Assembly: GCF_000024265.1 (NCBI RefSeq)
Contig: NC_013204.1
Span: forward strand, 434,001 to 498,000
Length of the DNA: 64,000 nucleotides
Reading direction: 5' to 3'
Origin: Eggerthella lenta DSM 2243
GTDB taxonomy: Bacteria > Actinomycetota > Coriobacteriia > Coriobacteriales > Eggerthellaceae
Shown: positions 1 through 64,000 of the stretch, one piece after another
Layout of the letters: the number at the start of each line of letters is the position of its first letter
How positions within the stretch are numbered: the first letter of the stretch is position 1
The notes under the pieces: generated by a model
Told to the model about the DNA's origin: nothing
Databases searched by the model: none
The model's input: the letters and a program-made list of their open reading frames with translations, nothing else
Program-made: the position numbers and the translations under genes

Positions 1-520
1 TGACGTAGAGGGGCGGGTCGATGGCCTTCGCGGAGGCGATGGCCACGCGCTGGCGCATGCCGTACGACAGCAGGCGCACCTTCTCCTCGAGCAAGGGGGC
101 GATGTCCAGCTCGCTTGCCGCCCCGTGCACGCGCTCGACGATCAGCTCGTGATCGAGCCCGTAGTTCTCGCACCCGAACGCGATCTCGCCCGCCACCTCG
201 TTCGCGAAGAACTGGCTGCGGGGGTCTTGGAACACGTTGCCCGCCGCGAGCCCGCGTTCCCACGAAGGGATGTCGTCGACCTCGCGCCCGAACAGGCGCA
301 CCGTCCCGGTCAGCTCGCCTTCGTAGAAGGACGGCACCAGGCCGTTGACCACGCGGGTCAGCGTGCTCTTGCCTCCGCCCGAGGGCCCGGTGAGCACCAC
401 CACCTCGCCGGGTTGGACGGTCAGGTTCACGTCCTCGAGCTGGGGAGCGGAGCCTTCGTAGGCGAAGGTCAGGTGCGCGAGTTCGATGGCCGGCGCCTGC
501 GGGTCGTGGTTCGGCATCAT
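1..520 (-). CDS. ECF transporter ATP-binding protein (EcfA-type), C-terminus beyond window
   Basis: ATPase of an energy-coupling-factor vitamin/metal importer, acting at the inner face of the membrane. Visible are Walker A (GPSGGGKST, about residue 40), a Q-loop (NVFQDPRSQFF) and the ABC signature LSYGMRQRVAIASA; Walker B and the rest lie beyond base 1. The chosen ATG at 520 has a GGGGTG Shine-Dalgarno 6 nt upstream; an in-frame GTG at 529 would overlap the upstream stop as GTGA. It is the third gene of an S-T-A operon, tightly coupled to the EcfT gene. The LSYG form of the signature, in place of LSGG, is common in EcfA proteins. Confidence 0.88.
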   Translation of the reverse strand, partial: MMPNHDPQAPAIELAHLTFAYEGSAPQLEDVNLTVQPGEVVVLTGPSGGGKSTLTRVVNGLVPSFYEGELTGTVRLFGREVDDIPSWERGLAAGNVFQDPRSQFFANEVAGEIAFGCENYGLDHELIVERVHGAASELDIAPLLEEKVRLLSYGMRQRVAIASAKAIDPPLYV

Positions 521-525
521 GTCGC

Positions 526-1287
526 TCACCCCACCACGATCAAGATCGAGGCGATCGCGAACCCCGCCATGAGCGCTCCGTCGCCGATCCGCATGCCGTG
601 CGCATAGTAGCTCTGCTTCGCGCAGGGGCTCTCGATGCCGCGCACGATGCAGGATGAAGCCAGCTCGTCGGCGATGGTGAGCGAGCGGAACACCATGGGC
701 ACCACGCCGAACTCGAGCGTTGCGAGCGGATGCGCCAAGACGTGCGCCGGCGAGCGGAGGAAGCCGCGGGTGCGCATGGCGTCGCGCACGTCGGCCAGCT
801 CGGACAGCATGGTGGGCATGAAGCGCAGGATGACGATGACGGCGAGCAGCACGGGGGAGGGGATGGGCAGCTGGCGCAAGCTTGCCATCAGCTTTCCCGA
901 GGGAGCTTGCACGAGCAGGTACACCGGCATGAGGAGGGGTAGCATCTCCAGGACGAAGGTGAACGCCATGGGCGAGGGGAACCCGATGTCGAAACGCACG
1001 TTGAGGGCGAGCCATGCGTGCGTCACCGCGAACGCGAGCAGAAACCCGGCGCCGGCCCTTGCGAAGCCCATCGCGGCCATGAGCACGAAAAGGGCACAGG
1101 TGAACGCGACGTGCAGCATCGTGCTGGTGGACAGGAAGGTCACGGCGCACGTGCACACGATGATCGCGAGCAACGAGAGGACGTTGACCTCGCGGATGCG
1201 GGCGTGCTGCCGGGTTGCCCCGTCCCGACGGGTCGGCGCGCTCAGAGCGGCCTCGGCTGGCGCGGCAGGGTGCACGGCGCCGCTCAT
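526..1287 (-). CDS. ECF transporter transmembrane (T) component
   Basis: About 253-residue membrane protein that couples the ATPases to the substrate-binding S component. Hydrophobic segments fill residues 35-130 and the last 20 residues. Two Arg-Gly coupling motifs expected of EcfT are seen (DAMRTRG and CIVRGIE), which contact the ATPases. Start ATG at 1287 overlaps the stop of the S-component gene (ATGA), and its own stop overlaps a possible GTG start of the ATPase gene, so the three genes are translationally coupled. Confidence 0.85.
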   Translation of the reverse strand: MSGAVHPAAPAEAALSAPTRRDGATRQHARIREVNVLSLLAIIVCTCAVTFLSTSTMLHVAFTCALFVLMAAMGFARAGAGFLLAFAVTHAWLALNVRFDIGFPSPMAFTFVLEMLPLLMPVYLLVQAPSGKLMASLRQLPIPSPVLLAVIVILRFMPTMLSELADVRDAMRTRGFLRSPAHVLAHPLATLEFGVVPMVFRSLTIADELASSCIVRGIESPCAKQSYYAHGMRIGDGALMAGFAIASILIVVG

Positions 1288-1934
1288 TTCACGATACCCG
1301 CCTTCTTGAAGTGCTTCCTGAGCAGGCGGTTGCCGAACAGGCATCCAAGCACGGCCAGCACGGCGGTGATGGCGCAGGCGCCCAGCAGGTGCAGCGGGTT
1401 CGACAGCAGGTCGAGCTGCATGGTCAGAACCGGGGCGGTGAAGCCGTCGGTCGTCGCTTTCGCCACGTAGGCGTCCCACGCAGCCCAGACGGGCACGGCA
1501 TTGCCGATGACCATGCCGACCGCCCAGATGGTCCAGCCGACGGTGTTGCGCACGGGGCTGCGGTACGCATCCTTGCCGATCATGGCCAGCTCGCAGATCG
1601 CCGCGACGCCGGCGAAGTAGGGAAGCAGGAACACGTAGCCTGAAAGCGCGAGCACCGTGCCGTACACGATGCCCCACACGAGGAAGACGCCATGCTTGTT
1701 CAGGCGATTCGCCACGACGAGGTAGAACGTCGCGCAGAGGAACATCTGGATGCCGGCGCACAGGTACAGATACACGAACGGGAACGGCATGGTCAGGGGT
1801 CCCGTGACCATGCATACGAGGAACGTCAGCACCATCATGGCCGCGACGGTCATGACGTCGCGGGTTGCGATGCTCTTCTTGGAGGCGCGCCCGCGTGCGC
1901 CTCGGGTGGTGTCGATGGTTTTCTCGGTGCTCAT
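1284..1934 (-). CDS. MptD-family ECF transporter S component
   Basis: A 216-residue integral membrane protein with about five to six hydrophobic segments after a basic N-terminus (RGRASKKS). It resembles the MptD/Trep_Strep family of putative ECF substrate-binding components; the substrate is not known. It is the first gene of the S-T-A operon, with a GGAGAGCAGC ribosome site before ATG 1934. An inverted repeat about 100 nt upstream (2034-2049) is a candidate operator. The nearby TetR gene makes that repressor a possible controller, but this is inference. Confidence 0.75.
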   Translation of the reverse strand: MSTEKTIDTTRGARGRASKKSIATRDVMTVAAMMVLTFLVCMVTGPLTMPFPFVYLYLCAGIQMFLCATFYLVVANRLNKHGVFLVWGIVYGTVLALSGYVFLLPYFAGVAAICELAMIGKDAYRSPVRNTVGWTIWAVGMVIGNAVPVWAAWDAYVAKATTDGFTAPVLTMQLDLLSNPLHLLGACAITAVLAVLGCLFGNRLLRKHFKKAGIVK

Positions 1935-2033
1935 GCTGCTCTCCTTTCGGGTGGGCCCGTCGGGCCGGGCTGGTGGAAATCGGGCGCACGAAGGAAGGCC
2001 CGTCGTGCGCGGGTGTTCGAGCGGACTGCTTTT

Positions 2034-2049
2034 GTTAGTTTGAGCTAAC
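2034..2049. promoter_or_regulatory. Inverted repeat upstream of the ECF operon
   Basis: GTTAG-6 nt-CTAAC lies between the TetR stop and the ECF operon start, in an AT-richer patch. It is suitable as an operator for a dimeric repressor. The bound protein is not identified. Confidence 0.4.
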
Positions 2050-2071
2050 TAGTGGTCATGGAAAGACGGCA

Positions 2072-2704
2072 TCACCCGCCGAAGAGGTTCTCCCAGCCGG
2101 GGCGGAAGAAGTCGACGATGAGTTTGATGCGCGCAACGGCGTCCTCTTTCGAGGTGTCGTGGCGAACGATTTCGAAGAATGCGTAGTATTCCGCGCTCAC
2201 GAGCGCATGGAGGTCGTCGTGGGACGGGCTCGCGCAGGCAAGGCCGCGCTCGCGCATGGCGTCCAGGTAGGCGAGCGATTGGCTGACTTCTTCCTCTACG
2301 AGATCGTCGAGGAAATGCTCGTAGCCGCTTCCCGCCGCGTGGTTTATCAGCAGGTCGAACGGCTCCTTGTGCTCGAAGATGTAGTCGACGATGCGGGTGA
2401 TCACGTCTTCGGAGGTGCTCCACATGTCTTCGGGGCGCCCTTCGTCCAGCTGCTCGAACCCCTGGTCGTTGCCCGTGCGGAAGAGCCCGAGCAGGTGCGC
2501 GGATACGGGCTCGACCAGCGCGGCGAACAGCGCGCTTTTGTTCGGGAAGCGCACGTACAGCGCGCCGGTGGTCACGCCGGCGTTCTGCGCGATGCTGCGC
2601 AGGCTCGCCTTCTCGTATCCCTTGTCCAGAAACTCTCGCTGCGCGCTTTGCAGCACGAGACCGCGCGTTTCCTCAACCTGCTTCACATCCTGATCCCTTC
2701 TCAT
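2072..2704 (-). CDS. TetR/AcrR-family transcriptional regulator
   Basis: A 210-residue protein with an N-terminal TetR helix-turn-helix around residues 15-60 (ILRSIAQNAGVTTGALYVRFPNK-type core) and a variable ligand-binding C-terminal domain. I chose ATG 2704 (MRRDQDVK) because residues further upstream in the frame lie inside the palindromic operator region and are non-conserved. It sits divergent from the fused ABC exporter gene and upstream of the ECF operon on the same strand. Palindromes immediately before the start suggest autoregulation and control of the exporter. Confidence 0.85.
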   Translation of the reverse strand: MRRDQDVKQVEETRGLVLQSAQREFLDKGYEKASLRSIAQNAGVTTGALYVRFPNKSALFAALVEPVSAHLLGLFRTGNDQGFEQLDEGRPEDMWSTSEDVITRIVDYIFEHKEPFDLLINHAAGSGYEHFLDDLVEEEVSQSLAYLDAMRERGLACASPSHDDLHALVSAEYYAFFEIVRHDTSKEDAVARIKLIVDFFRPGWENLFGG

Positions 2705-2706
2705 CA

Positions 2707-2733
2707 ATAACAATGTTATCGATAACGACGTTA
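2707..2733. promoter_or_regulatory. Overlapping palindromes, candidate TetR operator
   Basis: Three overlapping inverted repeats lie just upstream of the tetR start: ATAACA-A-TGTTAT (2707-2719), GTTATCGATAAC (2715-2726) and TAACG-A-CGTTA (2723-2733). The cluster sits in the divergent promoter between tetR and the ABC exporter gene, where a TetR dimer is expected to bind. Confidence 0.6.
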
Positions 2734-2947
2734 CGAATAATGTCATACACGGTTAACTCTGTCAAGGAAAAGATGGGCGATCGTCCTCGAATCGCGGCGT
2801 CTCCGTTGCCGGTGACGGAACGCTTCGGTACGACGATCGGACGGCGGTTGAGTTGCATCGGACGCGCGAAGTTGCAGTGGGCAAACTTCCTTTTCGCGTG
2901 TTCTATCCTTGCAGCCGAACGATATGTCACAGGTGCAAGGAGTCTGC

Positions 2948-5900
2948 ATGAACAGTCCGATCAGATTGATATTGAAGTGGGCGGGACCCGACCGGAAGTA
3001 CTTGATCGCGGCCGTCGTGTTCGCGTTCGTTTCGGGGCTTATGGCCATGGTGCCGTACTACGGCGTGTACGAGATCATGAAGGCGGCCTACGAAGGGACC
3101 TGCACGTGGGAGGTCATCACGTCGAACGCGCTCGTCGTAGCGGTGGGCGTGTGCATCCAGTACGCGTGCTTCGGATGCGCGGGCGCGCTGTCGCACAAGG
3201 GCGCGTACAACACGCTGTTCCGCGTGCGGTGCCGCGTCGTGGACCATCTGGCGCACGCGCCGCTCGGGCAGCTCGACGAGCGGTCGACCGGCTCCATCAA
3301 AACCGTCCTGTCGGACGACATCGAGAAGCTCGAGCTGTTCCTGGCCCACAACATCACCGAGGCGATCATGTACCTGACCGGCCCCGTCGCGGCGTTCATC
3401 TTCCTGTGCTCGGTGAACGTGCCGCTGGCGCTGGCGACGCTCGTGCCGTTCGCGGCGGCGTTCGTCGTGATGGGCGTCATCTTCAAGCGCATGGCCGGCG
3501 TGATGCCGCGCGCGAGCGCGGCGTTGTCGCGGATGAATGCGGTGATGGTGGAGTACGTGCGCGGCATGCGCGTCATCAAGGCGCTGAACATGGGCTCGAA
3601 GTCGTTTCGCCGCTTCCAGTCCGCCGTGGACGAGGAGCACGCCGTGTGGTGCGACATCGCGCGGAAAACGGGTCCGGGCTTCGCGGCGTTCGTCATCATC
3701 ATCGAGTGCGGCATGCTCGTGATGGTGCCGCTCGGCGGCTTCCTGTTCTCCACGGGAGCCATCTCGGGCAGCACGTTTCTGCTGTTCGCGTTCGTCGGGT
3801 CGCTCTACCTGACCGAAATTCGCCTGCTTCAGGAAATCGGCAGCAAGTACGCCCAGGTGAAAAGCGGGGCGATCAAGGCGCAAGAGCTGCTGGACCTGCC
3901 CGCCTTCGCCGGCGGCGCGCCGTTTCCCGCCAAGAGCGACGTGCGGCTCGAGAACGTGCGCTTCAGCTACGACGGCACGCGCGAGGTGCTGCACGGCGTG
4001 AACCTCGCCGTGCAGCAGGGCGAGCGCCTGGCCGTGGTGGGGCCCAGCGGCGCGGGGAAGACCACCATCGTCGAGCTCGTGTCCCGCTTCTACGATGCGA
4101 CCGAGGGCACGGTGCGTATCGGTGGCGTGGACGTGCGCGACCTCGATTACGACGACCTGCTGGCGCACGTGGCCGTGGTGTTCCAGAAGACGTTCCTCAC
4201 GAGCGGCAGCATCCTCGAGAACATCCGGATGGGCAAGCGCGCCACGCTGGACGAGGTGCGCGAAGCGGCGCGGCAGGCGCGCATCGACGACTTCATCATG
4301 GGGCTCCCCCGCGACTACGACACCGAGATCGGCACGCTGGGCGAGCGCCTGTCGGGCGGGCAGCGCCAGCGCATCGCCATCGCCCGCGCCATCCTCAAGG
4401 ACGCGCCCGTGCTCATCCTCGACGAGGCCACCAGCGCGGCCGACCCCGAGAACCAGGTGCAGATCGACGAGGCCATCGCCAACCTCTGCGCGGGCCGCAC
4501 GGTGGTCATCGTGGCGCATCGCCTGGGCGTGGTGCGCACCTGCGACCGCGTGGCCGTGGTGGAGGACGGCGGCATCTCGGCCGTGGGGACGCACGACGAG
4601 GTGCTTGCCGCGTGCCCGTACTACCGCAAGGCATGGGCGGACTACGAGCGGACGCGCCGCATCACGTTCGGGTTCGGCGCCGCGGCGGCGGAAGCGGAGC
4701 CGCGGCAGCGCGCCGCAAGCGATTCCGTCCACCGTGCCGCCGCGCAGCCGCAGGGCGCATCGTCGGCGCCCGCGCAAGCGCCCTCGAGCCCGACCCTGGA
4801 TCCGGCCCCGGCCCCGGCCTCCGCCTCCGCCTCGACCTCGGTGTTCGCGAAGAACCGCGACTTCTCCGTCTCGGTGGCGTGCACCGTCATCGAGGGACTG
4901 CTGTCGGGCTGCAACTTCGGCCTCATCTTCCTGGTGATGCAGCAGGTGTTCAGCGGCGCGGCCGACTTCGGCACCCTGCTGGGATTCACCGGCGCCCTTG
5001 CGCTCGTGTTCGTGCTGCGGCTCCTCATCTACGGCTACGGCTACGTGCGCGGGCAGATCGGCGGGGCGCAGGTCAGCCGCAACCTGCGCCAGTACCTGGG
5101 CGACAAGATCAAGCGCATCCCCCTCGCGCGGTTCACCGAGCGGTCGAGCGGCGACTACCTCAACGCGCTCACCGCGAACGTGAACGATTACGAGCAGATC
5201 CTCACCCACCGCACCGGATCCGTCGTCAAAGACATCACGCTGGCCGTGATGCTCACCGGCTTCGTCTGCTGGCTCTACCTGCCGGCCGGCGCGGTCGTGG
5301 CGCTCTCGTTCGCGCTCATCGTGCCCGCGATGGCGCTGTCGTGGCACCAGGTGCGACGCTACGGCACCCGCAAAAGCGACATCTGCGCCGCGAACACGAG
5401 CCGCACCGTCGAGCACGTGACCGGCATGCAGACGCTGCGCGCCTACGGCATCGGCGGCGTGAAGAACGAGGCCATCGTGGACAGCATGCGGGAGTACTCG
5501 GACGTCAGCTTCTGGTACGAGGCGGCCCTCATCCCCCTCGGCGCGGTCATGTCCATCATCGTGGGGCTGTGCCAGCCGCTGCTGTTCCTCATGTGCGGCG
5601 CGGCGTACCTCGACGGGGCGCTGGGCGCGGTTCCGTACCTGCTGATCATCATGCTGCCGCTGTTCATGAACAAGGTGTGGAACAGCATCTTCGTGAACCT
5701 GACGGCCTACAAGAACCTCATGATCGCGAAGCGCCGCATCCAGGCGGTGGTGGACGAGCCGGAGGAGGCGGGCAGCTTCGACGCGCTGCCGGCGACGGGA
5801 TCGCGCATCGAGTTGGCCGACGTCGGGTTCGCCTACTGCAAGGGCGAGCCGGTGTTCGAGGGGCTGCGCCTGACGTGCGAAGACGGCAAGCTGACCGCGC

Positions 5901-6532
5901 TCGTGGGCGACTCGGGGTGCGGGAAGTCCACGGCGCTCAACCTCATCGCCCAGTACTACCGGCCCGCGCGCGGCACGGTGCGCATCGGCGGCGCGGACAC
6001 CGCGGCCTACGCGCCGGAAAGCGTGCTGGCGGGCGTGTCCGTCGTCGATCAGAACGTGTTCCTGTTCGACGATTCGGTGATGGACAACATCCGCTACGCC
6101 CGGCCCGGCGCCACCGACGACGAGGTGCGGGAGGCGTGCCGTCTCGCGAACGCCGACGGGTTCGTGCGCGCCCTGCCCGAAGGCTACGCCTCGCGCATCG
6201 GGGAGAACGGCGGCCGGCTGTCGGGCGGCGAGCGCCAGCGCCTGTCCATCGCGCGCGCCATCCTGCGCGACGCGCCCATCGTGCTGCTGGACGAGGCGAC
6301 GGCCTCGCTCGACATCGAGAACGAGCTGGCCGTGAAGGAGGCCATCGCCAACCTGCTGGCGAAGCGCAAGACCGTGGTGATGGTGGCGCACACGCTGGCC
6401 ATCGTGCGCGGGGCCGATTCGATCGCGGTCGTCGGCGACGGCCGCGTGCTCGAGCAGGGCACGCACGACGAGCTGGTGGCCGCGGGCGGCAAGTACGCCC
6501 GCATGTGGGCGGCCGATCGCGAGCTGGCGTGA
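2948..6532 (+). CDS. Fused ABC exporter (two TMD-NBD halves in one chain)
   Basis: About 1194 residues, a full type I ABC exporter made of two membrane-ATPase halves. Half 1 has six predicted spans, then Walker A GPSGAGKTT (about residue 365), signature LSGGQRQRIAIARA and Walker B VLILDEATSAAD. A 60-residue Ala/Pro/Ser-rich linker (about 575-640) joins it to half 2, which has Walker A GDSGCGKST (about residue 986), signature LSGGERQRLSIARA and IVLLDEATASLD. Both H-loops are present (IVAHRLG, MVAHTLA). Start ATG 2948 follows AGGAG at 7 nt. Related systems in other bacteria are usually two adjacent genes. Cargo is unknown; the divergent TetR suggests drug or siderophore-like export. Confidence 0.9.
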   Translation: MNSPIRLILKWAGPDRKYLIAAVVFAFVSGLMAMVPYYGVYEIMKAAYEGTCTWEVITSNALVVAVGVCIQYACFGCAGALSHKGAYNTLFRVRCRVVDHLAHAPLGQLDERSTGSIKTVLSDDIEKLELFLAHNITEAIMYLTGPVAAFIFLCSVNVPLALATLVPFAAAFVVMGVIFKRMAGVMPRASAALSRMNAVMVEYVRGMRVIKALNMGSKSFRRFQSAVDEEHAVWCDIARKTGPGFAAFVIIIECGMLVMVPLGGFLFSTGAISGSTFLLFAFVGSLYLTEIRLLQEIGSKYAQVKSGAIKAQELLDLPAFAGGAPFPAKSDVRLENVRFSYDGTREVLHGVNLAVQQGERLAVVGPSGAGKTTIVELVSRFYDATEGTVRIGGVDVRDLDYDDLLAHVAVVFQKTFLTSGSILENIRMGKRATLDEVREAARQARIDDFIMGLPRDYDTEIGTLGERLSGGQRQRIAIARAILKDAPVLILDEATSAADPENQVQIDEAIANLCAGRTVVIVAHRLGVVRTCDRVAVVEDGGISAVGTHDEVLAACPYYRKAWADYERTRRITFGFGAAAAEAEPRQRAASDSVHRAAAQPQGASSAPAQAPSSPTLDPAPAPASASASTSVFAKNRDFSVSVACTVIEGLLSGCNFGLIFLVMQQVFSGAADFGTLLGFTGALALVFVLRLLIYGYGYVRGQIGGAQVSRNLRQYLGDKIKRIPLARFTERSSGDYLNALTANVNDYEQILTHRTGSVVKDITLAVMLTGFVCWLYLPAGAVVALSFALIVPAMALSWHQVRRYGTRKSDICAANTSRTVEHVTGMQTLRAYGIGGVKNEAIVDSMREYSDVSFWYEAALIPLGAVMSIIVGLCQPLLFLMCGAAYLDGALGAVPYLLIIMLPLFMNKVWNSIFVNLTAYKNLMIAKRRIQAVVDEPEEAGSFDALPATGSRIELADVGFAYCKGEPVFEGLRLTCEDGKLTALVGDSGCGKSTALNLIAQYYRPARGTVRIGGADTAAYAPESVLAGVSVVDQNVFLFDDSVMDNIRYARPGATDDEVREACRLANADGFVRALPEGYASRIGENGGRLSGGERQRLSIARAILRDAPIVLLDEATASLDIENELAVKEAIANLLAKRKTVVMVAHTLAIVRGADSIAVVGDGRVLEQGTHDELVAAGGKYARMWAADRELA

Positions 6533-6704
6533 TGCCGCCCGCTTCCCGCCCCGCGGGAGTCGCGCTGAACGGAACCGCTCACCTGCGGTAACGAGCGGGC
6601 AACAGCCCTTGACGCGCGTTCCTCCCCTCTGCAAAGCTTGCCCGACTGGATGGGCGCTCCGGCGCCGTGGACGAGGGCGCAGGCGAGCGAGGACGGAGCA
6701 GGCG

Positions 6705-8369
6705 ATGGCGAACGACGGGCAGGCGGAGGAGGGGAGCGTCTCCGGCGGCGGCCGGCAACCCGCCGCGGGCGGCGGCTGTCCGACGGCTCTCCCGGCTTCC
6801 GATCCGCCGCTGTCGCGGCGCTCGGTCGCCGCCGTGTTCGCGGGGCTTCTGGTGGCGATGACCGTGGGGACCCTGAACCAGACCATCGTGGCCACCGTCC
6901 TGCCCACCATCGTGGGCGAGCTGGGCGGCGTGAACCGCATGCTGTGGGTGACCACGTCCTACGTGCTGGCCGCCACCGTCACCATGCCGTTGTACGGCAA
7001 GATGGGCGACCTCATCGGCCGCAAAGGGCTGTTCATCGGCGCGCTGGCCCTGTTCGTGGCGGGCTCGGCCGCGTGCGCGCTGGCCCCGTCGATGGAAGGG
7101 CTCGTGATCGGCCGCGCCGTGCAGGGCTTGGGCGGCGGCGGGCTCATGGTGCTCTCGCAGGCCATCGTGGCCGACGTGGTGCCGCCGCGCCGCCGCGCGC
7201 TCTACCTCAGCATCATGGGCGTGGCCTACGCCGTGCCCATGCTGGCCGGCCCGTTGCTGGGCGGATTCTTCGCCGACGCGGTGGGCTGGCGCTGGGCGTT
7301 CTGGTTCGACGTGCCGCTCGCGCTGGCCGCCATCGTCATCGCCGCCGTCTTCCTGCCGAAACCGCGCCGCACCGCGGAGAGGGCGCCGTTCGACGTCGGC
7401 GGCGCCGTGACGCTCGTGGCCGCCGTGACCGCGCTCACGCTGGCAACCTTGTGGGGCGGCAACGAGCACGCGTGGACCTCGCCGACCATCATCGGCCTGC
7501 TGGTTGCCACCGCGGTTGCGAGCGCGCTGTTCGTGCTGGCGGAGCGCCGCGCACGGGAACCGCTCATGGCGTTGTCGCTGTTCAAGAACAGGAACTTCGA
7601 CATCTCCATCGTCGCAAGCTCCATCACGATGTTCGTCATGATCGGCGTGCTCACGTACCTGCCCACGTACTTCCAGATCGTCGACGACCTGAACGCCACC
7701 GCCGCCGGCTACCTGGTGGCGCCTATGAACGCGGCCTGGTTCGCCGCCTCGCTGCTGTCGGGCTACCTCGTGAACAAGCTGGGCACGTACAAGAAGCTCA
7801 TGGTGGTCAGCTTCGCCGTGCTCGTGGCGGGCATGGTCGGGTTCATTGCCGTGGACCAGGACCCGTCGGCGGTCGTCGTCGGCGGCCTGCTGGCCGTCAT
7901 GGGCTTCGGCGTGGGCCTGAACTTCGAGATCCTCGTGCTGGTGGTGCAGAACGAGTTCCCGGCCTCCGCCGTGGGCATGGCCACGGCGGCGACGGGCTTC
8001 TTCCGCAAGGTGGGGTCGGTGCTGGGAACCTCCGTCGTGGGCGCGCTGTTCACGAGCGGCCTCGCGCGCGCCCTGGCCGAGCGCCTCGCGCCGGTCGGCG
8101 GCGTCGGGGCGCTCGGCACGGACGCGAACTTGCTCACGCCGGCCATCGTGCACGCGCTGCCCCCGGACGTGCGCCATGCGGTGGGCGCCGCCTACAGCGA
8201 CGCGCTCGCGCCCGTGCTCTGGCTCGCGTTGCCGCTGGCCGTGGCGGGCCTCGTGCTCATGCTGTTCCTGCGCGAGACGCGGCTGGCCACCACCGTGGAC
8301 GGATCGGGGCATGGGGCCGACGAAGGCGCGGACGACCCCCGGCGGCGGCAGGGCGCGCGACGCCGCTAG
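6705..8369 (+). CDS. MFS drug:H+ antiporter, DHA2 (14-span) family
   Basis: About 554 residues with roughly 14 hydrophobic segments. Motif A of the MFS is seen as GKMGDLIGRKG in the loop between spans 2 and 3, and the drug-antiporter motif as GRAVQGLGGGG. The N-terminal 45 residues are a Gly-rich low-complexity extension. Start ATG 6705 was chosen for the GGAGCAGGC site just upstream. It follows the ABC exporter by 170 nt on the same strand and may form an efflux locus under the same TetR; this is inferred from position only. Confidence 0.85.
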   Translation: MANDGQAEEGSVSGGGRQPAAGGGCPTALPASDPPLSRRSVAAVFAGLLVAMTVGTLNQTIVATVLPTIVGELGGVNRMLWVTTSYVLAATVTMPLYGKMGDLIGRKGLFIGALALFVAGSAACALAPSMEGLVIGRAVQGLGGGGLMVLSQAIVADVVPPRRRALYLSIMGVAYAVPMLAGPLLGGFFADAVGWRWAFWFDVPLALAAIVIAAVFLPKPRRTAERAPFDVGGAVTLVAAVTALTLATLWGGNEHAWTSPTIIGLLVATAVASALFVLAERRAREPLMALSLFKNRNFDISIVASSITMFVMIGVLTYLPTYFQIVDDLNATAAGYLVAPMNAAWFAASLLSGYLVNKLGTYKKLMVVSFAVLVAGMVGFIAVDQDPSAVVVGGLLAVMGFGVGLNFEILVLVVQNEFPASAVGMATAATGFFRKVGSVLGTSVVGALFTSGLARALAERLAPVGGVGALGTDANLLTPAIVHALPPDVRHAVGAAYSDALAPVLWLALPLAVAGLVLMLFLRETRLATTVDGSGHGADEGADDPRRRQGARRR

Positions 8370-8420
8370 CCCGCGCGGCCGGCGCGGGCGTCAACCTACG
8401 CTCACAGGTCAAGGTTGTGG

Positions 8421-8451
8421 TTGCTCCTGTGGCTTGGGGGGGGGGTATACT
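8421..8451 (+). promoter_or_regulatory. Poly-G promoter of a probable leaderless mRNA
   Basis: TTGCTC (8421-8426), 19 nt, then TATACT (8446-8451). The spacer ends in ten consecutive G (8436-8445). The start ATG of the next gene is only 6 nt after the -10, where transcription should begin, and no Shine-Dalgarno is present, so the mRNA is probably leaderless. Slippage in the G run would change -35/-10 spacing and hence promoter strength. Confidence 0.55.
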
Positions 8452-8457
8452 ACTTTT

Positions 8458-9744
8458 ATGAGCGAACTGTTTTTTGATACGATCGACGAATCCGAAATCC
8501 CCGCAGGGATGGCCCGCGTGCGATACGAGGCGGGCGCGGTCGAGCCGCTGTACGCCAACGACGAGTTCTTCAGCCTGCTGGGCTACCAGCGTCGATCCCC
8601 CGACGATTTCTACCCCCTCGACGTGCGGAACTCGCACGGTTGGCGCGCGTTCTGCGGCCAGCTGCGCGCGCATATCGAGGCAGGCGAGACGGACTTCGAG
8701 ATCGAGGTGAACCAGGAGACGGCAACCGGCACGCTGCTGTGGACGATGGCGCGGTGCCGTCACGACGCGCGGCGCGGCACGGTCACCTGCCTCGTGCTGG
8801 ACGTCAGCTCGTGGATGGACACCTCCGAGCGCCTGCGCATGAGCGAGGACGCGTTTCGCATCGCCGCGCAGATGAGCGGCAAGAACATCGCCACGTTCGA
8901 CCTGGCCGACCGCGCGCTCACCATGCAGGGCGCGGTGGAGGGCTACCTGACGGCGCCCGCGCGCATGGTGAACGTGCCCGACAGCGCCATCGCCGCCGGC
9001 ATGATCGCGCCTGAGCACGTGGAGCTGTACCGGTCGCTGTACCGCGACATGGAGACGGGCGTGCCGCGCGGGGGCGTCATGCTGCGCATGCGGGACTTCG
9101 ACACGCGGCGGTTCCGCTGGTACCAGGTCGATTACTCGCTCGTGTTCGACGGCGAGAACCGTCCGGTGTACGCCGTCGTCGCGTTCGGCGACACCACCGA
9201 GCGGCACGAGCGCGAGCTGGTGCAAAAGGCGCGGGCCGAGCGCGACGCGCTCACGGGCGTGCTGAACCGCGCGACGTTCGAGGACGGTTGCACGCGCATC
9301 ATCGAGCGGTCCGAAGTCGACCACGGGCACGCGCTCATCATGGCCGACCTCGACCGCTTCAAGACGACGAACGACCGCTACGGCCACGTGGCGGGCGACC
9401 GCGTGATCGTGGAGTCGGTGGCGGGCGTGGTCAGCGCGGTGCGCGACGACGACCTCGTGGGACGCGTGGGCGGCGACGAGTTCATGGTGTGCCTGCGGGG
9501 CATCTCGTCGCACCTCATGGTGGAGGCCGTCGCGCAACGCATGTGCGCGGCGGTGCGCGAGGCCGCCGAGGCCTCCGACGACGACCACGGGCCGGTGTCC
9601 ATCAGCCTGGGCATCGCCCTGTATCCGCAGGACGGCGTCACGTACGAAGAGCTGTACCGCAAGGCCGACAAGGCCCTGTACTGCGCCAAGCGCGCGGGCG
9701 GCGGCACCTACGCGTTCTACCGCGACGAGCCGGCGGCGTCCTAG
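8458..9744 (+). CDS. PAS-GGDEF diguanylate cyclase
   Basis: A 428-residue soluble protein that should make cyclic di-GMP from two GTP. Residues 1-125 and about 135-260 look like two PAS-type sensor domains (e.g. YANDEFFSLLGYQRR). The GGDEF domain follows from about 265, with an intact GGDEF at 338-342 and a product-inhibition I-site RDDD five residues before it. The ATG at 8458 lies 6 nt after the promoter -10; no ribosome site is seen. No EAL or HD-GYP domain is attached. Confidence 0.9.
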   Translation: MSELFFDTIDESEIPAGMARVRYEAGAVEPLYANDEFFSLLGYQRRSPDDFYPLDVRNSHGWRAFCGQLRAHIEAGETDFEIEVNQETATGTLLWTMARCRHDARRGTVTCLVLDVSSWMDTSERLRMSEDAFRIAAQMSGKNIATFDLADRALTMQGAVEGYLTAPARMVNVPDSAIAAGMIAPEHVELYRSLYRDMETGVPRGGVMLRMRDFDTRRFRWYQVDYSLVFDGENRPVYAVVAFGDTTERHERELVQKARAERDALTGVLNRATFEDGCTRIIERSEVDHGHALIMADLDRFKTTNDRYGHVAGDRVIVESVAGVVSAVRDDDLVGRVGGDEFMVCLRGISSHLMVEAVAQRMCAAVREAAEASDDDHGPVSISLGIALYPQDGVTYEELYRKADKALYCAKRAGGGTYAFYRDEPAAS

Positions 9745-9753
9745 CGCCCGGCG

Positions 9754-11190
9754 CTACTCCCAGCCCGGCTTCCCCACGCCGCCCTGCTCGATGGTGTCGA
9801 GCAGCCCTTGGCGGTCGAACACGCCCACCTTGCGGTAGATGTTGCTCACGTGGTGCTTCGCGGTGCCCTGCGCGATGGACAGCTCGTCGCAGATATAGCG
9901 CACGGTGCGTCCGCGGGCCAGCAGCACGAGCACCTCGGCCTCGCGGTTCGTCAGGCGGCACATCCGCGCGATGGCGGCGCACTTCTGCTCGAGGCTGGCG
10001 TCGGCGGTTTCCTCGCGCGAGGTGGCGTAGAGCTTCTGCACGTCGGTTTGCGTGAAGAACAGCATGCCCACCAGCACGAGCGCCAGCACGCCCACGAGGA
10101 ACACCTCGGAGCGCAGCGCCTCCGACCACAGCGCCGCGTTCAGCAGCTGGTCCGCGGCGAACGACCCGATGAGCGTGCTGGTGCGGGCGCAGAGGATGAC
10201 CAGGCCGAACGACAGCGCCACGGGTATGCGTCCGCGAAACGCCACGTCGGTGGACACCAGCATCATGAACATGTCGAGGCAGTACACGCCCATGATGACC
10301 AGCCCCGCGCCCAGGAAGCGGTACGGCGCGGGCAGCAGCAGAAGCAGGATGAGCCCCGCCACCATCGCGGGGATGACCGGGCGGTACAGCGCGATGGGCT
10401 CGGCGGCCGAGGGCGCCACCACCATCGACAGCGTGATGGCGGCCAGCGCGCAGCCCGCCAGCAGCAGCGCCTTCGCGGTGAACGCGGCATCGCCCTCGGC
10501 GAACGTGTTCACCATGCCCTGCGAGGCCCCGTACACGATGCTGATCACGAGGATGCAGGCGAAAATGCGCCCCACGGGGATGGTGCGCACGTCGAGCGGC
10601 AGCACCGAGGGCTCGCGGCGCGGCTCGCGCTTGCAGGCCACCAGCACCGCGGCTGACACGATGGGCAGCGCCGCCGTGAACGCCACGGCCGCCGCCTCGG
10701 GCAGCGCGTACGCGACGAAGAACAGCACGAACGCGAACGTGTACGACACGTACAGGTGCCGCCCGACGCGCCCGGTGGCCAGCGCGCTCCACAGCTCGCC
10801 CCACATGATGAGCAGCAGCGCGTTGCCCAGCGACAGCGACACGGTGCCGGCAAGGAACCAAGCGAACCCCGCGGCTCCTGAGCCCAGCGTCAGCGCGATG
10901 GGCAGCGTCACGGTGCCCGCGGCGGTCAGGCCGCCCGCAGCGAGGAAGCTTGCGCGATGCGTGAGGAACGGCGAGAGGCGCCGCGCGAGCGCCACCACCA
11001 CGAGGTAGCCCACGGTGGTCAGCACGAGCACCCACAGCGTGGTGTTGCCCGCGAACGGGAAGCGGTCGGTGGTGGGCAGCAGCACGTCGGTGCACATGCT
11101 GATCATCCACCAGGCTTGCCAGAATCCCAAACCCAGCAAGCGCCAGCCGGAGAAGCCAACGTGGTCGTCATCCTGCGGTTTCGTGCGCAT
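9754..11190 (-). CDS. LuxR-family regulator with N-terminal 12-span membrane domain
   Basis: About 478 residues. Residues 20-400 contain about 12 hydrophobic segments resembling an MFS-like sensor. The last 65 residues form a LuxR helix-turn-helix (TNREAEVLVLLARGRT...GTAKHHVSNIYRKVGV). This architecture is frequent in Eggerthellaceae, where such genes sit beside flavoprotein reductases. ATG 11190 was chosen for the GGGGAG 3 nt upstream. It is divergent from the flavoprotein gene at 11408, which it probably controls through the repeats at 11275-11320. Confidence 0.85.
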   Translation of the reverse strand: MRTKPQDDDHVGFSGWRLLGLGFWQAWWMISMCTDVLLPTTDRFPFAGNTTLWVLVLTTVGYLVVVALARRLSPFLTHRASFLAAGGLTAAGTVTLPIALTLGSGAAGFAWFLAGTVSLSLGNALLLIMWGELWSALATGRVGRHLYVSYTFAFVLFFVAYALPEAAAVAFTAALPIVSAAVLVACKREPRREPSVLPLDVRTIPVGRIFACILVISIVYGASQGMVNTFAEGDAAFTAKALLLAGCALAAITLSMVVAPSAAEPIALYRPVIPAMVAGLILLLLLPAPYRFLGAGLVIMGVYCLDMFMMLVSTDVAFRGRIPVALSFGLVILCARTSTLIGSFAADQLLNAALWSEALRSEVFLVGVLALVLVGMLFFTQTDVQKLYATSREETADASLEQKCAAIARMCRLTNREAEVLVLLARGRTVRYICDELSIAQGTAKHHVSNIYRKVGVFDRQGLLDTIEQGGVGKPGWE

Positions 11191-11274
11191 CGCTCCCCAT
11201 TCCCATCCCTCGTCGCGTCGCTTCAAACCTAGCAAAACAGGCGGGGGAGCGCAAGCGGGAACCCTGGTTGAGGC

Positions 11275-11320
11275 ATGGGCCGCAACGGCCCATGTTGCGG
11301 GTTTCGGCGAAAATGGGCCG
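11275..11320. promoter_or_regulatory. ATGGGCCG repeats between divergent LuxR and flavoprotein genes
   Basis: ATGGGCCG (11275-11282) and its exact inverse CGGCCCAT (11286-11293) are separated by CAA, giving a perfect palindrome. A third direct copy lies at 11313-11320. Position in the shared promoter suggests binding by the divergently encoded LuxR protein. Confidence 0.5.
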
Positions 11321-11407
11321 CTTCGCCAGATGCCCGCGCGCGGCCGTTCGGCCAGGATGGGGCTATGCGGAACAAGGGATTCCGCTCATCGAGGGAAGGG
11401 GTTTCCA

Positions 11408-13081
11408 ATGACCGACATCATGAAGAACGGGCTGTCCCGCCGTGCGTTCCTGGGCCTGGGCGCCACCGCGGCCGTCGCCGCCGGCGCGGGCCTGGCCGGC
11501 TGCTCGCCCGCGGCGAGCGCAGGCGACGCGAAGGCCGGCGGCGACGCGGCCGGAAGCGCGGCGGCGAGCGCGGGCGAGACGCAGTACGCGTGGGAGGCAG
11601 TTCCCGATCCCATCACCGACATCACGTCGACGGTGGACACCGACATCCTCGTCATCGGCGCCGGTTTGGCCGGCTGCGCGTGCGCCGCGGCGGCGGCCGA
11701 GAAGGGCGGCAAGGTGACCGTCGTCGAGAAGACGTCCAGCTGGAACGGCCGCGGCGGCGGCTTCGGCGCCATCAACTCGCACTACATGGACGAGCTGGGC
11801 ATCGAGGTGGACAAGGTGAACGCCAAGCAGCACTGGATCGCCCAGTGCGCGAGCCGCGCGAACGAGGACCTCATCGTGAAGTTCTTCAACAGCTCCGAAG
11901 AGGCGTCCAACTGGCTGCTGGCCAAGGCCGAGGCCGTGGGCGGCTCCGCGATGGTGGGCGCGTTCTACAGCCACGACGACGTGTACGCCGAGCAGCCGGG
12001 TTACCACATGCTCATGATCCCCGAGGAGGCCGGCCTCACCTCGACGGGCTTCGCCGGCGCCGAGCTGTGCTACAACGACGCCGTGAAGGACGGCGCGGAA
12101 TTCGTGTTCGATTCGCCGGCCGTGCAGCTGGTGAAGGACGGCACGAAGGTGACCGGCTGCATCTGCGAGGGCAAGGACGGCTACGTGCAGTACAATGCCA
12201 GCAAGGGCGTGGTGCTGTGCACGGGCGACATCGGCGGCGACCTCGAGATGTGCAAGGCGTACGCCCCCATCTGCGCCGAGTACGGCCAGCCGCGCAGCCA
12301 GTACACGCCCGTGGGCGTGAACACGGGCGACGGCCACAAGATGGGCATGTGGGTTGGCGCGCAGCTGCAGGACCTGCCGCTGCCCACGATGATGCACCCG
12401 CAGGCGTTCTGCTGGTTCCACGGCCCGTTCCTGTTCGTGAACGACAACGGCGAGCGCTTCATGTGCGAGGACACCTGGGTGCAGGGCAAGTCGCTGGCCA
12501 TCAATCGCCAGCCGAACGGCGAGGCGTGGTCCATCTTCGACGCCAACTGGAAGACCGACCTCGTGAACGGCCTGCCCTACGGCGGCGGCATGTTCTGGGA
12601 CTCGTTCCGCCCCTACGGCAGCGACCTGGAGCTGGCGCCCCAGTACTTCGAGACGCAGATTCCCGAGTATATCAAGGCCGGCAACGCCTATCAGGCCGAC
12701 ACGCTCGATGAGCTGGCGAAGCAGATCGGCTGCGACGCTGCCACGTTCAAGGCCACGGTGGAGCGCTACAACGGCATGTGCGAGGCGGGCGAGGACACCG
12801 ATTACTACAAGAAGCCCGTGTTCCTGACGCCGGTGAAAGAGGGGCCGTTCTACGCGCTCAAGGTGGGTCCCGCGCTGCTCGCCGTGCCCGGCGGCCTGCG
12901 CACGAACAACGACTTCCAGTGCCTCGACGCCGAGGGCGCGCCCATCGAGGGCCTGTACGCGCTCGGCAACGTGATGGGCGACATCTGCGCCGTGGACTAT
13001 CCCATCAACGTGGCCGGCAACAGCCACGGCCGCTGCATCACCTACGGCTACCTGTTGGGCCACGAGCTGGCCGGCGCGTAA
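11408..13081 (+). CDS. Tat-exported lipoprotein flavoprotein reductase (UrdA/fumarate-reductase type)
   Basis: About 557 residues. The N-terminus has a twin-arginine motif (LSRRAFLGLG), a hydrophobic stretch and a lipobox (LAGC), followed by an Ala/Gly-rich tether to residue 55. The FAD-binding fold begins DILVIGAGLAG and has the ribose-binding Glu (TVVEK); the C-terminal conserved block (LYALGNVMGD) closes the FAD site. Family members reduce diverse organic acceptors outside the membrane; the acceptor cannot be read from sequence. No cytochrome domain is present, so an external electron donor is needed. Start follows AAGGGG; a strong terminator follows at 13126. Confidence 0.88.
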   Translation: MTDIMKNGLSRRAFLGLGATAAVAAGAGLAGCSPAASAGDAKAGGDAAGSAAASAGETQYAWEAVPDPITDITSTVDTDILVIGAGLAGCACAAAAAEKGGKVTVVEKTSSWNGRGGGFGAINSHYMDELGIEVDKVNAKQHWIAQCASRANEDLIVKFFNSSEEASNWLLAKAEAVGGSAMVGAFYSHDDVYAEQPGYHMLMIPEEAGLTSTGFAGAELCYNDAVKDGAEFVFDSPAVQLVKDGTKVTGCICEGKDGYVQYNASKGVVLCTGDIGGDLEMCKAYAPICAEYGQPRSQYTPVGVNTGDGHKMGMWVGAQLQDLPLPTMMHPQAFCWFHGPFLFVNDNGERFMCEDTWVQGKSLAINRQPNGEAWSIFDANWKTDLVNGLPYGGGMFWDSFRPYGSDLELAPQYFETQIPEYIKAGNAYQADTLDELAKQIGCDAATFKATVERYNGMCEAGEDTDYYKKPVFLTPVKEGPFYALKVGPALLAVPGGLRTNNDFQCLDAEGAPIEGLYALGNVMGDICAVDYPINVAGNSHGRCITYGYLLGHELAGA

Positions 13082-13125
13082 GCGCCCGGCGCTCGCGGGT
13101 GCGCTCAGCCTGCAACCCTCCCCGA

Positions 13126-13161
13126 GCCCTGCGCCACCTCCCTCCCGGCGCAGGGCTTTTT
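13126..13161 (+). terminator. Rho-independent terminator after flavoprotein gene
   Basis: GCCCTGCGCC (13126-13135) pairs with GGCGCAGGGC (13147-13156), followed by TTTTT. Confidence 0.9.
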
Positions 13162-13192
13162 CGCGCCCGCCCGCCCCAGCGTCCCGCCCCAA

Positions 13193-13210
13193 ATGTTTCA
13201 CGTGAAACAT
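13193..13210. other. parS centromere site 1
   Basis: ATGTTTCACGTGAAACAT contains the canonical 16-bp ParB target TGTTTCACGTGAAACA (13194-13209) without mismatch. parS sites normally cluster in the origin-proximal part of bacterial chromosomes; ParB itself is not encoded in this window. Confidence 0.9.
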
Positions 13211-13405
13211 TCGTTCTGATCTCCCGTTTGGAACGCTATGCCTGCTGCGCATCCCTCTGCCGCCGAAATGGCGAGAAATCACCGGATTCGGCAAAAGCAG
13301 CCCGCTCTACGGAGGCGAGGAACGCCTCCAGCGGGACAAGGTGTCACCACGACCAACCCTTATGCGAGAAGGGATCGTTCCCGACGTACTCGCTCCCCGC
13401 CCCGA
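13211..13405. other. Gene-free stretch between parS sites, with one long hairpin
   Basis: Together with its surroundings, 13082-13439 has no convincing gene. The main structure is a stem at 13301-13335: CCCGCT/AGCGGG stacked on GGAGGCG/CGCCTCC with a 4-nt bulge and 5-nt loop. It may serve as a terminator for the leftward toxin gene. Short open frames here lack ribosome sites and were not called. Confidence 0.5.
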
Positions 13406-13423
13406 ATGTTTCACGTGAAACAT
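13406..13423. other. parS centromere site 2
   Basis: Exact copy of ATGTTTCACGTGAAACAT, with the palindrome extending to CGAATG...CATTCG. It lies 213 bp from site 1. Confidence 0.9.
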
Positions 13424-13439
13424 TCGTTCGCTGGTGAGG

Positions 13440-13760
13440 CTAGTTTCCGAAATGGATGCGGTTGAAGTCGGCTTTCGAGTGGAGGATGCGCTCGACACAC
13501 ACGATGCCCTCGCCCTCGTCGATCCGGTAGAAAGCCGCATATTTTCCATCGATCGGCTTCCGGCGCAGCGCCTCGGTGAACCCGTACGGCTTTTCGGGAT
13601 TGCGCGCGGGGAAGGTGCGAAGAGCCTGTTCGATTTCGTCGACGGCAGCGTCAAGTCGATCGTATGCCTTGTCGACGGAAAACGTGAATTGCACTTCGTA
13701 GAGTGCAAGATTCGAGACGTCTTCGGCAAAACTATCTTCAAACGAGATGTCATAGATCAT
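13440..13760 (-). CDS. RelE/ParE-family toxin
   Basis: A 106-residue basic/aromatic protein with the RelE/ParE fold pattern: repeated short strands and the C-terminal block YRIDEGEGIVCVERILHSKADF. Such toxins cleave ribosome-bound mRNA or block gyrase; which applies here is not decidable. Its ATG at 13760 overlaps the end of the antitoxin reading frame (antitoxin stop at 13750), the usual coupling. The toxin frame is intact although its antitoxin is split. Confidence 0.8.
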   Translation of the reverse strand: MIYDISFEDSFAEDVSNLALYEVQFTFSVDKAYDRLDAAVDEIEQALRTFPARNPEKPYGFTEALRRKPIDGKYAAFYRIDEGEGIVCVERILHSKADFNRIHFGN

Positions 13761-13908
13761 GGCCGGCCAGCTTTTCTTCGGCTCGACGACGCATTTCCGC
13801 TTTCACTTCTTCCGCGGTATACGTTTTCGGATGCTGCTTGTTGTGCTCGATGGCCTCGTCGACGAGCAGGCCGACGTAGCGATCGTAGTCGAACGCGGCC
13901 GCGTCCAT
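13750..13908 (-). pseudogene. Phd/YefM antitoxin, separated C-terminal fragment (possible restart product)
   Basis: A 52-codon open frame from ATG 13908 to TGA 13750, running into the toxin gene. It encodes the C-terminal, toxin-neutralising part of a Phd/YefM antitoxin (ends ...RRRAEEKLAGHDL). ATG 13908 is only 2 nt after the premature TAG (13911-13913) of the N-terminal fragment, so termination-reinitiation could still produce it. It repeats 18 residues (MDAAAFDYDRYVGLLVDE) of the upstream fragment because of the duplication. Confidence 0.75.
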
Positions 13909-14007
13909 GACTACGAGCGATGCACGGCCGCCTCGTCGACGAGCAGGCCGACGTAGCGATCGTAGTCGAACGCGGCCGCGTCCATGACTACGAGCGATGC
14001 ACGGCCG
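13854..14007. repeat. 77-bp perfect tandem duplication inside the antitoxin gene
   Basis: The 77-bp unit at 13854-13930 is repeated without mismatch at 13931-14007. Because 77 is not a multiple of 3, it shifts the antitoxin reading frame. Removing one copy restores a continuous 94-residue antitoxin. Confidence 0.95.
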
Positions 14008-14111
14008 TTCTTCGTCAGATAGATGGGCTTGCCCGTTTCCTTTGCAAGCGCTTCGATGCTGTTGTAATCACGACGGATGTCGGTGGAGGAGCGGATGATG
14101 GGTGCAGACAT
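13911..14111 (-). pseudogene. Phd/YefM antitoxin, N-terminal DNA-binding fragment
   Basis: A 66-residue frame starting at ATG 14111 (AAGGA 8 nt upstream) with the Phd/YefM N-terminal pattern (RSSTDIRRDYNSIEALAKETGKP...TKNGRASLVVMD). After residue 61 the tandem duplication shifts the frame, giving a foreign tail AVHRS and a stop. The operator-binding half is retained and the toxin-binding half is lost from this chain. The continuation is the 13750-13908 fragment. Confidence 0.82.
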
Positions 14112-14194
14112 GATGGTATCCTTTGCGTATATGCTGAAAATAAACATATTATAATATGTTCAAAAGCAAAGGAAAAGATGCGTCGAGAAATCGA

Positions 14195-14212
14195 ATGTTT
14201 CACGTGAAACAT
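14195..14212. other. parS centromere site 3
   Basis: Third exact ATGTTTCACGTGAAACAT, just upstream of the toxin-antitoxin locus and about 350 bp before rplM. Three perfect sites within 1.02 kb form a cluster. Confidence 0.9.
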
Positions 14213-14290
14213 TCGTTCGCTGGCGGGGCTTGGGAGGCTTGGGGACTTCGGACTCTTTGTGCAGATCGCGCGCAACGTGGAGGATTTCCG

Positions 14291-14320
14291 TTGACTTCTG
14301 GCGAAACACCCGTATACAAT
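14291..14320 (+). promoter_or_regulatory. Promoter of rplM-rpsI
   Basis: -35 TTGACT (14291-14296) and -10 TACAAT (14315-14320) with an 18-nt spacer; a TATACA alternative gives 16 nt. It is strongly sigma-70-like, as expected for ribosomal protein genes. Confidence 0.75.
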
Positions 14321-14552
14321 GCAAAGGTTCGCTTTCGAAAGCCCCGTGCATGCAGTGAGAAGCGGAAGCGCGAGCGAGGGAGTCCAGACCCAAGATCGTG
14401 CGTCGGCGTAGGAACCCGGCATCCGATCGACCTGCACTTTTGAAACCGATCATTCGCCGCATCGCGGTCGGCCCGTTATCGTTCGAGCCGCCAACAGGCG
14501 ACGGAGACCCGCCCCGCACGGCGGGGTAGGACAGGATTTTTGGAGGAAGATA
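14321..14552 (+). other. Long 5' leader of rplM
   Basis: About 225 nt of non-coding RNA are predicted between the promoter and the rplM start. A GC-rich hairpin CCCGCC/GGCGGG lies shortly before the ribosome site. Leader-mediated autoregulation of r-protein operons is common, but I cannot match this to a specific known leader. Confidence 0.45.
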
Positions 14553-14987
14553 GTGAAGACGTATTACGCGAAGCCCAACGAAGTTGAGCGCGAATGGGTC
14601 TTGATCGACGCTGAGAACCAGGTTCTCGGTCGCGTCGCTGCCAAGGCCGCTCAGATTCTCAAGGGCAAGCACAAGCCGCAGTACACGCCGCACGTCGACA
14701 CCGGCGACTTCGTGGTCATCATCAACGCGGACAAGATCCGCGTGACGGGCACGAAGGCCCAGTCGAAGAGCTACTACCGCCACAGCGGTTTCCCCGGCGG
14801 GCTGAAGTCCGAGACCTTCGAAGAGGCCATGGCCAAGCATCCTGAGCGCGTCATCGAGCATGCCGTGAAGGGCATGCTGCCGAAGAACACGCTCGGTCGC
14901 GCCATGGGCAAGAAGCTCAAGGTGTACACCGGTGCGGAGCATCCGCACATGGCTCAGCAGCCTCGCGAGATCAAGATGGAGGGTTAA
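14553..14987 (+). CDS. rplM: 50S ribosomal protein L13
   Basis: A 144-residue protein of normal L13 length, with the family hallmarks KTYYAKP at the N-terminus, [15 protein letters not shown], and the C-terminal [13 protein letters not shown]. It starts with GTG at 14553 behind a strong GGAGGAAG site. It is the first gene of the universal rplM-rpsI operon, three bases before rpsI. Confidence 0.98.
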
Positions 14988-14990
14988 CCC

Positions 14991-15383
14991 ATGGCAGGTG
15001 AAGCTTTGTACTACGGCACCGGCCGCCGCAAGAACGCCGTCGCTCGCGTGCGCCTCGTTCCCGGCACCGGCAAGGTTACGATCAACGGCCGCGACGCCCT
15101 TGCGTACTTCGGTCGCCAGGCGCTCGTGAACTACGCCTTGACCCCGTTCAAGGTGACGGACACGACGGATCATTTCGACGTCATCGCCACGCTCAACGGC
15201 GGCGGCATCTCGGGTCAGGCCGGCGCGCTGCGTCACGGCATCTCCCGTGCGCTGCTGGCTGCTGGCGACTACCGCGGCGAGCTCAAGAAGGCCGGCTACC
15301 TCACGCGCGACTCCCGTATGGTGGAGCGCAAGAAGTACGGTCTGAAGAAGGCCCGCAAGCGCCCGCAGTTCTCGAAGCGCTAG
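14991..15383 (+). CDS. rpsI: 30S ribosomal protein S9
   Basis: A 130-residue protein, typical S9 length, with [15 protein letters not shown] near the start and the invariant basic tail [12 protein letters not shown] that reaches the ribosomal P site. ATG 14991 follows GGAGGGTT. Co-transcribed with rplM and followed directly by a strong terminator. Confidence 0.98.
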
Positions 15384-15413
15384 GATCGCGTTCGCGAACA
15401 GCACGTTTTCTGC

Positions 15414-15446
15414 AGAGCCCGCTTCCTTTGGAGGCGGGCTCTTTTT
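15414..15446 (+). terminator. Terminator of rplM-rpsI
   Basis: AGAGCCCGC (15414-15422) pairs with GCGGGCTCT (15434-15442), followed by a T run. Confidence 0.92.
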
Positions 15447-15482
15447 GCATAAGGAGCACGGACCCTACGAAGGGAGCTACGC

Positions 15483-16052
15483 ATGGCGACGAAGGCGACG
15501 TTGACGATCAGGCAGGCGCGGGTCGACGAGTTCGACCAGGTGATGGACTTCTACACGAAGATGATCGACGAGATGCGCGACACCGACTTCGACGTGTGCT
15601 GGGAGCACGGCGTGCACCCGTCGCCGGCGTTCCTGCGCGCCTCGGTGGATGCGGGCGAGGCGTACGTGGGCCTCGTGGACGCGGGCGCGGACGGTGCGGG
15701 CGAGGACCGCGCGCCGCTCATCGCGTCGGCCATGGTGCTGAACGGCGAAGGCGATGCCGGCTACGAGCACGCGCCCTGGCGCGTGACGGCCGAACCCGAT
15801 GAGGTGCTGGTGGTGCACGTGCTGGGCACGCTGCCGGCCTACCACGGCCGCGGGTTCGCGCGCGCCATGGTGGAGGCCTGCATCGACGTCGCGCGCGCAG
15901 CCAGCAAGAAGGCCGTGCGCCTCGACACGTTCACCACCAACGTGCGCGCCCAGAACCTCTACGAATCGTGCGGCTTCGTGAACTGCGGCATCTACGAGGG
16001 GTTCTACGACTTCCTCGGCCTCTCCGCCGTCATGTACGAGCACGCCCTGTAG
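15483..16052 (+). CDS. GNAT-family N-acetyltransferase
   Basis: A 189-residue single-domain GNAT protein. The acetyl-CoA-binding motif is seen as VLGTLPAYHGRGFARAMVEA (R/Q-x-x-G-x-G/A type), followed by the terminal strand pattern NLYESCGFVNCG. The acceptor substrate is unknown. AAGGGAG precedes ATG 15483. It stands alone between two terminators. Confidence 0.88.
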   Translation: MATKATLTIRQARVDEFDQVMDFYTKMIDEMRDTDFDVCWEHGVHPSPAFLRASVDAGEAYVGLVDAGADGAGEDRAPLIASAMVLNGEGDAGYEHAPWRVTAEPDEVLVVHVLGTLPAYHGRGFARAMVEACIDVARAASKKAVRLDTFTTNVRAQNLYESCGFVNCGIYEGFYDFLGLSAVMYEHAL

Positions 16053-16082
16053 GCTGCGCGCTTGCGGCGCGGTTCTTCTGAG

Positions 16083-16107
16083 CCCGTCTCCTCGGAGGCG
16101 GGTTTTT
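16083..16107 (+). terminator. Terminator of the acetyltransferase gene
   Basis: CCCGTCTCC and GGAGGCGGG form a stem (one T-G wobble) followed by TTTTT. The remaining 16108-16397 holds the HxlR promoter region described separately and no further gene. Confidence 0.85.
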
Positions 16108-16141
16108 CGTATGCGAGGGGGAGAAACCGCCGAGGGAGGTT

Positions 16142-16186
16142 ACTTTCAAGTGCGTTCTTGCATGACTCGTTTTCGCTGTGGATACT
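16142..16186 (+). promoter_or_regulatory. HxlR-type operator/promoter A (upstream of the regulator gene)
   Basis: ACTTTCAAGT (16142-16151), 6 nt, -35 TTGCAT (16158-16163), 17 nt, -10 GATACT (16181-16186). Same spacing as sites B, C and D; only this site lacks the second operator copy 19 bp upstream. A separate TATAAT at 16347-16352 may be a second promoter, and GAATCGCTAG is repeated at 16315 and 16370. The predicted leader from promoter A to the start is about 200 nt. Confidence 0.65.
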
Positions 16187-16397
16187 AAACTCAGGGGTCG
16201 CCTAAAATGGGGTGCTCACAAGGTGCTTTCCGGGGCGAACGCCGTGCGGCGGCAGCCGCGGGATTTTGAGGAGAGAGGACAACGCTTCTGGAACGCGTTC
16301 GCGTCATGCCGATGGAATCGCTAGCTTGGCGATCCTCCGTCTTCTCTATAATCAATCACGCTGTCCGTTGAATCGCTAGTTGAGGGAAGTAGGTTGT

Positions 16398-16919
16398 ATG
16401 CTTGAGAGAATGGACGATTTAACTTCATGCTCCCTTTCGTATGTCGCTTCGATATTGGGAGGCAAGTGGAAACCCTTTATCGTGTGGTATCTGAGCATGG
16501 CTCCCGGCAAGAGGGCGCGTTACAGCGAGTTGAGAAAAAGCATTCCGTACGACATATCGCACAAGATGTTCAGCCAGCACCTCAGCGAGCTCGAGCAGGT
16601 GGGGATCATCGAGCGCGTTGTCGTCGAGGTCAAGCCCCTGCGCGTCGACTATCTGCTCACGGAAAAGGGCATCAGCTTCGCGAACGTCCTGTACTTCATC
16701 CGCGATTGGGGCGCGGCGTACGGCGGCTTTTCTGCGGAGACGCTGCAGCGCACGAAGGGCACGATGGGCGAGGGCGTGCTGGTGTACGGCAGCGCCGACG
16801 ACGGCTCCGAGCAGGGGGCTGCGGAGCGTATCACCTGGCAATTCGATCCTTCGACGTTCGACGTGCGCACCGGCTCGCGCGAAGGCGACGCACGCGAAGG
16901 CGACGCGCCCGAAGCGTAG
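16398..16919 (+). CDS. HxlR-family winged-helix regulator
   Basis: A 173-residue protein. Residues 5-105 carry the HxlR winged helix (CSLSYVASILGGKWKPFIVW at the start, then SQHLSELEQVGIIERVV and LTEKG). The last 60 residues are acidic and repetitive (REGDAREGDAPEA) and unlike the family core. Family members such as B. subtilis HxlR activate catabolic genes by binding repeats upstream of the promoter. It heads the EthD/OYE/SDR block and has the same operator in front of it, suggesting autoregulation. ATG 16398 was chosen; ATG 16410 is possible. Confidence 0.88.
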   Translation: MLERMDDLTSCSLSYVASILGGKWKPFIVWYLSMAPGKRARYSELRKSIPYDISHKMFSQHLSELEQVGIIERVVVEVKPLRVDYLLTEKGISFANVLYFIRDWGAAYGGFSAETLQRTKGTMGEGVLVYGSADDGSEQGAAERITWQFDPSTFDVRTGSREGDAREGDAPEA

Positions 16920-17018
16920 TCTTCGGGCGCTCAAGCGAGGGCCCTGCCAGGGCGCTCTCAGGGCTTGCCGACCGCCTTGCGGCCCCTCTCGGCTTTCTTT
17001 CGATTACCCGTCTGTCTC

Positions 17019-17082
17019 ACTTTCAGGTAAGAAGCGCACTTATAAGTGCATTATTGCGCCAGTATTCCCGCGTCAACAGAAT
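17019..17082 (+). promoter_or_regulatory. HxlR-type operator/promoter B (EthD protein 1)
   Basis: ACTTTCAGGT (17019-17028) and ACTTATAAGT (17038-17047, inside the 14-bp palindrome GCACTTATAAGTGC) are 19 bp apart centre to centre. Then 6 nt, -35 TTGCGC (17054-17059), 17 nt, -10 CAGAAT (17077-17082). Confidence 0.7.
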
Positions 17083-17155
17083 ACGAGGTAAGAACCGCAT
17101 CTCGAAATGATCTGCGGTGCAAGGACAGGGGTACGTTTCAGAAAGGATGATCGGC

Positions 17156-17851
17156 ATGATTTCAAGAATCAACTTGCTCAAACGGAAAGAGGGACTGACT
17201 GCTGAGGAGTTCGCCGCGTATCTGACGCAGGCTCATGGGGAGCTTCTGGCCACGATGCCCTTCCTCAAAGGGTGCGAAACGAACGTGGTGGTGGACAACG
17301 AGCAGCGCTCGCCGTTCGACCGCGGCTCGACGGAAATCGACGGGTACACCGAGATGTTCTTCGACAGCTACGGCGACATGGTGCGCGGCATGGCCGCTCT
17401 CGAAGAGGCGCTTGCGACCGACTACGCCCAGTTCGCGGCTCCCGGCATCCCGGCTCTTGTGGCGGTGAAGAAGGTCGACACGCCGGTTCCCGCCTATCTG
17501 GACGACGTGAAGCTGATCAAGCGCATGTCGTTCCTCGGGCGAAAGGACGGCGTGAGCGCGGCGGTGTTCCAGGACGAGTGGTGGCAGATGCATTCCGCGC
17601 TGGTCAAGACTATGACGGGCTATGCGGGGTACAACCAGAACCTCGTCATCGACCGCATCGTGGACGGGGAATCGGTGCCGTTCGAAGAGCTGCCCATCGA
17701 GGGCGTGGTGGAATTCTGGTTCGAGAACATGAAGGCGTTCGACGAGTGCTACGGATCTCCGGCCTTCAAGCGCACGGGCGCGCACGGCACGGAGTTCATC
17801 GACAACATCACGACCTACTTGGTGGAGGCGCAGCCTATCGCGATGGCGTAG
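17156..17851 (+). CDS. Two-domain EthD-like protein 1
   Basis: A 231-residue cytosolic protein made of two EthD-like (dimeric alpha-beta barrel) halves: residues 1-105 and about 115-231. Each half has the pattern strand, helix with His, strand ending NxVVDxE or NQNLVIDR. In this copy both helices keep the His (QAHGELL, QMHSALV). EthD-type folds occur in cyclases, degradative enzymes and small-ligand binding proteins; no catalytic role can be assigned. Closest to copy 3 in this block (shared VAVKKVDTPVPAYLD). AAAGGAT precedes ATG 17156; first gene behind promoter B. Confidence 0.75.
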   Translation: MISRINLLKRKEGLTAEEFAAYLTQAHGELLATMPFLKGCETNVVVDNEQRSPFDRGSTEIDGYTEMFFDSYGDMVRGMAALEEALATDYAQFAAPGIPALVAVKKVDTPVPAYLDDVKLIKRMSFLGRKDGVSAAVFQDEWWQMHSALVKTMTGYAGYNQNLVIDRIVDGESVPFEELPIEGVVEFWFENMKAFDECYGSPAFKRTGAHGTEFIDNITTYLVEAQPIAMA

Positions 17852-17928
17852 GCCGCCGCGCCGGGGGTTTCGAGAGCTGCAACCCGGAATCCCCGGCGCG
17901 CACGTTGTCCGGGGAGGGGTGCGAATCG

Positions 17929-18033
17929 ATGTTGGATGGCAGGGGGCATGGGAGGTTCGAGAGCTACCGACTGAACGTCCGTGAACCCATTGCGAGCAAC
18001 ATGATCGTCTCAGGCTTTTTCGGGAGAGGATGA
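17929..18033 (+). pseudogene. Remnant of an EthD-like gene
   Basis: A 34-codon frame with a GGGGAGGGG ribosome site. Residues 9-25 (GRFESYRLNVREPIASNM) align with EFKDYWLNVHGPIASKM of EthD protein 2, and the DNA is also similar there (compare 17958-18003 with 21107-21150). Only the first-helix region survives. It indicates that a fifth EthD gene once lay before the transporter. A GC hairpin (17858-17866/17891-17899) separates it from EthD 1. Confidence 0.65.
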
Positions 18034-18036
18034 AAC

Positions 18037-19338
18037 ATGGTGGCAGCTACAAAGAAAAAAACTTCGTTAGCCAGGGCGGTGTTCTCGGGGAGCCTTGGGA
18101 ATATGCTGGAATGGTTCGACTACGGGTTGTACGGGTACTTCGCAGCGATCATTTCCGCAGATTTCTTCGTTGCCGACGACCCGATCGTCGGGCTCTTGCT
18201 CAGCTTCCTGGTCTTCGGAACGGGCTTTCTCGTACGCCCCATCGGCGGTATTCTGATCGGCGCGTACGCCGACAAGCACGGAAGAATCAAGGCTTTGACG
18301 TTGACGATCCTGTGCATGGGCATCTGCACCATGCTCATGGGATGCTTGCCAACGTATTCCCAGGTGGGACTTTTGGCACCCATCCTGCTGACGGTGCTGC
18401 GCCTGCTGCAGGGCCTGGCAACGGGCGGCGAGTTCGGCTCTTCGCTGACGTTCATCTCGGAGTACGGAACGCCGAACAACAGGGCCTTCCTGTGCAGCTG
18501 GCAGCCGTTCAGCGTCGGTTGCGGCCTGCTCCTGGGGTCCACCGCGGGGCTGCTCGTCACCACGCTTCTGCCTGAAGCGGCGCTGTACGAGTGGGGATGG
18601 CGCGTGCCGTTCCTCTGCGGAATCCTGATCGCCTTCTACGGCGTGCACATGCGCAAGAACGTCCCCGATTCCCCTGAGTTCCTGAAGGCGAAGGCGGAAG
18701 TGAAGGAAGAGGACCATACGCCGGTCAAAGACCTGTTCCTGCGCTACAAGAAGTCCATCATCACGGTGATCGGGCTGCTCGTCGGCTCCAGCGCGACCTA
18801 CTACATCCTGATCACCTATATGCCGACGTACATCTCGCAGTTCATGGGGACGTCGTTCTCGAGCGCGTTCGTCGTCAATACGTCGGTCATCGCGATCAAC
18901 TTGCTGCTCTGTCCCATCGTGGGCCTGCTCATCGACAAGGTGGGAAGGCGGAAATGCCTGATCATCGGCTGTCTCGGGTTCCTTATCCTGTCTTATCCGG
19001 TGTTCTACGTGCTGATCCAGCAGACCAACGCTCTCTTGATGATCGGCTTGCTGGGAGTGCTGATCGTGTTCCAGACGATTCTCGCCGTCGCCATCGTGGT
19101 GGTTTCGGCCGAGGTGTTCCCCACCAAGCTCCGCAACAGCGGCATCGGCTTCTCCTACAATATCGCGGCGGCGGTCTTCGGCGGCTTGGCGCCCCTTGCG
19201 GCAACGGCGCTCATCGCGGCCACGGGCGATCGCCTGTCCATCACCTACTTGATGATAGGTTCCGTCCTCATAACGCTCTTGACCACGATCTTCCTTTTGA
19301 AGGGGTATTACGTCAAGGGAAAGAACGCGTCGAGCTAG
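18037..19338 (+). CDS. MFS transporter, metabolite:H+ symporter (MHS/ProP-like) family
   Basis: A 433-residue protein with about 12 hydrophobic segments. It shows the MHS signatures GNMLEWFDYGLYGYFA at the first span and GILIGAYADKHGR in loop 2-3, then RLLQGLATGGEFGSS. MHS members import organic acids, osmolytes or aromatic compounds by proton symport. Located behind EthD 1 and the EthD remnant on the same strand, so it is probably the uptake system of this catabolic block. ATG 18037 follows GGGAGAGGA. A hairpin follows the gene. Confidence 0.85.
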   Translation: MVAATKKKTSLARAVFSGSLGNMLEWFDYGLYGYFAAIISADFFVADDPIVGLLLSFLVFGTGFLVRPIGGILIGAYADKHGRIKALTLTILCMGICTMLMGCLPTYSQVGLLAPILLTVLRLLQGLATGGEFGSSLTFISEYGTPNNRAFLCSWQPFSVGCGLLLGSTAGLLVTTLLPEAALYEWGWRVPFLCGILIAFYGVHMRKNVPDSPEFLKAKAEVKEEDHTPVKDLFLRYKKSIITVIGLLVGSSATYYILITYMPTYISQFMGTSFSSAFVVNTSVIAINLLLCPIVGLLIDKVGRRKCLIIGCLGFLILSYPVFYVLIQQTNALLMIGLLGVLIVFQTILAVAIVVVSAEVFPTKLRNSGIGFSYNIAAAVFGGLAPLAATALIAATGDRLSITYLMIGSVLITLLTTIFLLKGYYVKGKNASS

Positions 19339-19345
19339 CAAAGAA

Positions 19346-19370
19346 GCACGGGGGAGGCGATCCCCCGTGC
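19346..19370 (+). terminator. Hairpin between the two transporter genes
   Basis: GCACGGGGGA (19346-19355) pairs perfectly with TCCCCCGTGC (19361-19370), loop 5 nt. There is no T run, so it may be an mRNA-stabilising or attenuating hairpin in place of a full terminator. Confidence 0.5.
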
Positions 19371-19408
19371 TCCCTCGCGCGAGGATGGCGGATGGGGAAG
19401 AAGGGGGC

Positions 19409-20791
19409 ATGGGCAGCGTAGGGAGACTCGCTCGCACTGCGAGAAGCGTGATCACCTTTTGCTTGGGCATAAGCTATATGGCGAACGTGCTCCTCGGATC
19501 GCCGCTGATCGACGATCTCAACCTGGTTTTGATGGCCGTTGTGATCGTCCTGAGCTTCGCGGCATCAACCGGGTCGGCAAGGACGATCGGAGCTCTGCTG
19601 TTCTCCTTGAGCATCGCTTTGCTGGTCTACTCGCAGGCGCCGCTCGATATCTGGAAGCAGGCGTTGCGGGAGAACGCGTACCTCATCGTCATGTTCATCA
19701 TGGTGCCGCTGCTGGGGATTCCCGTGCAACATGGAGGATACAGCGAGTCGTTGCGCGGGATGTTCGCTCGTTACGCGAGCACCGGCAGCCGGTATTATGC
19801 GCTGGTGAGCATCATGTCCGCGTTCGTCGGCGTGCTGATCAGCATTGCGGCAGTTCCGCTGACCTACGAGATGTCCCGAGCGAGCCGCCACAGCGACGAC
19901 AAAAAGCTTCTCAGCTCGGCGCTCAGCCGGGGGTTCGTCACCTGCATGATATGGGCGCCGACCTCGGCGACCATCGCCCTGGTCGTTCAGCTGACGGGCA
20001 TCGATTGGGTGGACTTCTTTCCCTGCGCCCTTGCGTGCGCGCTCGTGGCGGGCACCGTCGGCTTCCTGATGACCCTCGCGAGGGAAAAGACGGCCGATGC
20101 CCCTTCCGGCAGGGTGGAAGAGCCCGTCGGCGCTTTCGATGCGAGGAAAGTCGTCGAGCTGGGCGCAGGCGCTTTGCTGCTGATCGCTTCCATTGCGACG
20201 GTGTCCCAGCTGGGCGGGCTTTCGATCATCATCGTCGTCGCCATGGCGTCGCTGGTTTGCCCCGTCGTGTGGATGGCGATCGTCAAGCGATTGCCGACGT
20301 ACGTGAAGGAGTTCAAGGGTGACTATTTCAACAACAAGCTTCCGCAGGTCAAGAATCAGATACTGCTGTTCGCCGGAGCCGGGTTCCTCGCGCAGAGCAT
20401 CGGCTACTCTCACGTGGGCGATGCCATGGCCGAGGTTCTCTTGCAGCTCACCGGGCAAAACGTGCTGTTGCTCACCATAGCGATAATCGCCGTCACCCTG
20501 GCGACCTCGGCCGCCGGCATCCACCCCATCGCGGTCGTCGCCGTGGTGGGAGGGGCAATCAGCGCTTCGGAGTGCGGCGTTACGCCCGTCTACCTGGCTC
20601 TCGTCTTGTCGATCAGCTGGGCCATGGGAAACGCGCTCAGCCCCGCATCGGCGAACGTCATAGCCGTTTCCGATATGGTCGGGCAGTCGCCAATCAAGGT
20701 TGGCTTGCGGTGGAACGGGCCTTACGTGCTGGTGACGACGACCGTGCTGATCTGCGTTCTCACGCTTTCGAGGGCGGTGGGACTGCTGTAG
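19409..20791 (+). CDS. Ion-transporter-superfamily (CitMHS/ArsB-like) membrane protein
   Basis: About 460 residues with 11-12 hydrophobic segments in two halves joined by a charged loop (AREKTADAPSGRVEEP). Small-residue re-entrant-like stretches (WAPTSATIALVVQLTG; ISWAMGNALSPASANVIA) recall the ion-transporter superfamily of carboxylate/cation carriers. Exact family and substrate are uncertain. ATG 19409 follows GAAGAAGGGGGC; an in-frame ATG at 19385 is the alternative. It follows the MHS transporter on the same strand. Confidence 0.6.
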   Translation: MGSVGRLARTARSVITFCLGISYMANVLLGSPLIDDLNLVLMAVVIVLSFAASTGSARTIGALLFSLSIALLVYSQAPLDIWKQALRENAYLIVMFIMVPLLGIPVQHGGYSESLRGMFARYASTGSRYYALVSIMSAFVGVLISIAAVPLTYEMSRASRHSDDKKLLSSALSRGFVTCMIWAPTSATIALVVQLTGIDWVDFFPCALACALVAGTVGFLMTLAREKTADAPSGRVEEPVGAFDARKVVELGAGALLLIASIATVSQLGGLSIIIVVAMASLVCPVVWMAIVKRLPTYVKEFKGDYFNNKLPQVKNQILLFAGAGFLAQSIGYSHVGDAMAEVLLQLTGQNVLLLTIAIIAVTLATSAAGIHPIAVVAVVGGAISASECGVTPVYLALVLSISWAMGNALSPASANVIAVSDMVGQSPIKVGLRWNGPYVLVTTTVLICVLTLSRAVGLL

Positions 20792-20833
20792 GCGGAGGCC
20801 CAAACATCGCCGCCCAACAGGGGTTTACCACTT

Positions 20834-20897
20834 ACTTACAGGTGCCCTTATGACTTTAAAGTGCGTTATTGAGGCCGATTTCGAATCATCATAGTAT
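20834..20897 (+). promoter_or_regulatory. HxlR-type operator/promoter C (EthD protein 2, OYE genes)
   Basis: ACTTACAGGT (20834-20843) and ACTTTAAAGT (20853-20862) are 19 bp apart. Then 6 nt, -35 TTGAGG (20869-20874), 17 nt, -10 TAGTAT (20892-20897). Confidence 0.72.
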
Positions 20898-21047
20898 GCG
20901 GGTATGCAGAGGTCGCGAGCCGCCCGAGCTCTTTGGACGGGCCCCGGCGCGGCAGCCGCCGCGATGCGGCGATGTTCATGCAGGCGAGGCGCTGGGGGCG
21001 CCGAAATTCGTAGCCGTTCGCACGTTCGATTCAGGGAGGATGATCGC

Positions 21048-21749
21048 ATGATCAGCAGATGTGGATTGATGCAGAAAAAAGACGGAATGGGCATGGAAGA
21101 GTTCAAGGACTACTGGCTGAACGTCCATGGTCCCATCGCAAGCAAGATGGCGAATCTGCGCAAGTACGACCAGCACGTCGTAGTCGATGCCGAGCATCGC
21201 CATGCTATCGGACGGGGTTCGGTGGTTATCGACGGGTATTCCGAGCTGCAATTCGACAGTTACGGCGACATGGTCGAGGGCGTGGAGTCGCTGCACGGCG
21301 AAGGAGCGAACGATGTCCCGATGTTCGCCAACCCCCATTGCCAAATTCTCGTGCTGGCCAAGCGCGAAGTCATTCGGATCCCGGAGTACCTGCGCGGCAG
21401 GAAGCTCATCAAGCGCGTGTCGTTTCTCGGTCGCGCCGACGGCGTTACTTCCGAGCAATTCGTCAAAGAATGGTGGAACGTGCACGACCGCTTGGTGCAG
21501 ACCGTTCCCGGGTGCGTGGGGTACAACCAGGATCTCGTCATCGACCGCATCGACGGCGGCGTATCCGTTCCGTACGAGGAGCTTCCTGTAGAAGGCGTCG
21601 TGGAGATGTGGTTCGAAACGAAAGAAGCGTTCGACGAGTACTACGCTTCCCCCGAATTCGCGCGCGCCTCTGCGCACAGCTCGGAGTTCATCGGGGCGAT
21701 CAACACCTACCTGACCGAAACCTATCCGGTTGCCTTGCCGTCTGCATAG
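21048..21749 (+). CDS. Two-domain EthD-like protein 2
   Basis: A 233-residue paralogue with two EthD-like halves. Both keep the helix His (LNVHGPIASKM and WWNVHDRLVQT), and both strand motifs are present (VVVDAEHRH, NQDLVIDR). It belongs with copy 4 and with the remnant at 17929 by its LNVHGPIA block. GGGAGGA lies 7 nt before ATG 21048. First gene behind promoter C and 70 nt upstream of the first OYE-type reductase, so it is probably co-transcribed with both reductases. Confidence 0.75.
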   Translation: MISRCGLMQKKDGMGMEEFKDYWLNVHGPIASKMANLRKYDQHVVVDAEHRHAIGRGSVVIDGYSELQFDSYGDMVEGVESLHGEGANDVPMFANPHCQILVLAKREVIRIPEYLRGRKLIKRVSFLGRADGVTSEQFVKEWWNVHDRLVQTVPGCVGYNQDLVIDRIDGGVSVPYEELPVEGVVEMWFETKEAFDEYYASPEFARASAHSSEFIGAINTYLTETYPVALPSA

Positions 21750-21819
21750 GAGCCTGCGATCTTCCGTCAAAAAAGCTGCGTTTCAGTAAAGAAGAAGCAC
21801 GAGAAAAAGGATCAACGAT

Positions 21820-23919
21820 ATGAAAGCTTACGAGAAGTTGCTAGAGCCGATAACCATCGGTACCCACCAGTGGAGAAATCGCATGGTCAAAGCGCCGTCG
21901 TCCGCGATGTCGTGGGATCCGGGCCAGTTCTGCAACGAGAGGATCATCGGCCTGTACGATGCGATTTCCAAGGGCGGCGCTTCGGCGATCATCTTGGGCG
22001 GCATGATCTGCGACGATCCTGCCACCTTGATCGACGATGCCGACGGCGGCGTGTACACCGTGGAAACCTACCCGCTGGGCGGTTTGTACGATGACAAGTT
22101 CATTCCCGGCCTTTCTCAATTGGCCGACGCCGTGCACGGGAACGGATGCGAGCTCATCGCCCAGATATTCCAGAACGGTGCCGCCATCAAGACCAAGGGC
22201 GGAGCCTGGTGCTCTTCCACGTTGACCGCAGACGAGCTCCCGAGCCCCGAACCGTACTGCAACCCTACGCGCGGCCTTTCGCTCGAAGAGATCGAGGCGT
22301 TCAAAGATCGCTACTTCGCAGCGGCCGAGCGCGCCAAGAAGGCCGGTCTCGACGGCATCGAGGTGCACGCGGCGAACGGCTACTTCCTGCTGAGCTTCGT
22401 GTCGCGCGTATGGAACCATCGCGACGATCAGTACGGTTGCCAGTCCGTCGAGAACCGCACGCGTTTGGTATGCGAGATCATCCGCGGCGTGAAGGAGCGG
22501 TGCGGCGAGGACTTCATCGTGGGCGTTCGCACGAATGGCCAGGAATACGGGCATCCCGATGCCATCACCATCGAAGAGGGCGTGGAGATCGCGAAGTTCT
22601 ACGATGCTGCCGGAGCCGACTACATCAGCGTGACGGGTTACGGCTACGGTCCGGTTCCCATGCAGTTCGCTCTGGACTACTGGATGTACCCGTCTCCCGA
22701 CGAGGATATGAAGCAGTTCCTCGATCGTCTGGACGGCGAAGGCCTCTCCATTCCCCCCGCTGCCGCCATCAAGCAGGCCGTGTCGGCTCCGGTGTTCGGC
22801 GTCGGCTTCGCAACGCCTGAAAAGGCCGAGGCGGCGCTTGAGAAGGGCGAGATCGACCTGGCGATGTTCGCACGCGCTCTGTGGGCCGACCCCGACATGC
22901 CCAACAAGATCGCGGAAGGGGCACCCGAGGACATTCGCCGTTGCAACCATTGCGCAACGTGCGACGAGCTGCGCATGAACGAGACGCCGCACCGCCGTTG
23001 CCGCGTGAACCCGGCGTTCCTGCGCGAGCGGGAAATGGCCGTCGTGCCTGCGGAGACTAAGAAGAAGGTGCTGGTGGTAGGCGCTGGCGCCGCGGGTCTC
23101 GAGGCTGCCCGCGTCGCCGCCGAGCGCGGCCATGAAGTCACGCTGTGCGAGAAGGAATCCGTCCTGGCCCTCGAGCTCAACCTGGCCACCATGGTGAAGG
23201 GCACGGTGTGCGAGAACGTCCCTGCGCTCATCGATTGGCTGACGTCTCAGGCCAAGAAGACGCCGGGGCTTACCATCAAGACCAAAACGACGGTGACGCC
23301 CGATTTCGTGCGCGCCATGAAGCCCGATGCGGTCATCGTCGCGACGGGAGGCGTGTACGGCGCGCCCGACGTTCCGGGCATCGACTTGGGTATCGTCTCC
23401 ACGGTTCCCCAGCTCACCCGCTTGGCCGAAAAGCCGCTCAAGCTCTTCGGCGCAAACGCCATCAACAAGCTCTCCCAGATCGCCCTGCCGGGCATCGGCA
23501 AGAACTGCGTCGTCCTCGGAGCTCAGATCGAAGGCGTGCAAGGCGCGATCTTCCTGCGCAAACGCGGAAAAAACGTCACGGTGCTCGAAGATTTGGACAC
23601 GGTGGGAGAGGGGTTGCCGCCGCGGTACAAGAGCAGGTCGCTTAAGTGGCTGCGGGAAAACGACGTGGAGACGATCACCGGCGTCGAGTACCGCTCGATC
23701 GACAAGCGCGGCATCACGTACGTCAAGGACGGCGAAGAGCGCTATCTCAAGGCTGACAGCATCCTGGTGTTCAAGTCTCCCGGTTCCGGCCTGAGCTTGT
23801 ACGACCAGCTGAAAGACCTGGCCCCCGAGGTGTATCCCATCGGCGCATGCCAGGGACCCGGATCCACGCTCATGGTCGACGCGGTGGGCCAGGGCCGAGC
23901 CGTCGCCCTGAAGCTGTAA
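21820..23919 (+). CDS. OYE/iron-sulfur flavoprotein enoate reductase (BaiCD/BaiH-like) 1
   Basis: A 699-residue protein of the 2,4-dienoyl-CoA-reductase/BaiCD/BaiH family. An N-terminal FMN barrel (1-360) with HAANGYF is followed by a cysteine cluster, Cys375, 378, 381 and 394, for a 4Fe-4S centre. An NAD(P)H/FAD module comes next, with VLVVGAGAAGLEA (about 410) and a second dinucleotide fold (NCVVLGAQIEG). Such enzymes reduce or form C=C bonds conjugated to carbonyls, as in bile acids and isoflavones. The Cys spacing C-x2-C-x2-C-x12-C is one residue shorter than the C-x2-C-x3-C I recall for the family. Substrate unknown. Confidence 0.85.
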   Translation: MKAYEKLLEPITIGTHQWRNRMVKAPSSAMSWDPGQFCNERIIGLYDAISKGGASAIILGGMICDDPATLIDDADGGVYTVETYPLGGLYDDKFIPGLSQLADAVHGNGCELIAQIFQNGAAIKTKGGAWCSSTLTADELPSPEPYCNPTRGLSLEEIEAFKDRYFAAAERAKKAGLDGIEVHAANGYFLLSFVSRVWNHRDDQYGCQSVENRTRLVCEIIRGVKERCGEDFIVGVRTNGQEYGHPDAITIEEGVEIAKFYDAAGADYISVTGYGYGPVPMQFALDYWMYPSPDEDMKQFLDRLDGEGLSIPPAAAIKQAVSAPVFGVGFATPEKAEAALEKGEIDLAMFARALWADPDMPNKIAEGAPEDIRRCNHCATCDELRMNETPHRRCRVNPAFLREREMAVVPAETKKKVLVVGAGAAGLEAARVAAERGHEVTLCEKESVLALELNLATMVKGTVCENVPALIDWLTSQAKKTPGLTIKTKTTVTPDFVRAMKPDAVIVATGGVYGAPDVPGIDLGIVSTVPQLTRLAEKPLKLFGANAINKLSQIALPGIGKNCVVLGAQIEGVQGAIFLRKRGKNVTVLEDLDTVGEGLPPRYKSRSLKWLRENDVETITGVEYRSIDKRGITYVKDGEERYLKADSILVFKSPGSGLSLYDQLKDLAPEVYPIGACQGPGSTLMVDAVGQGRAVALKL

Positions 23920-23946
23920 TCGCGAGACGAAGGGAGGGGAGTTTGC

Positions 23947-26007
23947 ATGAAAGGCTTCGAGAAGCTTTTGTCTCCGATTGAGATAGCGCCGAATTTCGTG
24001 TTGAAGAACCGGATGATCAAGGCTCCTCAGTCGTCGTGGCGCTGGAACGAGGACTGCACCGCCGACGGCAGCGATGCCATCGCCATGTACGAGAACATGG
24101 CGGAAGGGGGAGTTGCGGCTATCGATGTCGCGGCCATACTGTGGGAACCTGCGGGAGGCATCTACCTGGGCGCTTACGACGACAGGTTCATTCCCGGCAT
24201 GATCGAGCTCAACGAGGCCGTTCACAAGCACGGGTGCCTCACCATCGGTCAGTTGCATCATATCGGTCCTTCGGCCGGCCCGACCCCTGACGGGCCTCCC
24301 CCGATCTCGTCCTCTACGTTGTCCGAGGACGAGATGCCGGTTCCCAAGCCGTGGTGCCAAGCCCCTCGCGGCCTGACGGTCGAGGAGATCCACGAGAAGC
24401 AGCGCTTGCAGATCGAGGCTGCCGTGCGGCTGCAGAAGGGCGGGTTCGATGCCGTCGAGGTGCACGTGGCTCACGGGTACTTTCTCGACAGCTTCGTCAG
24501 CCCGCTTTGGAACAAGCGCGATGACGAATACGGTTGCCAGAACGTCGAGAACCGCACGCGCATCGTGCGCGAGATCATCGAAGGCATCCGCGAGGCGTGC
24601 GGCCCCGACTTCGTCATCGGCTGCCGTCTGAACGGGCGCGAATTCCATCCCACGAAGCAGGGTATCACGGCCGAGCAAGCTGCCGAGAACGCCCGAGCGT
24701 TCGTGGAGGCCGGCGCCCAGTACATCAGCATCGCCGGATACGGGTACGGTCCCACGCCGTTTCGCTACTGCCCCGACTACTTCCCGTACCCGGAACCCGA
24801 TCCGTTCATGGAGCCCTTCATGGACGAGTACCGCGGGGTGGGTCTGTGGACGGCCGTTGCTCGGCGGATCAAGGATGCTGTGGACGTGCCGGTCATCACG
24901 GCGGGCCGCATGGACGAGAACTTGGCAGAGCGCGTGCTCGAAGCCGGCGATGCCGACGTCATCGCGCTCGGCCGCACGCTGTGGGCCGATCCGTGGTTCG
25001 CGCGCAAGGTGGACGAGGGGCGTATCGACGAGATCATGCGTTGCACGCGTTGCGCGAGCTGCGAAGATCCGGTCACGCAACCGCGCATCTGTCGCGTGAA
25101 TCCCACCTTGGGTCAAGAGCGCCAACTAGCCGCCAAGCCGGTGGCGAAGAAGAAGCGCGTGATGGTGGTAGGCGGCGGTCCGGCGGGCATGGAATGCGCG
25201 TGCACGCTCTCCGAACGAGGGCACGAGGTGACCTTGTACGAGAAGGCGGGCGCTTTGGGCGGACGCATCAAGCTGGCGGCCATGATCAAGAGCGGCGGAT
25301 GCGAAGAGGTCATGCATATCTTCAACCACTTGACCGCCATGATCGAGAAGTCTGACGTCGAGGTGAGGCTGAAAACCGAAGTTGACGAGCAGCTCATCCG
25401 CCAAGAAGCTCCTGATGCGGTGGTCGTGGCCACTTCGTCGCCGTATCGCATCCCCGATATTCCGGGCATACATCGCAAGAACGTGTTCACCATCCCGATG
25501 ATGTCGAAGCTTGCGCAGGTACCGCTCAAGATGTTCGGTCCGGACAAGCTTGCTTCGATGAGCGAGAAGTTCTTCCCCGTAGGCAAGAGGATCGTGATTT
25601 GGGGTGCAGGCGCCGAGGGCGCTCAATGCGCCGAGTTCATGCGCAAGCGCGGCAAGGACATCGTGCTGGTCGCCGAAGATGGGGATGTGGGCGGTTTGAT
25701 TCCGCTCAAGTACAAAGAACGTATCGAGCCGTGGTTCAATCGCGCAGGGGTTCGTGTTGTACGCGATGCCACGGTGGCTGAATTCGGCAAGCAAGGGGCG
25801 CTGCTGAGGTTCTCGCAGGGGGGAGAAGAGCTGGTGCCGTGCGATTCCATGATGGTCATGCTGCCTGAGCAGCGCGACCCGGCGTTTTTCGACATGGCCG
25901 CGTCGCTCGTCGACGAGGTGTACGAGATAGGCTCGACGCTCGGCGGCGAGAACGCGTTCCTCAAGCATGCGTTCGCCGACGGACGCCGCGTGGGCTGTCT
26001 TCTGTAA
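23947..26007 (+). CDS. OYE/iron-sulfur flavoprotein enoate reductase (BaiCD/BaiH-like) 2
   Basis: A 686-residue paralogue of the preceding gene, 27 nt downstream. It has the same domain order: FMN barrel (HVAHGYFLDSF), Cys366, 369, 372 and 382, then VMVVGGGPAGMEC and a second nucleotide fold (VIWGAGAEGAQCAEF). The two proteins differ enough for opposite stereospecificity or regiospecificity, as for BaiCD and BaiH. The Cys cluster again has the short C-x2-C-x2-C spacing. ATG 23947 follows GAAGGGAGGGG. Confidence 0.85.
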   Translation: MKGFEKLLSPIEIAPNFVLKNRMIKAPQSSWRWNEDCTADGSDAIAMYENMAEGGVAAIDVAAILWEPAGGIYLGAYDDRFIPGMIELNEAVHKHGCLTIGQLHHIGPSAGPTPDGPPPISSSTLSEDEMPVPKPWCQAPRGLTVEEIHEKQRLQIEAAVRLQKGGFDAVEVHVAHGYFLDSFVSPLWNKRDDEYGCQNVENRTRIVREIIEGIREACGPDFVIGCRLNGREFHPTKQGITAEQAAENARAFVEAGAQYISIAGYGYGPTPFRYCPDYFPYPEPDPFMEPFMDEYRGVGLWTAVARRIKDAVDVPVITAGRMDENLAERVLEAGDADVIALGRTLWADPWFARKVDEGRIDEIMRCTRCASCEDPVTQPRICRVNPTLGQERQLAAKPVAKKKRVMVVGGGPAGMECACTLSERGHEVTLYEKAGALGGRIKLAAMIKSGGCEEVMHIFNHLTAMIEKSDVEVRLKTEVDEQLIRQEAPDAVVVATSSPYRIPDIPGIHRKNVFTIPMMSKLAQVPLKMFGPDKLASMSEKFFPVGKRIVIWGAGAEGAQCAEFMRKRGKDIVLVAEDGDVGGLIPLKYKERIEPWFNRAGVRVVRDATVAEFGKQGALLRFSQGGEELVPCDSMMVMLPEQRDPAFFDMAASLVDEVYEIGSTLGGENAFLKHAFADGRRVGCLL

Positions 26008-26018
26008 GGCATCATCCC

Positions 26019-26057
26019 GTGTCCCGTCGTGTCAATGCGCGCGACTCGGCGGGACAC
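26019..26057 (+). other. Intercistronic hairpin
   Basis: GTGTCCCG (26019-26026) pairs with CGGGACAC (26050-26057). There is no T tract. It lies 11 nt after the second reductase and may set relative expression of the downstream transporter. Confidence 0.5.
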
Positions 26058-26191
26058 GGAGTGCATGAAGGGAAACCGGAAGCGACGCGAACCGAGGGAG
26101 GTGACTGCCGGGCGAAGCCAGGGTTTCGCACGAGACGGACCGCTGTTCGTTTCGGAATGCAATTTCGAAGGTAAACAAGGAGGAAAGAACA

Positions 26192-27427
26192 ATGTCGGTT
26201 AAAACTTATCGTCGCGGGGTCATCCTGATCTGCGCGGCCTTGTGCGGTGCGCTGACGGCGTCGTTGAATATTTGGAGCATCTTCCAGAAGCCCCTGATGG
26301 AAGCTTATGGCTTCTCGCCTCAGTCGGTGTCGTTCGCCTACACCATCGTTATCGCTATGATCGGTTTGAGCGGTCCCATCGGCGGATGGCTGCAGCGCAA
26401 GGCGCCTGCGCATATCATCATGACCGTTGCCGGCATCGGCTTCGGCCTGGGCTGGTTCCTGACGGGCTTTGCCAGCACCATCCCGGTGCTATACATATCG
26501 TTCGGCCTGCTGGTAGGCGTGTGCGACGGTATTTGCTACAACCTTGCCCTCGCTATCGCTACGCGGTGGTACCCTGACAAGCGCGGTTTCGCCAACGGCG
26601 TGGCTCTGGCCATCATGGCCATCTACCCGTTGTTCACGGCTCCTATGGGCAACATGATCATCGAGAACTTCAACGTGAGCATCGCGTTCAACATCGTGGG
26701 CGTGTTCTGCATCGTCGGCTTCATCGTGTTGTCCCGCTTCCTCAAGATGCCTGCTGCTGATTTCAAGCCCGAGGGTTGGAATCCGCCGGCCGAGAGCGAT
26801 ACGAAGCGCGTGAAGAACTACACGTCCGGTCAGATGCTGAAGACCCCGTTCTTCTGGACGCTGCTGCTGTTCTTCGGCACCGTTGCCTGCACCGGTTGCG
26901 TGATGCTGTCCACGGTTTCGCTGGTGGGGCAGGTCCAAGCCGGCATGGATGCTGCGACGGGCGCGCTCATGGTGGGCATCTTCGCCATCGCCAACGGCAC
27001 GGGCCGTTTGGGTCTCGGCGCCATTTCCGATAAGTTGGGGCGTTTCCAAACCATGTTCGTCGCCGTTGCGGTGACGGCGGTCATCCACCTGTTCCTGTTC
27101 GCTAATGCAACGAGCACCGCGATCTTCATCGTGGAGGCATGCATTCTGGGTATCTGCTTCGGCGGCATCATGGCCATCATGCCGTCGGTATGCGCCGATG
27201 CCTACGGTCCCGGCAATGCGGGCCAGAACTACGGCTTCATGTTCATCGGCTACACGCTGGCCTCGTTCATCGGCCCGGTGGTTTCCGCCAACGCGCTTGC
27301 CACCACGGGCAGCTACAGTTCTGCATTCCCGTTCCTCGGTGCCCTCTGCATCGTCGGTCTCGTGCTGCTGTCGCTGGCGTGGATGTTCTTCAAGAAGATG
27401 AAGGCTAAGGACGCCGCTGAAGCGTAA
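26192..27427 (+). CDS. MFS transporter, oxalate/formate-antiporter-like (OFA) family
   Basis: A 411-residue protein with 12 hydrophobic segments; the N-terminal SIFQKPLMEAYGFSPQSVSFAYTI and the GRLGLGAISDKLGR loop are typical of the OFA family, which exchanges organic anions. Classical bai operons also contain an MFS carrier (BaiG), so the position fits substrate uptake or product export. Strong AAGGAGG site before ATG 26192. The 184-nt gap upstream holds the hairpin at 26019 and no clear promoter. Confidence 0.82.
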   Translation: MSVKTYRRGVILICAALCGALTASLNIWSIFQKPLMEAYGFSPQSVSFAYTIVIAMIGLSGPIGGWLQRKAPAHIIMTVAGIGFGLGWFLTGFASTIPVLYISFGLLVGVCDGICYNLALAIATRWYPDKRGFANGVALAIMAIYPLFTAPMGNMIIENFNVSIAFNIVGVFCIVGFIVLSRFLKMPAADFKPEGWNPPAESDTKRVKNYTSGQMLKTPFFWTLLLFFGTVACTGCVMLSTVSLVGQVQAGMDAATGALMVGIFAIANGTGRLGLGAISDKLGRFQTMFVAVAVTAVIHLFLFANATSTAIFIVEACILGICFGGIMAIMPSVCADAYGPGNAGQNYGFMFIGYTLASFIGPVVSANALATTGSYSSAFPFLGALCIVGLVLLSLAWMFFKKMKAKDAAEA

Positions 27428-27456
27428 AACGCGTATGTGCTGGTCGGATGCATCTT

Positions 27457-27520
27457 ACCAATAAGTGAGTTGCGCACTTTCAAGTGCGTTGTTGAAGGCG
27501 CCCAACAGCTGCCGGATACT
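27457..27520 (+). promoter_or_regulatory. HxlR-type operator/promoter D (EthD protein 3 and SDR operon)
   Basis: Degenerate ACCAATAAGT (27457-27466) and ACTTTCAAGT (27476-27485, inside CGCACTT-TC-AAGTGCG) are 19 bp apart. Then 6 nt, -35 TTGAAG (27492-27497), 17 nt, -10 GATACT (27515-27520). Confidence 0.72.
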
Positions 27521-27554
27521 AAAATTCCCGAACGATCTGAGGAAGGGGTAGGAC

Positions 27555-28253
27555 ATGATTTCCAGGATTAGCTTGCTGAAGTGCAAAGAAGGGGTTTCCG
27601 AAGAGGCGTTTCGCGAGGGCATGATGGGGGATGTGCGCGACGTGATCGCCCGCATGCCCCAGCTGCGGAAGTGCGAGATCGATTTCGTGACCGATCGCCA
27701 GCAGCGCTCTCATCTGGGTCGCGGCGCCATCGACATCGACGGCTTCATCGAGATGTTCTTCGACAGCTACGGCGACATGCAGCAGGCGATGGACGAAGCG
27801 GGGGATGCTCTGCTGGCTGCTCTGGAGCCGCTCGTGGAAGAGCCCGTTTCCACGCTGGTTGCGGTGAAGAAGGTGGACACGCCCGTTCCCGCCTACCTCG
27901 ACGGCAAGGCTATCAAGCGCGTGTCTTTCTGCGATCGCGCGGAGGGCGTCGATGCCGCGACGTTCCATGACGAGTGGTGGTACACCCATTCCCTGCTGGT
28001 GAAGCTGATGAGCGGGTACTGCGGCTACAACCAGAACCTGGTCATCGACCGCATGGTCCAAGGCGCGTCCGTCCATTACGCCGACCTGCCGGTCGAAGGC
28101 ATGGTGGAGTTCTGGTTCGAGGACATGGACGCGTTCGACGAGTGCTACAGCACGGTCGGTTTCAAGCTGCGCGCGAGCGTGCACGCAGCGGAGTTCATCG
28201 GCACCGTCACGACGTATTTCGTCGAAGCCGTGCCTGTGGAGCTGCAGAACTAG
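27555..28253 (+). CDS. Two-domain EthD-like protein 3
   Basis: A 232-residue EthD paralogue, closest to copy 1 (ISRISLLKCKEG, VAVKKVDTPVPAYLD). Its N-terminal half lacks the His found in the other three copies (EGMMGDVRDVIARM), while the C-terminal half keeps it (WWYTHSLLVKL, NQNLVIDR). It may therefore be active or ligand-binding in only one half. It is the first gene behind promoter D, 64 nt before the first SDR gene. Confidence 0.75.
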   Translation: MISRISLLKCKEGVSEEAFREGMMGDVRDVIARMPQLRKCEIDFVTDRQQRSHLGRGAIDIDGFIEMFFDSYGDMQQAMDEAGDALLAALEPLVEEPVSTLVAVKKVDTPVPAYLDGKAIKRVSFCDRAEGVDAATFHDEWWYTHSLLVKLMSGYCGYNQNLVIDRMVQGASVHYADLPVEGMVEFWFEDMDAFDECYSTVGFKLRASVHAAEFIGTVTTYFVEAVPVELQN

Positions 28254-28317
28254 ACGAAGTTCGGACTGCATCGCGAACTCGGCGTGATGCAGTCCTTTTT
28301 GGAAGGGGAGCGTTGCT

Positions 28318-29214
28318 ATGAAGTCAAAGCGAGCAGAGTTTTTCGATGATGCCGTTGTCTCGGGTCCTGATCAAAAGGCTTTCGAGGAGAAGATCTACGC
28401 CGAAGCGCAGGCCAAACGTTGGCCGCGCGTAGCGGAAGGCACGGGTAAATTCGAAGGTCAGGTGGTCATCGTGACCGGCGCCGCGGGCGGCCAGGGCGAG
28501 ATGGAAGCCAAGATGATCGCCCAGCAAGGTGCCAAGGTGTACATGGCCGACATCGAAGAAGAGGGATTGAAGCGGGTCGAGGCTGCCATCATTGCCGACG
28601 GCGGAGAAGCCGTGGCGTTTCCGATGGACGTTGCCGACGAAGGCTCCTGGCAGGAGCTGGTGAAGAAGGTCGTGGACGAGAGCGGTCGACTGGACGTGCT
28701 CGTCAACAATGCCGGGATGTGCCAGAACGGCACCGTCCTCACCGAGACCCGCGAGTCCCTGAACCGCATCATGGACGTGGATTGCTGGGGCGTGTACAAC
28801 GGCATGCACTATTGCGCACCCGCCATCATCGAAGCGGGCGGCGGCACCATCGTCAACACGTGCTCCTACCAAGGCACGCATTTCGGACCCGGGAGCTTCA
28901 TCGGCTATGCCATGGCCAAGGCCGCAGTCATGGGCATGACGCGCGCCGCCGCCACCGACCTCGGGACCTACGGCATACGCGTGAACGCCGTGAACCCCGG
29001 CCTTGTGCTTTCGGGGATGACCTTGCCGCGCGGCCAGAACCGCAAGGGTCTGGTGGACGCCTCGTCGATGAAGCGTTACGCGCTGCCCGAGGAGATTGCC
29101 TCAGTGGTCATGTTCCTTGCTTCGGACGATTCCAGCTTTATCAACGGCGAGTTCATTGCCGCCGATGGCGGTGCCACGACGTATCTTCATCTGGCGACGG
29201 CCGACGCAAAGTAA
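28318..29214 (+). CDS. Short-chain dehydrogenase/reductase 1, with N-terminal extension
   Basis: A 298-residue NAD(P)-dependent oxidoreductase. The cofactor motif TGAAGGQG is at 53-60, NNAG at 130-133, and the active site is Ser183, Tyr197, Lys201. The spacing Ser-Tyr is one residue longer than in the other two SDRs here. Some 45 charged residues precede the Rossmann fold, absent from the neighbours. Probably oxidises or reduces a ring hydroxyl/keto group. GGAAGGGGAG before ATG 28318; second gene of the promoter D operon. Confidence 0.85.
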   Translation: MKSKRAEFFDDAVVSGPDQKAFEEKIYAEAQAKRWPRVAEGTGKFEGQVVIVTGAAGGQGEMEAKMIAQQGAKVYMADIEEEGLKRVEAAIIADGGEAVAFPMDVADEGSWQELVKKVVDESGRLDVLVNNAGMCQNGTVLTETRESLNRIMDVDCWGVYNGMHYCAPAIIEAGGGTIVNTCSYQGTHFGPGSFIGYAMAKAAVMGMTRAAATDLGTYGIRVNAVNPGLVLSGMTLPRGQNRKGLVDASSMKRYALPEEIASVVMFLASDDSSFINGEFIAADGGATTYLHLATADAK

Positions 29215-29314
29215 CGGCGCGTTCTGCGTCGATGAAGGCGTGCGCCAAAGGGGGAGGGTTGGCGCACGCCGATCGGCGCGCTCGCGGTAACTCATTAAGG
29301 AGAAGGGGTGTGTC

Positions 29315-30070
29315 ATGGCTCGGTTCGATAACAAGATCGTGCTGGTCACGGGTGCGGCGAACGGTATCGGGCGTTGCATGGTCAAGTGTTTCCTTGCGGA
29401 AGGCGCCGAGAAGCTGGTTGCCGTCGACATCGAGCACGATACGTTAGAGGATGCGTTCGGCGACGAGGATCGCGTTCATACCATACCGTGCGATATCACC
29501 GATTACGATGCCGTGCACCGCATGGTCGACGAGGCCGTCGAACGCTTCGGCCGCATCGACATCCTCATGAACAACGCGGGCATCAGCATCAAGGACGGGC
29601 AGAAGTACGGTATGCTCACCTGTCCTAAAGATGCTTGGGATCGTGTGATCGCCACCAACGTGAACGGGTCGTTCTACGTGGCGCAGGCCGTTGCCCAGGC
29701 CATGGTGGCGAAGAAGACGAAGGGCGTTATCGTGAACACGTCTTCGAACACCTTCCGTTTCATACCGAAGTACCTTGGCGCGTATCCCGCATCCAAGGCG
29801 GCCATCGCCGTGTTCACCAAGCAGTTCGCAAAAGAGCTTGCCGAATACGATATACGCGTCAACGCGTTTGGACCCGGTACGACGAAAACCCGCATGAGCG
29901 AGCCGACGCGTTTGAACCCGCACATGAACGAGCAGTTCTTGAACGATATTCCCATGCACCGCTACGGCGAAGTGAAGGAGGCCGTGGATGCGGCGCTGTT
30001 CCTCGCTTCGGAAGAGTCTTCCTTCATGTTGGGGGAGATCATCTTCGAGGATGGTGGGCAGAGCCTCTAG
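29315..30070 (+). CDS. Short-chain dehydrogenase/reductase 2
   Basis: A 251-residue classical SDR with TGAANGIG at 12-19, NNAG near 86, and catalytic Ser144, Tyr157, Lys161 (YPASK). Asp38 after the second strand (AVDIE) suggests NAD(H) preference. Length matches BaiA-type hydroxysteroid dehydrogenases, but the family is broad and the substrate cannot be inferred from this alone. AAGGAGAAGGGG ribosome site. The 100-nt gap before it has no promoter that I can support. Confidence 0.87.
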   Translation: MARFDNKIVLVTGAANGIGRCMVKCFLAEGAEKLVAVDIEHDTLEDAFGDEDRVHTIPCDITDYDAVHRMVDEAVERFGRIDILMNNAGISIKDGQKYGMLTCPKDAWDRVIATNVNGSFYVAQAVAQAMVAKKTKGVIVNTSSNTFRFIPKYLGAYPASKAAIAVFTKQFAKELAEYDIRVNAFGPGTTKTRMSEPTRLNPHMNEQFLNDIPMHRYGEVKEAVDAALFLASEESSFMLGEIIFEDGGQSL

Positions 30071-30096
30071 CTGTGCGTTAGATTAGGAGGACGACA

Positions 30097-30846
30097 ATGG
30101 AAAGAGAGCGGTTTGTTGACAAGATAGCCCTGGTAACCGGCGGTGCCAACGGTCTTGGGCGCGGCATGGTCGAGCAACTCGTGAAGGAGGGTGCCCAGGT
30201 TGCCATCTTCGACATCGAGGACGATACGATGGAAGAGGTGTTCGGGGGCAACGATCACGTTTTCTGCGTGCACTGCGATGTGCGCGACTACGATCAGGTG
30301 CAGGAAAGCGTGCAGAAGGTCATCGATCGATACGGGCGTATCGACGTTTTGATGAACAATGCCGGCATCTGCCATCGGGAGCCGTTTCTGGAGTGCAGCA
30401 AGGAGGGATGGCTCGATGTGATGGCCACGAATCTGAACGGCGAATTCTACGTCGGCCAGGCTGTTGCGCGCACGATGGTCGAGCTTGGCGTGAAAGGCTA
30501 CATCGTGAACACGAGCTCGAACAGCTCCCGCAAGACCATCGGCGGCATCACCCCCTATTGCCCCTCGAAAGCCGCCGTCAAAATGCTTACGCAGGTGATG
30601 GCGCTCGAGCTGGCGAAGTACGGCATTCATGTGAACGCGATAGCTCCCGGCACGTCGAAAACGCGCATAGCCGCCGGGACGATCAACGATCCTGAGCGGA
30701 GCGCTGCGTTCTTGGCGAAGATGCCCTTCGGACGCTACGGCGAAGTTCGCGAGACGGTCGACGTCGCGCTGTTCCTGGCTTCGGAAGACGCTTCGTTCAT
30801 TACGGGCGAAACCATCTACAACGAAGGCGGTTTCAGCTTGACCTAG
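30097..30846 (+). CDS. Short-chain dehydrogenase/reductase 3
   Basis: A 249-residue classical SDR and close paralogue of SDR 2: TGGANGLG at 14-21, NNAG at 87-90, Ser141, Tyr154, Lys158 (YCPSK), and Asp39 for NAD(H). It starts 26 nt after SDR 2 with TTAGGAGGA. Two similar SDRs side by side, beside a dehydratase-like gene, suggest steps on different positions or stereoisomers of the same ring substrate. Confidence 0.87.
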   Translation: MERERFVDKIALVTGGANGLGRGMVEQLVKEGAQVAIFDIEDDTMEEVFGGNDHVFCVHCDVRDYDQVQESVQKVIDRYGRIDVLMNNAGICHREPFLECSKEGWLDVMATNLNGEFYVGQAVARTMVELGVKGYIVNTSSNSSRKTIGGITPYCPSKAAVKMLTQVMALELAKYGIHVNAIAPGTSKTRIAAGTINDPERSAAFLAKMPFGRYGEVRETVDVALFLASEDASFITGETIYNEGGFSLT

Positions 30847-30858
30847 GAAGAGGGAGTT

Positions 30859-31350
30859 ATGGCAACTGTTGAGGAGCTTGAGAAGCGCATCGGGGACTTG
30901 GAGGACATGAGGGCGATCGAGCGGTTGCAGGCCGAGTATTGGGATACCCTCGATGCCAAAGACTGGGATGGCCTGAGGGCATGCCTTGTGGAAGATTTCG
31001 TGTTCGTCAACAACACGACAGGAGGGCTCTACGAAGGACGAGAGGGGATGCTCGCCACGATGCGAGCCAAGTTCGCAGACGGCGTTACGTCGAGCCATCA
31101 AGGACACCATCATTGGATCGAGCTGACGGGCGAAGAAACGGCGCGTTCGCATTGGTCGCTCCAAGACGATCTGTACGACGCGCAGCGCGGAGGCGAGTTC
31201 GTGGGCCGTGCCCATTATGATAACGAGTACGTGAAGATCGACGGACGATGGTACTTCGCCAAGATGTCGCTGACGTATCTGCGGGGCGAGGCGAACATCA
31301 AAAAGCGCTACGAAGACTGCGCGAACGCCTACCAGGTTTTCATGATGTGA
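30859..31350 (+). CDS. SnoaL/NTF2-fold protein resembling bile-acid 7-alpha-dehydratase BaiE
   Basis: A 163-residue protein with the SnoaL_4/NTF2-like cone fold. By memory alignment to Clostridium scindens BaiE (166 aa), the LEK...AI..L...Y....D N-terminus, the HxGH segment, the Y(D/N)..Y.KIDG(R/Q)WY strand and the terminal Y-x-R all match. BaiE catalytic Tyr30, Asp35, His83 and Arg146 correspond to Tyr27, Asp32, His80/His83 and Arg142 here. It could dehydrate a ring alcohol or isomerise a ring. It begins 13 nt after SDR 3. Substrate identity is not shown; related SnoaL proteins have other roles. Confidence 0.72.
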   Translation: MATVEELEKRIGDLEDMRAIERLQAEYWDTLDAKDWDGLRACLVEDFVFVNNTTGGLYEGREGMLATMRAKFADGVTSSHQGHHHWIELTGEETARSHWSLQDDLYDAQRGGEFVGRAHYDNEYVKIDGRWYFAKMSLTYLRGEANIKKRYEDCANAYQVFMM

Positions 31351-31394
31351 GGGTTGGCTTGATGAAGACCCTGTCCAACGAAGGGAGCGAGCAC

Positions 31395-32129
31395 GTGATT
31401 GTTCGGTGCGGATTGCTTAAGAGGAACGACAAGTTCACCCAGGAATCGTTCTCGCATCATTGGCTGCATATCCACGGGCCGATTGCTGCGGGAATGAAGA
31501 ACCTGCGCGTTTACAACCAGAATCTCGTCATTGACAACGAGCATCGTCACCCGATTATGGGAGGCGCCATCGATATCGACGGGTATTCGGAGCTTCATTT
31601 CGATACGTACAGCGAAATGCTCGAAGGGGTTCAGTCGTTGGATGCCGAAACCGGTAACGCCCTTCTCGACGACGCCGAGATCCTTTTGCAGAAGCGCTTG
31701 TGCGACATCCTGGTGTTTTCCCGCAACGTGGTGCGCGAAGTTCCTCCGTATCTGCGGGGAAAGAACCTGGTTCATCGCGTGTCGTTCTTGAATCGGGCGG
31801 AGGGGGTGAGCGTGGCCGAATTCCGTCGAGAGTGGTGTTATGCTCACGCGAAGCTGGTGGAGGCTGTTCCCGGCCATGCGGGCTACAATCAAAACCTCGT
31901 GATCGACCGATTCGTAGACGGGGCGAGTGTTTCCAGCGAGAAGCTTCCCTGCGATGGCATGGCCGAGTTCTATTTCGAGGACATGGATGCCTTCGAGTGC
32001 TTCTATGATTCCAAGGAATTCCAACGATTGACGGCTCATGGATCCGAGTTCATCGGCTCGGTTGACACCTACCTCGTCGAGACCCATCCCGTCGTGGCCG
32101 GGTCGGCGCGCGGAGGGTACTGCCTATAG
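31395..32129 (+). CDS. Two-domain EthD-like protein 4
   Basis: A 244-residue EthD paralogue of the copy 2 type (CGLLKRND, WLHIHGPIAAGMKNLRVYNQNLVIDNEHRH). Both halves keep the His (HIHGPIA, CYAHAKLV), and NQNLVIDR recurs in the second half. I chose GTG 31395 because it aligns with the ATG of the paralogues and has AAGGGAG at good spacing; ATG 31362 is the alternative and adds 11 residues. Last gene of the block, before a strong terminator. Confidence 0.75.
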   Translation: MIVRCGLLKRNDKFTQESFSHHWLHIHGPIAAGMKNLRVYNQNLVIDNEHRHPIMGGAIDIDGYSELHFDTYSEMLEGVQSLDAETGNALLDDAEILLQKRLCDILVFSRNVVREVPPYLRGKNLVHRVSFLNRAEGVSVAEFRREWCYAHAKLVEAVPGHAGYNQNLVIDRFVDGASVSSEKLPCDGMAEFYFEDMDAFECFYDSKEFQRLTAHGSEFIGSVDTYLVETHPVVAGSARGGYCL

Positions 32130-32148
32130 GCTGATAATGCGAGACGGA

Positions 32149-32187
32149 CCGACAGCCCGCTTCCTCGGAGGCGGGCTGTCGGTTTTT
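32149..32187 (+). terminator. Terminator closing the EthD/SDR operon
   Basis: CCGACAGCCCGC (32149-32160) pairs with GCGGGCTGTCGG (32171-32182), followed by TTTTT. Confidence 0.93.
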
Positions 32188-32446
32188 GAAGCGAAGCGAG
32201 GGGTTTGTCTCGCCTCGCTCCCGTTTCGACCGCTCCCTCGCTCCGAGTTGTCCCCGAATGGCAAGCTATGACAAAGTTTGTTTTGGAGAACTTGGCTTTT
32301 TGCGAGTGGTGGAATTCGTGACCTGGCCTTATAGGGAGGTCTTTTCCCCGCGGTCGGCTCGAGGCGCTCCAAACTGCGTCGAAGATCGTCACAGGCCCGG
32401 TTTTGCGTCCGCACGCTCAGCGAGCGCGGAGAGAAAACGACGAAGA
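32188..32446. other. Gene-free stretch, AT-richer than its surroundings
   Basis: Open frames here (for example leftward around 32420-32070) lack ribosome sites and family features. The part 32260-32340 is visibly less GC-rich than the flanks. No function is assigned. Confidence 0.4.
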
Positions 32447-32466
32447 CTCCGCTGTTGGTGGCGGAG
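32447..32466 (-). terminator. Hairpin terminator of the leftward flavoprotein gene
   Basis: CTCCGC (32447-32452) and GCGGAG (32461-32466) form a stem with an 8-nt loop. On the minus strand it is followed by a T-rich TCTTCGTCGTTTTC. Confidence 0.65.
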
Positions 32467-32502
32467 CCTTCGCGGGGAGGGGACGCGCGATGAAACGTGC
32501 GG

Positions 32503-34206
32503 TTACGCTTTGTCGCCCAGCACCTGGCCGACGGTGTAGCCCATAAGACAGTTTCGGGTGTGGCTCAGGCAGTTCAGGTTGTGCGGATACGTGTTGAAGA
32601 ACATGCCGCCCGACGTGAGGCCGATGGCGAACAGGCCGTCGATGGGCTGGCGATCCTTGTCGAGCACGCGGCACTCGGTGTCCACCAGCAAGCCGCCTGC
32701 CGTGCACAGACCGTCGGCGAACTCCTTCGTAGCGTAGTAGGGCGGCGTGTCGATGGTCATCATCATCTCGCCAGGGAAGTTGAAGTCCTCGTCCTTGCCG
32801 GCGGCGGCCATCTCGTTCCAGCGCTCGATGGTGGCGACGAACTGGGCCTCGGGCACCTCCATGAGCTTCGCCAGTTCCTCCAGCGTGTCGGCCTTGAGAG
32901 CCTTCTCGCTCATGGCGGCCGCGGTCCACACTTCCTTCGGGCCGTAGCACGAGGAGCTGGGCGTCCAGATCTTGTCGATCTTCTCGCCGATGGCGCTGTC
33001 CACCACGTAGAAGTCGTACGTGCCCGGTTGCGCCTGGATGGCCAGCGCCAAATGCCCGTACGGCTCGTACTCGGGCGTGAAGCGCTCGCCCAGCTTGTTC
33101 ACGCGCAGATACGGCATGAGCTGCTCGGGGTCCAGCATGATGGCGTGCGGGAACTCGTCTTCGGCGGCGCCCACCGCCAGGCCCATCTGATGGCCGTCGC
33201 CGGTGTTGCCGAACGCGCCCGTCAGCCAGCTGCCCGGCACGCCGCGCGGACGGCAGCGCTCCTTGAGCATCTGCTGGTTGAACTCGTAGCCGCCGGTTGC
33301 CAGCACCACGCCCTTCGCGCAGTTGTACTGCTCAAATCCCTGGTCGCTCTGCACGATGACGCCCGTCACCTTGCCCGAGTCGTCGGTGACCAGCTGGCAG
33401 GCGGGGCAGCTGTAGCGGATTTCCACGCCGGCCTGCTCGAGGATGCCGGCGAGGATGCCCGCCAGCTCGCCCGGAGGGTAGGGCAGGTTGAGCGACGTGT
33501 TCCACGAGCGCGACAGAGAGGTCTTGTCCCATTCGTCGCGGAAGTCGGGAAAGTCGCCCGCGGCGAACGTCAGCGGGTAGTCGTCGAGGTTCTGGTTGTC
33601 GAAGTGGCTGATGTACCAGTCCACGGCTTCGCCGTTCTTCTCCAGCCAGTGGCGGTACAGCTCCATGTCGCCCTGGAAAGCGCAGTCGATCATGGCGTCG
33701 CTGATCCAGGCATCGGTGTCGTAGGTCATGCCCCAATGCTCGTGCAGTTTGGAGTTCGTGCCGCCGATGGTGGCGGAATTGTAGTTGCCGGTGGTCTGCT
33801 TCTCCACGGCCACCGTCTTGAGGCCCTGTTCGGCGCAGGCCAGCGCCGCCGCGTCGCCGGCGGGGCCGAGGCCGCACACCACCACGTCCACGTCGTGCGT
33901 GGCCACGATATCGCTTGCTGCGATGGGCTCGGCCACGAAGGCGATCTTGCCCTCGCCGGCGGCGCCCACCTCCACCTCTTCCACCACGGGCCACACGGCC
34001 TGGGCGGGGTCGGTGGTCTGCATGGCGCCTGCCGAGGCGCTGCCGGACGCCGAGGCGCCGGATGCGGTTGCCGCGTTCGCGGCATCGCCCGTCGTGCTTT
34101 GCGGCGCGCAGCCGGAGAGTCCCGCGAAGGCGGCGAGGCCGGCCGTGGCGGCCGCTCCCGTCAAAAACGAACGGCGGCTGAGCGTGCTCTTGTCAGGCTG
34201 GTTCAT
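32503..34206 (-). CDS. Tat-exported lipoprotein flavoprotein reductase 2
   Basis: About 567 residues: twin-arginine signal (LSRRSFLTGAAA), lipobox LSGC, a 40-residue Ala/Ser/Gly tether, then FAD fold (VDVVVCGLGPAGDAA, VAVEK) and the C-terminal block LFAIGLTSGGMFFNTYPHN. Same family as the 11408 and 36865 genes but clearly divergent, so probably a different electron acceptor. AGGGAGG lies just before ATG 34206. It is divergent from the LuxR gene at 34448. Confidence 0.87.
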   Translation of the reverse strand: MNQPDKSTLSRRSFLTGAAATAGLAAFAGLSGCAPQSTTGDAANAATASGASASGSASAGAMQTTDPAQAVWPVVEEVEVGAAGEGKIAFVAEPIAASDIVATHDVDVVVCGLGPAGDAAALACAEQGLKTVAVEKQTTGNYNSATIGGTNSKLHEHWGMTYDTDAWISDAMIDCAFQGDMELYRHWLEKNGEAVDWYISHFDNQNLDDYPLTFAAGDFPDFRDEWDKTSLSRSWNTSLNLPYPPGELAGILAGILEQAGVEIRYSCPACQLVTDDSGKVTGVIVQSDQGFEQYNCAKGVVLATGGYEFNQQMLKERCRPRGVPGSWLTGAFGNTGDGHQMGLAVGAAEDEFPHAIMLDPEQLMPYLRVNKLGERFTPEYEPYGHLALAIQAQPGTYDFYVVDSAIGEKIDKIWTPSSSCYGPKEVWTAAAMSEKALKADTLEELAKLMEVPEAQFVATIERWNEMAAAGKDEDFNFPGEMMMTIDTPPYYATKEFADGLCTAGGLLVDTECRVLDKDRQPIDGLFAIGLTSGGMFFNTYPHNLNCLSHTRNCLMGYTVGQVLGDKA

Positions 34207-34447
34207 GGTTCCTCCCTTGATCGATTGAAGCCGCAACGGCGGTCGACGTGTTCGGCCTCGTGCCCCTCGGCGTGGCTTCCTTGCATCACAGCATGGCAAA
34301 CGACGGGTCGAGCCGCATCTGACGAAACGGTAGATTTTTGCATTTTCCCAGGTGAGCGTCAATTGTTGTCGCGTCCTGACGAGCATGCATGCGGTAGGAT
34401 ACCCGTAAGCGATCTGATGGGCATGCGCGAGGCTGGGGAGGGGGCGC

Positions 34448-35932
34448 ATGATGCGCGCAAACAACATGAGGGTGGTTTTAGGCTCGGCGCTGCTGTGGGC
34501 GTGGGGGTTTCTCTGCTTTCTCAGCCCGGCGCTGTTTCCCGAGCGCGGCGGTCTCGATGCGAGCATCGGCTTGGAGTACGGGTTCTTCGCGTCGCAGGCC
34601 TCGGTGCTGGTATGCGCCGGCGTCGTGGTGCTTGTGTCGCGCTGGCGGCGCTTCATCGTGAAGCGTGGGGCGTTCTTCGTCGCGGCGCTGCTGGTTGCGC
34701 TGACTACGCTTGTGCTGACGTGGGCGGTGCGCGCGGATGCGCTGGCCGTGATCGTGGCTTGCGGGGTGATTGACGGCGGTGCCGTCATGCTGCTGGGCGT
34801 GGCGTGGGGCGCCCGCTACTCGCTGGGCTCTCAGCGCATGCGCTCGCTCGTGGTGCTGTCGTTCCTGGTGGCGTATCTGCTGTACCTCGTGGTGGCGCAG
34901 ATTCCCGGTCCGACGAGCATCGCGCTCGTCTGCGCGCTGCCCCTGGCGTCTTGGGCCTTGTGGCGCAGCGATGCGGTCATGCGCCATGAGCTGTCGTCGG
35001 AGGTGTTCCCCTCGCGTGCGGCGGCCGGGGAAGCCGCGACGCCCGGCGAGTTGATGGCCGGCTCGTGGGAGGCGCGCGTGCTTCCGTGGCGTGCCGTCAG
35101 CGTGCTGATCGCGGCCACGTTCATCGGCAACCTCATGGCGTCGGTGCTGATGGGGCGCTCGTATGCGGGTGTGGACAGCCTGTTCTTCGGCGGCATCGTG
35201 GTGTGTGCGAGCATCGCGACCATGATGCTCGTGCCCCTGACCGCGCGCCGCGCGTCGATTTCGGTTGACGGTGTGTACCGCATCACTGTCACGTTCACGG
35301 CGGTGGGGCTTGTCGCCATCATGGTGTTTGGGACGGCGGCCGTGCCCGTGGGCGGAGCGCTCGTGCAGGGCAGCGCGTTCTTCCTCCAGGTGCTCGTGTT
35401 CCTCGTCATCACCCAGAGCACGCAGGAGCTGGGACTGTCGCCGCTGCTGTCGTTCAGCGTGGGGCAGGGGCTCGTTTCGGGAGTGGTGTTTGCCGGCAAC
35501 GTAGTGGGCAAGCAGGTGTACGCCCTGTTCGGTTCCGGCGATTTCGTGCTGGACGTGATGTGCGGCCTGGGGCTGCTGGCGTTGTTCTTCATGCTGGTGC
35601 GGCGTGCGGGCGAAGCAGAATCGGCAGGCGTGCGCCTCTCGGCCGACTCGCCGGCGCTCGTCGAGCCCTCGGGCGACCCGGGCGAGCCTGTGGCCGCCGA
35701 TCCGGAGTCCGTCGTGCTCGAGCGCGCGACTCGTTTCGCGCAGAGCTACGGCCTGACGAATCGCGAGACCGAGGTGCTGGGCTATTTGGCGCGCGGCCGG
35801 ACGCTTCCCTACATCGCCGACGCCCTGTTCGTGACCACCGGTACGGTGAAGACCCACACTACCCACATCTACCGCAAGCTCGATGTGAACTCCCGCCAAG
35901 AACTCCTCGACCAACTGGACGCGTTCGGGTAG
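34448..35932 (+). CDS. LuxR-family regulator with membrane-spanning N-terminus (2)
   Basis: A 494-residue protein: about 12 hydrophobic segments over residues 10-385, an acidic linker (about 390-425), and a C-terminal LuxR helix-turn-helix (TNRETEVLGYLARGRT...GTVKTHTTHIYRKLDV). GGGGAGGGGG precedes ATG 34448. Divergent from flavoprotein 2, probably its regulator. The membrane domain may sense the acceptor or a metabolite; that is inference from the recurring gene pair. Confidence 0.86.
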   Translation: MMRANNMRVVLGSALLWAWGFLCFLSPALFPERGGLDASIGLEYGFFASQASVLVCAGVVVLVSRWRRFIVKRGAFFVAALLVALTTLVLTWAVRADALAVIVACGVIDGGAVMLLGVAWGARYSLGSQRMRSLVVLSFLVAYLLYLVVAQIPGPTSIALVCALPLASWALWRSDAVMRHELSSEVFPSRAAAGEAATPGELMAGSWEARVLPWRAVSVLIAATFIGNLMASVLMGRSYAGVDSLFFGGIVVCASIATMMLVPLTARRASISVDGVYRITVTFTAVGLVAIMVFGTAAVPVGGALVQGSAFFLQVLVFLVITQSTQELGLSPLLSFSVGQGLVSGVVFAGNVVGKQVYALFGSGDFVLDVMCGLGLLALFFMLVRRAGEAESAGVRLSADSPALVEPSGDPGEPVAADPESVVLERATRFAQSYGLTNRETEVLGYLARGRTLPYIADALFVTTGTVKTHTTHIYRKLDVNSRQELLDQLDAFG

Positions 35933-35970
35933 GGAGAGTTCTTGCGATCTACGACGTTTCCCTCAATACT

Positions 35971-35986
35971 GTAGTACATGTAATAC
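35971..35986. promoter_or_regulatory. Imperfect palindrome before the antitoxin/PIN locus
   Basis: GTAGTACATGTAATAC is symmetric as GTA-n-TACATGTA-n-TAC. It lies 17 nt before the antitoxin start, over the expected promoter, as for autoregulated toxin-antitoxin operons. Confidence 0.6.
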
Positions 35987-36002
35987 GTCGAAGGGAGGCG
36001 CG

Positions 36003-36287
36003 ATGGAGTCGGTTATGACCGTGCGGTTGAACGGCGATATGAAGGAGCGCGCTGCCGCGATCATGCGGCGTGAAGGCTACACGCCGTCCTCGGCCGTCAG
36101 GCGCCTGTTCGAATACACCGTGAAACACGACGGCCTTCCTTTCGAGAAGAGCGAGAAGCCCGATAGGGACGAGTTGCGCCGTCGCATCGAGGCGTTCGAT
36201 CAGGTGCACACGAAGCGCCCCTTGACGATGTCCGACGAAGAGCTGCGGGAAGCGCGTTTGAAGGATCGCTATGGATTTGATGCTTGA
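36003..36287 (+). CDS. RelB/DinJ-like ribbon-helix-helix antitoxin
   Basis: A 94-residue protein. Residues 1-35 fit a ribbon-helix-helix DNA-binding unit (MTVRLNGDMKERAAAIMRREGYTPSSAVRRLFE); the charged C-terminus would wrap the toxin. GAAGGGAGG before ATG 36003. It overlaps the PIN toxin gene by 17 nt. A RelB/DinJ-like antitoxin with a PIN partner is a mixed pairing seen in several genomes. Confidence 0.82.
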   Translation: MESVMTVRLNGDMKERAAAIMRREGYTPSSAVRRLFEYTVKHDGLPFEKSEKPDRDELRRRIEAFDQVHTKRPLTMSDEELREARLKDRYGFDA

Positions 36288-36714
36288 TACCAACATCATT
36301 CTCGACCATATCGGTCGACGCGAACCGTTTTACGAGCTGTCGCGCCGCGTATGCCTGCTGGGAGTGGTCCAGGAAGCGTCCACCTACATTAGCGTGAATA
36401 TGCTGACCGACATCTACTATCTGCTGCGCAAGGACTACGGCAGCGATGCTGCCCAGGAGATGATCGAGCATAATCTGTCGTTCCTTCAGATCGTAGGGGT
36501 ATCGCCGGAGGATGCAAGGCGGGCCCTCGGCTTGTGCTGGGCGGATTTCGAGGATTGCCTTGTCGCCCAATGCGCCGCGAAAATCAAAGCGGACTACATC
36601 GTCACGCGCAACGTCAAGGACTTCAAAGCGTCTCCTGTCGAAGCCGTCACCCCCGAAGAGCTGTTCGCCCGTCTGCGCGAGCAGGGCTTGGACTACGAAG
36701 AAGTGGAGTGGTAG
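36271..36714 (+). CDS. PIN-domain toxin (VapC-like ribonuclease)
   Basis: A 147-residue PIN domain. Acidic metal-binding positions are visible: Asp6 in MLDTNIIL, Asp/Glu near 49 in NMLTDIYY, DFEDCLVA around 91-94 and TRNVKDF near 112. PIN toxins cleave RNA. Start ATG 36271 lies inside the antitoxin gene with AAGGATCG upstream. Intact, apparently functional module. Confidence 0.85.
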   Translation: MDLMLDTNIILDHIGRREPFYELSRRVCLLGVVQEASTYISVNMLTDIYYLLRKDYGSDAAQEMIEHNLSFLQIVGVSPEDARRALGLCWADFEDCLVAQCAAKIKADYIVTRNVKDFKASPVEAVTPEELFARLREQGLDYEEVEW

Positions 36715-36864
36715 CGCGTTCGAAAAGAAGCCCCGCGCGGTGGGAGAGCCAGCGATGCCCAGGTTTGGAGCGCGCTGGAGCCGAGGGAGGGAAGATGGCC
36801 CCAGCGCGTTCTGGGGAGAGCGCGGCCGGCGGGCATAAGCGCGAACCGGCCGCCGGGAATTCGG

Positions 36865-38634
36865 TTACGCTTCAGCGAGATCCTTGCCCAGCATGTAGGC
36901 GAAGGTGTTGCAGTTCATGCCCAGGTTGTGGCCGCAGATGGCGAAGTTGTAGCAGTTCGCGTAGCTGTCGCCCACCATGATGCCCAGGTTGTACAGGCCC
37001 TCGATCGGCTCGTTCTGCTCGTCGCACACCTGCATGTTTTCGTTGGTGCGCAAGCCGCCTGTCACGCAGAGGAAGTTAGCGGGGCTCATCTCGAGCTTGC
37101 AGCCGTAGAACGGTCCTTCCTTGATGGGCGCGAGGAGCGTCGCGCTTTTGTGGAAGTCGTCGTCATACTTGGCTTCGCACAACTCGTTGTAGCGCTCGAC
37201 CGACTTCTTCGCGTTCTCGGGATCGAGCCCATCGAGTTGCGCGATAACCTCTTCGATGGTGTCGCCCTTGACGAACGTCCCTTTCTCCACATTGCTGTCC
37301 CACGAGGCGAGATACCCCTCGGGCGTAGTCGCGTTCTTGCCCTCGTTCTCCACGATGGTGGTGCCGAACGTTTCCCAGGTATCGAACCAGTTCGCGTAAG
37401 CGGTGTCCCAGATGCCGTAGCGCGTCATGTCGGGTTGCATCATCATGGCGTAGGTTCCGTACGAGAAGATGACGTCTTCGTTCGAGTAGCGCTCGCCCTT
37501 TTTGTTGAGCAGCAGTCCCGAGAAATCAGCGATAGACTGGCGGTAGGGCATGGGTCCCACGGCGTCGATCATCGGTGCGTTCGGAAGCGTTTGCTGCCAG
37601 GCGGCGCCCACCCACAGTCCCATCTTTTGGCCGTCGCCGGGGCCGAGGCCGCCGAACTGGAACATGGCGTCGTAATCAACTTCGTTGTACTGCAAAAGCG
37701 GTGCGACCCAGGAGCAGTACTTCGCCATCATGTCCTGGTTGGCGGAGAAGTCGCCCGTCGCCAGCACGATGGCCTTTCTGCCCACATATTTCACGTAGTT
37801 ACCGTCGGGGTCCTTGGCGACGATAGCGGAAACGCGCCCGGTGTTGTTATCCTCTCGGATAAGGTATTGGCCGATAGTGCTGTAGTGTATCTGGCCGCCC
37901 TGCTCCTTGATCTTCTCTTCGTACATGGCGATGACGAGGTTCTCGCCCGTGGCAGCGCCCGACTCTTTGCCGTCGGCCTGCTCCACCCAGTTATGGGAGC
38001 CGGGGTGCGCCGTGAACACGCCCTCGGTGTCGGTGTAGCCGATCTCCATCGTAGTGGTGTAGCCCTTCGCTTCCATGAGATCGATGAGCCAGTTCATGGT
38101 GGAGGCGCTGTTGTTGATCCACTTGTACCATTTCTTCTGGTCCACGCGATAGCCGTTGCGCGCCAGCTCTTGGCGGATGAAGCCGTCGATGGTGTCCTTC
38201 GTGTAGTCGGTAATGCCCAAGCGCTCGTGGAACTTCGTGCCGATGCCGTGGTTGGAGCCGCCGCGCGCAACTGGTTGGGAACTGGCGGCGAACAGGATCA
38301 CGTCGGCTCCCTCTTCCGTAGCGGATGCCGCGCAGGCCAAGCCGGAGACACCTGCGCCCACGACGATGATGTCGGCCTCGTAGGCTTGCGCGATCTCGCT
38401 GTCGGCTACGGGTTCGGGCGCGATCTCGAACGCCCAGGTCCCCTTGCTGATGGCCTCGGCGCTCAACTGCCCTGCGGTGCCGGAACTTGCCGAAGCGTTC
38501 GACGATGCGCCGCCGCTCGCGCCGCCCCCGTTCGCTGCGCAGCCTGCCAATCCGAATGCGGCGGTACCCGCACCTGCGAGCATCGCGCCTTTGAGGAAGC
38601 TGCGGCGGTCGAACGCCGTTCCCTTGGTGATCAT
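36865..38634 (-). CDS. Tat-exported lipoprotein flavoprotein reductase 3
   Basis: About 589 residues: twin-arginine motif (FDRRSFLKGA), lipobox LAGC, Gly/Ser/Ala tether, FAD fold (ADIIVVGAGVSGLA), and the closing block LYNLGIMVGDSYANCYNF. At the end of the second Rossmann strand it reads VILFAAS where the other two have V-E-K, so the acidic ribose-binding residue is missing. AAGGAGG precedes ATG 38634. Divergent from the LuxR gene at 38808. Confidence 0.87.
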   Translation of the reverse strand: MITKGTAFDRRSFLKGAMLAGAGTAAFGLAGCAANGGGASGGASSNASASSGTAGQLSAEAISKGTWAFEIAPEPVADSEIAQAYEADIIVVGAGVSGLACAASATEEGADVILFAASSQPVARGGSNHGIGTKFHERLGITDYTKDTIDGFIRQELARNGYRVDQKKWYKWINNSASTMNWLIDLMEAKGYTTTMEIGYTDTEGVFTAHPGSHNWVEQADGKESGAATGENLVIAMYEEKIKEQGGQIHYSTIGQYLIREDNNTGRVSAIVAKDPDGNYVKYVGRKAIVLATGDFSANQDMMAKYCSWVAPLLQYNEVDYDAMFQFGGLGPGDGQKMGLWVGAAWQQTLPNAPMIDAVGPMPYRQSIADFSGLLLNKKGERYSNEDVIFSYGTYAMMMQPDMTRYGIWDTAYANWFDTWETFGTTIVENEGKNATTPEGYLASWDSNVEKGTFVKGDTIEEVIAQLDGLDPENAKKSVERYNELCEAKYDDDFHKSATLLAPIKEGPFYGCKLEMSPANFLCVTGGLRTNENMQVCDEQNEPIEGLYNLGIMVGDSYANCYNFAICGHNLGMNCNTFAYMLGKDLAEA

Positions 38635-38724
38635 ACGGTCCTCCTTACCCCGAGCATGCGGTATTGCATGCTTGTTCAACGATTCGCAGTGTACGAATAT
38701 CCCGTCGGCAAACCTCACATAGCA

Positions 38725-38750
38725 TGGGTGAATTTCGCCGTTTTCACCCA
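38725..38750. promoter_or_regulatory. Inverted repeat between flavoprotein 3 and its LuxR gene
   Basis: TGGGTGAA (38725-38732) and TTCACCCA (38743-38750) are separated by 10 nt. The sequence differs from the ATGGGCCG repeats of the first pair, as expected if each LuxR protein has its own operator. Confidence 0.5.
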
Positions 38751-38807
38751 CGGAAGGGGGTGGGGAAGGTATGGTGGCATCATGGGAAGAGCATCGGGGA
38801 GGGTGCC

Positions 38808-40358
38808 ATGTTGAGGAAGATCTCGCGCGCGTTCGACGCATACAGCGTCGGGTTCGCTATCTACCTGGTTTTGAGCTCCACGTCGGCTTGGGGTTTGCTT
38901 CATATCGCATCCATGACGTCGCTTTCGTTCAGCGGTATGAGCGGCGGCGAGACCGCACGGTCTATTGGCTACATCGGCATTTTGTTCGCGTTCGGGTTGG
39001 GGTGCCTCTACTTCCCGTCCCAATGCAAGCGCGATACCACCTACCATTCCACCGTGTGCCTTGCGCTGGGATATGCGGGGCTGTTCGCGACGGTATTCGT
39101 GCAGAACGCGGCGCTGCAGAACCTTTCGGCGTTTCTTGTCGGAGCGGGGTCGTCGCTGTCCTTCGTGATGTGGCAGCGGCTGTTCGCCGAACAGGGTGCG
39201 GACGATGCAGCGCGCCGGATCATCGTCGGATCCGCATTGTCGGCGGTGTTCTACCTTGTCGTGACATGCATCGCTTGGTTTTGGCTGTACGCGATCGTGG
39301 TGTTCTGCGTTGTTGCGCTCAACGCGCTGTTCCTGCGACGCTGCCGCGGCAACGTGTTTCAGCGGGAGCCTTCGGGCATCGTTGTCGGGCAGAGCGGTGG
39401 CACGACGCTTGCTAACATCGTGTCCAGCACATGGCGCTACATGCTGTGCATTGCCGCAATCGGGTATGTCGGCGGGGTTTCGCGTATGTTCGCCCAGCAA
39501 AGCGGAAGCGATTCGTCTGTCTTGAACGTGACGCTGGCTCTTGGCATGCTGGTTGCGGCCGGCGGCCTGGCTTTGGTGTGGGACAAGGTGCGAGGTCGTC
39601 TGTCGTTTCCAGCGGTGTACACCGCGGTGTTCCTTGCGGTGATGACCGGCTTTTTGTTTCTGCCGTTCTTCGATGCGGGCTATCGCATGTTGTTCGCCGG
39701 GATGGCGAACGCGGCATTCTCGCTCGTGTCTATCTTCATGATGGTGACCTGCATCAAGATCGCCCATTTGCGCCAGGTGGACCCTATAGCCGTGTTCGGC
39801 GTGTTCTCGAGTATTGTGTACGGCGGGGTGTTGATCGGTCGCGCGGTGGGCGACGCTTTGGGACGGACGTACGACATCTCCCAGATTCTCGTAATTGCGC
39901 TCATGTCGACCTACGTACTATCGTTCGCGGGGGTTGTGGTCAACATGCGGCGCAAAGGAAAGGTTGATCGGGAGTTCGACCCGATCGGGGGAGCCGCTGA
40001 ATCCGAGCCTGAGGGCAAGGAGTTCTCGGGCGAAGGCGGCGCGGTTGCGCGCCCATCGGACGAGCGCCCTGCGCCCCGTCCTCTTGTGCGCAACGTCATC
40101 GTGGCGCAGGATATGGTTCCCGTGTACAGCCGTCTGCTAAAAAAGACCTACGGGCTGTCAAATCGCGAGACCGACGTGCTTGAGCTGATCATGCGCGGTC
40201 GCGATGTGGCGCGCATGTCGGAAACGCTGTTCGTGTCGGAGAACACCGTGCGCTCGCACTGCAAGAACCTGTACCGGAAGCTCGATGTGCACAATCGTCA
40301 GCAGGTTTTCGACCTGGTGGAAGAGTTCAGGAAGAGAGAGGAATGCGATGTCGATTAA
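38808..40358 (+). CDS. LuxR-family regulator with membrane-spanning N-terminus (3)
   Basis: About 516 residues: roughly 12 hydrophobic segments to residue 380, a charged linker, then the LuxR helix-turn-helix (SNRETDVLELIMRGRD...NTVRSHCKNLYRKLDV). GGGGAGGG precedes ATG 38808. Its stop codon lies 11 nt inside the next gene, an HsdS-HsdM-like fusion, so the two are translationally coupled. Likely regulator of flavoprotein 3. Confidence 0.86.
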   Translation: MLRKISRAFDAYSVGFAIYLVLSSTSAWGLLHIASMTSLSFSGMSGGETARSIGYIGILFAFGLGCLYFPSQCKRDTTYHSTVCLALGYAGLFATVFVQNAALQNLSAFLVGAGSSLSFVMWQRLFAEQGADDAARRIIVGSALSAVFYLVVTCIAWFWLYAIVVFCVVALNALFLRRCRGNVFQREPSGIVVGQSGGTTLANIVSSTWRYMLCIAAIGYVGGVSRMFAQQSGSDSSVLNVTLALGMLVAAGGLALVWDKVRGRLSFPAVYTAVFLAVMTGFLFLPFFDAGYRMLFAGMANAAFSLVSIFMMVTCIKIAHLRQVDPIAVFGVFSSIVYGGVLIGRAVGDALGRTYDISQILVIALMSTYVLSFAGVVVNMRRKGKVDREFDPIGGAAESEPEGKEFSGEGGAVARPSDERPAPRPLVRNVIVAQDMVPVYSRLLKKTYGLSNRETDVLELIMRGRDVARMSETLFVSENTVRSHCKNLYRKLDVHNRQQVFDLVEEFRKREECDVD

Positions 40359-42642
40359 GATGAAGCGCCTGGAAGAGGTTGCCTGCGTATTCGATGATCG
40401 GTGCGCGCCCGTGCGAGGGGCGCAGCGGTTGCTGCGGAAGGGGCCGTACCGGCTTTATGTCGAGACGGGTTTCATCCCCTTCGACGATTATGCTTTCGAT
40501 GGACGGTTCCTCTTGCTGGGATCAGTGTGCAACGTGGAGGCTCCCAGCGGGTGTTTGCAGGTGACGGAAGCACGTGGAAAGTTTTCGGCGACCGATTTGT
40601 ACCATGTGGTTGCATGCGACGACGATGCCGACACGGTTTATCTGCGTCACGTCCTATCGCGCATCCCAGCTGCCAAGCATGCGGACATGAGTGGGCATAC
40701 CGTGCGGCTCACGGAGAGCAGTCTGCGACATATTTCCGTGCCGTGGCCTGATGCGGACGTTCGTCGCGCCGTGGCGCGGTATCTGGACGAGTGCGAATCG
40801 CGCTGCCGTGACCTTGCGGCACGTAATCGAAGCTTGTTCGAGGAGGGGGTCGAAGCTTATCGTGAAGCCGCGAGACGCTCTTCGAAGACGATGAAGCTGG
40901 GGAACGCGTGCGCTATGCGCGAGGGCTCGTTCCTTCCGGCTGAAAAGCGCAGTGCGAAGGGCGCGCTCCCGGCCGTCTCTTCGCAGGGCGTTATGGCGTA
41001 CACCGACGAGGAGGGCGTACGAGAGCAGTGCGTAGTCGTAGGGCAGGCGGGGCAATACCTTGTGGCCCGCATGATGCCTGAAGGCGCGTATCCTTTGGTC
41101 GACACGATTGCCTTGACGACGGATGCGTCTGACCCTTTGACGGTGGATGCGCTCGTGTTCGCGCTCGCCTCGCTCGGTATTCGCCCGCGTCTTCGCGTTG
41201 TCGATCGTGCGGTGGAGGCGCTGGCGCTTCCGCTCGAGGAGCTTGTCGCGTTAGAGATCCCCTTGATCGAGGAGGGCGAGCGGGACGCGCGATATTCCGA
41301 GATGCGGGCGATTCTGGAATCGATCGAAAAAGGAGAGCGCGAGGCGAAAGAGGCGCACGCAGCCGCCAAGGTGCTGGTTGACGGCTTGTTTGCGGGACGC
41401 GAAGAGGCGCTCAAGCGCTTTGTGGAACCCGCGCCGCATGAGGTGCTTGAAGCGCTCGTTCAGGATGTGCGATCGGATCTCGCCCATGTCGAGGGCGTTG
41501 CGGCGTCGGCGTTCGATGCGGCGTGGGAGGTGCTGCCGTTGCTGTTCGTGCGCTTGGTTGACGACGGCGCGGCTTGGGCGCGCGTTATCGCAGCCGAGGA
41601 TACGCCGGCTCAGATCGATGTGGAACTGGAGCGTTTTGCGGCCCAGGACGAGGGGCTGTCGTTCTTGAGCGGTTTCGCCTTGAGCGCATCGTCGTTGGAC
41701 GAGTCTTCGCAACGACGCATGATCGATCGGATAGGCGATCTGCGGCTTGACGGCTATAACGGGGAATTGCTCCGTTGGCTCGCTCTTGGAAACGAACCCG
41801 AGCCGGACGCGCCGTGCCCCGCTGCCGTGAGCGATCTCATGGCGCGTATTGCGCTAGCGTTCAATCCCTCTGCTGCGCAAGCATACGATCCTTGCTTGGG
41901 TGTCGGTGATACGCTGGCGGCGCTTCGGCGTTTTGCCCCGACGATTCGCTGCGGCGGCCAGACCGTCCGTTTCCCCGATGCGCTTGTGGCGAAGCTGGCT
42001 GCGCGCTGCGAAGGGTGGTTCTTCGACGACGGTGCGTTGGCGGTGGGATCCGCGCTGGTCGAAGACGAACTCGCGGGTAAGCTCGCTGATGTGATCGTGT
42101 CGGTGCTGCCTCCCAATCAGGGAGAATGGACCGACCATGCACCCGATCCCAGCGACACGCGTTGGGCGTTCGGCGTTCCTCCGCGGAATAAGGCGAACCT
42201 TGCGTGGGTGCAGCAGGCGTTTGCCCATCGAGCACCGGGCGGCATCGCGGTTCTGGCGGCCAGTAATGCCGTGCTGCACGAATCGCGAGGCTGCGAGCCT
42301 GGAGTACGTGCCGCCCTGATCGAATCGGGATGCGTTCGTGCAGTCGTTTCACTTCCAGGGGGTCTGTTCAGCGACGGGAGGGTTCCTTTCAGCATCATCG
42401 TTTTGGGCGACAAGCGCTCAGTGCCTTTTGAAACCCTGTTCGTCAATGCCCTGGAATACGGCGTGCCGAACGTGACGAGGGCGGGGCGCGGGCTTCCGAT
42501 GGATGCGCGCGATCGCGTCGTGTCGACGGTGGAGCGGTGGATTGCGACCGGGTCGAGCGTATTCATCCCTGGATTTGCGCGCAGCGTGCCGGAAAGTGAG
42601 ATTGTTGCGCTGGGAGACCTGACGCCTTGGTCGTACGTATAG
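40348..42642 (+). CDS. HsdS-HsdM-like fusion with degenerate methylase motifs
   Basis: 764 residues. Residues 1-390 resemble a type I specificity subunit: two target-recognition-like halves, each followed by a helical spacer (YLDECESRCRDLAARN; MRAILESIEKGEREAKEAH). Residues 400-764 resemble an N6-adenine methylase (DPCLGVG in place of DPxxGxG, then GGIAVLAASNAVL and VSLPGGLFSDGRVPFSIIVLG). The catalytic NPPF motif reads LPPN, so methylation activity is doubtful. No HsdR is near. ATG 40348 overlaps the LuxR stop. It may act as a DNA-binding accessory; function unknown. Confidence 0.7.
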   Translation: MSIKMKRLEEVACVFDDRCAPVRGAQRLLRKGPYRLYVETGFIPFDDYAFDGRFLLLGSVCNVEAPSGCLQVTEARGKFSATDLYHVVACDDDADTVYLRHVLSRIPAAKHADMSGHTVRLTESSLRHISVPWPDADVRRAVARYLDECESRCRDLAARNRSLFEEGVEAYREAARRSSKTMKLGNACAMREGSFLPAEKRSAKGALPAVSSQGVMAYTDEEGVREQCVVVGQAGQYLVARMMPEGAYPLVDTIALTTDASDPLTVDALVFALASLGIRPRLRVVDRAVEALALPLEELVALEIPLIEEGERDARYSEMRAILESIEKGEREAKEAHAAAKVLVDGLFAGREEALKRFVEPAPHEVLEALVQDVRSDLAHVEGVAASAFDAAWEVLPLLFVRLVDDGAAWARVIAAEDTPAQIDVELERFAAQDEGLSFLSGFALSASSLDESSQRRMIDRIGDLRLDGYNGELLRWLALGNEPEPDAPCPAAVSDLMARIALAFNPSAAQAYDPCLGVGDTLAALRRFAPTIRCGGQTVRFPDALVAKLAARCEGWFFDDGALAVGSALVEDELAGKLADVIVSVLPPNQGEWTDHAPDPSDTRWAFGVPPRNKANLAWVQQAFAHRAPGGIAVLAASNAVLHESRGCEPGVRAALIESGCVRAVVSLPGGLFSDGRVPFSIIVLGDKRSVPFETLFVNALEYGVPNVTRAGRGLPMDARDRVVSTVERWIATGSSVFIPGFARSVPESEIVALGDLTPWSYV

Positions 42643-42827
42643 CTACGAAAGAGCTTGGAAGCCGCAGGTTCGAAAACTTCTTGAAACATTTCGCCGTTAG
42701 TTTGATTACGGCGTATTGATCATGCGGTTTGACCTGCGGCCGTGCTATCGTATGCGGGTGGTTCATCCGCGCGCGTCGCGGGAGGCCGCGCACCGCCTTG
42801 AACGCAACGAGTAAGGAGCTCATTCTC

Positions 42828-44918
42828 ATGGCGAAGGTTTCGGAAATCTACGGCTCGATGGTATTCAACGAGCATACGATGCAGGAGCGTCTGCCGTCTG
42901 CCACGTACAAGAGCCTGATCAAAACCATGAAAGAGGGCAAGCCCCTCGAGATCGAGGTAGCGAACGTCGTGGCCCACGCCATGAAGGAATGGGCCATCGA
43001 GAAGGGCGCCACCCACTTCACGCATTGGTTCCAGCCCCTGACCGGCATCACGTCGGAGAAGCACGACAGCTTCCTCGACCCCTGCAGCGACGGCCGAGCC
43101 ATCATGAGCTTCTCCGGAAAAGAGCTGATCCAGGGCGAGCCCGACGCCTCCAGCTTCCCGTCCGGCGGCCTGCGCGCCACGTTCGAGGCCCGCGGCTACA
43201 CCGCTTGGGATCCCACGTCCTACGCGTTCATCAAGGACGAGGTGCTGTGCATCCCGACGGCCTTCTGCTCCTACACCGGCGAGGCCCTCGACAAGAAGAC
43301 GCCGCTTTTGCGCTCGATGAGCGCGGTGGAGGAGCAGGCCAACCGCGTGTTGGCTCTGTTCGGCGAGCCGCGCCAGCGCATCGTGCCCACGCTGGGCGCC
43401 GAGCAGGAATACTTCCTCGTGTCCGAGAAGGCCTATGCCAAGCGCCAGGATCTCATCATGACGGGCCGCACCCTGTTCGGTTACGCCCCCTGCAAGGGCC
43501 AGGAGCTCGACGAGCATTACTTCGGCGCCATCCGCCCCACCGTCAACGAGTTCATGAAGGAACTGGACAACGAGCTGTGGGCGCTCGGCGTGCCGGCTCG
43601 CACGAAGCACAACGAGGTGGCTCCGGCGCAGCACGAGCTGGCTCCCATCTTCACGAACGTGAACCGCGGCGTGGATGAGAACCTTCTCACCATGGAGAAG
43701 ATGCGCCTGCTGGCCAGCCATCACGGCCTCGTGTGCCTGCAACATGAAAAGCCGTTCGAGGGCATCAACGGCTCGGGCAAGCACAACAACTGGTCGCTGT
43801 CTGCCGGCAAGAAGAACCTGTTCGACCCCGGCGAGAGCCCCATGGACAATCTGCGCTTCCTCGTGTTCCTCGCGGGCGTCATCCAGGCGGTAGATGACTA
43901 CCAGGAGCTGCTGCGCATGTCGGTGGCGTCCGCGGGCAACGATCATCGCCTCGGCGCCGACGAGGCGCCGCCGGCCATCATCTCCATCTTTCTGGGCGAC
44001 GAGCTGGACGCCATCGTGGACGCGCTTATCGACGACCACGAGTACACGAACGCCGAGAAAGTCGCCATGGATCTGGGCGTGGCCGTGCTGCCGAACTTCC
44101 TCAAGGACAACACCGACCGCAACCGCACCTCGCCGTTCGCGTTCACCGGCAACAAGTTCGAGTTCCGCATGCCCGGCTCGGGCGTGAACCTGTCGGATTG
44201 CAACATGATCCTGAACACGGCCATGGCGAAGAGCCTCAAGGACTTCGCCGACGCGATGGAGGGCAAGGCCGGCGAGGAATTCGAAGCCGCCGCCATCGAT
44301 TACATCCGCGACGTGCTGACGGCGCACCAGCGCATCATCTTCAACGGCAACGGCTATTCGGAAGAATGGACGCGGGAGGCGGAGCGCCGCGGCCTGGCGA
44401 ACCATCCTACGACGGCCGACGCCCTGCCGTGCTTCGTCGAACCGAAGAGCATCGCGCTGTTCGAGGAGTTCGGCGTGCTCACGGAAACCGAAGTGCGCAG
44501 CCGCTACGAGGTGAAGCTGGAGAAGTACAACAAGCTGCTGAACATCGAGGCGCGCACGATGAAGCGCATGGTGCGCCGCGCCTACCTGCCCGCCATCAAC
44601 AGCTACGCCGCCGAGGTGGCCGGCCACATCAACGCCATCCGGTCGGCTTGCGCCGGTGCCGACACCGACCAGCAGGAAGAGCTGCTGCGCCGTTTGCTGC
44701 TGGGCATCAAGGAGATCGACACGCAGCTGCGCGCCCTGGGCAAGCTGCACCACGAGACGCTGGAGATCGAGAGCGAGCAGGAGAAGGCGAACACCTACGC
44801 GCACGAGGTCATCCCCGTCATGGACAGGCTGCGCGCCGCCGTCGACGGGCTCGAAGTCCTCGTCGATCGCGACCACTGGCCCGTTCCCACGTACAACGAC
44901 ATCCTGTTCTACGTGTAA
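42828..44918 (+). CDS. glnN: Glutamine synthetase, type III
   Basis: A 696-residue enzyme (ATP + glutamate + ammonia to glutamine), the length of GSIII. Visible are [11 protein letters not shown] (metal-binding Glu), [15 protein letters not shown], and [11 protein letters not shown] of the ATP/glutamate site, with the GSIII-specific C-terminal helical region. AAGGAG lies 9 nt before ATG 42828. The 185-nt upstream gap has a possible promoter with TTGACC near 42728. Single-gene unit ended by a 12-bp stem. Confidence 0.95.
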
Positions 44919-44931
44919 GCGAAACGCTTCC

Positions 44932-45013
44932 AGCGGCCCCGGCTATGCCGGGGCCGCTTGCACGCTCGCCCGAAAAACACGCTTTCGGGCATGATTCCGT
45001 GTTTTTCGGGCGA
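44932..45013. terminator. Back-to-back hairpins between convergent glnN and efflux genes
   Basis: AGCGGCCCCGGC/GCCGGGGCCGCT (44932-44943/44947-44958) is followed by a perfect 16-bp inverted repeat, TCGCCCGAAAAACACG (44966-44981) with its inverse (44998-45013), loop 16 nt. The second has A5/T5 at the stem ends and can terminate in both directions. Confidence 0.75.
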
Positions 45014-45019
45014 ACATGC

Positions 45020-46297
45020 CTAGCGTTCTTGCGGGGCAAGGTCGCTGTCGGGTGCCGCTGTTGGTTCGTCTCCTGCATCTTTGATGCCTCGGAGCGGTAC
45101 GTTCGAGCGCAGCAGAGCCACCCAGCCGGCGATGGCGACGCCCATCGAACCGACGATGATGACGCCCACGCCTACCACGTAGTTCGGCCACGGCAGTACG
45201 GCGGCAAGCATGCCGACGCAGCCGATGGCGGTGTGCGCGAAGTTGATCAGCGACGATGCGGCTCCGGTATCGCCTTCCTGCTGCGACAGCAGGACGTTGG
45301 TGCTGTACGGCCGAACGGCAGCCTCCGTCAGCGCGAACGCAAGGAACGTGATGCAGAACAGCTGCGGGCTCGCTTGGCCCACGGCCAGCATGGCCGCGCC
45401 GGACGCCAGCGCGATGCCCAGCAGGATGCTGGTGAACCGCCGCGCGGACATGAACCGCGAGGCCGCAAGCCAGATGAACGGCCCCGCAGCCGTCAGCAGC
45501 GCGGCGAACGCGAAGTACATGCTGTACTCCAGCTCGGTCAGCCCGAAGAACGTGATGTACACGTACGAACCGACGGCGATGTACGCCATGAACGGCAGGT
45601 TGTACAGCCCGACGATGCCCAGGAACGCCGAGAACCCCTTGTTGCGCGCCACCGCGCCCAGCTGCTTCACGCTTCCCAGCACGGTGCCCTCGTAGCGTTC
45701 GCTGACGGGAAGCGTCTCGTCGAACAGCAGCGCCAGCCCGGCGCACAGAAGGCCGATGCCCGCCAGTACCCAGAACGTCATGCGCCAGTCGGCGACCTGC
45801 AGGATGAGCGCGCCCGCCACCGGCGCCAGCACGGGCCCTACCACGAACATCACCTGCACGACGGACAGCAGAGCCTCGCGCCGTTCGGGGACGACGGCGT
45901 CCTTCACCACCGCCGTGGACACCGCGCTCACCGCCCCGGCGCCCAAGGCTTGCAGGATGCGCGTGGCGATGAGCATGACGATGTCCACTGACAGCGCGCA
46001 TAAAGCGCTGGCCAGCGCATACGTGAGAATGCCTGCCAGCAGCACGGGTTTGCGTCCGTAGCGGTCGCTTGCGGGCCCGAACGCCAGCAGCCCGACGGCG
46101 AAGAACAGGAAGTAGCCCACCAGCGTGAGGTTCACCATGCTCTCCGACGTGTTGAAATGCTCGGTCATGTGCGGGACGGCCGGCGTGTACATGTCCAGCG
46201 AAAGCGGCGTGACCAGCGACGTGATGACCAGCAGCACGATGAGCCCCAGCGGCCCCAACCGCCGTTGAGGCCGTGCGAGCCACGAGTGTAGTGCCAT
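45020..46297 (-). CDS. Bcr/CflA-type MFS multidrug efflux transporter
   Basis: A 425-residue protein with 12 hydrophobic segments. It has the DHA1/Bcr hallmarks: LSLDMYTPAVPHM in span 1, GPASDRYGRKPVL in loop 2-3 and RILQALGAGAVS in span 4. Probably exports small hydrophobic drugs or peptides. AAGGAG precedes ATG 46297. It lies downstream of the histidine kinase gene on the same strand (71-nt gap) and could be read from the same transcript. Confidence 0.85.
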   Translation of the reverse strand: MALHSWLARPQRRLGPLGLIVLLVITSLVTPLSLDMYTPAVPHMTEHFNTSESMVNLTLVGYFLFFAVGLLAFGPASDRYGRKPVLLAGILTYALASALCALSVDIVMLIATRILQALGAGAVSAVSTAVVKDAVVPERREALLSVVQVMFVVGPVLAPVAGALILQVADWRMTFWVLAGIGLLCAGLALLFDETLPVSERYEGTVLGSVKQLGAVARNKGFSAFLGIVGLYNLPFMAYIAVGSYVYITFFGLTELEYSMYFAFAALLTAAGPFIWLAASRFMSARRFTSILLGIALASGAAMLAVGQASPQLFCITFLAFALTEAAVRPYSTNVLLSQQEGDTGAASSLINFAHTAIGCVGMLAAVLPWPNYVVGVGVIIVGSMGVAIAGWVALLRSNVPLRGIKDAGDEPTAAPDSDLAPQER

Positions 46298-46368
46298 GTG
46301 CGTAGATCTCCTTGCGAAGCAGATGCGTTCAGGTTGAGCTTCCAGTATAGAAGACTTCGCCAGCGTCG

Positions 46369-47667
46369 TCAGGCGGGCAAGGTGGGCAGCGTGAGGGTGA
46401 ACGTGGTGCCGCGCTCGTCGTCGCTGGCGGCAGCGAGGTTGCCGCCGTGCTCCTCGGCGATGGCGTGCGCGATGGCCAGCCCCAGGCCGTAGCCGCTGTC
46501 GTCGCGCGTGCGCGCCTTGTCGGCGCGGTAGAAGCGGTCGAACACGTGGGGGAGATCCTCGGGCGCGATGGCGAAGCCGGTGTTGTGCACCGCCAGCTCG
46601 ATGCGGCGCACGCTTTGGCGCAGCGATACGTTCACGCTGCCGCCGTCGTCGGCGTACTTGCATGCGTTGTCCAGCAGCGTGCCCACCAACTTGCGCAGCC
46701 TCATCGCATTGCCGCGCACCATGACGCTCTCGTCCAGCTGCGATTGCAAATCGACGGCGCGCTCGAACGCCACGGACTCGAACTGCAGCAGCTCGCCTTC
46801 CACCAGGTCGGTGAGGTCGAGCCGCTCCATGGGCGGCGGCGCGGCGCCCTCGTCGACCTGCGCGAGCAGCAACAGGTCGCCTACCAGGCCCTGCATCTGC
46901 TGCGCTTCGTGCTGGGTGCTCTCGATCCACTGGCTCTGGCTGGCGATGCTGCGCTCGGGATGCTCAAGCAGGATGGACGTGTTCGCGAGGATCACGGTGA
47001 GGGGCGTCTTCAAATCGTGCGAAGCGTCGGCTACGAACCGGCGCTGCTGGCGCCATGCGCGATCCACTGGCGCCAGCGCCCACCGCGAGAAGAACATGCT
47101 GATCACGAAGAACGCAGCCAACGCCGCCGCGCCCACGCCCGCCAGTGTGACGGCCAGGGTCTGCCAGCCGCTTGCGGCGCTCATGTCCGCGAACGCGAGG
47201 TACGCGGCGCCTCCCACGGTGCGCTTCTCGTAGAACAGCCCTAGGCCGACCAGGCTGCCGGAGCCGTCGGGCTGATCGGCCAGCGCGGCCGCGGCCTGCG
47301 CCAGCACGTCGTCGGCGATGGACGCCGTAGTGCGCGTTTGAACAGCTGCCAGCGAGCCGTCGGCCTCCACCGAGAACACCGCTACGGGAATGGCGGGATC
47401 CGATCCGCCGCGCTTGCCGCCGATCTCGGGGGGCATTCCGTTTGCACGGGCGGCGTCCGCTGGCACCTGGGCGCCGGGCTGGGTGCCGCTCGACGGGCCG
47501 CCGCCCGCGTCGCCTGCGTGGGCAAGAGCAGCGTCGAGCGTCTCGTGCACGCGCGCGACGCTCTGCTGGTAGTCGATGACGCAGATGGCGGTGAACACCA
47601 CGGCCAACACCACGGCAACGGTGGCCATGTTGAGCGCGATGAACTTGACGCGCAGCTTCTTCAGCAT
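46369..47667 (-). CDS. Membrane sensor histidine kinase
   Basis: A 432-residue kinase with two membrane segments (about 10-32 and 168-192) enclosing a 135-residue external sensor rich in Gly/Pro/Ala. No clear HAMP. Phospho-accepting His217 lies in DASHDLKTPLTVI; the N-box is LLDNACKYADDGG and the G-box GYGLGLAI. Start ATG 47667 overlaps the response-regulator stop by 7 nt. It phosphorylates the partner encoded just upstream. Confidence 0.92.
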   Translation of the reverse strand: MLKKLRVKFIALNMATVAVVLAVVFTAICVIDYQQSVARVHETLDAALAHAGDAGGGPSSGTQPGAQVPADAARANGMPPEIGGKRGGSDPAIPVAVFSVEADGSLAAVQTRTTASIADDVLAQAAAALADQPDGSGSLVGLGLFYEKRTVGGAAYLAFADMSAASGWQTLAVTLAGVGAAALAAFFVISMFFSRWALAPVDRAWRQQRRFVADASHDLKTPLTVILANTSILLEHPERSIASQSQWIESTQHEAQQMQGLVGDLLLLAQVDEGAAPPPMERLDLTDLVEGELLQFESVAFERAVDLQSQLDESVMVRGNAMRLRKLVGTLLDNACKYADDGGSVNVSLRQSVRRIELAVHNTGFAIAPEDLPHVFDRFYRADKARTRDDSGYGLGLAIAHAIAEEHGGNLAAASDDERGTTFTLTLPTLPA

Positions 47668-48374
47668 GGAAGGCCCGCGCTTTCCGAGGCGTCGTCGGGC
47701 GCGGCATCGGCCACGAACCGGTAGCCCGCGCGCCGCAGCGTCTCGATGCGCGCCGTCGATCCCAGGAACTTCATCTTCTTGCGCAGAAACGACACGTAGG
47801 CCTCCACGTTGTTGTCTTCGGCGCTCGACTCCACGCCCCACACCTTCGCGATGAGCATGTCTTTCGACACCACCTGCCCGGCGTTCGCCATGAGCACCTT
47901 GGCCAGCGAGAACTCCTTGTAGCTGAGGTGTATGGACTTCGACCCGCACGCCAGGTCGTAGCTTTCCAGGTTCAGCACGAGGTCGCCGGCGGCCAGCTTC
48001 TCGAACAGCACTTCGCCCTGGCGGCGCGTGAGCGCGCGCAGGTGAGCCAGCAGCTCGGCGGGCGCGAACGGCTTGGTCATGTAGTCGTCGGCGCCGCTGT
48101 CGAGGCCGGTGATCTTGTCGGGCACGGCGTCGCGCGCGGTGAGCAGCAGCACCGGCACGCTGATGCTTTTGCGGCGCAGCTGGGCCACCACGGCGAAGCC
48201 GTCCATCTTCGGCAGCATCACGTCGAGGATGATCACGTCGTAGTCGCCGCATTCGGCGTAGGCGAGGCCGGAGGCGCCGTCGTGCACGACGTCCGTCTGG
48301 TAGCCGTTCTCGGCGAGTATGTGCGCCAGCGCCTGCGCCAGGCGCACGTCGTCTTCAACGATGAGGACTTGCAT
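47661..48374 (-). CDS. OmpR/PhoB-family response regulator
   Basis: A 237-residue regulator: receiver domain (residues 1-120) with acidic pocket Glu7-Asp8-Asp9, phospho-acceptor Asp51 (IILDVMLP) and Lys near 100 (MTKPF), then a winged-helix domain (130-225). ATG 48374 was chosen as the start of MQVLIVED; the frame stays open further upstream. Paired CTGAAA repeats lie 50-66 nt before the start, and matching TTTCAG repeats face the divergent VTC operon, which it probably controls. Confidence 0.92.
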   Translation of the reverse strand: MQVLIVEDDVRLAQALAHILAENGYQTDVVHDGASGLAYAECGDYDVIILDVMLPKMDGFAVVAQLRRKSISVPVLLLTARDAVPDKITGLDSGADDYMTKPFAPAELLAHLRALTRRQGEVLFEKLAAGDLVLNLESYDLACGSKSIHLSYKEFSLAKVLMANAGQVVSKDMLIAKVWGVESSAEDNNVEAYVSFLRKKMKFLGSTARIETLRRAGYRFVADAAPDDASESAGLPC

Positions 48375-48423
48375 GGCGACCTGCTTTCTTTCGCGCGTCC
48401 TAGCTTCCATTGTACCGTCAGAC

Positions 48424-48540
48424 CTGAAAAGCGTCTGAAAGAAACAGGCGAAGGCCCTTTTCGCGAGCGTGTTGCTTCTGCGCGAGCGCTCGGGCGGAGG
48501 CAGGCCCTTTCAGGGAACTTTCAGGCAGCGCGGCTAGGAT
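48424..48540. promoter_or_regulatory. Divergent promoter with two pairs of TTTCAG direct repeats
   Basis: TTTCAG occurs at 48508-48513 and 48519-48524 (11-bp period), ending 10 nt before a -10-like TAGGAT (48535-48540) for the VTC operon. The same pair occurs inverted as CTGAAA at 48424-48429 and 48435-48440, again 11 bp apart, facing the two-component genes. This is the classic OmpR/PhoB tandem-site layout. Confidence 0.7.
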
Positions 48541-48570
48541 GCGGTGTCTGATGGAAAGGACCGGTATCCC

Positions 48571-49515
48571 ATGACAACGTTCACCGACGTATTCGAACGC
48601 AAGGAAGTGAAGTACCGCCTGGACGCGCGCCAGCACCGCGCGATGGCAGCCGCGTTACGCGGTCGCATGGCGCCCGACGCGTTCGGCCGGACGCGCATCG
48701 TCAGCCGCTACTTCGACACGCCCGAGCGCGCGCTCATCGAGCGGTCGTTGGACAAGCCGCTGTACAAGGAGAAGCTGCGCTTGCGCAGCTACGGGTCGCC
48801 GCAGGCTGGCGACCGCGTGTTCGTGGAGATCAAGAAGAAGTACAAGGGCATCGTGTACAAGCGACGGGTGGGCTGCTCGTTGGCTGCGGCCGAAGCCTAC
48901 CTGGGCGGAGAGTCGTACGAGCAGGCCTGCGCGCGATTCCCGCTGCCCGACCCGGCGATGGCCGCCGAGTCGCTGTCGCCGCGCAGCGTGCAGATCGCAC
49001 GCGAGGTCGACGAGTTCATTGCGCGGTACCGGCCTCTGCGGCCTTCGATGCTCATCGAGTGCGAGCGCGTTGCGTACGCGTCGATAGCGACGATCGCCGC
49101 GGCGGCAGGCGGCGGCGCAACCGGCTTGCGCGCGCTGGGCGATGTGCCGGACGACTTGCGCATCACCTTCGATGCCGGCATCGCCTACGGCGATCTGTTC
49201 GCAAGGGATGCCGGTGCTGCATCGCATCCGCTGCTCCCCGACGGCGATGCCGTGATGGAGATCAAGTCGTCCGGCCCGTTTCCGCTGTGGCTCGTTCGCG
49301 CGCTCGATGCGTGCGAGGCCTACCCGACGTCGTTCTCGAAGTACGGGGAAGCGTATCGGGCCTGCATGGCCGCTCATCGCGGTGCGTCGTCGTTTGCGAC
49401 AGCGCGCGCGTCCCAAGCAGCCGCCGAGCAGAAGGCCGAGCGGTTCGCCGCAGCGTTGCGCGGCCGCCGCCCTCGTCGCTTCCGTGCGCCGTCGCACACG
49501 CCTACGCGCTGCTGA
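48571..49515 (+). CDS. VTC-domain (polyphosphate polymerase-like) protein
   Basis: A 314-residue protein with the VTC tunnel-domain pattern: basic strand residues in ERKEVKYRLD, KEKLRLRSYG and VFVEIKKKYKGIVYKRR, Glu in MLIECERVAY and the closing MEIKSSG. In yeast this domain makes polyphosphate; the bacterial role is less certain. The Ala-rich basic C-terminus (about 275-314) is outside the domain. GAAAGGA lies 11 nt before ATG 48571. First gene of the VTC-DUF4956-lipoprotein operon. Confidence 0.85.
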   Translation: MTTFTDVFERKEVKYRLDARQHRAMAAALRGRMAPDAFGRTRIVSRYFDTPERALIERSLDKPLYKEKLRLRSYGSPQAGDRVFVEIKKKYKGIVYKRRVGCSLAAAEAYLGGESYEQACARFPLPDPAMAAESLSPRSVQIAREVDEFIARYRPLRPSMLIECERVAYASIATIAAAAGGGATGLRALGDVPDDLRITFDAGIAYGDLFARDAGAASHPLLPDGDAVMEIKSSGPFPLWLVRALDACEAYPTSFSKYGEAYRACMAAHRGASSFATARASQAAAEQKAERFAAALRGRRPRRFRAPSHTPTRC

Positions 49516-49566
49516 GGTGCCTGGCCGTTCGATAGCCCCTCCCTCTCTACCCGAAAGGAACCAACT

Positions 49567-50262
49567 GTGCTCGATACTGCATTGACCTCGATATTCGGAT
49601 CGACGGAATCGCTCGTTGCGGGCGTGTCCACCGTCGATTTCCTGCTGTGCTGCCTCGCGTCCATCGTGCTGGGCGCGGCGGTGGCGCTCATCTACATGTT
49701 CCGCCACACGTACTCGAAGAACTTCGTGGTGACGCTGGCGCTGCTGCCGCTCATCGTGCAGATGGTGATCACGCTGGTGAACGGCAACCTGGGCGCAGGC
49801 ATCGCGGTGATGGGCGTGTTCAACCTCGTGCGCTTCCGTTCCATCCCCGGCAGCGCGAAGGACATCGGCAGCGTGTTTCTGGCCATGGCCATCGGCCTGG
49901 CCACGGGCATGGGCTTCATCGTGCTGGCCGTGCTGTTCACCATCATCGTGGCTATCGTGAACGTGGGCTACATGCTGTCGCCCTTCGGCAAGCAGAAAGA
50001 GCCGGAGAAGACGCTGAAAATCACCATTCCCGACGACTTGGAGTACGACGGCGTGTTCGACGACGTGCTGAAGCGCTATACCGACGAGCACGAGCTGACG
50101 ATGGTGCAAACCACCAACATGGGAAGCCTGTTTCTACTGGAATATGCGGTGCGGATGAAGCAGCCGGGAACGGAGAAGCGCATGATCGACGAACTGCGCT
50201 GCCGTAACGGCAACTTGAAGATCACCTGCGGGCGCGCTGCTGCGAGTAAGGACGTGTTGTAA
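49567..50262 (+). CDS. DUF4956 membrane protein
   Basis: A 231-residue protein with about four membrane segments (residues 22-140) and a C-terminal cytosolic domain; the VMGVFNLVRFRSIPGSAKDIG segment between spans is typical of DUF4956. Usually found next to VTC-domain genes, as here. It starts with GTG 49567 behind GAAAGGAA. Its TAA overlaps the ATG of the next frame (TAATG). Confidence 0.85.
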   Translation: MLDTALTSIFGSTESLVAGVSTVDFLLCCLASIVLGAAVALIYMFRHTYSKNFVVTLALLPLIVQMVITLVNGNLGAGIAVMGVFNLVRFRSIPGSAKDIGSVFLAMAIGLATGMGFIVLAVLFTIIVAIVNVGYMLSPFGKQKEPEKTLKITIPDDLEYDGVFDDVLKRYTDEHELTMVQTTNMGSLFLLEYAVRMKQPGTEKRMIDELRCRNGNLKITCGRAAASKDVL

Positions 50263-52490
50263 TGGAATGGACAGACGCTAAGTCGACTGGCGAGGGCTGG
50301 GGAGATACCCAGTCGCTCAAACAGTCCTCGCTTCGCTGCGGAACTCGCTTGGTGGGCATCACCCCAGCCCTCTTCGTTCGATTGTCTCTGTTGAAAAAAG
50401 GAGTTGTCGATGCCCTGATAGCCGGACTGTTCGCAGTGATGCTGACCTGCGGATTGGCGGGGTGTTCGTCGGATCTGGGGGGCGGGGGGTCGGCTGCTGG
50501 GGCGGCCGTTGATGGGGGTGGGGGGTCGGACTCTTCCGGGTCTGCTTCCGACTCTGGCGAGGCTGCTTCGTTTGCCGAGGTTGCGGCGGCTTTCGACGCG
50601 TTGGCGCTCGATCTCGACTACAGCAAGCGCGATGCGGATGCTTCTTACGACGATGCTTCCGCCGTGCATATCGTGTTGGGCGGAGGGTCGGCGAGCGTAG
50701 AGGGCGATGGCGCGACAGTTGACGGCTCTACAGTGACCATCTCTACCGAAGGCGTCTACGTCGTGTCGGGTTCGCTCGACGACGGGCAGCTGGCGGTGGA
50801 AGCGCCTGAGGACGCGAAGGTGCAGATCGTCCTTGCGGGCGCGACCATCCACAACGAGGACGGGCCCGCCGTGTACGTGAAGCAGGCCGACAAGTGCTTC
50901 ATCACGCTGGCCGACGGGACGCAGAACGCGCTCACCGACGGCGCGGAATACGTGCTCGAAGACGGCTCCGACGAGCCGTACGCCACGCTGTTCAGCCGTG
51001 CCGACCTCACGTTGAACGGAACGGGAGCCTTGACGGTGACCAGCGCGTACCGCCATGCGGTGTGCTCGAAGGACGACCTTGTGATCACGGGCGGCACCTA
51101 TGTGGTGAACGCGGTGGAAGACGCGCTGCGCGGACGCGACTGCGTCAAGATCGCGGACGGCGACTTCACGCTGATCGCAGGCGGCGACGGCATCAAGTCG
51201 AACAAGGATACGAAAGCCACGAAGGGATTCGTGTCCATCGACGGCGGCACGTTCGTCATCGAGGCCGGCGACGACGGCATCCATGCGCAAACCTACCTGC
51301 GTATCGCGGGTGGCGACATCTCCATCGCTGCGGTGGACGACGCGCTGCACTCCAACCTCGAGGGCCTGCTGGCGGGCGGCGCGCTCGATATCGAAGCGGG
51401 CGACGATGCCTTCCATGCCGAGACGAAGCTCGTTATCGACGACGGCACGGTGAACGTGAAGGCGTGCTACGAGGGCTACGAAGCTGAGAAGCTGTACATC
51501 AACGGCGGCGACACCCATATCGTGGCCAGCGACGACGCCATCAATGCGGCTGTCGCCGATCTCGGCGACGACGGTGCCGACGCTGCGGCCGATGCGTCGG
51601 CCGAGGCGCCCGGCTCCGAGGGCGGGACGCTGCCCGACGGCATGGAGGCGCCTGAAGGTGCTCCCGACGGGATGACGCCTCCGGACGGGGTGAACGGCAT
51701 GGACGGCGAGGCTCCCGAACTGCCCGAAGGCGCGGAGACTCCCGATGCCACGGGCGGCACGCCGCCGTCCGGCGCTCCGCAGCGAAACGGCGAGGGCGCC
51801 AACGAGCGCGAGCTCAACGGCGGCGCGCCCGACAATGCATTCGCCGAAGGCGGCGCGGGCGGCATGGGCATGGGCGACGAAAACTGCCTCATCCAGATCA
51901 ACGGCGGCTACACCGTGCTCGATGCTCAAGGGGACGGCGTGGACAGCAACGGCTCGGTGGAGATCACGGGCGGCGTGCTGCTGGTCTGCGGCCCCACGAG
52001 CAACGGCGACGGAGCGTTCGACTACGATCTGACGGCGACGGTGACCGGCGGAACGGTGCTCATGGTGGGTTCCAACGGCATGGCGCAGAACTTCACCAGC
52101 GGAGAGCAGCCTTTCGCGTTCGCCGCGGTCAGCGGCTCGGCCGGCCAGAACGTGGCCGTCGTAGACTCCGACGGCACGGTGGTCGCCTCGTTCACGGCGG
52201 CCAAGCAGTTCGGCATGGTGCTGGCCACCAGCCCCGCGTTCGTCGAAGGCGGCACGTATTCGCTGGTCATCGGAGGCACCGTGACCGGCGCGAACGCCGA
52301 CGGCTACACCGACTCCGGCACGGTGGAGGGCGGCTCCACCACCGAGATCGCCGCGTCAACCACCGCATCCGGCGGCATGGGCGGCCTCGGCGCAGGAGGC
52401 GGCGGTATGCCCGCCGGCCAAGGCGGCGACGTCCAGCGCGGCATGCGCGGCGGCGCGGGTAGCGGCTTCGGCGGCGGAGCGGCGGCGTAG
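50262..52490 (+). CDS. Carbohydrate-binding-domain (Cthe_2159-like) lipoprotein
   Basis: 742 residues from ATG 50262. A lipoprotein signal (AGLFAVMLTCGLAGC) is followed by a Gly/Ser tether, then repeated short beta-helix strands (LVITGGTY, VSIDGGTFVIEAGDDGIHA, INGGDTHIVASDDAINA) as in Cthe_2159-type acidic-polysaccharide-binding proteins. A Pro/Gly/Glu-rich insert occupies about 445-545 and a Gly-rich tail ends it. The first 43 residues come from a hairpin element and would precede the signal peptide. An in-frame TTG at 50391 (reading MKKGVVDALIAG) may be the natural start. Third gene of the VTC operon. Confidence 0.78.
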   Translation: MEWTDAKSTGEGWGDTQSLKQSSLRCGTRLVGITPALFVRLSLLKKGVVDALIAGLFAVMLTCGLAGCSSDLGGGGSAAGAAVDGGGGSDSSGSASDSGEAASFAEVAAAFDALALDLDYSKRDADASYDDASAVHIVLGGGSASVEGDGATVDGSTVTISTEGVYVVSGSLDDGQLAVEAPEDAKVQIVLAGATIHNEDGPAVYVKQADKCFITLADGTQNALTDGAEYVLEDGSDEPYATLFSRADLTLNGTGALTVTSAYRHAVCSKDDLVITGGTYVVNAVEDALRGRDCVKIADGDFTLIAGGDGIKSNKDTKATKGFVSIDGGTFVIEAGDDGIHAQTYLRIAGGDISIAAVDDALHSNLEGLLAGGALDIEAGDDAFHAETKLVIDDGTVNVKACYEGYEAEKLYINGGDTHIVASDDAINAAVADLGDDGADAAADASAEAPGSEGGTLPDGMEAPEGAPDGMTPPDGVNGMDGEAPELPEGAETPDATGGTPPSGAPQRNGEGANERELNGGAPDNAFAEGGAGGMGMGDENCLIQINGGYTVLDAQGDGVDSNGSVEITGGVLLVCGPTSNGDGAFDYDLTATVTGGTVLMVGSNGMAQNFTSGEQPFAFAAVSGSAGQNVAVVDSDGTVVASFTAAKQFGMVLATSPAFVEGGTYSLVIGGTVTGANADGYTDSGTVEGGSTTEIAASTTASGGMGGLGAGGGGMPAGQGGDVQRGMRGGAGSGFGGGAAA
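50292..50372. repeat. Hairpin element inside the 5' end of the lipoprotein gene
   Basis: Arms GAGGGCTGGGGAGATACCCA (50292-50311) and its inverse (50353-50372) differ at 2 of 20 positions and enclose 41 nt. It lies between the DUF4956 stop and the probable native TTG start, looking like a REP/MITE insertion. Confidence 0.6.
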
Positions 52491-52576
52491 CCAGCACCCG
52501 TTCCAGCGGCGGCCCCGACGGAGTGTTCGTCGAGGTCGCCGTTTTTGGCGCGAGGTCGTCGGTCTGCCTCCTCGAT

Positions 52577-52721
52577 TCTGGCACGAATTTACGGGTATGG
52601 CACAGATTTTGCAGAAAGAGTAAGGCCGTGAATCGCAAGCAATAGCAAAACGCCTGGTCGCGAAAACGTCTCCGCCCAATTTCCCCAATCGCTTCTGCCC
52701 AACCCGTAAATTTGTGCCAGA
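52577..52721. repeat. Long-range inverted repeat, possible small mobile element
   Basis: TCTGGCACGAATTTACGGGT (52577-52596) recurs inverted at 52702-52721 with one mismatch, bounding 145 bp. The interior is non-coding. It may be a MITE-like relic or paired regulatory sites. Confidence 0.45.
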
Positions 52722-53007
52722 TTTTTCAAGGTCGAACCGTTGGTAGCCGATTGCATTTGTCGTTCGCAGGTGTGTGAAATTCAGGAACAGCTGGCTCTTT
52801 GTCTGCGTTATCGCATATCGCTGGCTCATCTCTAGTAGTGCGGGATTTCGGAAATCCCGTGGGTTAGCCTTCGAACATCATGGCTTCGCGCATATCTGTT
52901 GCGTGATCGATTCGATGTGGTTTCGGGCCACCACCAGCAAGGCGATTATCGCCGCCGTCGAAGATGCCATGAGCAAGACGTAGGCCTATTCCGCGATAAT
53001 CTTACGA

Positions 53008-53049
53008 TCGGAACCTGCAAGGGCGTCGAAGCGGGCTTGCAGGTTCCGA
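53008..53049 (-). terminator. 14-bp stem-loop downstream of the HipA-like gene
   Basis: TCGGAACCTGCAAG (53008-53021) pairs perfectly with CTTGCAGGTTCCGA (53036-53049). It lies 56 nt beyond the stop of the leftward kinase gene. There is no strong T run; a further half copy (GGTTCCGATC) is near 53083. Confidence 0.55.
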
Positions 53050-53104
53050 CCATGCATCCGCATCCTGGGCTTCGCCTCATGGTTCCGATCTCCTTGCGGA
53101 AGCG

Positions 53105-54493
53105 TTATCGTCCGGGAAACAGCAGCCGGCGTTCTGCGGCCAGATCGTTCACCGTTTCTATCTGCTTGGCGGTCTGACGTTGGACGGCTTCGATGAAGCG
53201 CTCGTCAAGCTGGGCGTTGAGACTCAACACGTCAGCTATGTCATCGAGGAACCCGTCGAGTGAGGACGAATCGTACCACGACAGGTCCTCCACGAGCGCC
53301 AGCTGCTGAGAAGGATAGGGGCGAAACGGATGGGCCTCCCACAAGTAGCGCCCATGCTCCAGCTCGTCCGTGGTCGCGCGGCTGTAAAACCCGCATCCGT
53401 TGTCGAACAGGGGTGCCACCCGATACCGATCGAGGGTTTCCACCTCGCGCATCAAACCGAAATTGTGCGTATGGCGGTCGAAGTTCGCCATAAGATGGTC
53501 GGCAACGATCATCTTGCTCACGGCGCGTCCGAGGTTCGACACGCCCAGCGCTTGCCCGGCTTCAAGGTATCCGCGATGGAGGTCGCGCCCCTCCGTCACT
53601 CCGAAGGCGGTAAGCACGTCGGCTGCGGGGATGAGCTCGGTTTCGGACGTTACGAAGGTTGGGCACGTCGAGTAGGCGCGCCCGTGCCGTTCGGTCAGTG
53701 AGTAGGCAACGAAGTCTTCGTCGTCCAGGAGCCGTGCGAGCAGCTTGGTTGCCAACAGCTCGTTGTACGGCTCGCGGTTCTCGTTGCCCGTTCCGCTTTT
53801 CACCAGGAGGTTCGTTCCGTCGCGGTGAATCCATGTCTTCGACAGCATGCCAGGCGTGGCGGTGTCGGGCGAGTGGGTTATGCGGGCGGTCGAGGTTCCT
53901 GCAGGGGCAGAGCCGCCGAGCAAGGTTTCGCCCAGTGCTTCTTCGTAACCGTTTTCGAAGTAATTGACGTCATGCCAGTCCACGTCGATATCAACGGGCT
54001 TGAACCAATACTGATCGGACAGATTGAGTCCCCAGGAATCGAACATGAGGTCGATGCCATGTCGGGCTGCCAGCTCGCGCAACACGGGGGCGAGGTTCGG
54101 ACGCATATCGGGAATGGAGCGTGAGGCGATCCATGCAGCTAAATCGTATCGGTTCGGCGTTCGCTCTCGAAGGCCGATGCCTAATGGCTTCCAGGCGATT
54201 CCTTCGCGCGGCACGATATCGGCCGTTTCGCGCGTGCGTCGGTTGTACACGAAATCGAGCACCGGATGGTTGCGATTCATCAGCGTGAACGGGGCGAGGT
54301 TGCGCTCGTTCTTCTCGTTCATCTTCGGGCGGCCTGCGGTTCTGCCCCGCTCGGCTCGCTCGTGGACGGAGCGCTCGTCAAGCATCCAAGATCGTCCGAA
54401 CCGCTGGGCCTCGAGATCTCCAGACGCTATAAGCGCGTTCACGCGCCTCATGCTGATGCCCAAACGCTGCGCCGCTTCCTTGGTCGTGTACAT
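53105..54493 (-). CDS. HTH-HipA-like kinase fusion
   Basis: A 462-residue protein. Residues 1-48 are an excisionase-type helix-turn-helix (YTTKEAAQRLGISMRRVNALIASGD). After a 140-residue middle region, residues about 195-460 look like a HipA-type Ser/Thr kinase: SKTWIHRDGTNLLVKSG (nucleotide lysine), the catalytic loop MANFDRHTHNFGLM and the metal-binding DNGCGFY. HipA kinases phosphorylate tRNA synthetases or other targets and usually pair with a separate HipB; here the DNA-binding part is fused and no hipB is adjacent. GGGAGG precedes ATG 54493. Confidence 0.78.
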   Translation of the reverse strand: MYTTKEAAQRLGISMRRVNALIASGDLEAQRFGRSWMLDERSVHERAERGRTAGRPKMNEKNERNLAPFTLMNRNHPVLDFVYNRRTRETADIVPREGIAWKPLGIGLRERTPNRYDLAAWIASRSIPDMRPNLAPVLRELAARHGIDLMFDSWGLNLSDQYWFKPVDIDVDWHDVNYFENGYEEALGETLLGGSAPAGTSTARITHSPDTATPGMLSKTWIHRDGTNLLVKSGTGNENREPYNELLATKLLARLLDDEDFVAYSLTERHGRAYSTCPTFVTSETELIPAADVLTAFGVTEGRDLHRGYLEAGQALGVSNLGRAVSKMIVADHLMANFDRHTHNFGLMREVETLDRYRVAPLFDNGCGFYSRATTDELEHGRYLWEAHPFRPYPSQQLALVEDLSWYDSSSLDGFLDDIADVLSLNAQLDERFIEAVQRQTAKQIETVNDLAAERRLLFPGR

Positions 54494-54784
54494 GGCTCCT
54501 CCCATCCGTTCATTTCCTAAAATTATACCAAACAAAGAATAAATAATTCTCAGATGCTGTAGAAAAAATATTCCTTAATCGGAACATTTTCTGGAGGTGC
54601 CTGACGGTCGTATGGAACACTTGCGCGGTTTTGTCCCGAAGGATTTGCTCCTTTCGTCGAATCGGTGACCCTTCGCCGGAAAGCTTCGCGCGCTTTAGCC
54701 GATTGGAGTACAATGGGCGAACGAATAAGGAACGAACCCGCACGTCAGGCTGGGGCCGGGCGCCATGCAAGAAGGGATGCGAAC

Positions 54785-55708
54785 ATGGCAGACATCACCG
54801 AAGTGGATTACATCTGGAAGAACGGGGAGATGATCCCCTGGGCCGAGGCTACCACGCATGTCTTGTCCCACTCGCTGCATTACGGCTCCGGCGTGTTCGA
54901 GGGCATCCGCTGCTACCAGAATCCCGAGACGAAGAAGAGCTACGTCTTCCGTCTGCGCGACCATATGGAGCGCCTGCATCGCAGCTGCAAGATCTCTCTG
55001 ATCGACCTGCCGTACTCGGTGGACGAACTGTGCGACGCGACGATCGAGCTTATCCGCAAGAACAAGCTGCCGTCGTGCTACATCCGTCCGATCGTGTACC
55101 GCGGCTACGGCGTGATGGGCGTCGATCCCACCGGCGCCCCCACCGACGTGGCTATCGCCGTGTGGCCGTGGGACACCTACCTGGGAGACGGTGCGCTCGA
55201 CAACGGCGTGGCCGTGGGCGTGTCGTCGTGGCGCCAGCGTACGAACAACTCCATTCCGCCTGCGGTTAAAGCCACCGCTTCCTACATGAACTCTATCCTG
55301 GCTAAGCTCGAGGCGAAAGAGCACGGCTATGTTGAGGCCATCATGCTGAACGAGGCGGGGCTCGTGTGTGAGGGCACCGGCGAGAACCTCTTCGTCGTGC
55401 GCGACGGCATCTTGTCCACGCCGCCGCTGTCCGACGGACTGCTGGAGGGCATCACGCGCGACACGGTGCTGTGCCTGGCCGACGACCTGGAGATCCCCGC
55501 CATCGAGGAAAGCCTCACGCGCAGCGACCTCTACATCGCCGACGAGGTGTTCATGACCGGCTCCGCCGCCGAGCTCACGCCCATCGGCAGCGTCGACGGC
55601 CGTGTGGTGGGCAAGCCGGGCGAGATCACTCGCTTGCTGCAGGATCGTTTCTTCGCCGTGTGCTATGGCAACATCGAAGAGTACTCGGAATGGCTGACTG
55701 AGATCTAA
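54785..55708 (+). CDS. ilvE: Branched-chain amino acid aminotransferase
   Basis: A 307-residue fold-type IV PLP enzyme that interconverts valine, leucine and isoleucine with their keto acids. Visible are HYGSGVFEGIRCY at the N-terminus, PLP Lys162 (PPAVKATASYMNS), EAIMLNEAGLVCEGTGEN, and the C-terminal FMTGSAAELTPI phosphate-binding motif. AGAAGGG lies before ATG 54785. The 291-nt upstream gap has only a weak promoter (TACAAT near 54710). Followed by a terminator-like hairpin and cimA. Confidence 0.93.
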   Translation: MADITEVDYIWKNGEMIPWAEATTHVLSHSLHYGSGVFEGIRCYQNPETKKSYVFRLRDHMERLHRSCKISLIDLPYSVDELCDATIELIRKNKLPSCYIRPIVYRGYGVMGVDPTGAPTDVAIAVWPWDTYLGDGALDNGVAVGVSSWRQRTNNSIPPAVKATASYMNSILAKLEAKEHGYVEAIMLNEAGLVCEGTGENLFVVRDGILSTPPLSDGLLEGITRDTVLCLADDLEIPAIEESLTRSDLYIADEVFMTGSAAELTPIGSVDGRVVGKPGEITRLLQDRFFAVCYGNIEEYSEWLTEI

Positions 55709-55726
55709 GTCATAGGTTGGTATGTC

Positions 55727-55778
55727 GCGAAGCCCCCACCGTCCGCTGCTTGCGGCCGGCCGGAGGGCTTCGCTTTTT
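55727..55778 (+). terminator. Terminator/attenuator between ilvE and cimA
   Basis: GCGAAGCCC (55727-55735) pairs with GGGCTTCGC (55765-55773), followed by TTTTT; the cimA start is only 19 nt further. Confidence 0.8.
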
Positions 55779-55796
55779 GAGCGAAGGAGCGCCTCT

Positions 55797-57380
55797 GTGA
55801 ATCGAATCCTCACGTATGACAGCACGCTGCGAGACGGAGAGCAGTGCGAGGGCATCACGTTGTCGCTTGAGGACAAGCTGCGCATTGTCGAGCGCTTGGA
55901 CGCGTTCGGCGTCGATTTCATCGAGGGCGGGTTTCCGGCATCGAACCCGAAAGACATCGCGTTCTTCCAGCGCGTGCAGGAGATGCCGCTTAAGCATGCG
56001 CGCATCGTGGCGTTCGGCTCAACGTGCAAGAAGGACGTCGCCGCCGAGGACGACCGCGGGCTGGCCGACCTCGTGGCCAGCGGCGCCCCGGTGGTCACCA
56101 TCGTGGGCAAAACGTGGGACGAGCAGGTCACGCGCGCGCTGCTGACCACGCTCGACGAGAACCTGCGCATGATCCGCGATTCCGTGGCCTACCTCAAGGC
56201 GCAGGGTCTCACGGTGGTGTTCGACGCCGAACACTTCTTCGACGGCTACAAGGCGAACGCCGACTACGCGATGGCCTGCGTGCGCGCGGCAAGCGAGGCG
56301 GGCGCCGACTCCATCGACCTATGCGAGACGAACGGCGGCGCGCTGCCTCACGAGGTGGATGCCGTCGTGGCCGCGGTCGCGCGCGAGCTGCCCGGCCAGC
56401 AGCTGGGCATCCATTGCCACAACGATTCGGGCTGCGCTGTGGCGAACTCGCTTGCCGCTGTGCGCGCCGGCGTAACCCAGGTGCAGGGCACGGTGAACGG
56501 GTTCGGCGAACGCGTGGGCAATACCGACCTGCTCACCGTCATCGCCGACCTCGAGCTGAAGATGGGCTGCACGTGCGTGGGCGAGGAGCGGCTGCGCGAC
56601 CTGACCAGCGTGGCGCAGTTCGTGGCCGAAACGTGCAACCTGTCGGTGCCGAACCATCATCCCTACACGGGCGCGTCGGCGTTCGCGCACAAGGGCGGCC
56701 TGCACGCCAGCGCCATCGCGCGCTTCCCCGAGGCCTACGAGCACACGCGTCCCGAGGCGGTGGGCAACACGCAGCGCATGCTGGTCAGCGAGCTGGCCGG
56801 CAAGGCATCGCTCATCGCGAAGGCGAAGAACTTGGGCATCGATCTGGCCCAGCACCCCGACAAGACGCAGGAGATCCTGGACGACATCAAGCGCCGCGAA
56901 GCGGTGGGCTACTCCTACGAGGTGGCCGACGGGTCGCTTGCGCTGCTGCTGCAATGGCATCTCGGCGCGTACCGGCCGCACTTCACGCTGGAGAGCTTCC
57001 GCGTCATCGTGGACGACCACGAGGACACCGGCGCGCTGGCGAAGGACGCCATGTCGGAAGCCACCATCAAGATCCACGTGGGCGACCAGCGCTTCGTGGC
57101 CACGGGCGAGGGCGCGGGTCCTGTCGGCGCGCTGGACAACGCGCTGCGCATGGCCATCGTGGCGTTCTATCCTGAGGTGGCCGACATCGAACTGGTGGAC
57201 TACAAGGTGCGCATCCTCGACGAGAACGTGGGCACCGACGCCATCACGCGAGTCGTCATCACCACGCGTGACAAGCGCGGCAGCTGGGGCACGGTGGGCG
57301 TGTCGGAGAACATCATCGAAGCATCATGGAATGCGCTGGTCGACTCCATCGAGTACGGCCTGATGCGGATTGGGGAGTAG
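55797..57380 (+). CDS. cimA: (R)-citramalate synthase
   Basis: A 527-residue alpha-isopropylmalate-synthase-family enzyme of the CimA type: pyruvate + acetyl-CoA to citramalate, giving threonine-independent isoleucine synthesis. Seen are LRDGEQCEG at the catalytic Arg-Asp pair, the metal-binding GIHCHNDSG, GTVNGFGERVGNTDL, HKGGLHASAI, and a LeuA-dimer regulatory domain from about 395. The start is GTG 55797 with AAGGAG; upstream in-frame residues fall in the terminator. Its location next to ilvE supports the branched-chain role. Confidence 0.92.
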   Translation: MNRILTYDSTLRDGEQCEGITLSLEDKLRIVERLDAFGVDFIEGGFPASNPKDIAFFQRVQEMPLKHARIVAFGSTCKKDVAAEDDRGLADLVASGAPVVTIVGKTWDEQVTRALLTTLDENLRMIRDSVAYLKAQGLTVVFDAEHFFDGYKANADYAMACVRAASEAGADSIDLCETNGGALPHEVDAVVAAVARELPGQQLGIHCHNDSGCAVANSLAAVRAGVTQVQGTVNGFGERVGNTDLLTVIADLELKMGCTCVGEERLRDLTSVAQFVAETCNLSVPNHHPYTGASAFAHKGGLHASAIARFPEAYEHTRPEAVGNTQRMLVSELAGKASLIAKAKNLGIDLAQHPDKTQEILDDIKRREAVGYSYEVADGSLALLLQWHLGAYRPHFTLESFRVIVDDHEDTGALAKDAMSEATIKIHVGDQRFVATGEGAGPVGALDNALRMAIVAFYPEVADIELVDYKVRILDENVGTDAITRVVITTRDKRGSWGTVGVSENIIEASWNALVDSIEYGLMRIGE

Positions 57381-57381
57381 C

Positions 57382-57684
57382 ATGAGCGATCTCAGAACGC
57401 CCGAAGTCGAAGATCTCCTGCGCGTGTTCGCGGCGCTCGACGACGAAGACGTGATCTTCTCCCTGCTGGAGGACTTGTTCACCATTCGCGAGATCAAGGA
57501 AACGTCCCAGCGCCTGGCCGTTGCGCGCCAGTTGGATGCCGGCAAGTCCTACTCCGCCATCGAAGAGGCCACCGGCGCGTCGGCCACCACCATTGCCCGC
57601 GTGTCGAAGTGCCTGAGCTACGGTGCCGGCGGCTACAACGCCGCTCTGAACGTCCTGGACGACGCCGAGAAGAAGCGCCGCTAG
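57382..57684 (+). CDS. TrpR/YerC-YecD-family DNA-binding protein
   Basis: A 100-residue helical protein with the TrpR-like fold: RVFAALDDEDVIFSLLEDLFT, IKETSQRLAVARQLDAGKSYSAIEEATGASATTIARVSKCL. In TrpR the corresponding helices bind operator DNA. It begins 1 nt after cimA (GGGGAG ribosome site), so it belongs to the cimA transcript and could control it. The effector is unknown. Confidence 0.88.
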   Translation: MSDLRTPEVEDLLRVFAALDDEDVIFSLLEDLFTIREIKETSQRLAVARQLDAGKSYSAIEEATGASATTIARVSKCLSYGAGGYNAALNVLDDAEKKRR

Positions 57685-58135
57685 CGCGGTCGCGTGCTTC
57701 CGGAATCCTGCCGCAAGCTCGATTCTGCCCGGTTCCCGCCACGGATTGCCTCACGCGTTCGGCAACCAGGTGAACTCGGGCCGCGAGGCTGCGAACAACG
57801 TTGCGGAGTTCCTGAAGGCGTAAATCCACTCTTTTCCGAAGCTGGGGCGCGGAATCTCTCCCTCCTCGCCGTCGTCCCGGCTTCGGAATTCTGCGTCTGG
57901 GCGCAAACGGGCACCCATGACAATTATGCGAGCAGAAAAGAGCCCCAGGCGGCGGAAGGATTTTCTGTCACCTGGGGTTTCTCTAGTTGCTCTGCGAGGG
58001 CGGCTGCCGTTTCGCCCTCCCGGATTGTCATGGGTGCCCGTTTGCGCCCACGACATGGGATTGCTGCGTCGGATTGTCATGGGTGCCGTTTTGCGTCCAT
58101 GACATGGAACCTTGCGGCGCGCGGAATGGCTCGCG
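57685..58135. repeat. Intergenic region with three copies of a palindromic repeat
   Basis: No gene seen. A 26-bp unit starting ATTGTCATGGGTGCC occurs at 58024-58049 and 58073-58098 (49-bp spacing) and exactly inverted at 57899-57924. Each rightward unit can fold through TGTCATGG/CCATGACA (58075-58082/58097-58104; one mismatch in the first copy). It resembles a REP-type element cluster between convergent genes. Confidence 0.7.
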
Positions 58136-59107
58136 TCACCCGGCGACGGGCGCCGCGTCCTCGTCCGGCCTTGCGGGCGGTTTCGCGGCGCTTCCGTCGC
58201 TCGACCCGCTCGCCGGCAGCGCCACGGGATCGCCGTACTCGTCGATCGTCCCGTTCGCACGGCCCTCGATGTAGGCTGTGCGCGCCTTGCCGCGCCTAAA
58301 CGTCACGGGCGCCTTCCCCGAGCTCAGCTGGTAGCAGTACCAGAACACGAACGGGATGCCGATGATGCCGTTCGCCATGCCCCACCAGTACATCACGTCG
58401 GGGCTGAACCATGCAGCCGAGTTCATGATGGTGGGGAACAGCAGCGGGAAGCAGCTGCGCAGCAAGAGGTGCGCGCCCAGCGTGTAGATGCGCCCGGTGA
58501 TGTACAGCTCGGGACGGCGCATGATGATGGGGTACAGCTCGGCCGCAGCCAGGATGCAGCAGGTGGACGCGAAGAACTCGTGTCCTTCGGCGTACACGAA
58601 GCACGCGTTCCACGTGGTGTACAGGAAGTTCCACATGGGGACAGTGTAGGACAGGATCTCGCCGTGGCTGGACGTGTCGTACTTCCAGTACTTGTCGCCG
58701 AACGGCATGGTGACGCACAGGATGAAGCCGGCCAGCGCGTTCATCATGTTGCCCATCTGCATGTCGCGCAGCGTGGCCTCGGCAATGTTGCAGAACACGA
58801 TGCCGTACAGCGTCCAGCGCACCCAGCGTTTACGCATGAGCCGCCAGAACGGCGTGTCCTTCTGCTGCACGGCGGCGATGCGGCCCAGACCTGCGAAGAT
58901 GAGCGGCAGGATGACGGAGAGGTTTTTCGCCCACCGGAACCAATCGTCTCCGGGGATGTTGATGATCCATAGCGGAATGGTGACGAGCGACACCACCCAC
59001 ACCCACATGGACGTTCGATAGTGCCGTCGCATGAACTCGGTCAGCAGCATGAGCAGCACGGTGTACACGACCATCGATATGGGAGTGATCCAGACGGGCA
59101 CGGTCAT
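58136..59107 (-). CDS. DUF5692-like membrane protein A
   Basis: A 323-residue protein with 8-9 hydrophobic segments and a cytosolic Ala/Asp-rich tail (about 285-323). Trp/Tyr-rich segments (SYTVPMWNFLYTTWNACFVYAEGHEF) recur in similar form in the divergent gene at 59324, so the two are paralogues. I recall this family as DUF5692, with no known function. GAAAGGGG before ATG 59107. Confidence 0.7.
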   Translation of the reverse strand: MTVPVWITPISMVVYTVLLMLLTEFMRRHYRTSMWVWVVSLVTIPLWIINIPGDDWFRWAKNLSVILPLIFAGLGRIAAVQQKDTPFWRLMRKRWVRWTLYGIVFCNIAEATLRDMQMGNMMNALAGFILCVTMPFGDKYWKYDTSSHGEILSYTVPMWNFLYTTWNACFVYAEGHEFFASTCCILAAAELYPIIMRRPELYITGRIYTLGAHLLLRSCFPLLFPTIMNSAAWFSPDVMYWWGMANGIIGIPFVFWYCYQLSSGKAPVTFRRGKARTAYIEGRANGTIDEYGDPVALPASGSSDGSAAKPPARPDEDAAPVAG

Positions 59108-59323
59108 GAGAAACCCCTTTCCCCAGGTAGCGCTATTATTGTCAGTCTATCATCGGGGGTGGTGCCGCTTCTTTCACAAACGACCTCTTGATGTGAAAGA
59201 CTTCCACGCCCGAGCTTCGTATACTCGCTTCAAGGCGCTGTGCGTCGTCGATGGGACGAGGGCCATGTGTCCGAACTGCCGCCAGGCAACGGCGGGAAAC
59301 GAGGGAGCGAAGGGGGCTTCATC

Positions 59324-60286
59324 ATGGGTATTCTGTACCAAGCGGCCGACCCGCTGTACTGGGTCATTTGGCTGTTCATTTTGTTCGCGCTTATGGCGTT
59401 CAACGAGTTGGGACGCACGTCGCTGTGGGCAGGCATCGCGCTGTTCGCGGTTGTTCCCATCGTGCTGACCGTCTTCGTGTGGCCCACCACGGCGGCTCCC
59501 GGCAACGAGTACGGCACGGGCACGTGGTTCAACTGGGTGAAGACATATTCGGCACTTGCCGGCTGCTTGGGCTTCATGGCGCTGCGCTTCGTGAAGTGGC
59601 GCGGCGCGGACGGCACGACGCACCACCTGTACGAGAAGCGCTGGGCGCTGTGCTTTCCGCCGCTCATCCTGGCCGTCAACATCGCCGAGGCCGTCGTTCG
59701 CGACTTCCAGGTGTTCAGCTTCGGCCTGTGGCAAGGCGGCGTGGTCGAGAACCTGTGGACTATGTCGGGTCCCTGGAACATCATGAACGGCATTGCCGGT
59801 ATCCTCAACATCGTCACCATCTGCGGCTGGTTCGGCATCTTCATCTCGAAGGATTCGTCGAAGGACATGATCTGGCCCGACATGATCTGGGCGTGGATCA
59901 TCGCCTACGACCTGTGGAACTTCGCCTATACGTACAACTGCATCTCCGACCACTCGGCCTACGCCGGCCTCGCGCTGCTGCTGGCGTGCACTATCCCCAC
60001 GTTCTTCATCAAGAAGGGCGCCTGGTTGCAGCATCGCGCGCAGACGCTGGCGCTGTGGATCATGTTCGTGATGACCGTTCCGCAGTTCGCCGATGTGCTG
60101 GCGCCCATTCCCACCACGCACAACCCTACGGCGTTCTTCGCGGTCAGCTTCCTGGCGCTTGCGTCGAACGTGGCGTTGGCGGCGTACCAGTTCCGTAAGA
60201 TCCGCAAGCTCAAGTTGAACCCGCTCAAGGACGAGCTGTACGCCGACACGAAGTCGTATCAGGAGCTCGAAGAGGCAAACCGCTAG
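59324..60286 (+). CDS. DUF5692-like membrane protein B
   Basis: A 320-residue protein with about 8-9 hydrophobic segments. Shared with protein A are the N-terminal pair of spans, a charged segment LYEKRWALCFPPLILAVNIAEAVVRD (compare RMRKRWVRWTLYGIVFCNIAEATLRD-like in A) and WNFAYTYNCISDHSAYA. The C-terminus is basic then acidic. ATG 59324 follows AAGGGGGC. A TetR gene follows 75 nt downstream and may regulate it. Function unknown. Confidence 0.7.
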   Translation: MGILYQAADPLYWVIWLFILFALMAFNELGRTSLWAGIALFAVVPIVLTVFVWPTTAAPGNEYGTGTWFNWVKTYSALAGCLGFMALRFVKWRGADGTTHHLYEKRWALCFPPLILAVNIAEAVVRDFQVFSFGLWQGGVVENLWTMSGPWNIMNGIAGILNIVTICGWFGIFISKDSSKDMIWPDMIWAWIIAYDLWNFAYTYNCISDHSAYAGLALLLACTIPTFFIKKGAWLQHRAQTLALWIMFVMTVPQFADVLAPIPTTHNPTAFFAVSFLALASNVALAAYQFRKIRKLKLNPLKDELYADTKSYQELEEANR

Positions 60287-60361
60287 AGAACCCCGTATAA
60301 TGGACGCCAAGCGTAATCGTTGCGCGCGGCGTCCATGCGCGCCTGAACGCAGGAGGGCGCG

Positions 60362-61039
60362 ATGCGGCTCGACAAAGAGAATCAGGGAATCCGCCCGCCG
60401 GGGCGCGAGCGTTCTGCGGTCGAAAGCAGGAGGCTCGGCGGCCCGGCGGGCGAGATCATGCTGGCGGCGCGCACGTTGTTCGAACGGCGCGGGGTGGGGA
60501 AGACCACGGTGAAGGACATCGCCGCCGAGGCGAACGTCACGCGCGAGCTGGTGTACTACTACTTCGAGAACAAGCAAGCCGTCATCGATGCGGTCATCGA
60601 CGATTATGTGGAGGACCTCGTGGAAAGCGTGCTCGTGTGGAACGAGTCGCGCGTGTTCGGCGACACGGCAGGGTCGCTGCGGTCGTGCATCGCGGCGTTT
60701 CGCCGTGCACTGTACGACGCGAACGGGCTTCGGCCCATGATTCGCGTGTTGGAGGAGCTGGGCGTGCGCGACGCCTTCGACGTGCGCGCGGTGCGCGAGA
60801 CGGTGGATTGCCTGAGCGGTCGGGTGCTGGTCGAATACGCCGAGTACCATCAGGTCGAGATCGAATTCGTATACGAGATGTTCTGCGTGGTGATCTTCGG
60901 GCTGGTAGGCCTCGTGAAGATCGACCCCGACATCAGCGACGAGGCTCTCATGAAGGTGGTGGAGCAGACGCTGCACCTCGACATGGAGCCGCTTGCGCTG
61001 GATGTCTCGGCCAAGCGGCAGGACAGCGCATCGGTTTAG
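60362..61039 (+). CDS. TetR-family transcriptional regulator
   Basis: A 225-residue protein. After a 28-residue basic extension comes a TetR helix-turn-helix (residues 30-80: IMLAARTLFERRGVGKTTVKDIAAEANVTRELVYYYFENK), then a helical ligand-binding domain. GGAGGGCG before ATG 60362. Same strand as DUF5692-like B; a TATAAT at 60296-60301 may be its own -10. Confidence 0.87.
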   Translation: MRLDKENQGIRPPGRERSAVESRRLGGPAGEIMLAARTLFERRGVGKTTVKDIAAEANVTRELVYYYFENKQAVIDAVIDDYVEDLVESVLVWNESRVFGDTAGSLRSCIAAFRRALYDANGLRPMIRVLEELGVRDAFDVRAVRETVDCLSGRVLVEYAEYHQVEIEFVYEMFCVVIFGLVGLVKIDPDISDEALMKVVEQTLHLDMEPLALDVSAKRQDSASV

Positions 61040-61238
61040 GCACCTCCCCTGTTCTTTTAGATGACGCCAAAATCGTGTATTCATCTGCGACTACGTTCAG
61101 CGCGTGGAGATCGCGTGACCGTTACCCGGTCGTGCTATAGTTGTTGCGAATTCGTTGTTCGCTGCGGTGCCGAATCGTCAAAATACGAGCATGAGAGTCA
61201 AGCATGAGGCATACGCGGCGGATTCGAGGAGGTTTTGC

Positions 61239-62321
61239 ATGACTGATTTCACGCGCGGCCTCGATCGCCGCACGTTTATATTTGGCGCGGCTGCCCTGGG
61301 TGCGGCCACGCTGTTGCGGCCGACGCTCGCTTTTGCCGAGCCCACGTCCGCAGACAAGTTCGCCGAGGCCGATTCCGTTCGCGCTCGCATCAACGAGATG
61401 CAGGAGCAGCTGACCATCGCCGGTGAGAACTATTACAAAGCGCTCGACGAGCACGAAGCGGCCGTCCAAGCCGTTGCCGACGCCCAGGCGCGCATCGACG
61501 AAGCGAACGCCCAGATCGCCGAGTTGCAGGACAAGCTGAGCAAGCGGGCGCGCAGTATGTATCGCAGCGGCCAGACCACGGCGCTCGACGTCATCTTGGG
61601 AGCCACGACGTTCGAGGAATTCGCCACAAGCTGGGATTTGCTGAACGATATCAACGACAACGATGCCGCGATGGTGCAGCAGACGAAAGACCTGCGCGCC
61701 GAGGTGGAGGCGGCGAAGATCGAACTCGAAAAGCAAGAGCGTATCGCTGCCGAAAAAGCCGAAGAGGCGGCGCGCATCAAAGCTGAGGCAGAGCAGACCA
61801 TCCAAACGCTGGAAGCCACGCTGCAACAGCTTGACGCCGAGGCTCAGGCGCTGCTGGTCCAGGAACAGGAAGCGGCACGTGCTGCCGAAGCTGCCGCTGC
61901 GGCAGCCGAGGTCAAGCGCACGTACGCCTACAGCACGCCGAGCGCGTCCATCCCGTCCCAGGGCTCGGTGGTGGACTACGCGCTGTCGCGCATCGGCTGC
62001 CCCTACGTGTGGGGTGCCGCCGGTCCGAACGAATTCGACTGCTCCGGATTGGTGACGTGGGCATACGCTCAAGTGGGTATTTCGGTGCCCCATCAGACCG
62101 AGTCGATGTACTATGCCGCCGCCGCGCGTTTGCCGGTCTCCGAAGCGCAACCCGGCGATGTGCTGTGGATCAGCTACGGCGACGGGTACAACGGACATGC
62201 TGGCATCGCCTGCAATGCCGGGGGCACGCACTACGTTCACGCCCCCACGTTTGGCGCGCGCGTGCGCGATACCGATCCGCTGAGCTGGGCCGGGTTTACG
62301 CATGCGCTCCGATTCGCATAA
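61239..62321 (+). CDS. NlpC/P60 cell-wall peptidase with coiled-coil N-terminus
   Basis: A 360-residue exported hydrolase. The N-terminus has a twin-arginine-like signal (LDRRTFIFGAAALGAATL) with probable cleavage after AFA (residue 33). A long coiled coil (about 40-225) precedes the NlpC/P60 domain (about 243-360) with catalytic Cys268 (FDCSG), His320 (GHAG) and His331 or His334. It should cut peptidoglycan stem peptides. This is the PcsB/RipA-like layout used in cell division. GAGGAGG precedes ATG 61239. Confidence 0.9.
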   Translation: MTDFTRGLDRRTFIFGAAALGAATLLRPTLAFAEPTSADKFAEADSVRARINEMQEQLTIAGENYYKALDEHEAAVQAVADAQARIDEANAQIAELQDKLSKRARSMYRSGQTTALDVILGATTFEEFATSWDLLNDINDNDAAMVQQTKDLRAEVEAAKIELEKQERIAAEKAEEAARIKAEAEQTIQTLEATLQQLDAEAQALLVQEQEAARAAEAAAAAAEVKRTYAYSTPSASIPSQGSVVDYALSRIGCPYVWGAAGPNEFDCSGLVTWAYAQVGISVPHQTESMYYAAAARLPVSEAQPGDVLWISYGDGYNGHAGIACNAGGTHYVHAPTFGARVRDTDPLSWAGFTHALRFA

Positions 62322-62334
62322 GAAGGAGAACCAA

Positions 62335-62895
62335 GTGACCACGCTGTTTGTGAACGCGTGCATGCGCGGCGAGGCATCGCGCACGCTCGCGCTGTGCCGC
62401 GAATACCTGGAGCGCTTCGACGACGTCGTGGAGGTTGACGTTGCGGCGCTCGATCTCAAGCCGTTCGACGCCGATCGTGTGGCGTACCGTACGGAGAAGC
62501 AGAGGGCAGGGGAGTGGGACGATCCCATTTTCAGCCTATCGCGCCAGTTCGCGGAAGCCGACGACATCGTCATCGGTGTGCCGTACTGGGATCTTTCGTT
62601 TCCGGCTGCGTTTAAAACGTACCTTGAACATGTCAGCGTGTGCGAGTTGACGTTCCATTACACCGAGGACGCGCGCTGCGAGGGCATCTGCAAAGCGAAG
62701 CGCATCACGTACATCACCACGTGCGGCGGCTTCGTAGAGGGTGCAAACTTCGGTTACGAGTACATCGTTGGCATCGCCAAGATGTTCGGCATTCCCGAAG
62801 TCCGCTTCGTGGCGGCCGAGGGGCTGGACATCGTGGGCATCGACGTCCAGGAGCAGATGGACAAGGCTCGCGCCCAGATGGCGAAACTCGATTGA
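62335..62895 (+). CDS. Flavodoxin-fold NAD(P)H oxidoreductase
   Basis: A 186-residue protein of the flavodoxin_2/AzoR type. A Rossmann-like N-terminus (LFVNACMRGEASRTLALCREYLE), the FMN loop VPYWDLSFPAAFKTYLEHV and ITTCGGF are all visible. Such enzymes reduce quinones, azo or nitro compounds with NAD(P)H. It starts with GTG 62335, AAGGAG upstream, 13 nt after the NlpC/P60 gene. Terminator follows. Confidence 0.85.
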   Translation: MTTLFVNACMRGEASRTLALCREYLERFDDVVEVDVAALDLKPFDADRVAYRTEKQRAGEWDDPIFSLSRQFAEADDIVIGVPYWDLSFPAAFKTYLEHVSVCELTFHYTEDARCEGICKAKRITYITTCGGFVEGANFGYEYIVGIAKMFGIPEVRFVAAEGLDIVGIDVQEQMDKARAQMAKLD

Positions 62896-62920
62896 GCGAG
62901 TCCGGCAAAACCTATGCAGG

Positions 62921-62946
62921 GGGACCGACGGTTTCTCGTCGGTCCC
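62921..62946 (+). terminator. Terminator after the oxidoreductase gene
   Basis: GGGACCGACG (62921-62930) pairs with CGTCGGTCCC (62937-62946), loop 6 nt, followed by GATTTT. Confidence 0.75.
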
Positions 62947-62978
62947 GATTTTCGCATCCAGAGGGGTTCGATGACGGC

Positions 62979-64000
62979 TTGTCCATCATCGCGGTATCCA
63001 TTATGGTGCAGCGCGCTCTCAACTGCGTGGATCCTCGACTTGTCGACCACGGGTTGCGGGTGGCCGCGGTGCTCGATGCCATGCTGGAAGCGAAGGGCGT
63101 GACCGATCCAACGCAGCGCCGCGCAGCGTACCTCGTGGCGTTGCTGCACGATGTAGGCGCCTATCGCACGGAGGAAATCGACCGTATGGTGGCGTTTGAA
63201 ACGGAAAGCGTGTGGGAGCACTCGTTTTACGGATATCTGTTCTTCAAAGAGCTTACGCCGCTCGGCGCCTATGCGGACGTGATCCTGTACCACCACCTGC
63301 CTTACGATCGGTTCACCGACCAAGATCCGTACGTAAAATTCCTGGCCGGGGCCGTGCATGTGGCCGACCGGGTGGACGTGTTGCTGCTGGAGCGTCCTCA
63401 AGCGGATGTCGTCGAGGTAGAGCGTCTGCTGGCTGCATCGCGACCTGGCGCGTTCTCGCCCGAGGCGGTCGCCCTGTTTTTCGAGGCGCAGCGGCGTTTC
63501 GACGTGCTCGCTCGTCTGAGGAGCGGTGTGAAACAGCCTGACCGCTCGCATATCGTGGACGATCCGGACGGTACCGGTTCGGCGTCTTCGTTCCTCGACA
63601 TGCTCGTGCATGTCATCGATTTTCGCAGCCGGCATACCGTCACCCATACGGTGACCACGGCATGGGTTGCCTATGAGTTGGCGTTGCGCCTGATCGGCGA
63701 CCAGCGCGCGGCTGCTCGCGTGTACACGAGCGCGCTTGTGCACGATGTGGGCAAAATCGGCATTCCGCTGTCCATTTTGGAGAAGCCGGGGAAGCTCGAT
63801 GACGAGGAAATGAAGGTCATGCGGACGCACGTGGAGCTGACCGAGGATATTCTCGAGGGTTGCATAGAGCCCGTGCTGTTGCAGGCGGCTGCCCGCCATC
63901 ACGAGAAACTCGACGGATCGGGATATCCGCGCGGTCTTCATGCGGCTGAATTGTCCATGCCCGACCGCATCATAGCCGTGGCCGACATCGTGAGCGCGCT
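62979..64000 (+). CDS. Tandem HD-domain / HD-GYP-type phosphodiesterase, C-terminus beyond window
   Basis: An open frame to the right edge (about 340 codons visible). The first HD-like domain has LLHDVGAYRTEEID and YHHLPYDRF. The second has HDVGKIGIPLSIL and HHEKLDGSGYPRGLH, the HD-GYP hallmark of cyclic-di-GMP hydrolysis. The start is uncertain: TTG 62979 (GAGGGG upstream, reading MSIIAVSIMVQRAL) or ATG 63003. With the PAS-GGDEF enzyme at 8458 it shows cyclic-di-GMP turnover in this organism. Confidence 0.85.
   Translation, partial: MSIIAVSIMVQRALNCVDPRLVDHGLRVAAVLDAMLEAKGVTDPTQRRAAYLVALLHDVGAYRTEEIDRMVAFETESVWEHSFYGYLFFKELTPLGAYADVILYHHLPYDRFTDQDPYVKFLAGAVHVADRVDVLLLERPQADVVEVERLLAASRPGAFSPEAVALFFEAQRRFDVLARLRSGVKQPDRSHIVDDPDGTGSASSFLDMLVHVIDFRSRHTVTHTVTTAWVAYELALRLIGDQRAAARVYTSALVHDVGKIGIPLSILEKPGKLDDEEMKVMRTHVELTEDILEGCIEPVLLQAAARHHEKLDGSGYPRGLHAAELSMPDRIIAVADIVSA

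Follow-up and report, generated by a model that had tools for sequence, protein, structure and literature searches.

We find that fourteen genes of Eggerthella lenta DSM 2243, all on the + strand of the window (the whole 64,000-nucleotide stretch analysed here), form one regulon and probably one pathway, because every copy of the palindrome ACTTNNAAGTGCRTTNTTG in the genome (up to one mismatch) precedes a gene of the block, and relatives have it too. We tentatively propose, with somewhat less than even confidence, that this regulon is substrate-inducible and strips a small hydroxylated alicyclic carboxylic acid of ring hydroxyls, anaerobically and independently of CoA.

A single operator-like element marks a fourteen-gene block

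The jointly controlled genes, assigned with Pfam and NCBIfam, span positions 16398-32129 and encode one regulator (HxlR), three carriers, four EthD proteins with two domains each, a pair of long-form OYE flavoproteins, three SDRs and a BaiE-like SnoaL protein. The features are as follows:

16142-16160, +, operator-like element 1, before hxlR (ACTTNNAAGTGCRTTNTTG, 0 mismatches)
16398-16919, +, HxlR-family regulator (PF01638, 75 bits, cut-off 20.8)
17038-17056, +, operator-like element 2, before EthD-a (0 mismatches)
17147-17851, +, EthD-a, tandem EthD protein (PF07110, 63.9 bits, cut-off 22)
18037-19338, +, MHS-type metabolite/proton symporter (TIGR00883, 384 bits, cut-off 443; TcuC, 300 bits, cut-off 445; both below cut-off)
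19409-20791, +, weakly DcuC-like membrane carrier (NF007937 DcuC, 19 bits, E 3.7e-4; no Pfam match)
20853-20871, +, operator-like element 3, before EthD-b (0 mismatches)
21048-21749, +, EthD-b, tandem EthD protein (PF07110, 71.5 bits, two stretches)
21820-23919, +, OYE1, long-form Fe-S flavin enone reductase by profile (PF00724 and PF07992; BaiCD, 286.8 bits, cut-off 825)
23947-26007, +, OYE2, long-form Fe-S flavin enone reductase by profile (PF00724 and PF07992; BaiCD, 287.4 bits, cut-off 825)
26192-27427, +, OFA/SfMCT-type monocarboxylate MFS carrier (NF049980, 342.2 bits, above the cut-off of 320)
27476-27494, +, operator-like element 4, before EthD-c (0 mismatches)
27555-28253, +, EthD-c, tandem EthD protein (PF07110, 45.4 bits)
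28318-29214, +, SDR1 (PF13561, 195.6 bits)
29315-30070, +, SDR2 (PF13561, 191.3 bits)
30097-30846, +, SDR3 (PF13561, 206.7 bits)
30859-31350, +, BaiE-like SnoaL_4 (NTF2-fold) putative dehydratase (PF13577, 86.2 bits; BaiE is the best solved relative)
31362-32129, +, EthD-d, tandem EthD protein, start codon uncertain (PF07110, 67.3 bits; model pLDDT 88.4)

With up to one mismatch allowed, the palindrome has four matches in the 3.63-Mb genome, all of them preceding a gene of the block, and the reversed control has none. Within the window, four matches are found at up to two mismatches (0.02 expected), and the element is also kept in the relatives' versions of the block. The shared promoter design described in the initial annotation thus corresponds to four copies of one element, and the start coordinate given there, 16142, is exactly the first base of the first copy. 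The centre of the element lies about 46 bases upstream of the expected transcription start, an activator-like place. The HxlR protein matches the redox regulators RrpA and RrpB in NCBIfam, at scores far below their cut-offs.

The profiles recover the enzymes and carriers that had been named before: two OYE flavoproteins (Oxidored_FMN plus Pyr_redox_2), three SDRs, one SnoaL_4 protein, four EthD proteins and two carriers (MHS and OFA-type), each encoded on the + strand. The reported absence of a CoA ligase and CoA transferase also holds, as a Pfam scan of the fourteen genes detected no AMP-binding or CoA-transferase domain. The HxlR regulator (16398-16919) and the third, weakly DcuC-like carrier (19409-20791) had been overlooked, and the block is a bigger and tighter unit than first described.

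The block is conserved gene for gene and patchily distributed

Synteny extends to all fourteen genes in three other genomes and to thirteen of the fourteen in two more. The block is kept gene for gene in several Eggerthellaceae and is rearranged in another family of the same order; a reduced version is present in one Clostridia MAG, from another phylum. Its spread is patchy, with hits in nine of 396 genomes of the class at E <= 1e-10, one of which is a distant 29% match. Within the genus itself, the genome G002 contains nothing that matches the SnoaL or the tandem EthD proteins. The Clostridia version carries a different OYE, nearer BaiCD (552 bits), is adjoined by TRAP, DASS and GntP carriers, and contains no operator at 0-2 mismatches. 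A Mem_trans carrier adjoins the set in another genome, G040. This search for the gene set in other genomes indicates that the OYE and SDR genes travel together and do not belong to separate operons. The earlier interpretation is supported in part: the block is a conserved and co-regulated gene set fit for reductive dehydration, which has a BaiE-like predicted dehydratase, lacks CoA genes and is distinct from bai.

The SnoaL protein is BaiE-like

Four comparisons, of sequence, fold, signature residues and tree position, mark the SnoaL protein as a BaiE-like predicted dehydratase. It passes the PF13577 gathering score (86.2 versus 24 bits), its nearest solved relatives in a sequence search are BaiE, and BaiE occupies ranks 1-4 in a fold search with its model. 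In VIA-align, BaiE is not separated from LinA and other NTF2 folds, and the unannotated structure 3rob comes first (Z 17.4). The fold matches also include LdpA, an enzyme for lignin-derived substrates. The SnoaL and EthD models come from thin alignments (5 and 12 rows). For the SnoaL protein, pLDDT falls below 50 over residues 144-163, and three of its five models are poor (mean pLDDT 43-46).

Of the BaiE catalytic set attributed to this protein, Y27, D32, H80 and H83 are borne out by alignments that end before R142; together with W99 and D103, they agree with BaiE. This six-residue signature is present in nine of nine cluster proteins and three of three BaiE chains, and in none of 18 other rows from the class, three of which are one ORF (for each locus, the 'fam' row is the ORF that fitted best to a profile of the remaining rows, and three loci yielded the same ORF). 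One locus, L040, keeps five of the six residues. The tree further supports this placement, with the SnoaL protein and BaiE together on one side of a 97/97 branch; the protein therefore sides with BaiE-like proteins and not with the ordinary SnoaL_4 proteins of the class. The cluster proteins form a clade of their own (99/99) outside BaiE. Of the 19 'fam' rows, 11 that were weak, partial or duplicates were excluded from this tree, as were two of the six plasmid rows; one cluster row was trimmed to its last 163 residues. Four histidines, H84, H85, H98 and H119, are invariant in the five aligned cluster proteins; BaiE has T, P, R and F at these positions.

Other NTF2-fold ring dehydratases and eliminases, namely scytalone dehydratase, the dehydrochlorinase LinA and, as reported, SteC, share the fold, the Tyr/Asp/His set and beta-elimination on a ring. 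In contrast, 3ef8, annotated as a putative scytalone dehydratase, falls on the opposite side of the 97/97 branch and lacks the second His and the equivalents of W99 and D103.

The OYEs and the tandem EthD proteins differ from their characterised relatives

Judged by sequence, OYE1 and OYE2 are long OYEs that form a separate subtype. They share domain order, a cysteine-rich Fe-S segment and the GY(F/L) tyrosine with the long-form reductases (2,4-dienoyl-CoA reductase, 2-naphthoyl-CoA reductase and BaiCD). They depart from the reference 2,4-dienoyl-CoA reductase in the active-site loop, where GYGYGP with an insertion replaces the GWHE histidine, and in the cysteine motif, which reads CxxCxxC instead of CxxCxxxC. 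The G(W/F)HE histidine is found in two of the four other OYEs of the same genome. The description of the pair as BaiCD/BaiH-type was right as to the long form; a specific kinship to BaiCD/BaiH is rejected, since both score about 287 bits against the 825-bit cut-off of the BaiCD model NF041087, another OYE of the genome scores higher (the only one to outscore OYE1 in a genome search, 312 versus 283) and the loop is unlike that of 2,4-dienoyl-CoA reductase. Used as a DNA pattern, the loop gives two matches in its own genome, OYE1 and OYE2; across the class it matches 36 of 392 genomes, with many reversed-control matches, and is too unspecific. Comparison of SDR1 and SDR3 with solved structures returned general SDRs only, with unspecific neighbours.

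The four EthD proteins score 45.4 to 71.5 bits against the PF07110 gathering score of 22. Their C-terminal half matches the profile of single-domain EthD proteins such as 4-methylmuconolactone methylisomerase (MmlI), with a ferredoxin-like fold in common, whereas the window proteins have two halves per chain. Indeed, the model of EthD-d (pLDDT 88.4) has two EthD-fold halves in one chain, a feature absent from the initial annotation. EthD-a reaches 25.9 bits with the MmlI equivalog NF053569 (cut-off 180), and EthD-d matches no NCBIfam family at E <= 1e-12. At the position of MmlI His52, all four window proteins have Ser and the Clostridia protein has His. Among the fold matches are muconolactone isomerase and the chalcone isomerase of Eubacterium ramulus (the latter with TM about 0.4-0.5).

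A search for the substrate through annotated plasmid relatives of the EthD proteins revealed no common theme. A Rhizobium record places a tandem EthD protein beside an alkene reductase, and a Roseomonas record places one with an SDR, an Oxidored_FMN fragment and an FAD_binding_2 protein; others lie near LLM flavoenzymes, thiamine-diphosphate enzymes or SDRs, and one record is without annotation.

A proposed pathway and its alternatives

In the proposed pathway, the MHS and DcuC-like carriers would import the acid, and HxlR would bind the palindrome and, with substrate present, turn on the transcripts. An SDR with NAD would oxidise a ring hydroxyl to a ketone, the BaiE-like protein would remove a beta-hydroxyl as water, and the EthD proteins, as kin of muconolactone isomerases, may catalyse isomerisations or eliminations at other positions. 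The OYEs would then reduce enones with NAD(P)H, the ketone might be reset by an SDR, and the OFA/lactate-type carrier would export a monocarboxylate product. The chemical logic is probably that of bile-acid dehydroxylation (oxidise, dehydrate, reduce) with different enzymes. As is proposed for the block, the bai operon combines SDR oxidation, a SnoaL_4 dehydratase, long-form OYEs and an MFS carrier in one inducible cluster, and the solved protein closest to the window SnoaL protein is BaiE. Unlike the bai operon, the block has no CoA gene, its SnoaL protein lies in a separate clade, its OYEs score far below the BaiCD cut-off, and it adds four tandem EthD proteins, an HxlR regulator and organic-anion carriers. 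Bai operons are not known to contain EthD proteins, in line with the initial annotation.

These similarities bear on a CoA-free dehydroxylation of a steroid, bile acid or triterpenoid, in which an SDR oxidises, the BaiE-like protein dehydrates and the OYEs reduce the enone. The affinity of the SnoaL protein to BaiE in sequence, fold and tree speaks for it, as does SteC of Comamonas, a steroid C12 dehydratase that is reported to be BaiE-like in fold (PMC13101464). The missing CoA genes are compatible with such a substrate, because BaiE is reported to accept the free acid too (PMC10382948). We nevertheless consider this reading unlikely, as the OYEs are not BaiCD, the four invariant histidines have no counterpart in BaiE, EthD proteins are not known from bai operons and the carriers point elsewhere. 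By sequence, the carriers, including those by the Clostridia version, match small organic-anion families, which argues against a steroid. The SfMCT match exceeds its cut-off (a family match that does not imply the substrate) and the MHS protein is nearest the MHS and TcuC models; 'organic acid' denotes a family resemblance here, because the MHS protein scores below those cut-offs and the DcuC-like carrier is without a Pfam match. The substrate thus probably differs from a bile acid, and the earlier suggestion of a steroid or polyphenol is weakened by the same carriers.

If the substrate were a plant polyphenol, a lignan or a lactone derived from an aromatic, the EthD proteins would act as lactone/chalcone-type isomerases and the OYEs would reduce side-chain or ring enones. 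The muconolactone and chalcone isomerases among the EthD fold matches, and LdpA among those of the SnoaL protein, are consistent with this, but the fold likeness is generic, none of the fourteen genes is ring-cleaving or demethylating, and the carriers favour small acids; we regard it as quite improbable. OYEs are often stress enzymes, and the block could also be a detoxification regulon in which HxlR senses an electrophile or quinone and the OYEs reduce it. The sub-threshold RrpA/RrpB matches fit this idea, which we consider very improbable, as the strict linkage of three carriers, three SDRs and a predicted BaiE-type dehydratase points to catabolism, and presence in nine of 396 class genomes is easier to reconcile with a trait tied to a particular substrate than with a stress response.

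Returning to ring-hydroxyl removal from a small alicyclic acid, quinate or shikimate would be our guess for the substrate. It is a long shot that the block constitutes the missing gut-bacterial route by which free quinate or shikimate from the diet is dehydroxylated to hydroxycyclohexane- or cyclohexanecarboxylate (a urinary hippurate precursor), with the tandem EthD proteins as new anaerobic ring dehydratases or isomerases. A search of the available literature found no paper on this cluster (the locus-tag query used a guessed tag range) and none on steroid 16-dehydroxylation with Eggerthella lenta.

Implications

These comparisons indicate that predicted BaiE-type dehydratases exist outside bai operons in gut anaerobes, which is relevant to metagenome work in which bile-acid genes are called by similarity. 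We view the block as a compact catabolic regulon with a single type of operator, carried by a common human gut bacterium, shared between genera and found once in a MAG of another phylum. An induction test on the block could tie an acid from the diet or the host to a pathway in bacteria.

A conserved gene block with a shared operator-like element

The genome of Eggerthella lenta DSM 2243 is a single contig of 3,632,260 bases, and the window covers its positions 434001-498000. Here Pfam and NCBIfam place the following genes of the block, all fourteen on the + strand.

Genes of the block and copies of its operator-like element (window coordinates)
16398-16919, +, HxlR regulator (Pfam/NCBIfam)
17147-17851, +, EthD-a (Pfam/NCBIfam)
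18037-19338, +, MHS-type symporter (Pfam/NCBIfam)
19409-20791, +, weakly DcuC-like membrane protein (NCBIfam; no Pfam match)
21048-21749, +, EthD-b (Pfam)
21820-23919, +, OYE1 (Pfam/NCBIfam)
23947-26007, +, OYE2 (Pfam/NCBIfam)
26192-27427, +, OFA/SfMCT-type MFS carrier (Pfam/NCBIfam)
27555-28253, +, EthD-c (Pfam)
28318-29214, +, SDR1 (Pfam/NCBIfam)
29315-30070, +, SDR2 (Pfam/NCBIfam)
30097-30846, +, SDR3 (Pfam/NCBIfam)
30859-31350, +, SnoaL_4 protein (Pfam/NCBIfam)
31362-32129, +, EthD-d (Pfam)
16142, element before hxlR
17038, element before EthD-a
20853, element before EthD-b
27476, element before EthD-c

All EthD matches of this genome (six domain hits at E <= 0.001) and its single SnoaL_4 match fall inside the block, and Pfam finds no AMP-binding or CoA-transferase domain among the fourteen genes. 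In translation, the YxxxK motif is intact in all three SDRs, and the Asp that follows their second strand points to NAD as the cofactor. Three FAD_binding_2 flavoproteins flank the block by Pfam (11402-13081, 32503-34269 and 36865-38727), and two of them adjoin large LuxR-type (GerE) proteins (9754-11235 and 34448-35932); they resemble the flavin reductases paired with membrane LuxR regulators that Eggerthella commonly carries. Two small overlapping genes at 36003-36714 read in translation as a putative RelB/DinJ-type antitoxin and a PIN-domain toxin.

The element, ACTTNNAAGTGCRTTNTTG, was picked out by comparing upstream stretches. Their shared-word score was barely better than that of shuffled controls (18 vs 19-21, lower being better), so the case for the element rests on later scans; because the pattern was derived from these four sites, its tests are genome-wide uniqueness and recurrence in relatives. 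The window holds four matches at up to two mismatches (shuffle mean 0.02), and the genome holds four at up to one mismatch, with none for the reversed control. At up to one mismatch the element also recurs in related loci (four copies each in L016 and L017, five in L018, three each in L019 and L020, two each in L021 and L022), and in the Clostridia locus L010 it is found only as a three-mismatch match. As read from the block sites, the palindrome is centred 11-12 bases upstream of TTGNNN. From there the distance to the next hexamer is 17 bases at three sites, where it reads GATACT or TAGTAT, and 19 bases at the remaining one, where it reads GAATAC. Taking these hexamers as -35 and -10 boxes places the centre near -46, a position usual for an activator, and HxlR would be the protein that binds there. 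A general promoter scan did no better than chance (four found, 4.0 expected). The block is a genuine, conserved single-operator regulon, and the initial annotation was right to call it a cluster.

Distribution among genomes

A close relative of the block is present in Eggerthella sinensis. By neighbourhood comparison all fourteen genes are found in the same order in L016, L017 and L018, and thirteen, with EthD-d missing, in L019 and L020 (L007/L017, L008/L019 and L009/L020 are the same contigs, each reached twice). L022, which begins at a contig end, has eleven of the fourteen: HxlR, EthD-a and the DcuC-like gene are missing from the stretch read, MHS follows EthD-b, and there is an additional OYE. 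In L021/L039, from another family of the order, the set is rearranged; it has two OYE2-type genes, an extra SDR and a 29% identical EthD, and the 33 kb read contain no ortholog of OYE1 or SDR2. The gene rpsI (14991-15383) lies directly upstream of the block here and in L017, L018 and L019, suggesting either an ancient common location or a hot spot for insertions.

Within Coriobacteriia, the SnoaL protein has matches in 9 of 396 genomes at E <= 1e-10, its own counted; eight of these are 75-100% identical and the ninth is a distant match at 29%. Seven of 296 class genomes have tandem EthD proteins, and all seven also carry the cluster SnoaL; G002, of the same genus, matched neither. Named records with SnoaL matches are E. 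sinensis, Rubneribacter badeniensis, Gordonibacter sp. An230 and an uncultured Clostridia MAG. The set in this last genome comprises SnoaL (71%), two SDRs (38-39%), OYE (31%), EthD (50%) and HxlR (44%), along with a DUF169 gene. A mis-binned contig would offer another explanation for the Clostridia occurrence. Since the MAG SnoaL nests within the Actinomycetota cluster proteins in our tree, transfer between phyla is the likely reading.

Relation of the SnoaL protein to BaiE

The best solved relatives of the SnoaL protein are three BaiE sequences (E 2.6e-15 to 6.3e-14; next E 2.3e-4). Foldseek with its predicted model (mean pLDDT 78.7) returns BaiE at ranks 1-4; in VIA-align, BaiE (4leh, Z 16.9) is inseparable from LinA and others, and 3rob is top (Z 17.4). 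Six BaiE residues, Y27, D32, H80, H83, W99 and D103, presumably including the catalytic ones, are shared by 9/9 cluster proteins and 3/3 BaiE chains. This set is also found in L037, a second, BaiE-like SnoaL protein that the Clostridia MAG encodes at another locus, and in three of six proteobacterial plasmid proteins, and in none of 18 SnoaL_4 rows from other class-genome loci (three being one ORF). L040, another row of the class, retains five of the six, and L035, from another Clostridia genome, one.

In the tree, a 97/97 branch separates cluster, BaiE and proteobacterial proteins and L040 from the eight other SnoaL_4 rows of the class that were retained and 3ef8. The cluster clade (99/99) is separate from that of BaiE and L037 (100/97), the link between BaiE and the proteobacterial rows is weak (83/83), and deeper joins are unsure because branches are long. 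In place of H84, H85, H98 and H119, which are invariant in five aligned cluster proteins, BaiE has Thr, Pro, Arg and Phe, so its pocket and that of the cluster protein are likely to differ. Excerpts from the literature describe BaiE as taking the free acid besides the CoA ester (PMC10382948) and SteC, a C12 dehydratase of Comamonas, as having a structure like that of BaiE (PMC13101464).

The L037 protein (9851-10402) truly groups with BaiE, to which it is 38% identical, and has no bai neighbours among the ORFs compared. BaiE-like proteins also lie on Sphingobium and other proteobacterial plasmids (L027:10007-10453, L026, L033), some annotated as bile-acid 7-alpha-dehydratase, a label that may be over-used there.

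OYE and EthD proteins

The initial labelling of the flavoproteins as BaiCD/BaiH-type is too specific. OYE1 and OYE2 each score 287 bits against a BaiCD cut-off of 825; in a genome search, where pieces are scored, the values are 312 for another of its OYEs, 283 for OYE1 and 253 for a third. The Clostridia MAG OYE, at 552 bits, is nearer to BaiCD, yet under the cut-off. OYE1 and OYE2 have GYGYGP and an insertion in place of the G(W/F)HE of 2,4-dienoyl-CoA reductase, a motif found in two of the four other OYEs of this genome, the remaining two having neither loop form. GYGYG with the insertion is common to the OYE1/OYE2 orthologs and to an OYE1-type protein (63%) in G012. By sequence, OYE1 and OYE2 are a subtype of their own, set apart in an alignment with their orthologs, 2,4-dienoyl-CoA reductase and the other OYEs of this genome, and they would act as enone reductases. 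The G012 gene adjoins an ordinary SnoaL_4 gene, with no EthD, SDR or HxlR match in the 19.5 kb read; the pair (L041:7240-10027) is perhaps a two-gene relative.

The EthD-d model (pLDDT 88.4) has two ferredoxin-like halves. Foldseek ranks an anthrone oxidase-like protein first, with muconolactone isomerases at TM 0.72-0.79 (on target) and the E. ramulus chalcone isomerase at about 0.4-0.5. A profile of twelve EthD proteins matches MmlI-type chains in the C-terminal half (E 3.5e-7 to 1.7e-6), and the column of MmlI His52 holds Ser in the four window proteins, whereas the Clostridia EthD has His. The EthD proteins may be isomerases or lyases.

Carriers and substrate

The OFA carrier passes the L-lactate carrier cut-off (342 vs 320), the MHS protein scores best with the general MHS model and second best with TcuC (tricarballylate), below the cut-off in each case, and the third carrier is the weakly DcuC-like protein. 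TRAP, DASS and GntP carriers neighbour the Clostridia MAG set, and a Mem_trans gene adjoins that of G040. Small organic acids are the main cargo of these families, an argument for a free, polar acid rather than a steroid; a small ring acid is accordingly a likelier substrate than the steroid, polyphenol or aromatic of the initial annotation. We name quinate and shikimate because gut conversion is reported and the chemistry fits, while no sequence result points to either in particular; an excerpt of one paper states that quinic acid can be a source of hippurate and that further work on the bacteria responsible is needed (PMC12655642). Our search of openly licensed papers found none on this cluster, and excerpts of PMC9734109 mention neither HxlR nor old yellow. 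Taken as a whole, the block is not a bai operon, and it probably works by bai-like chemistry.
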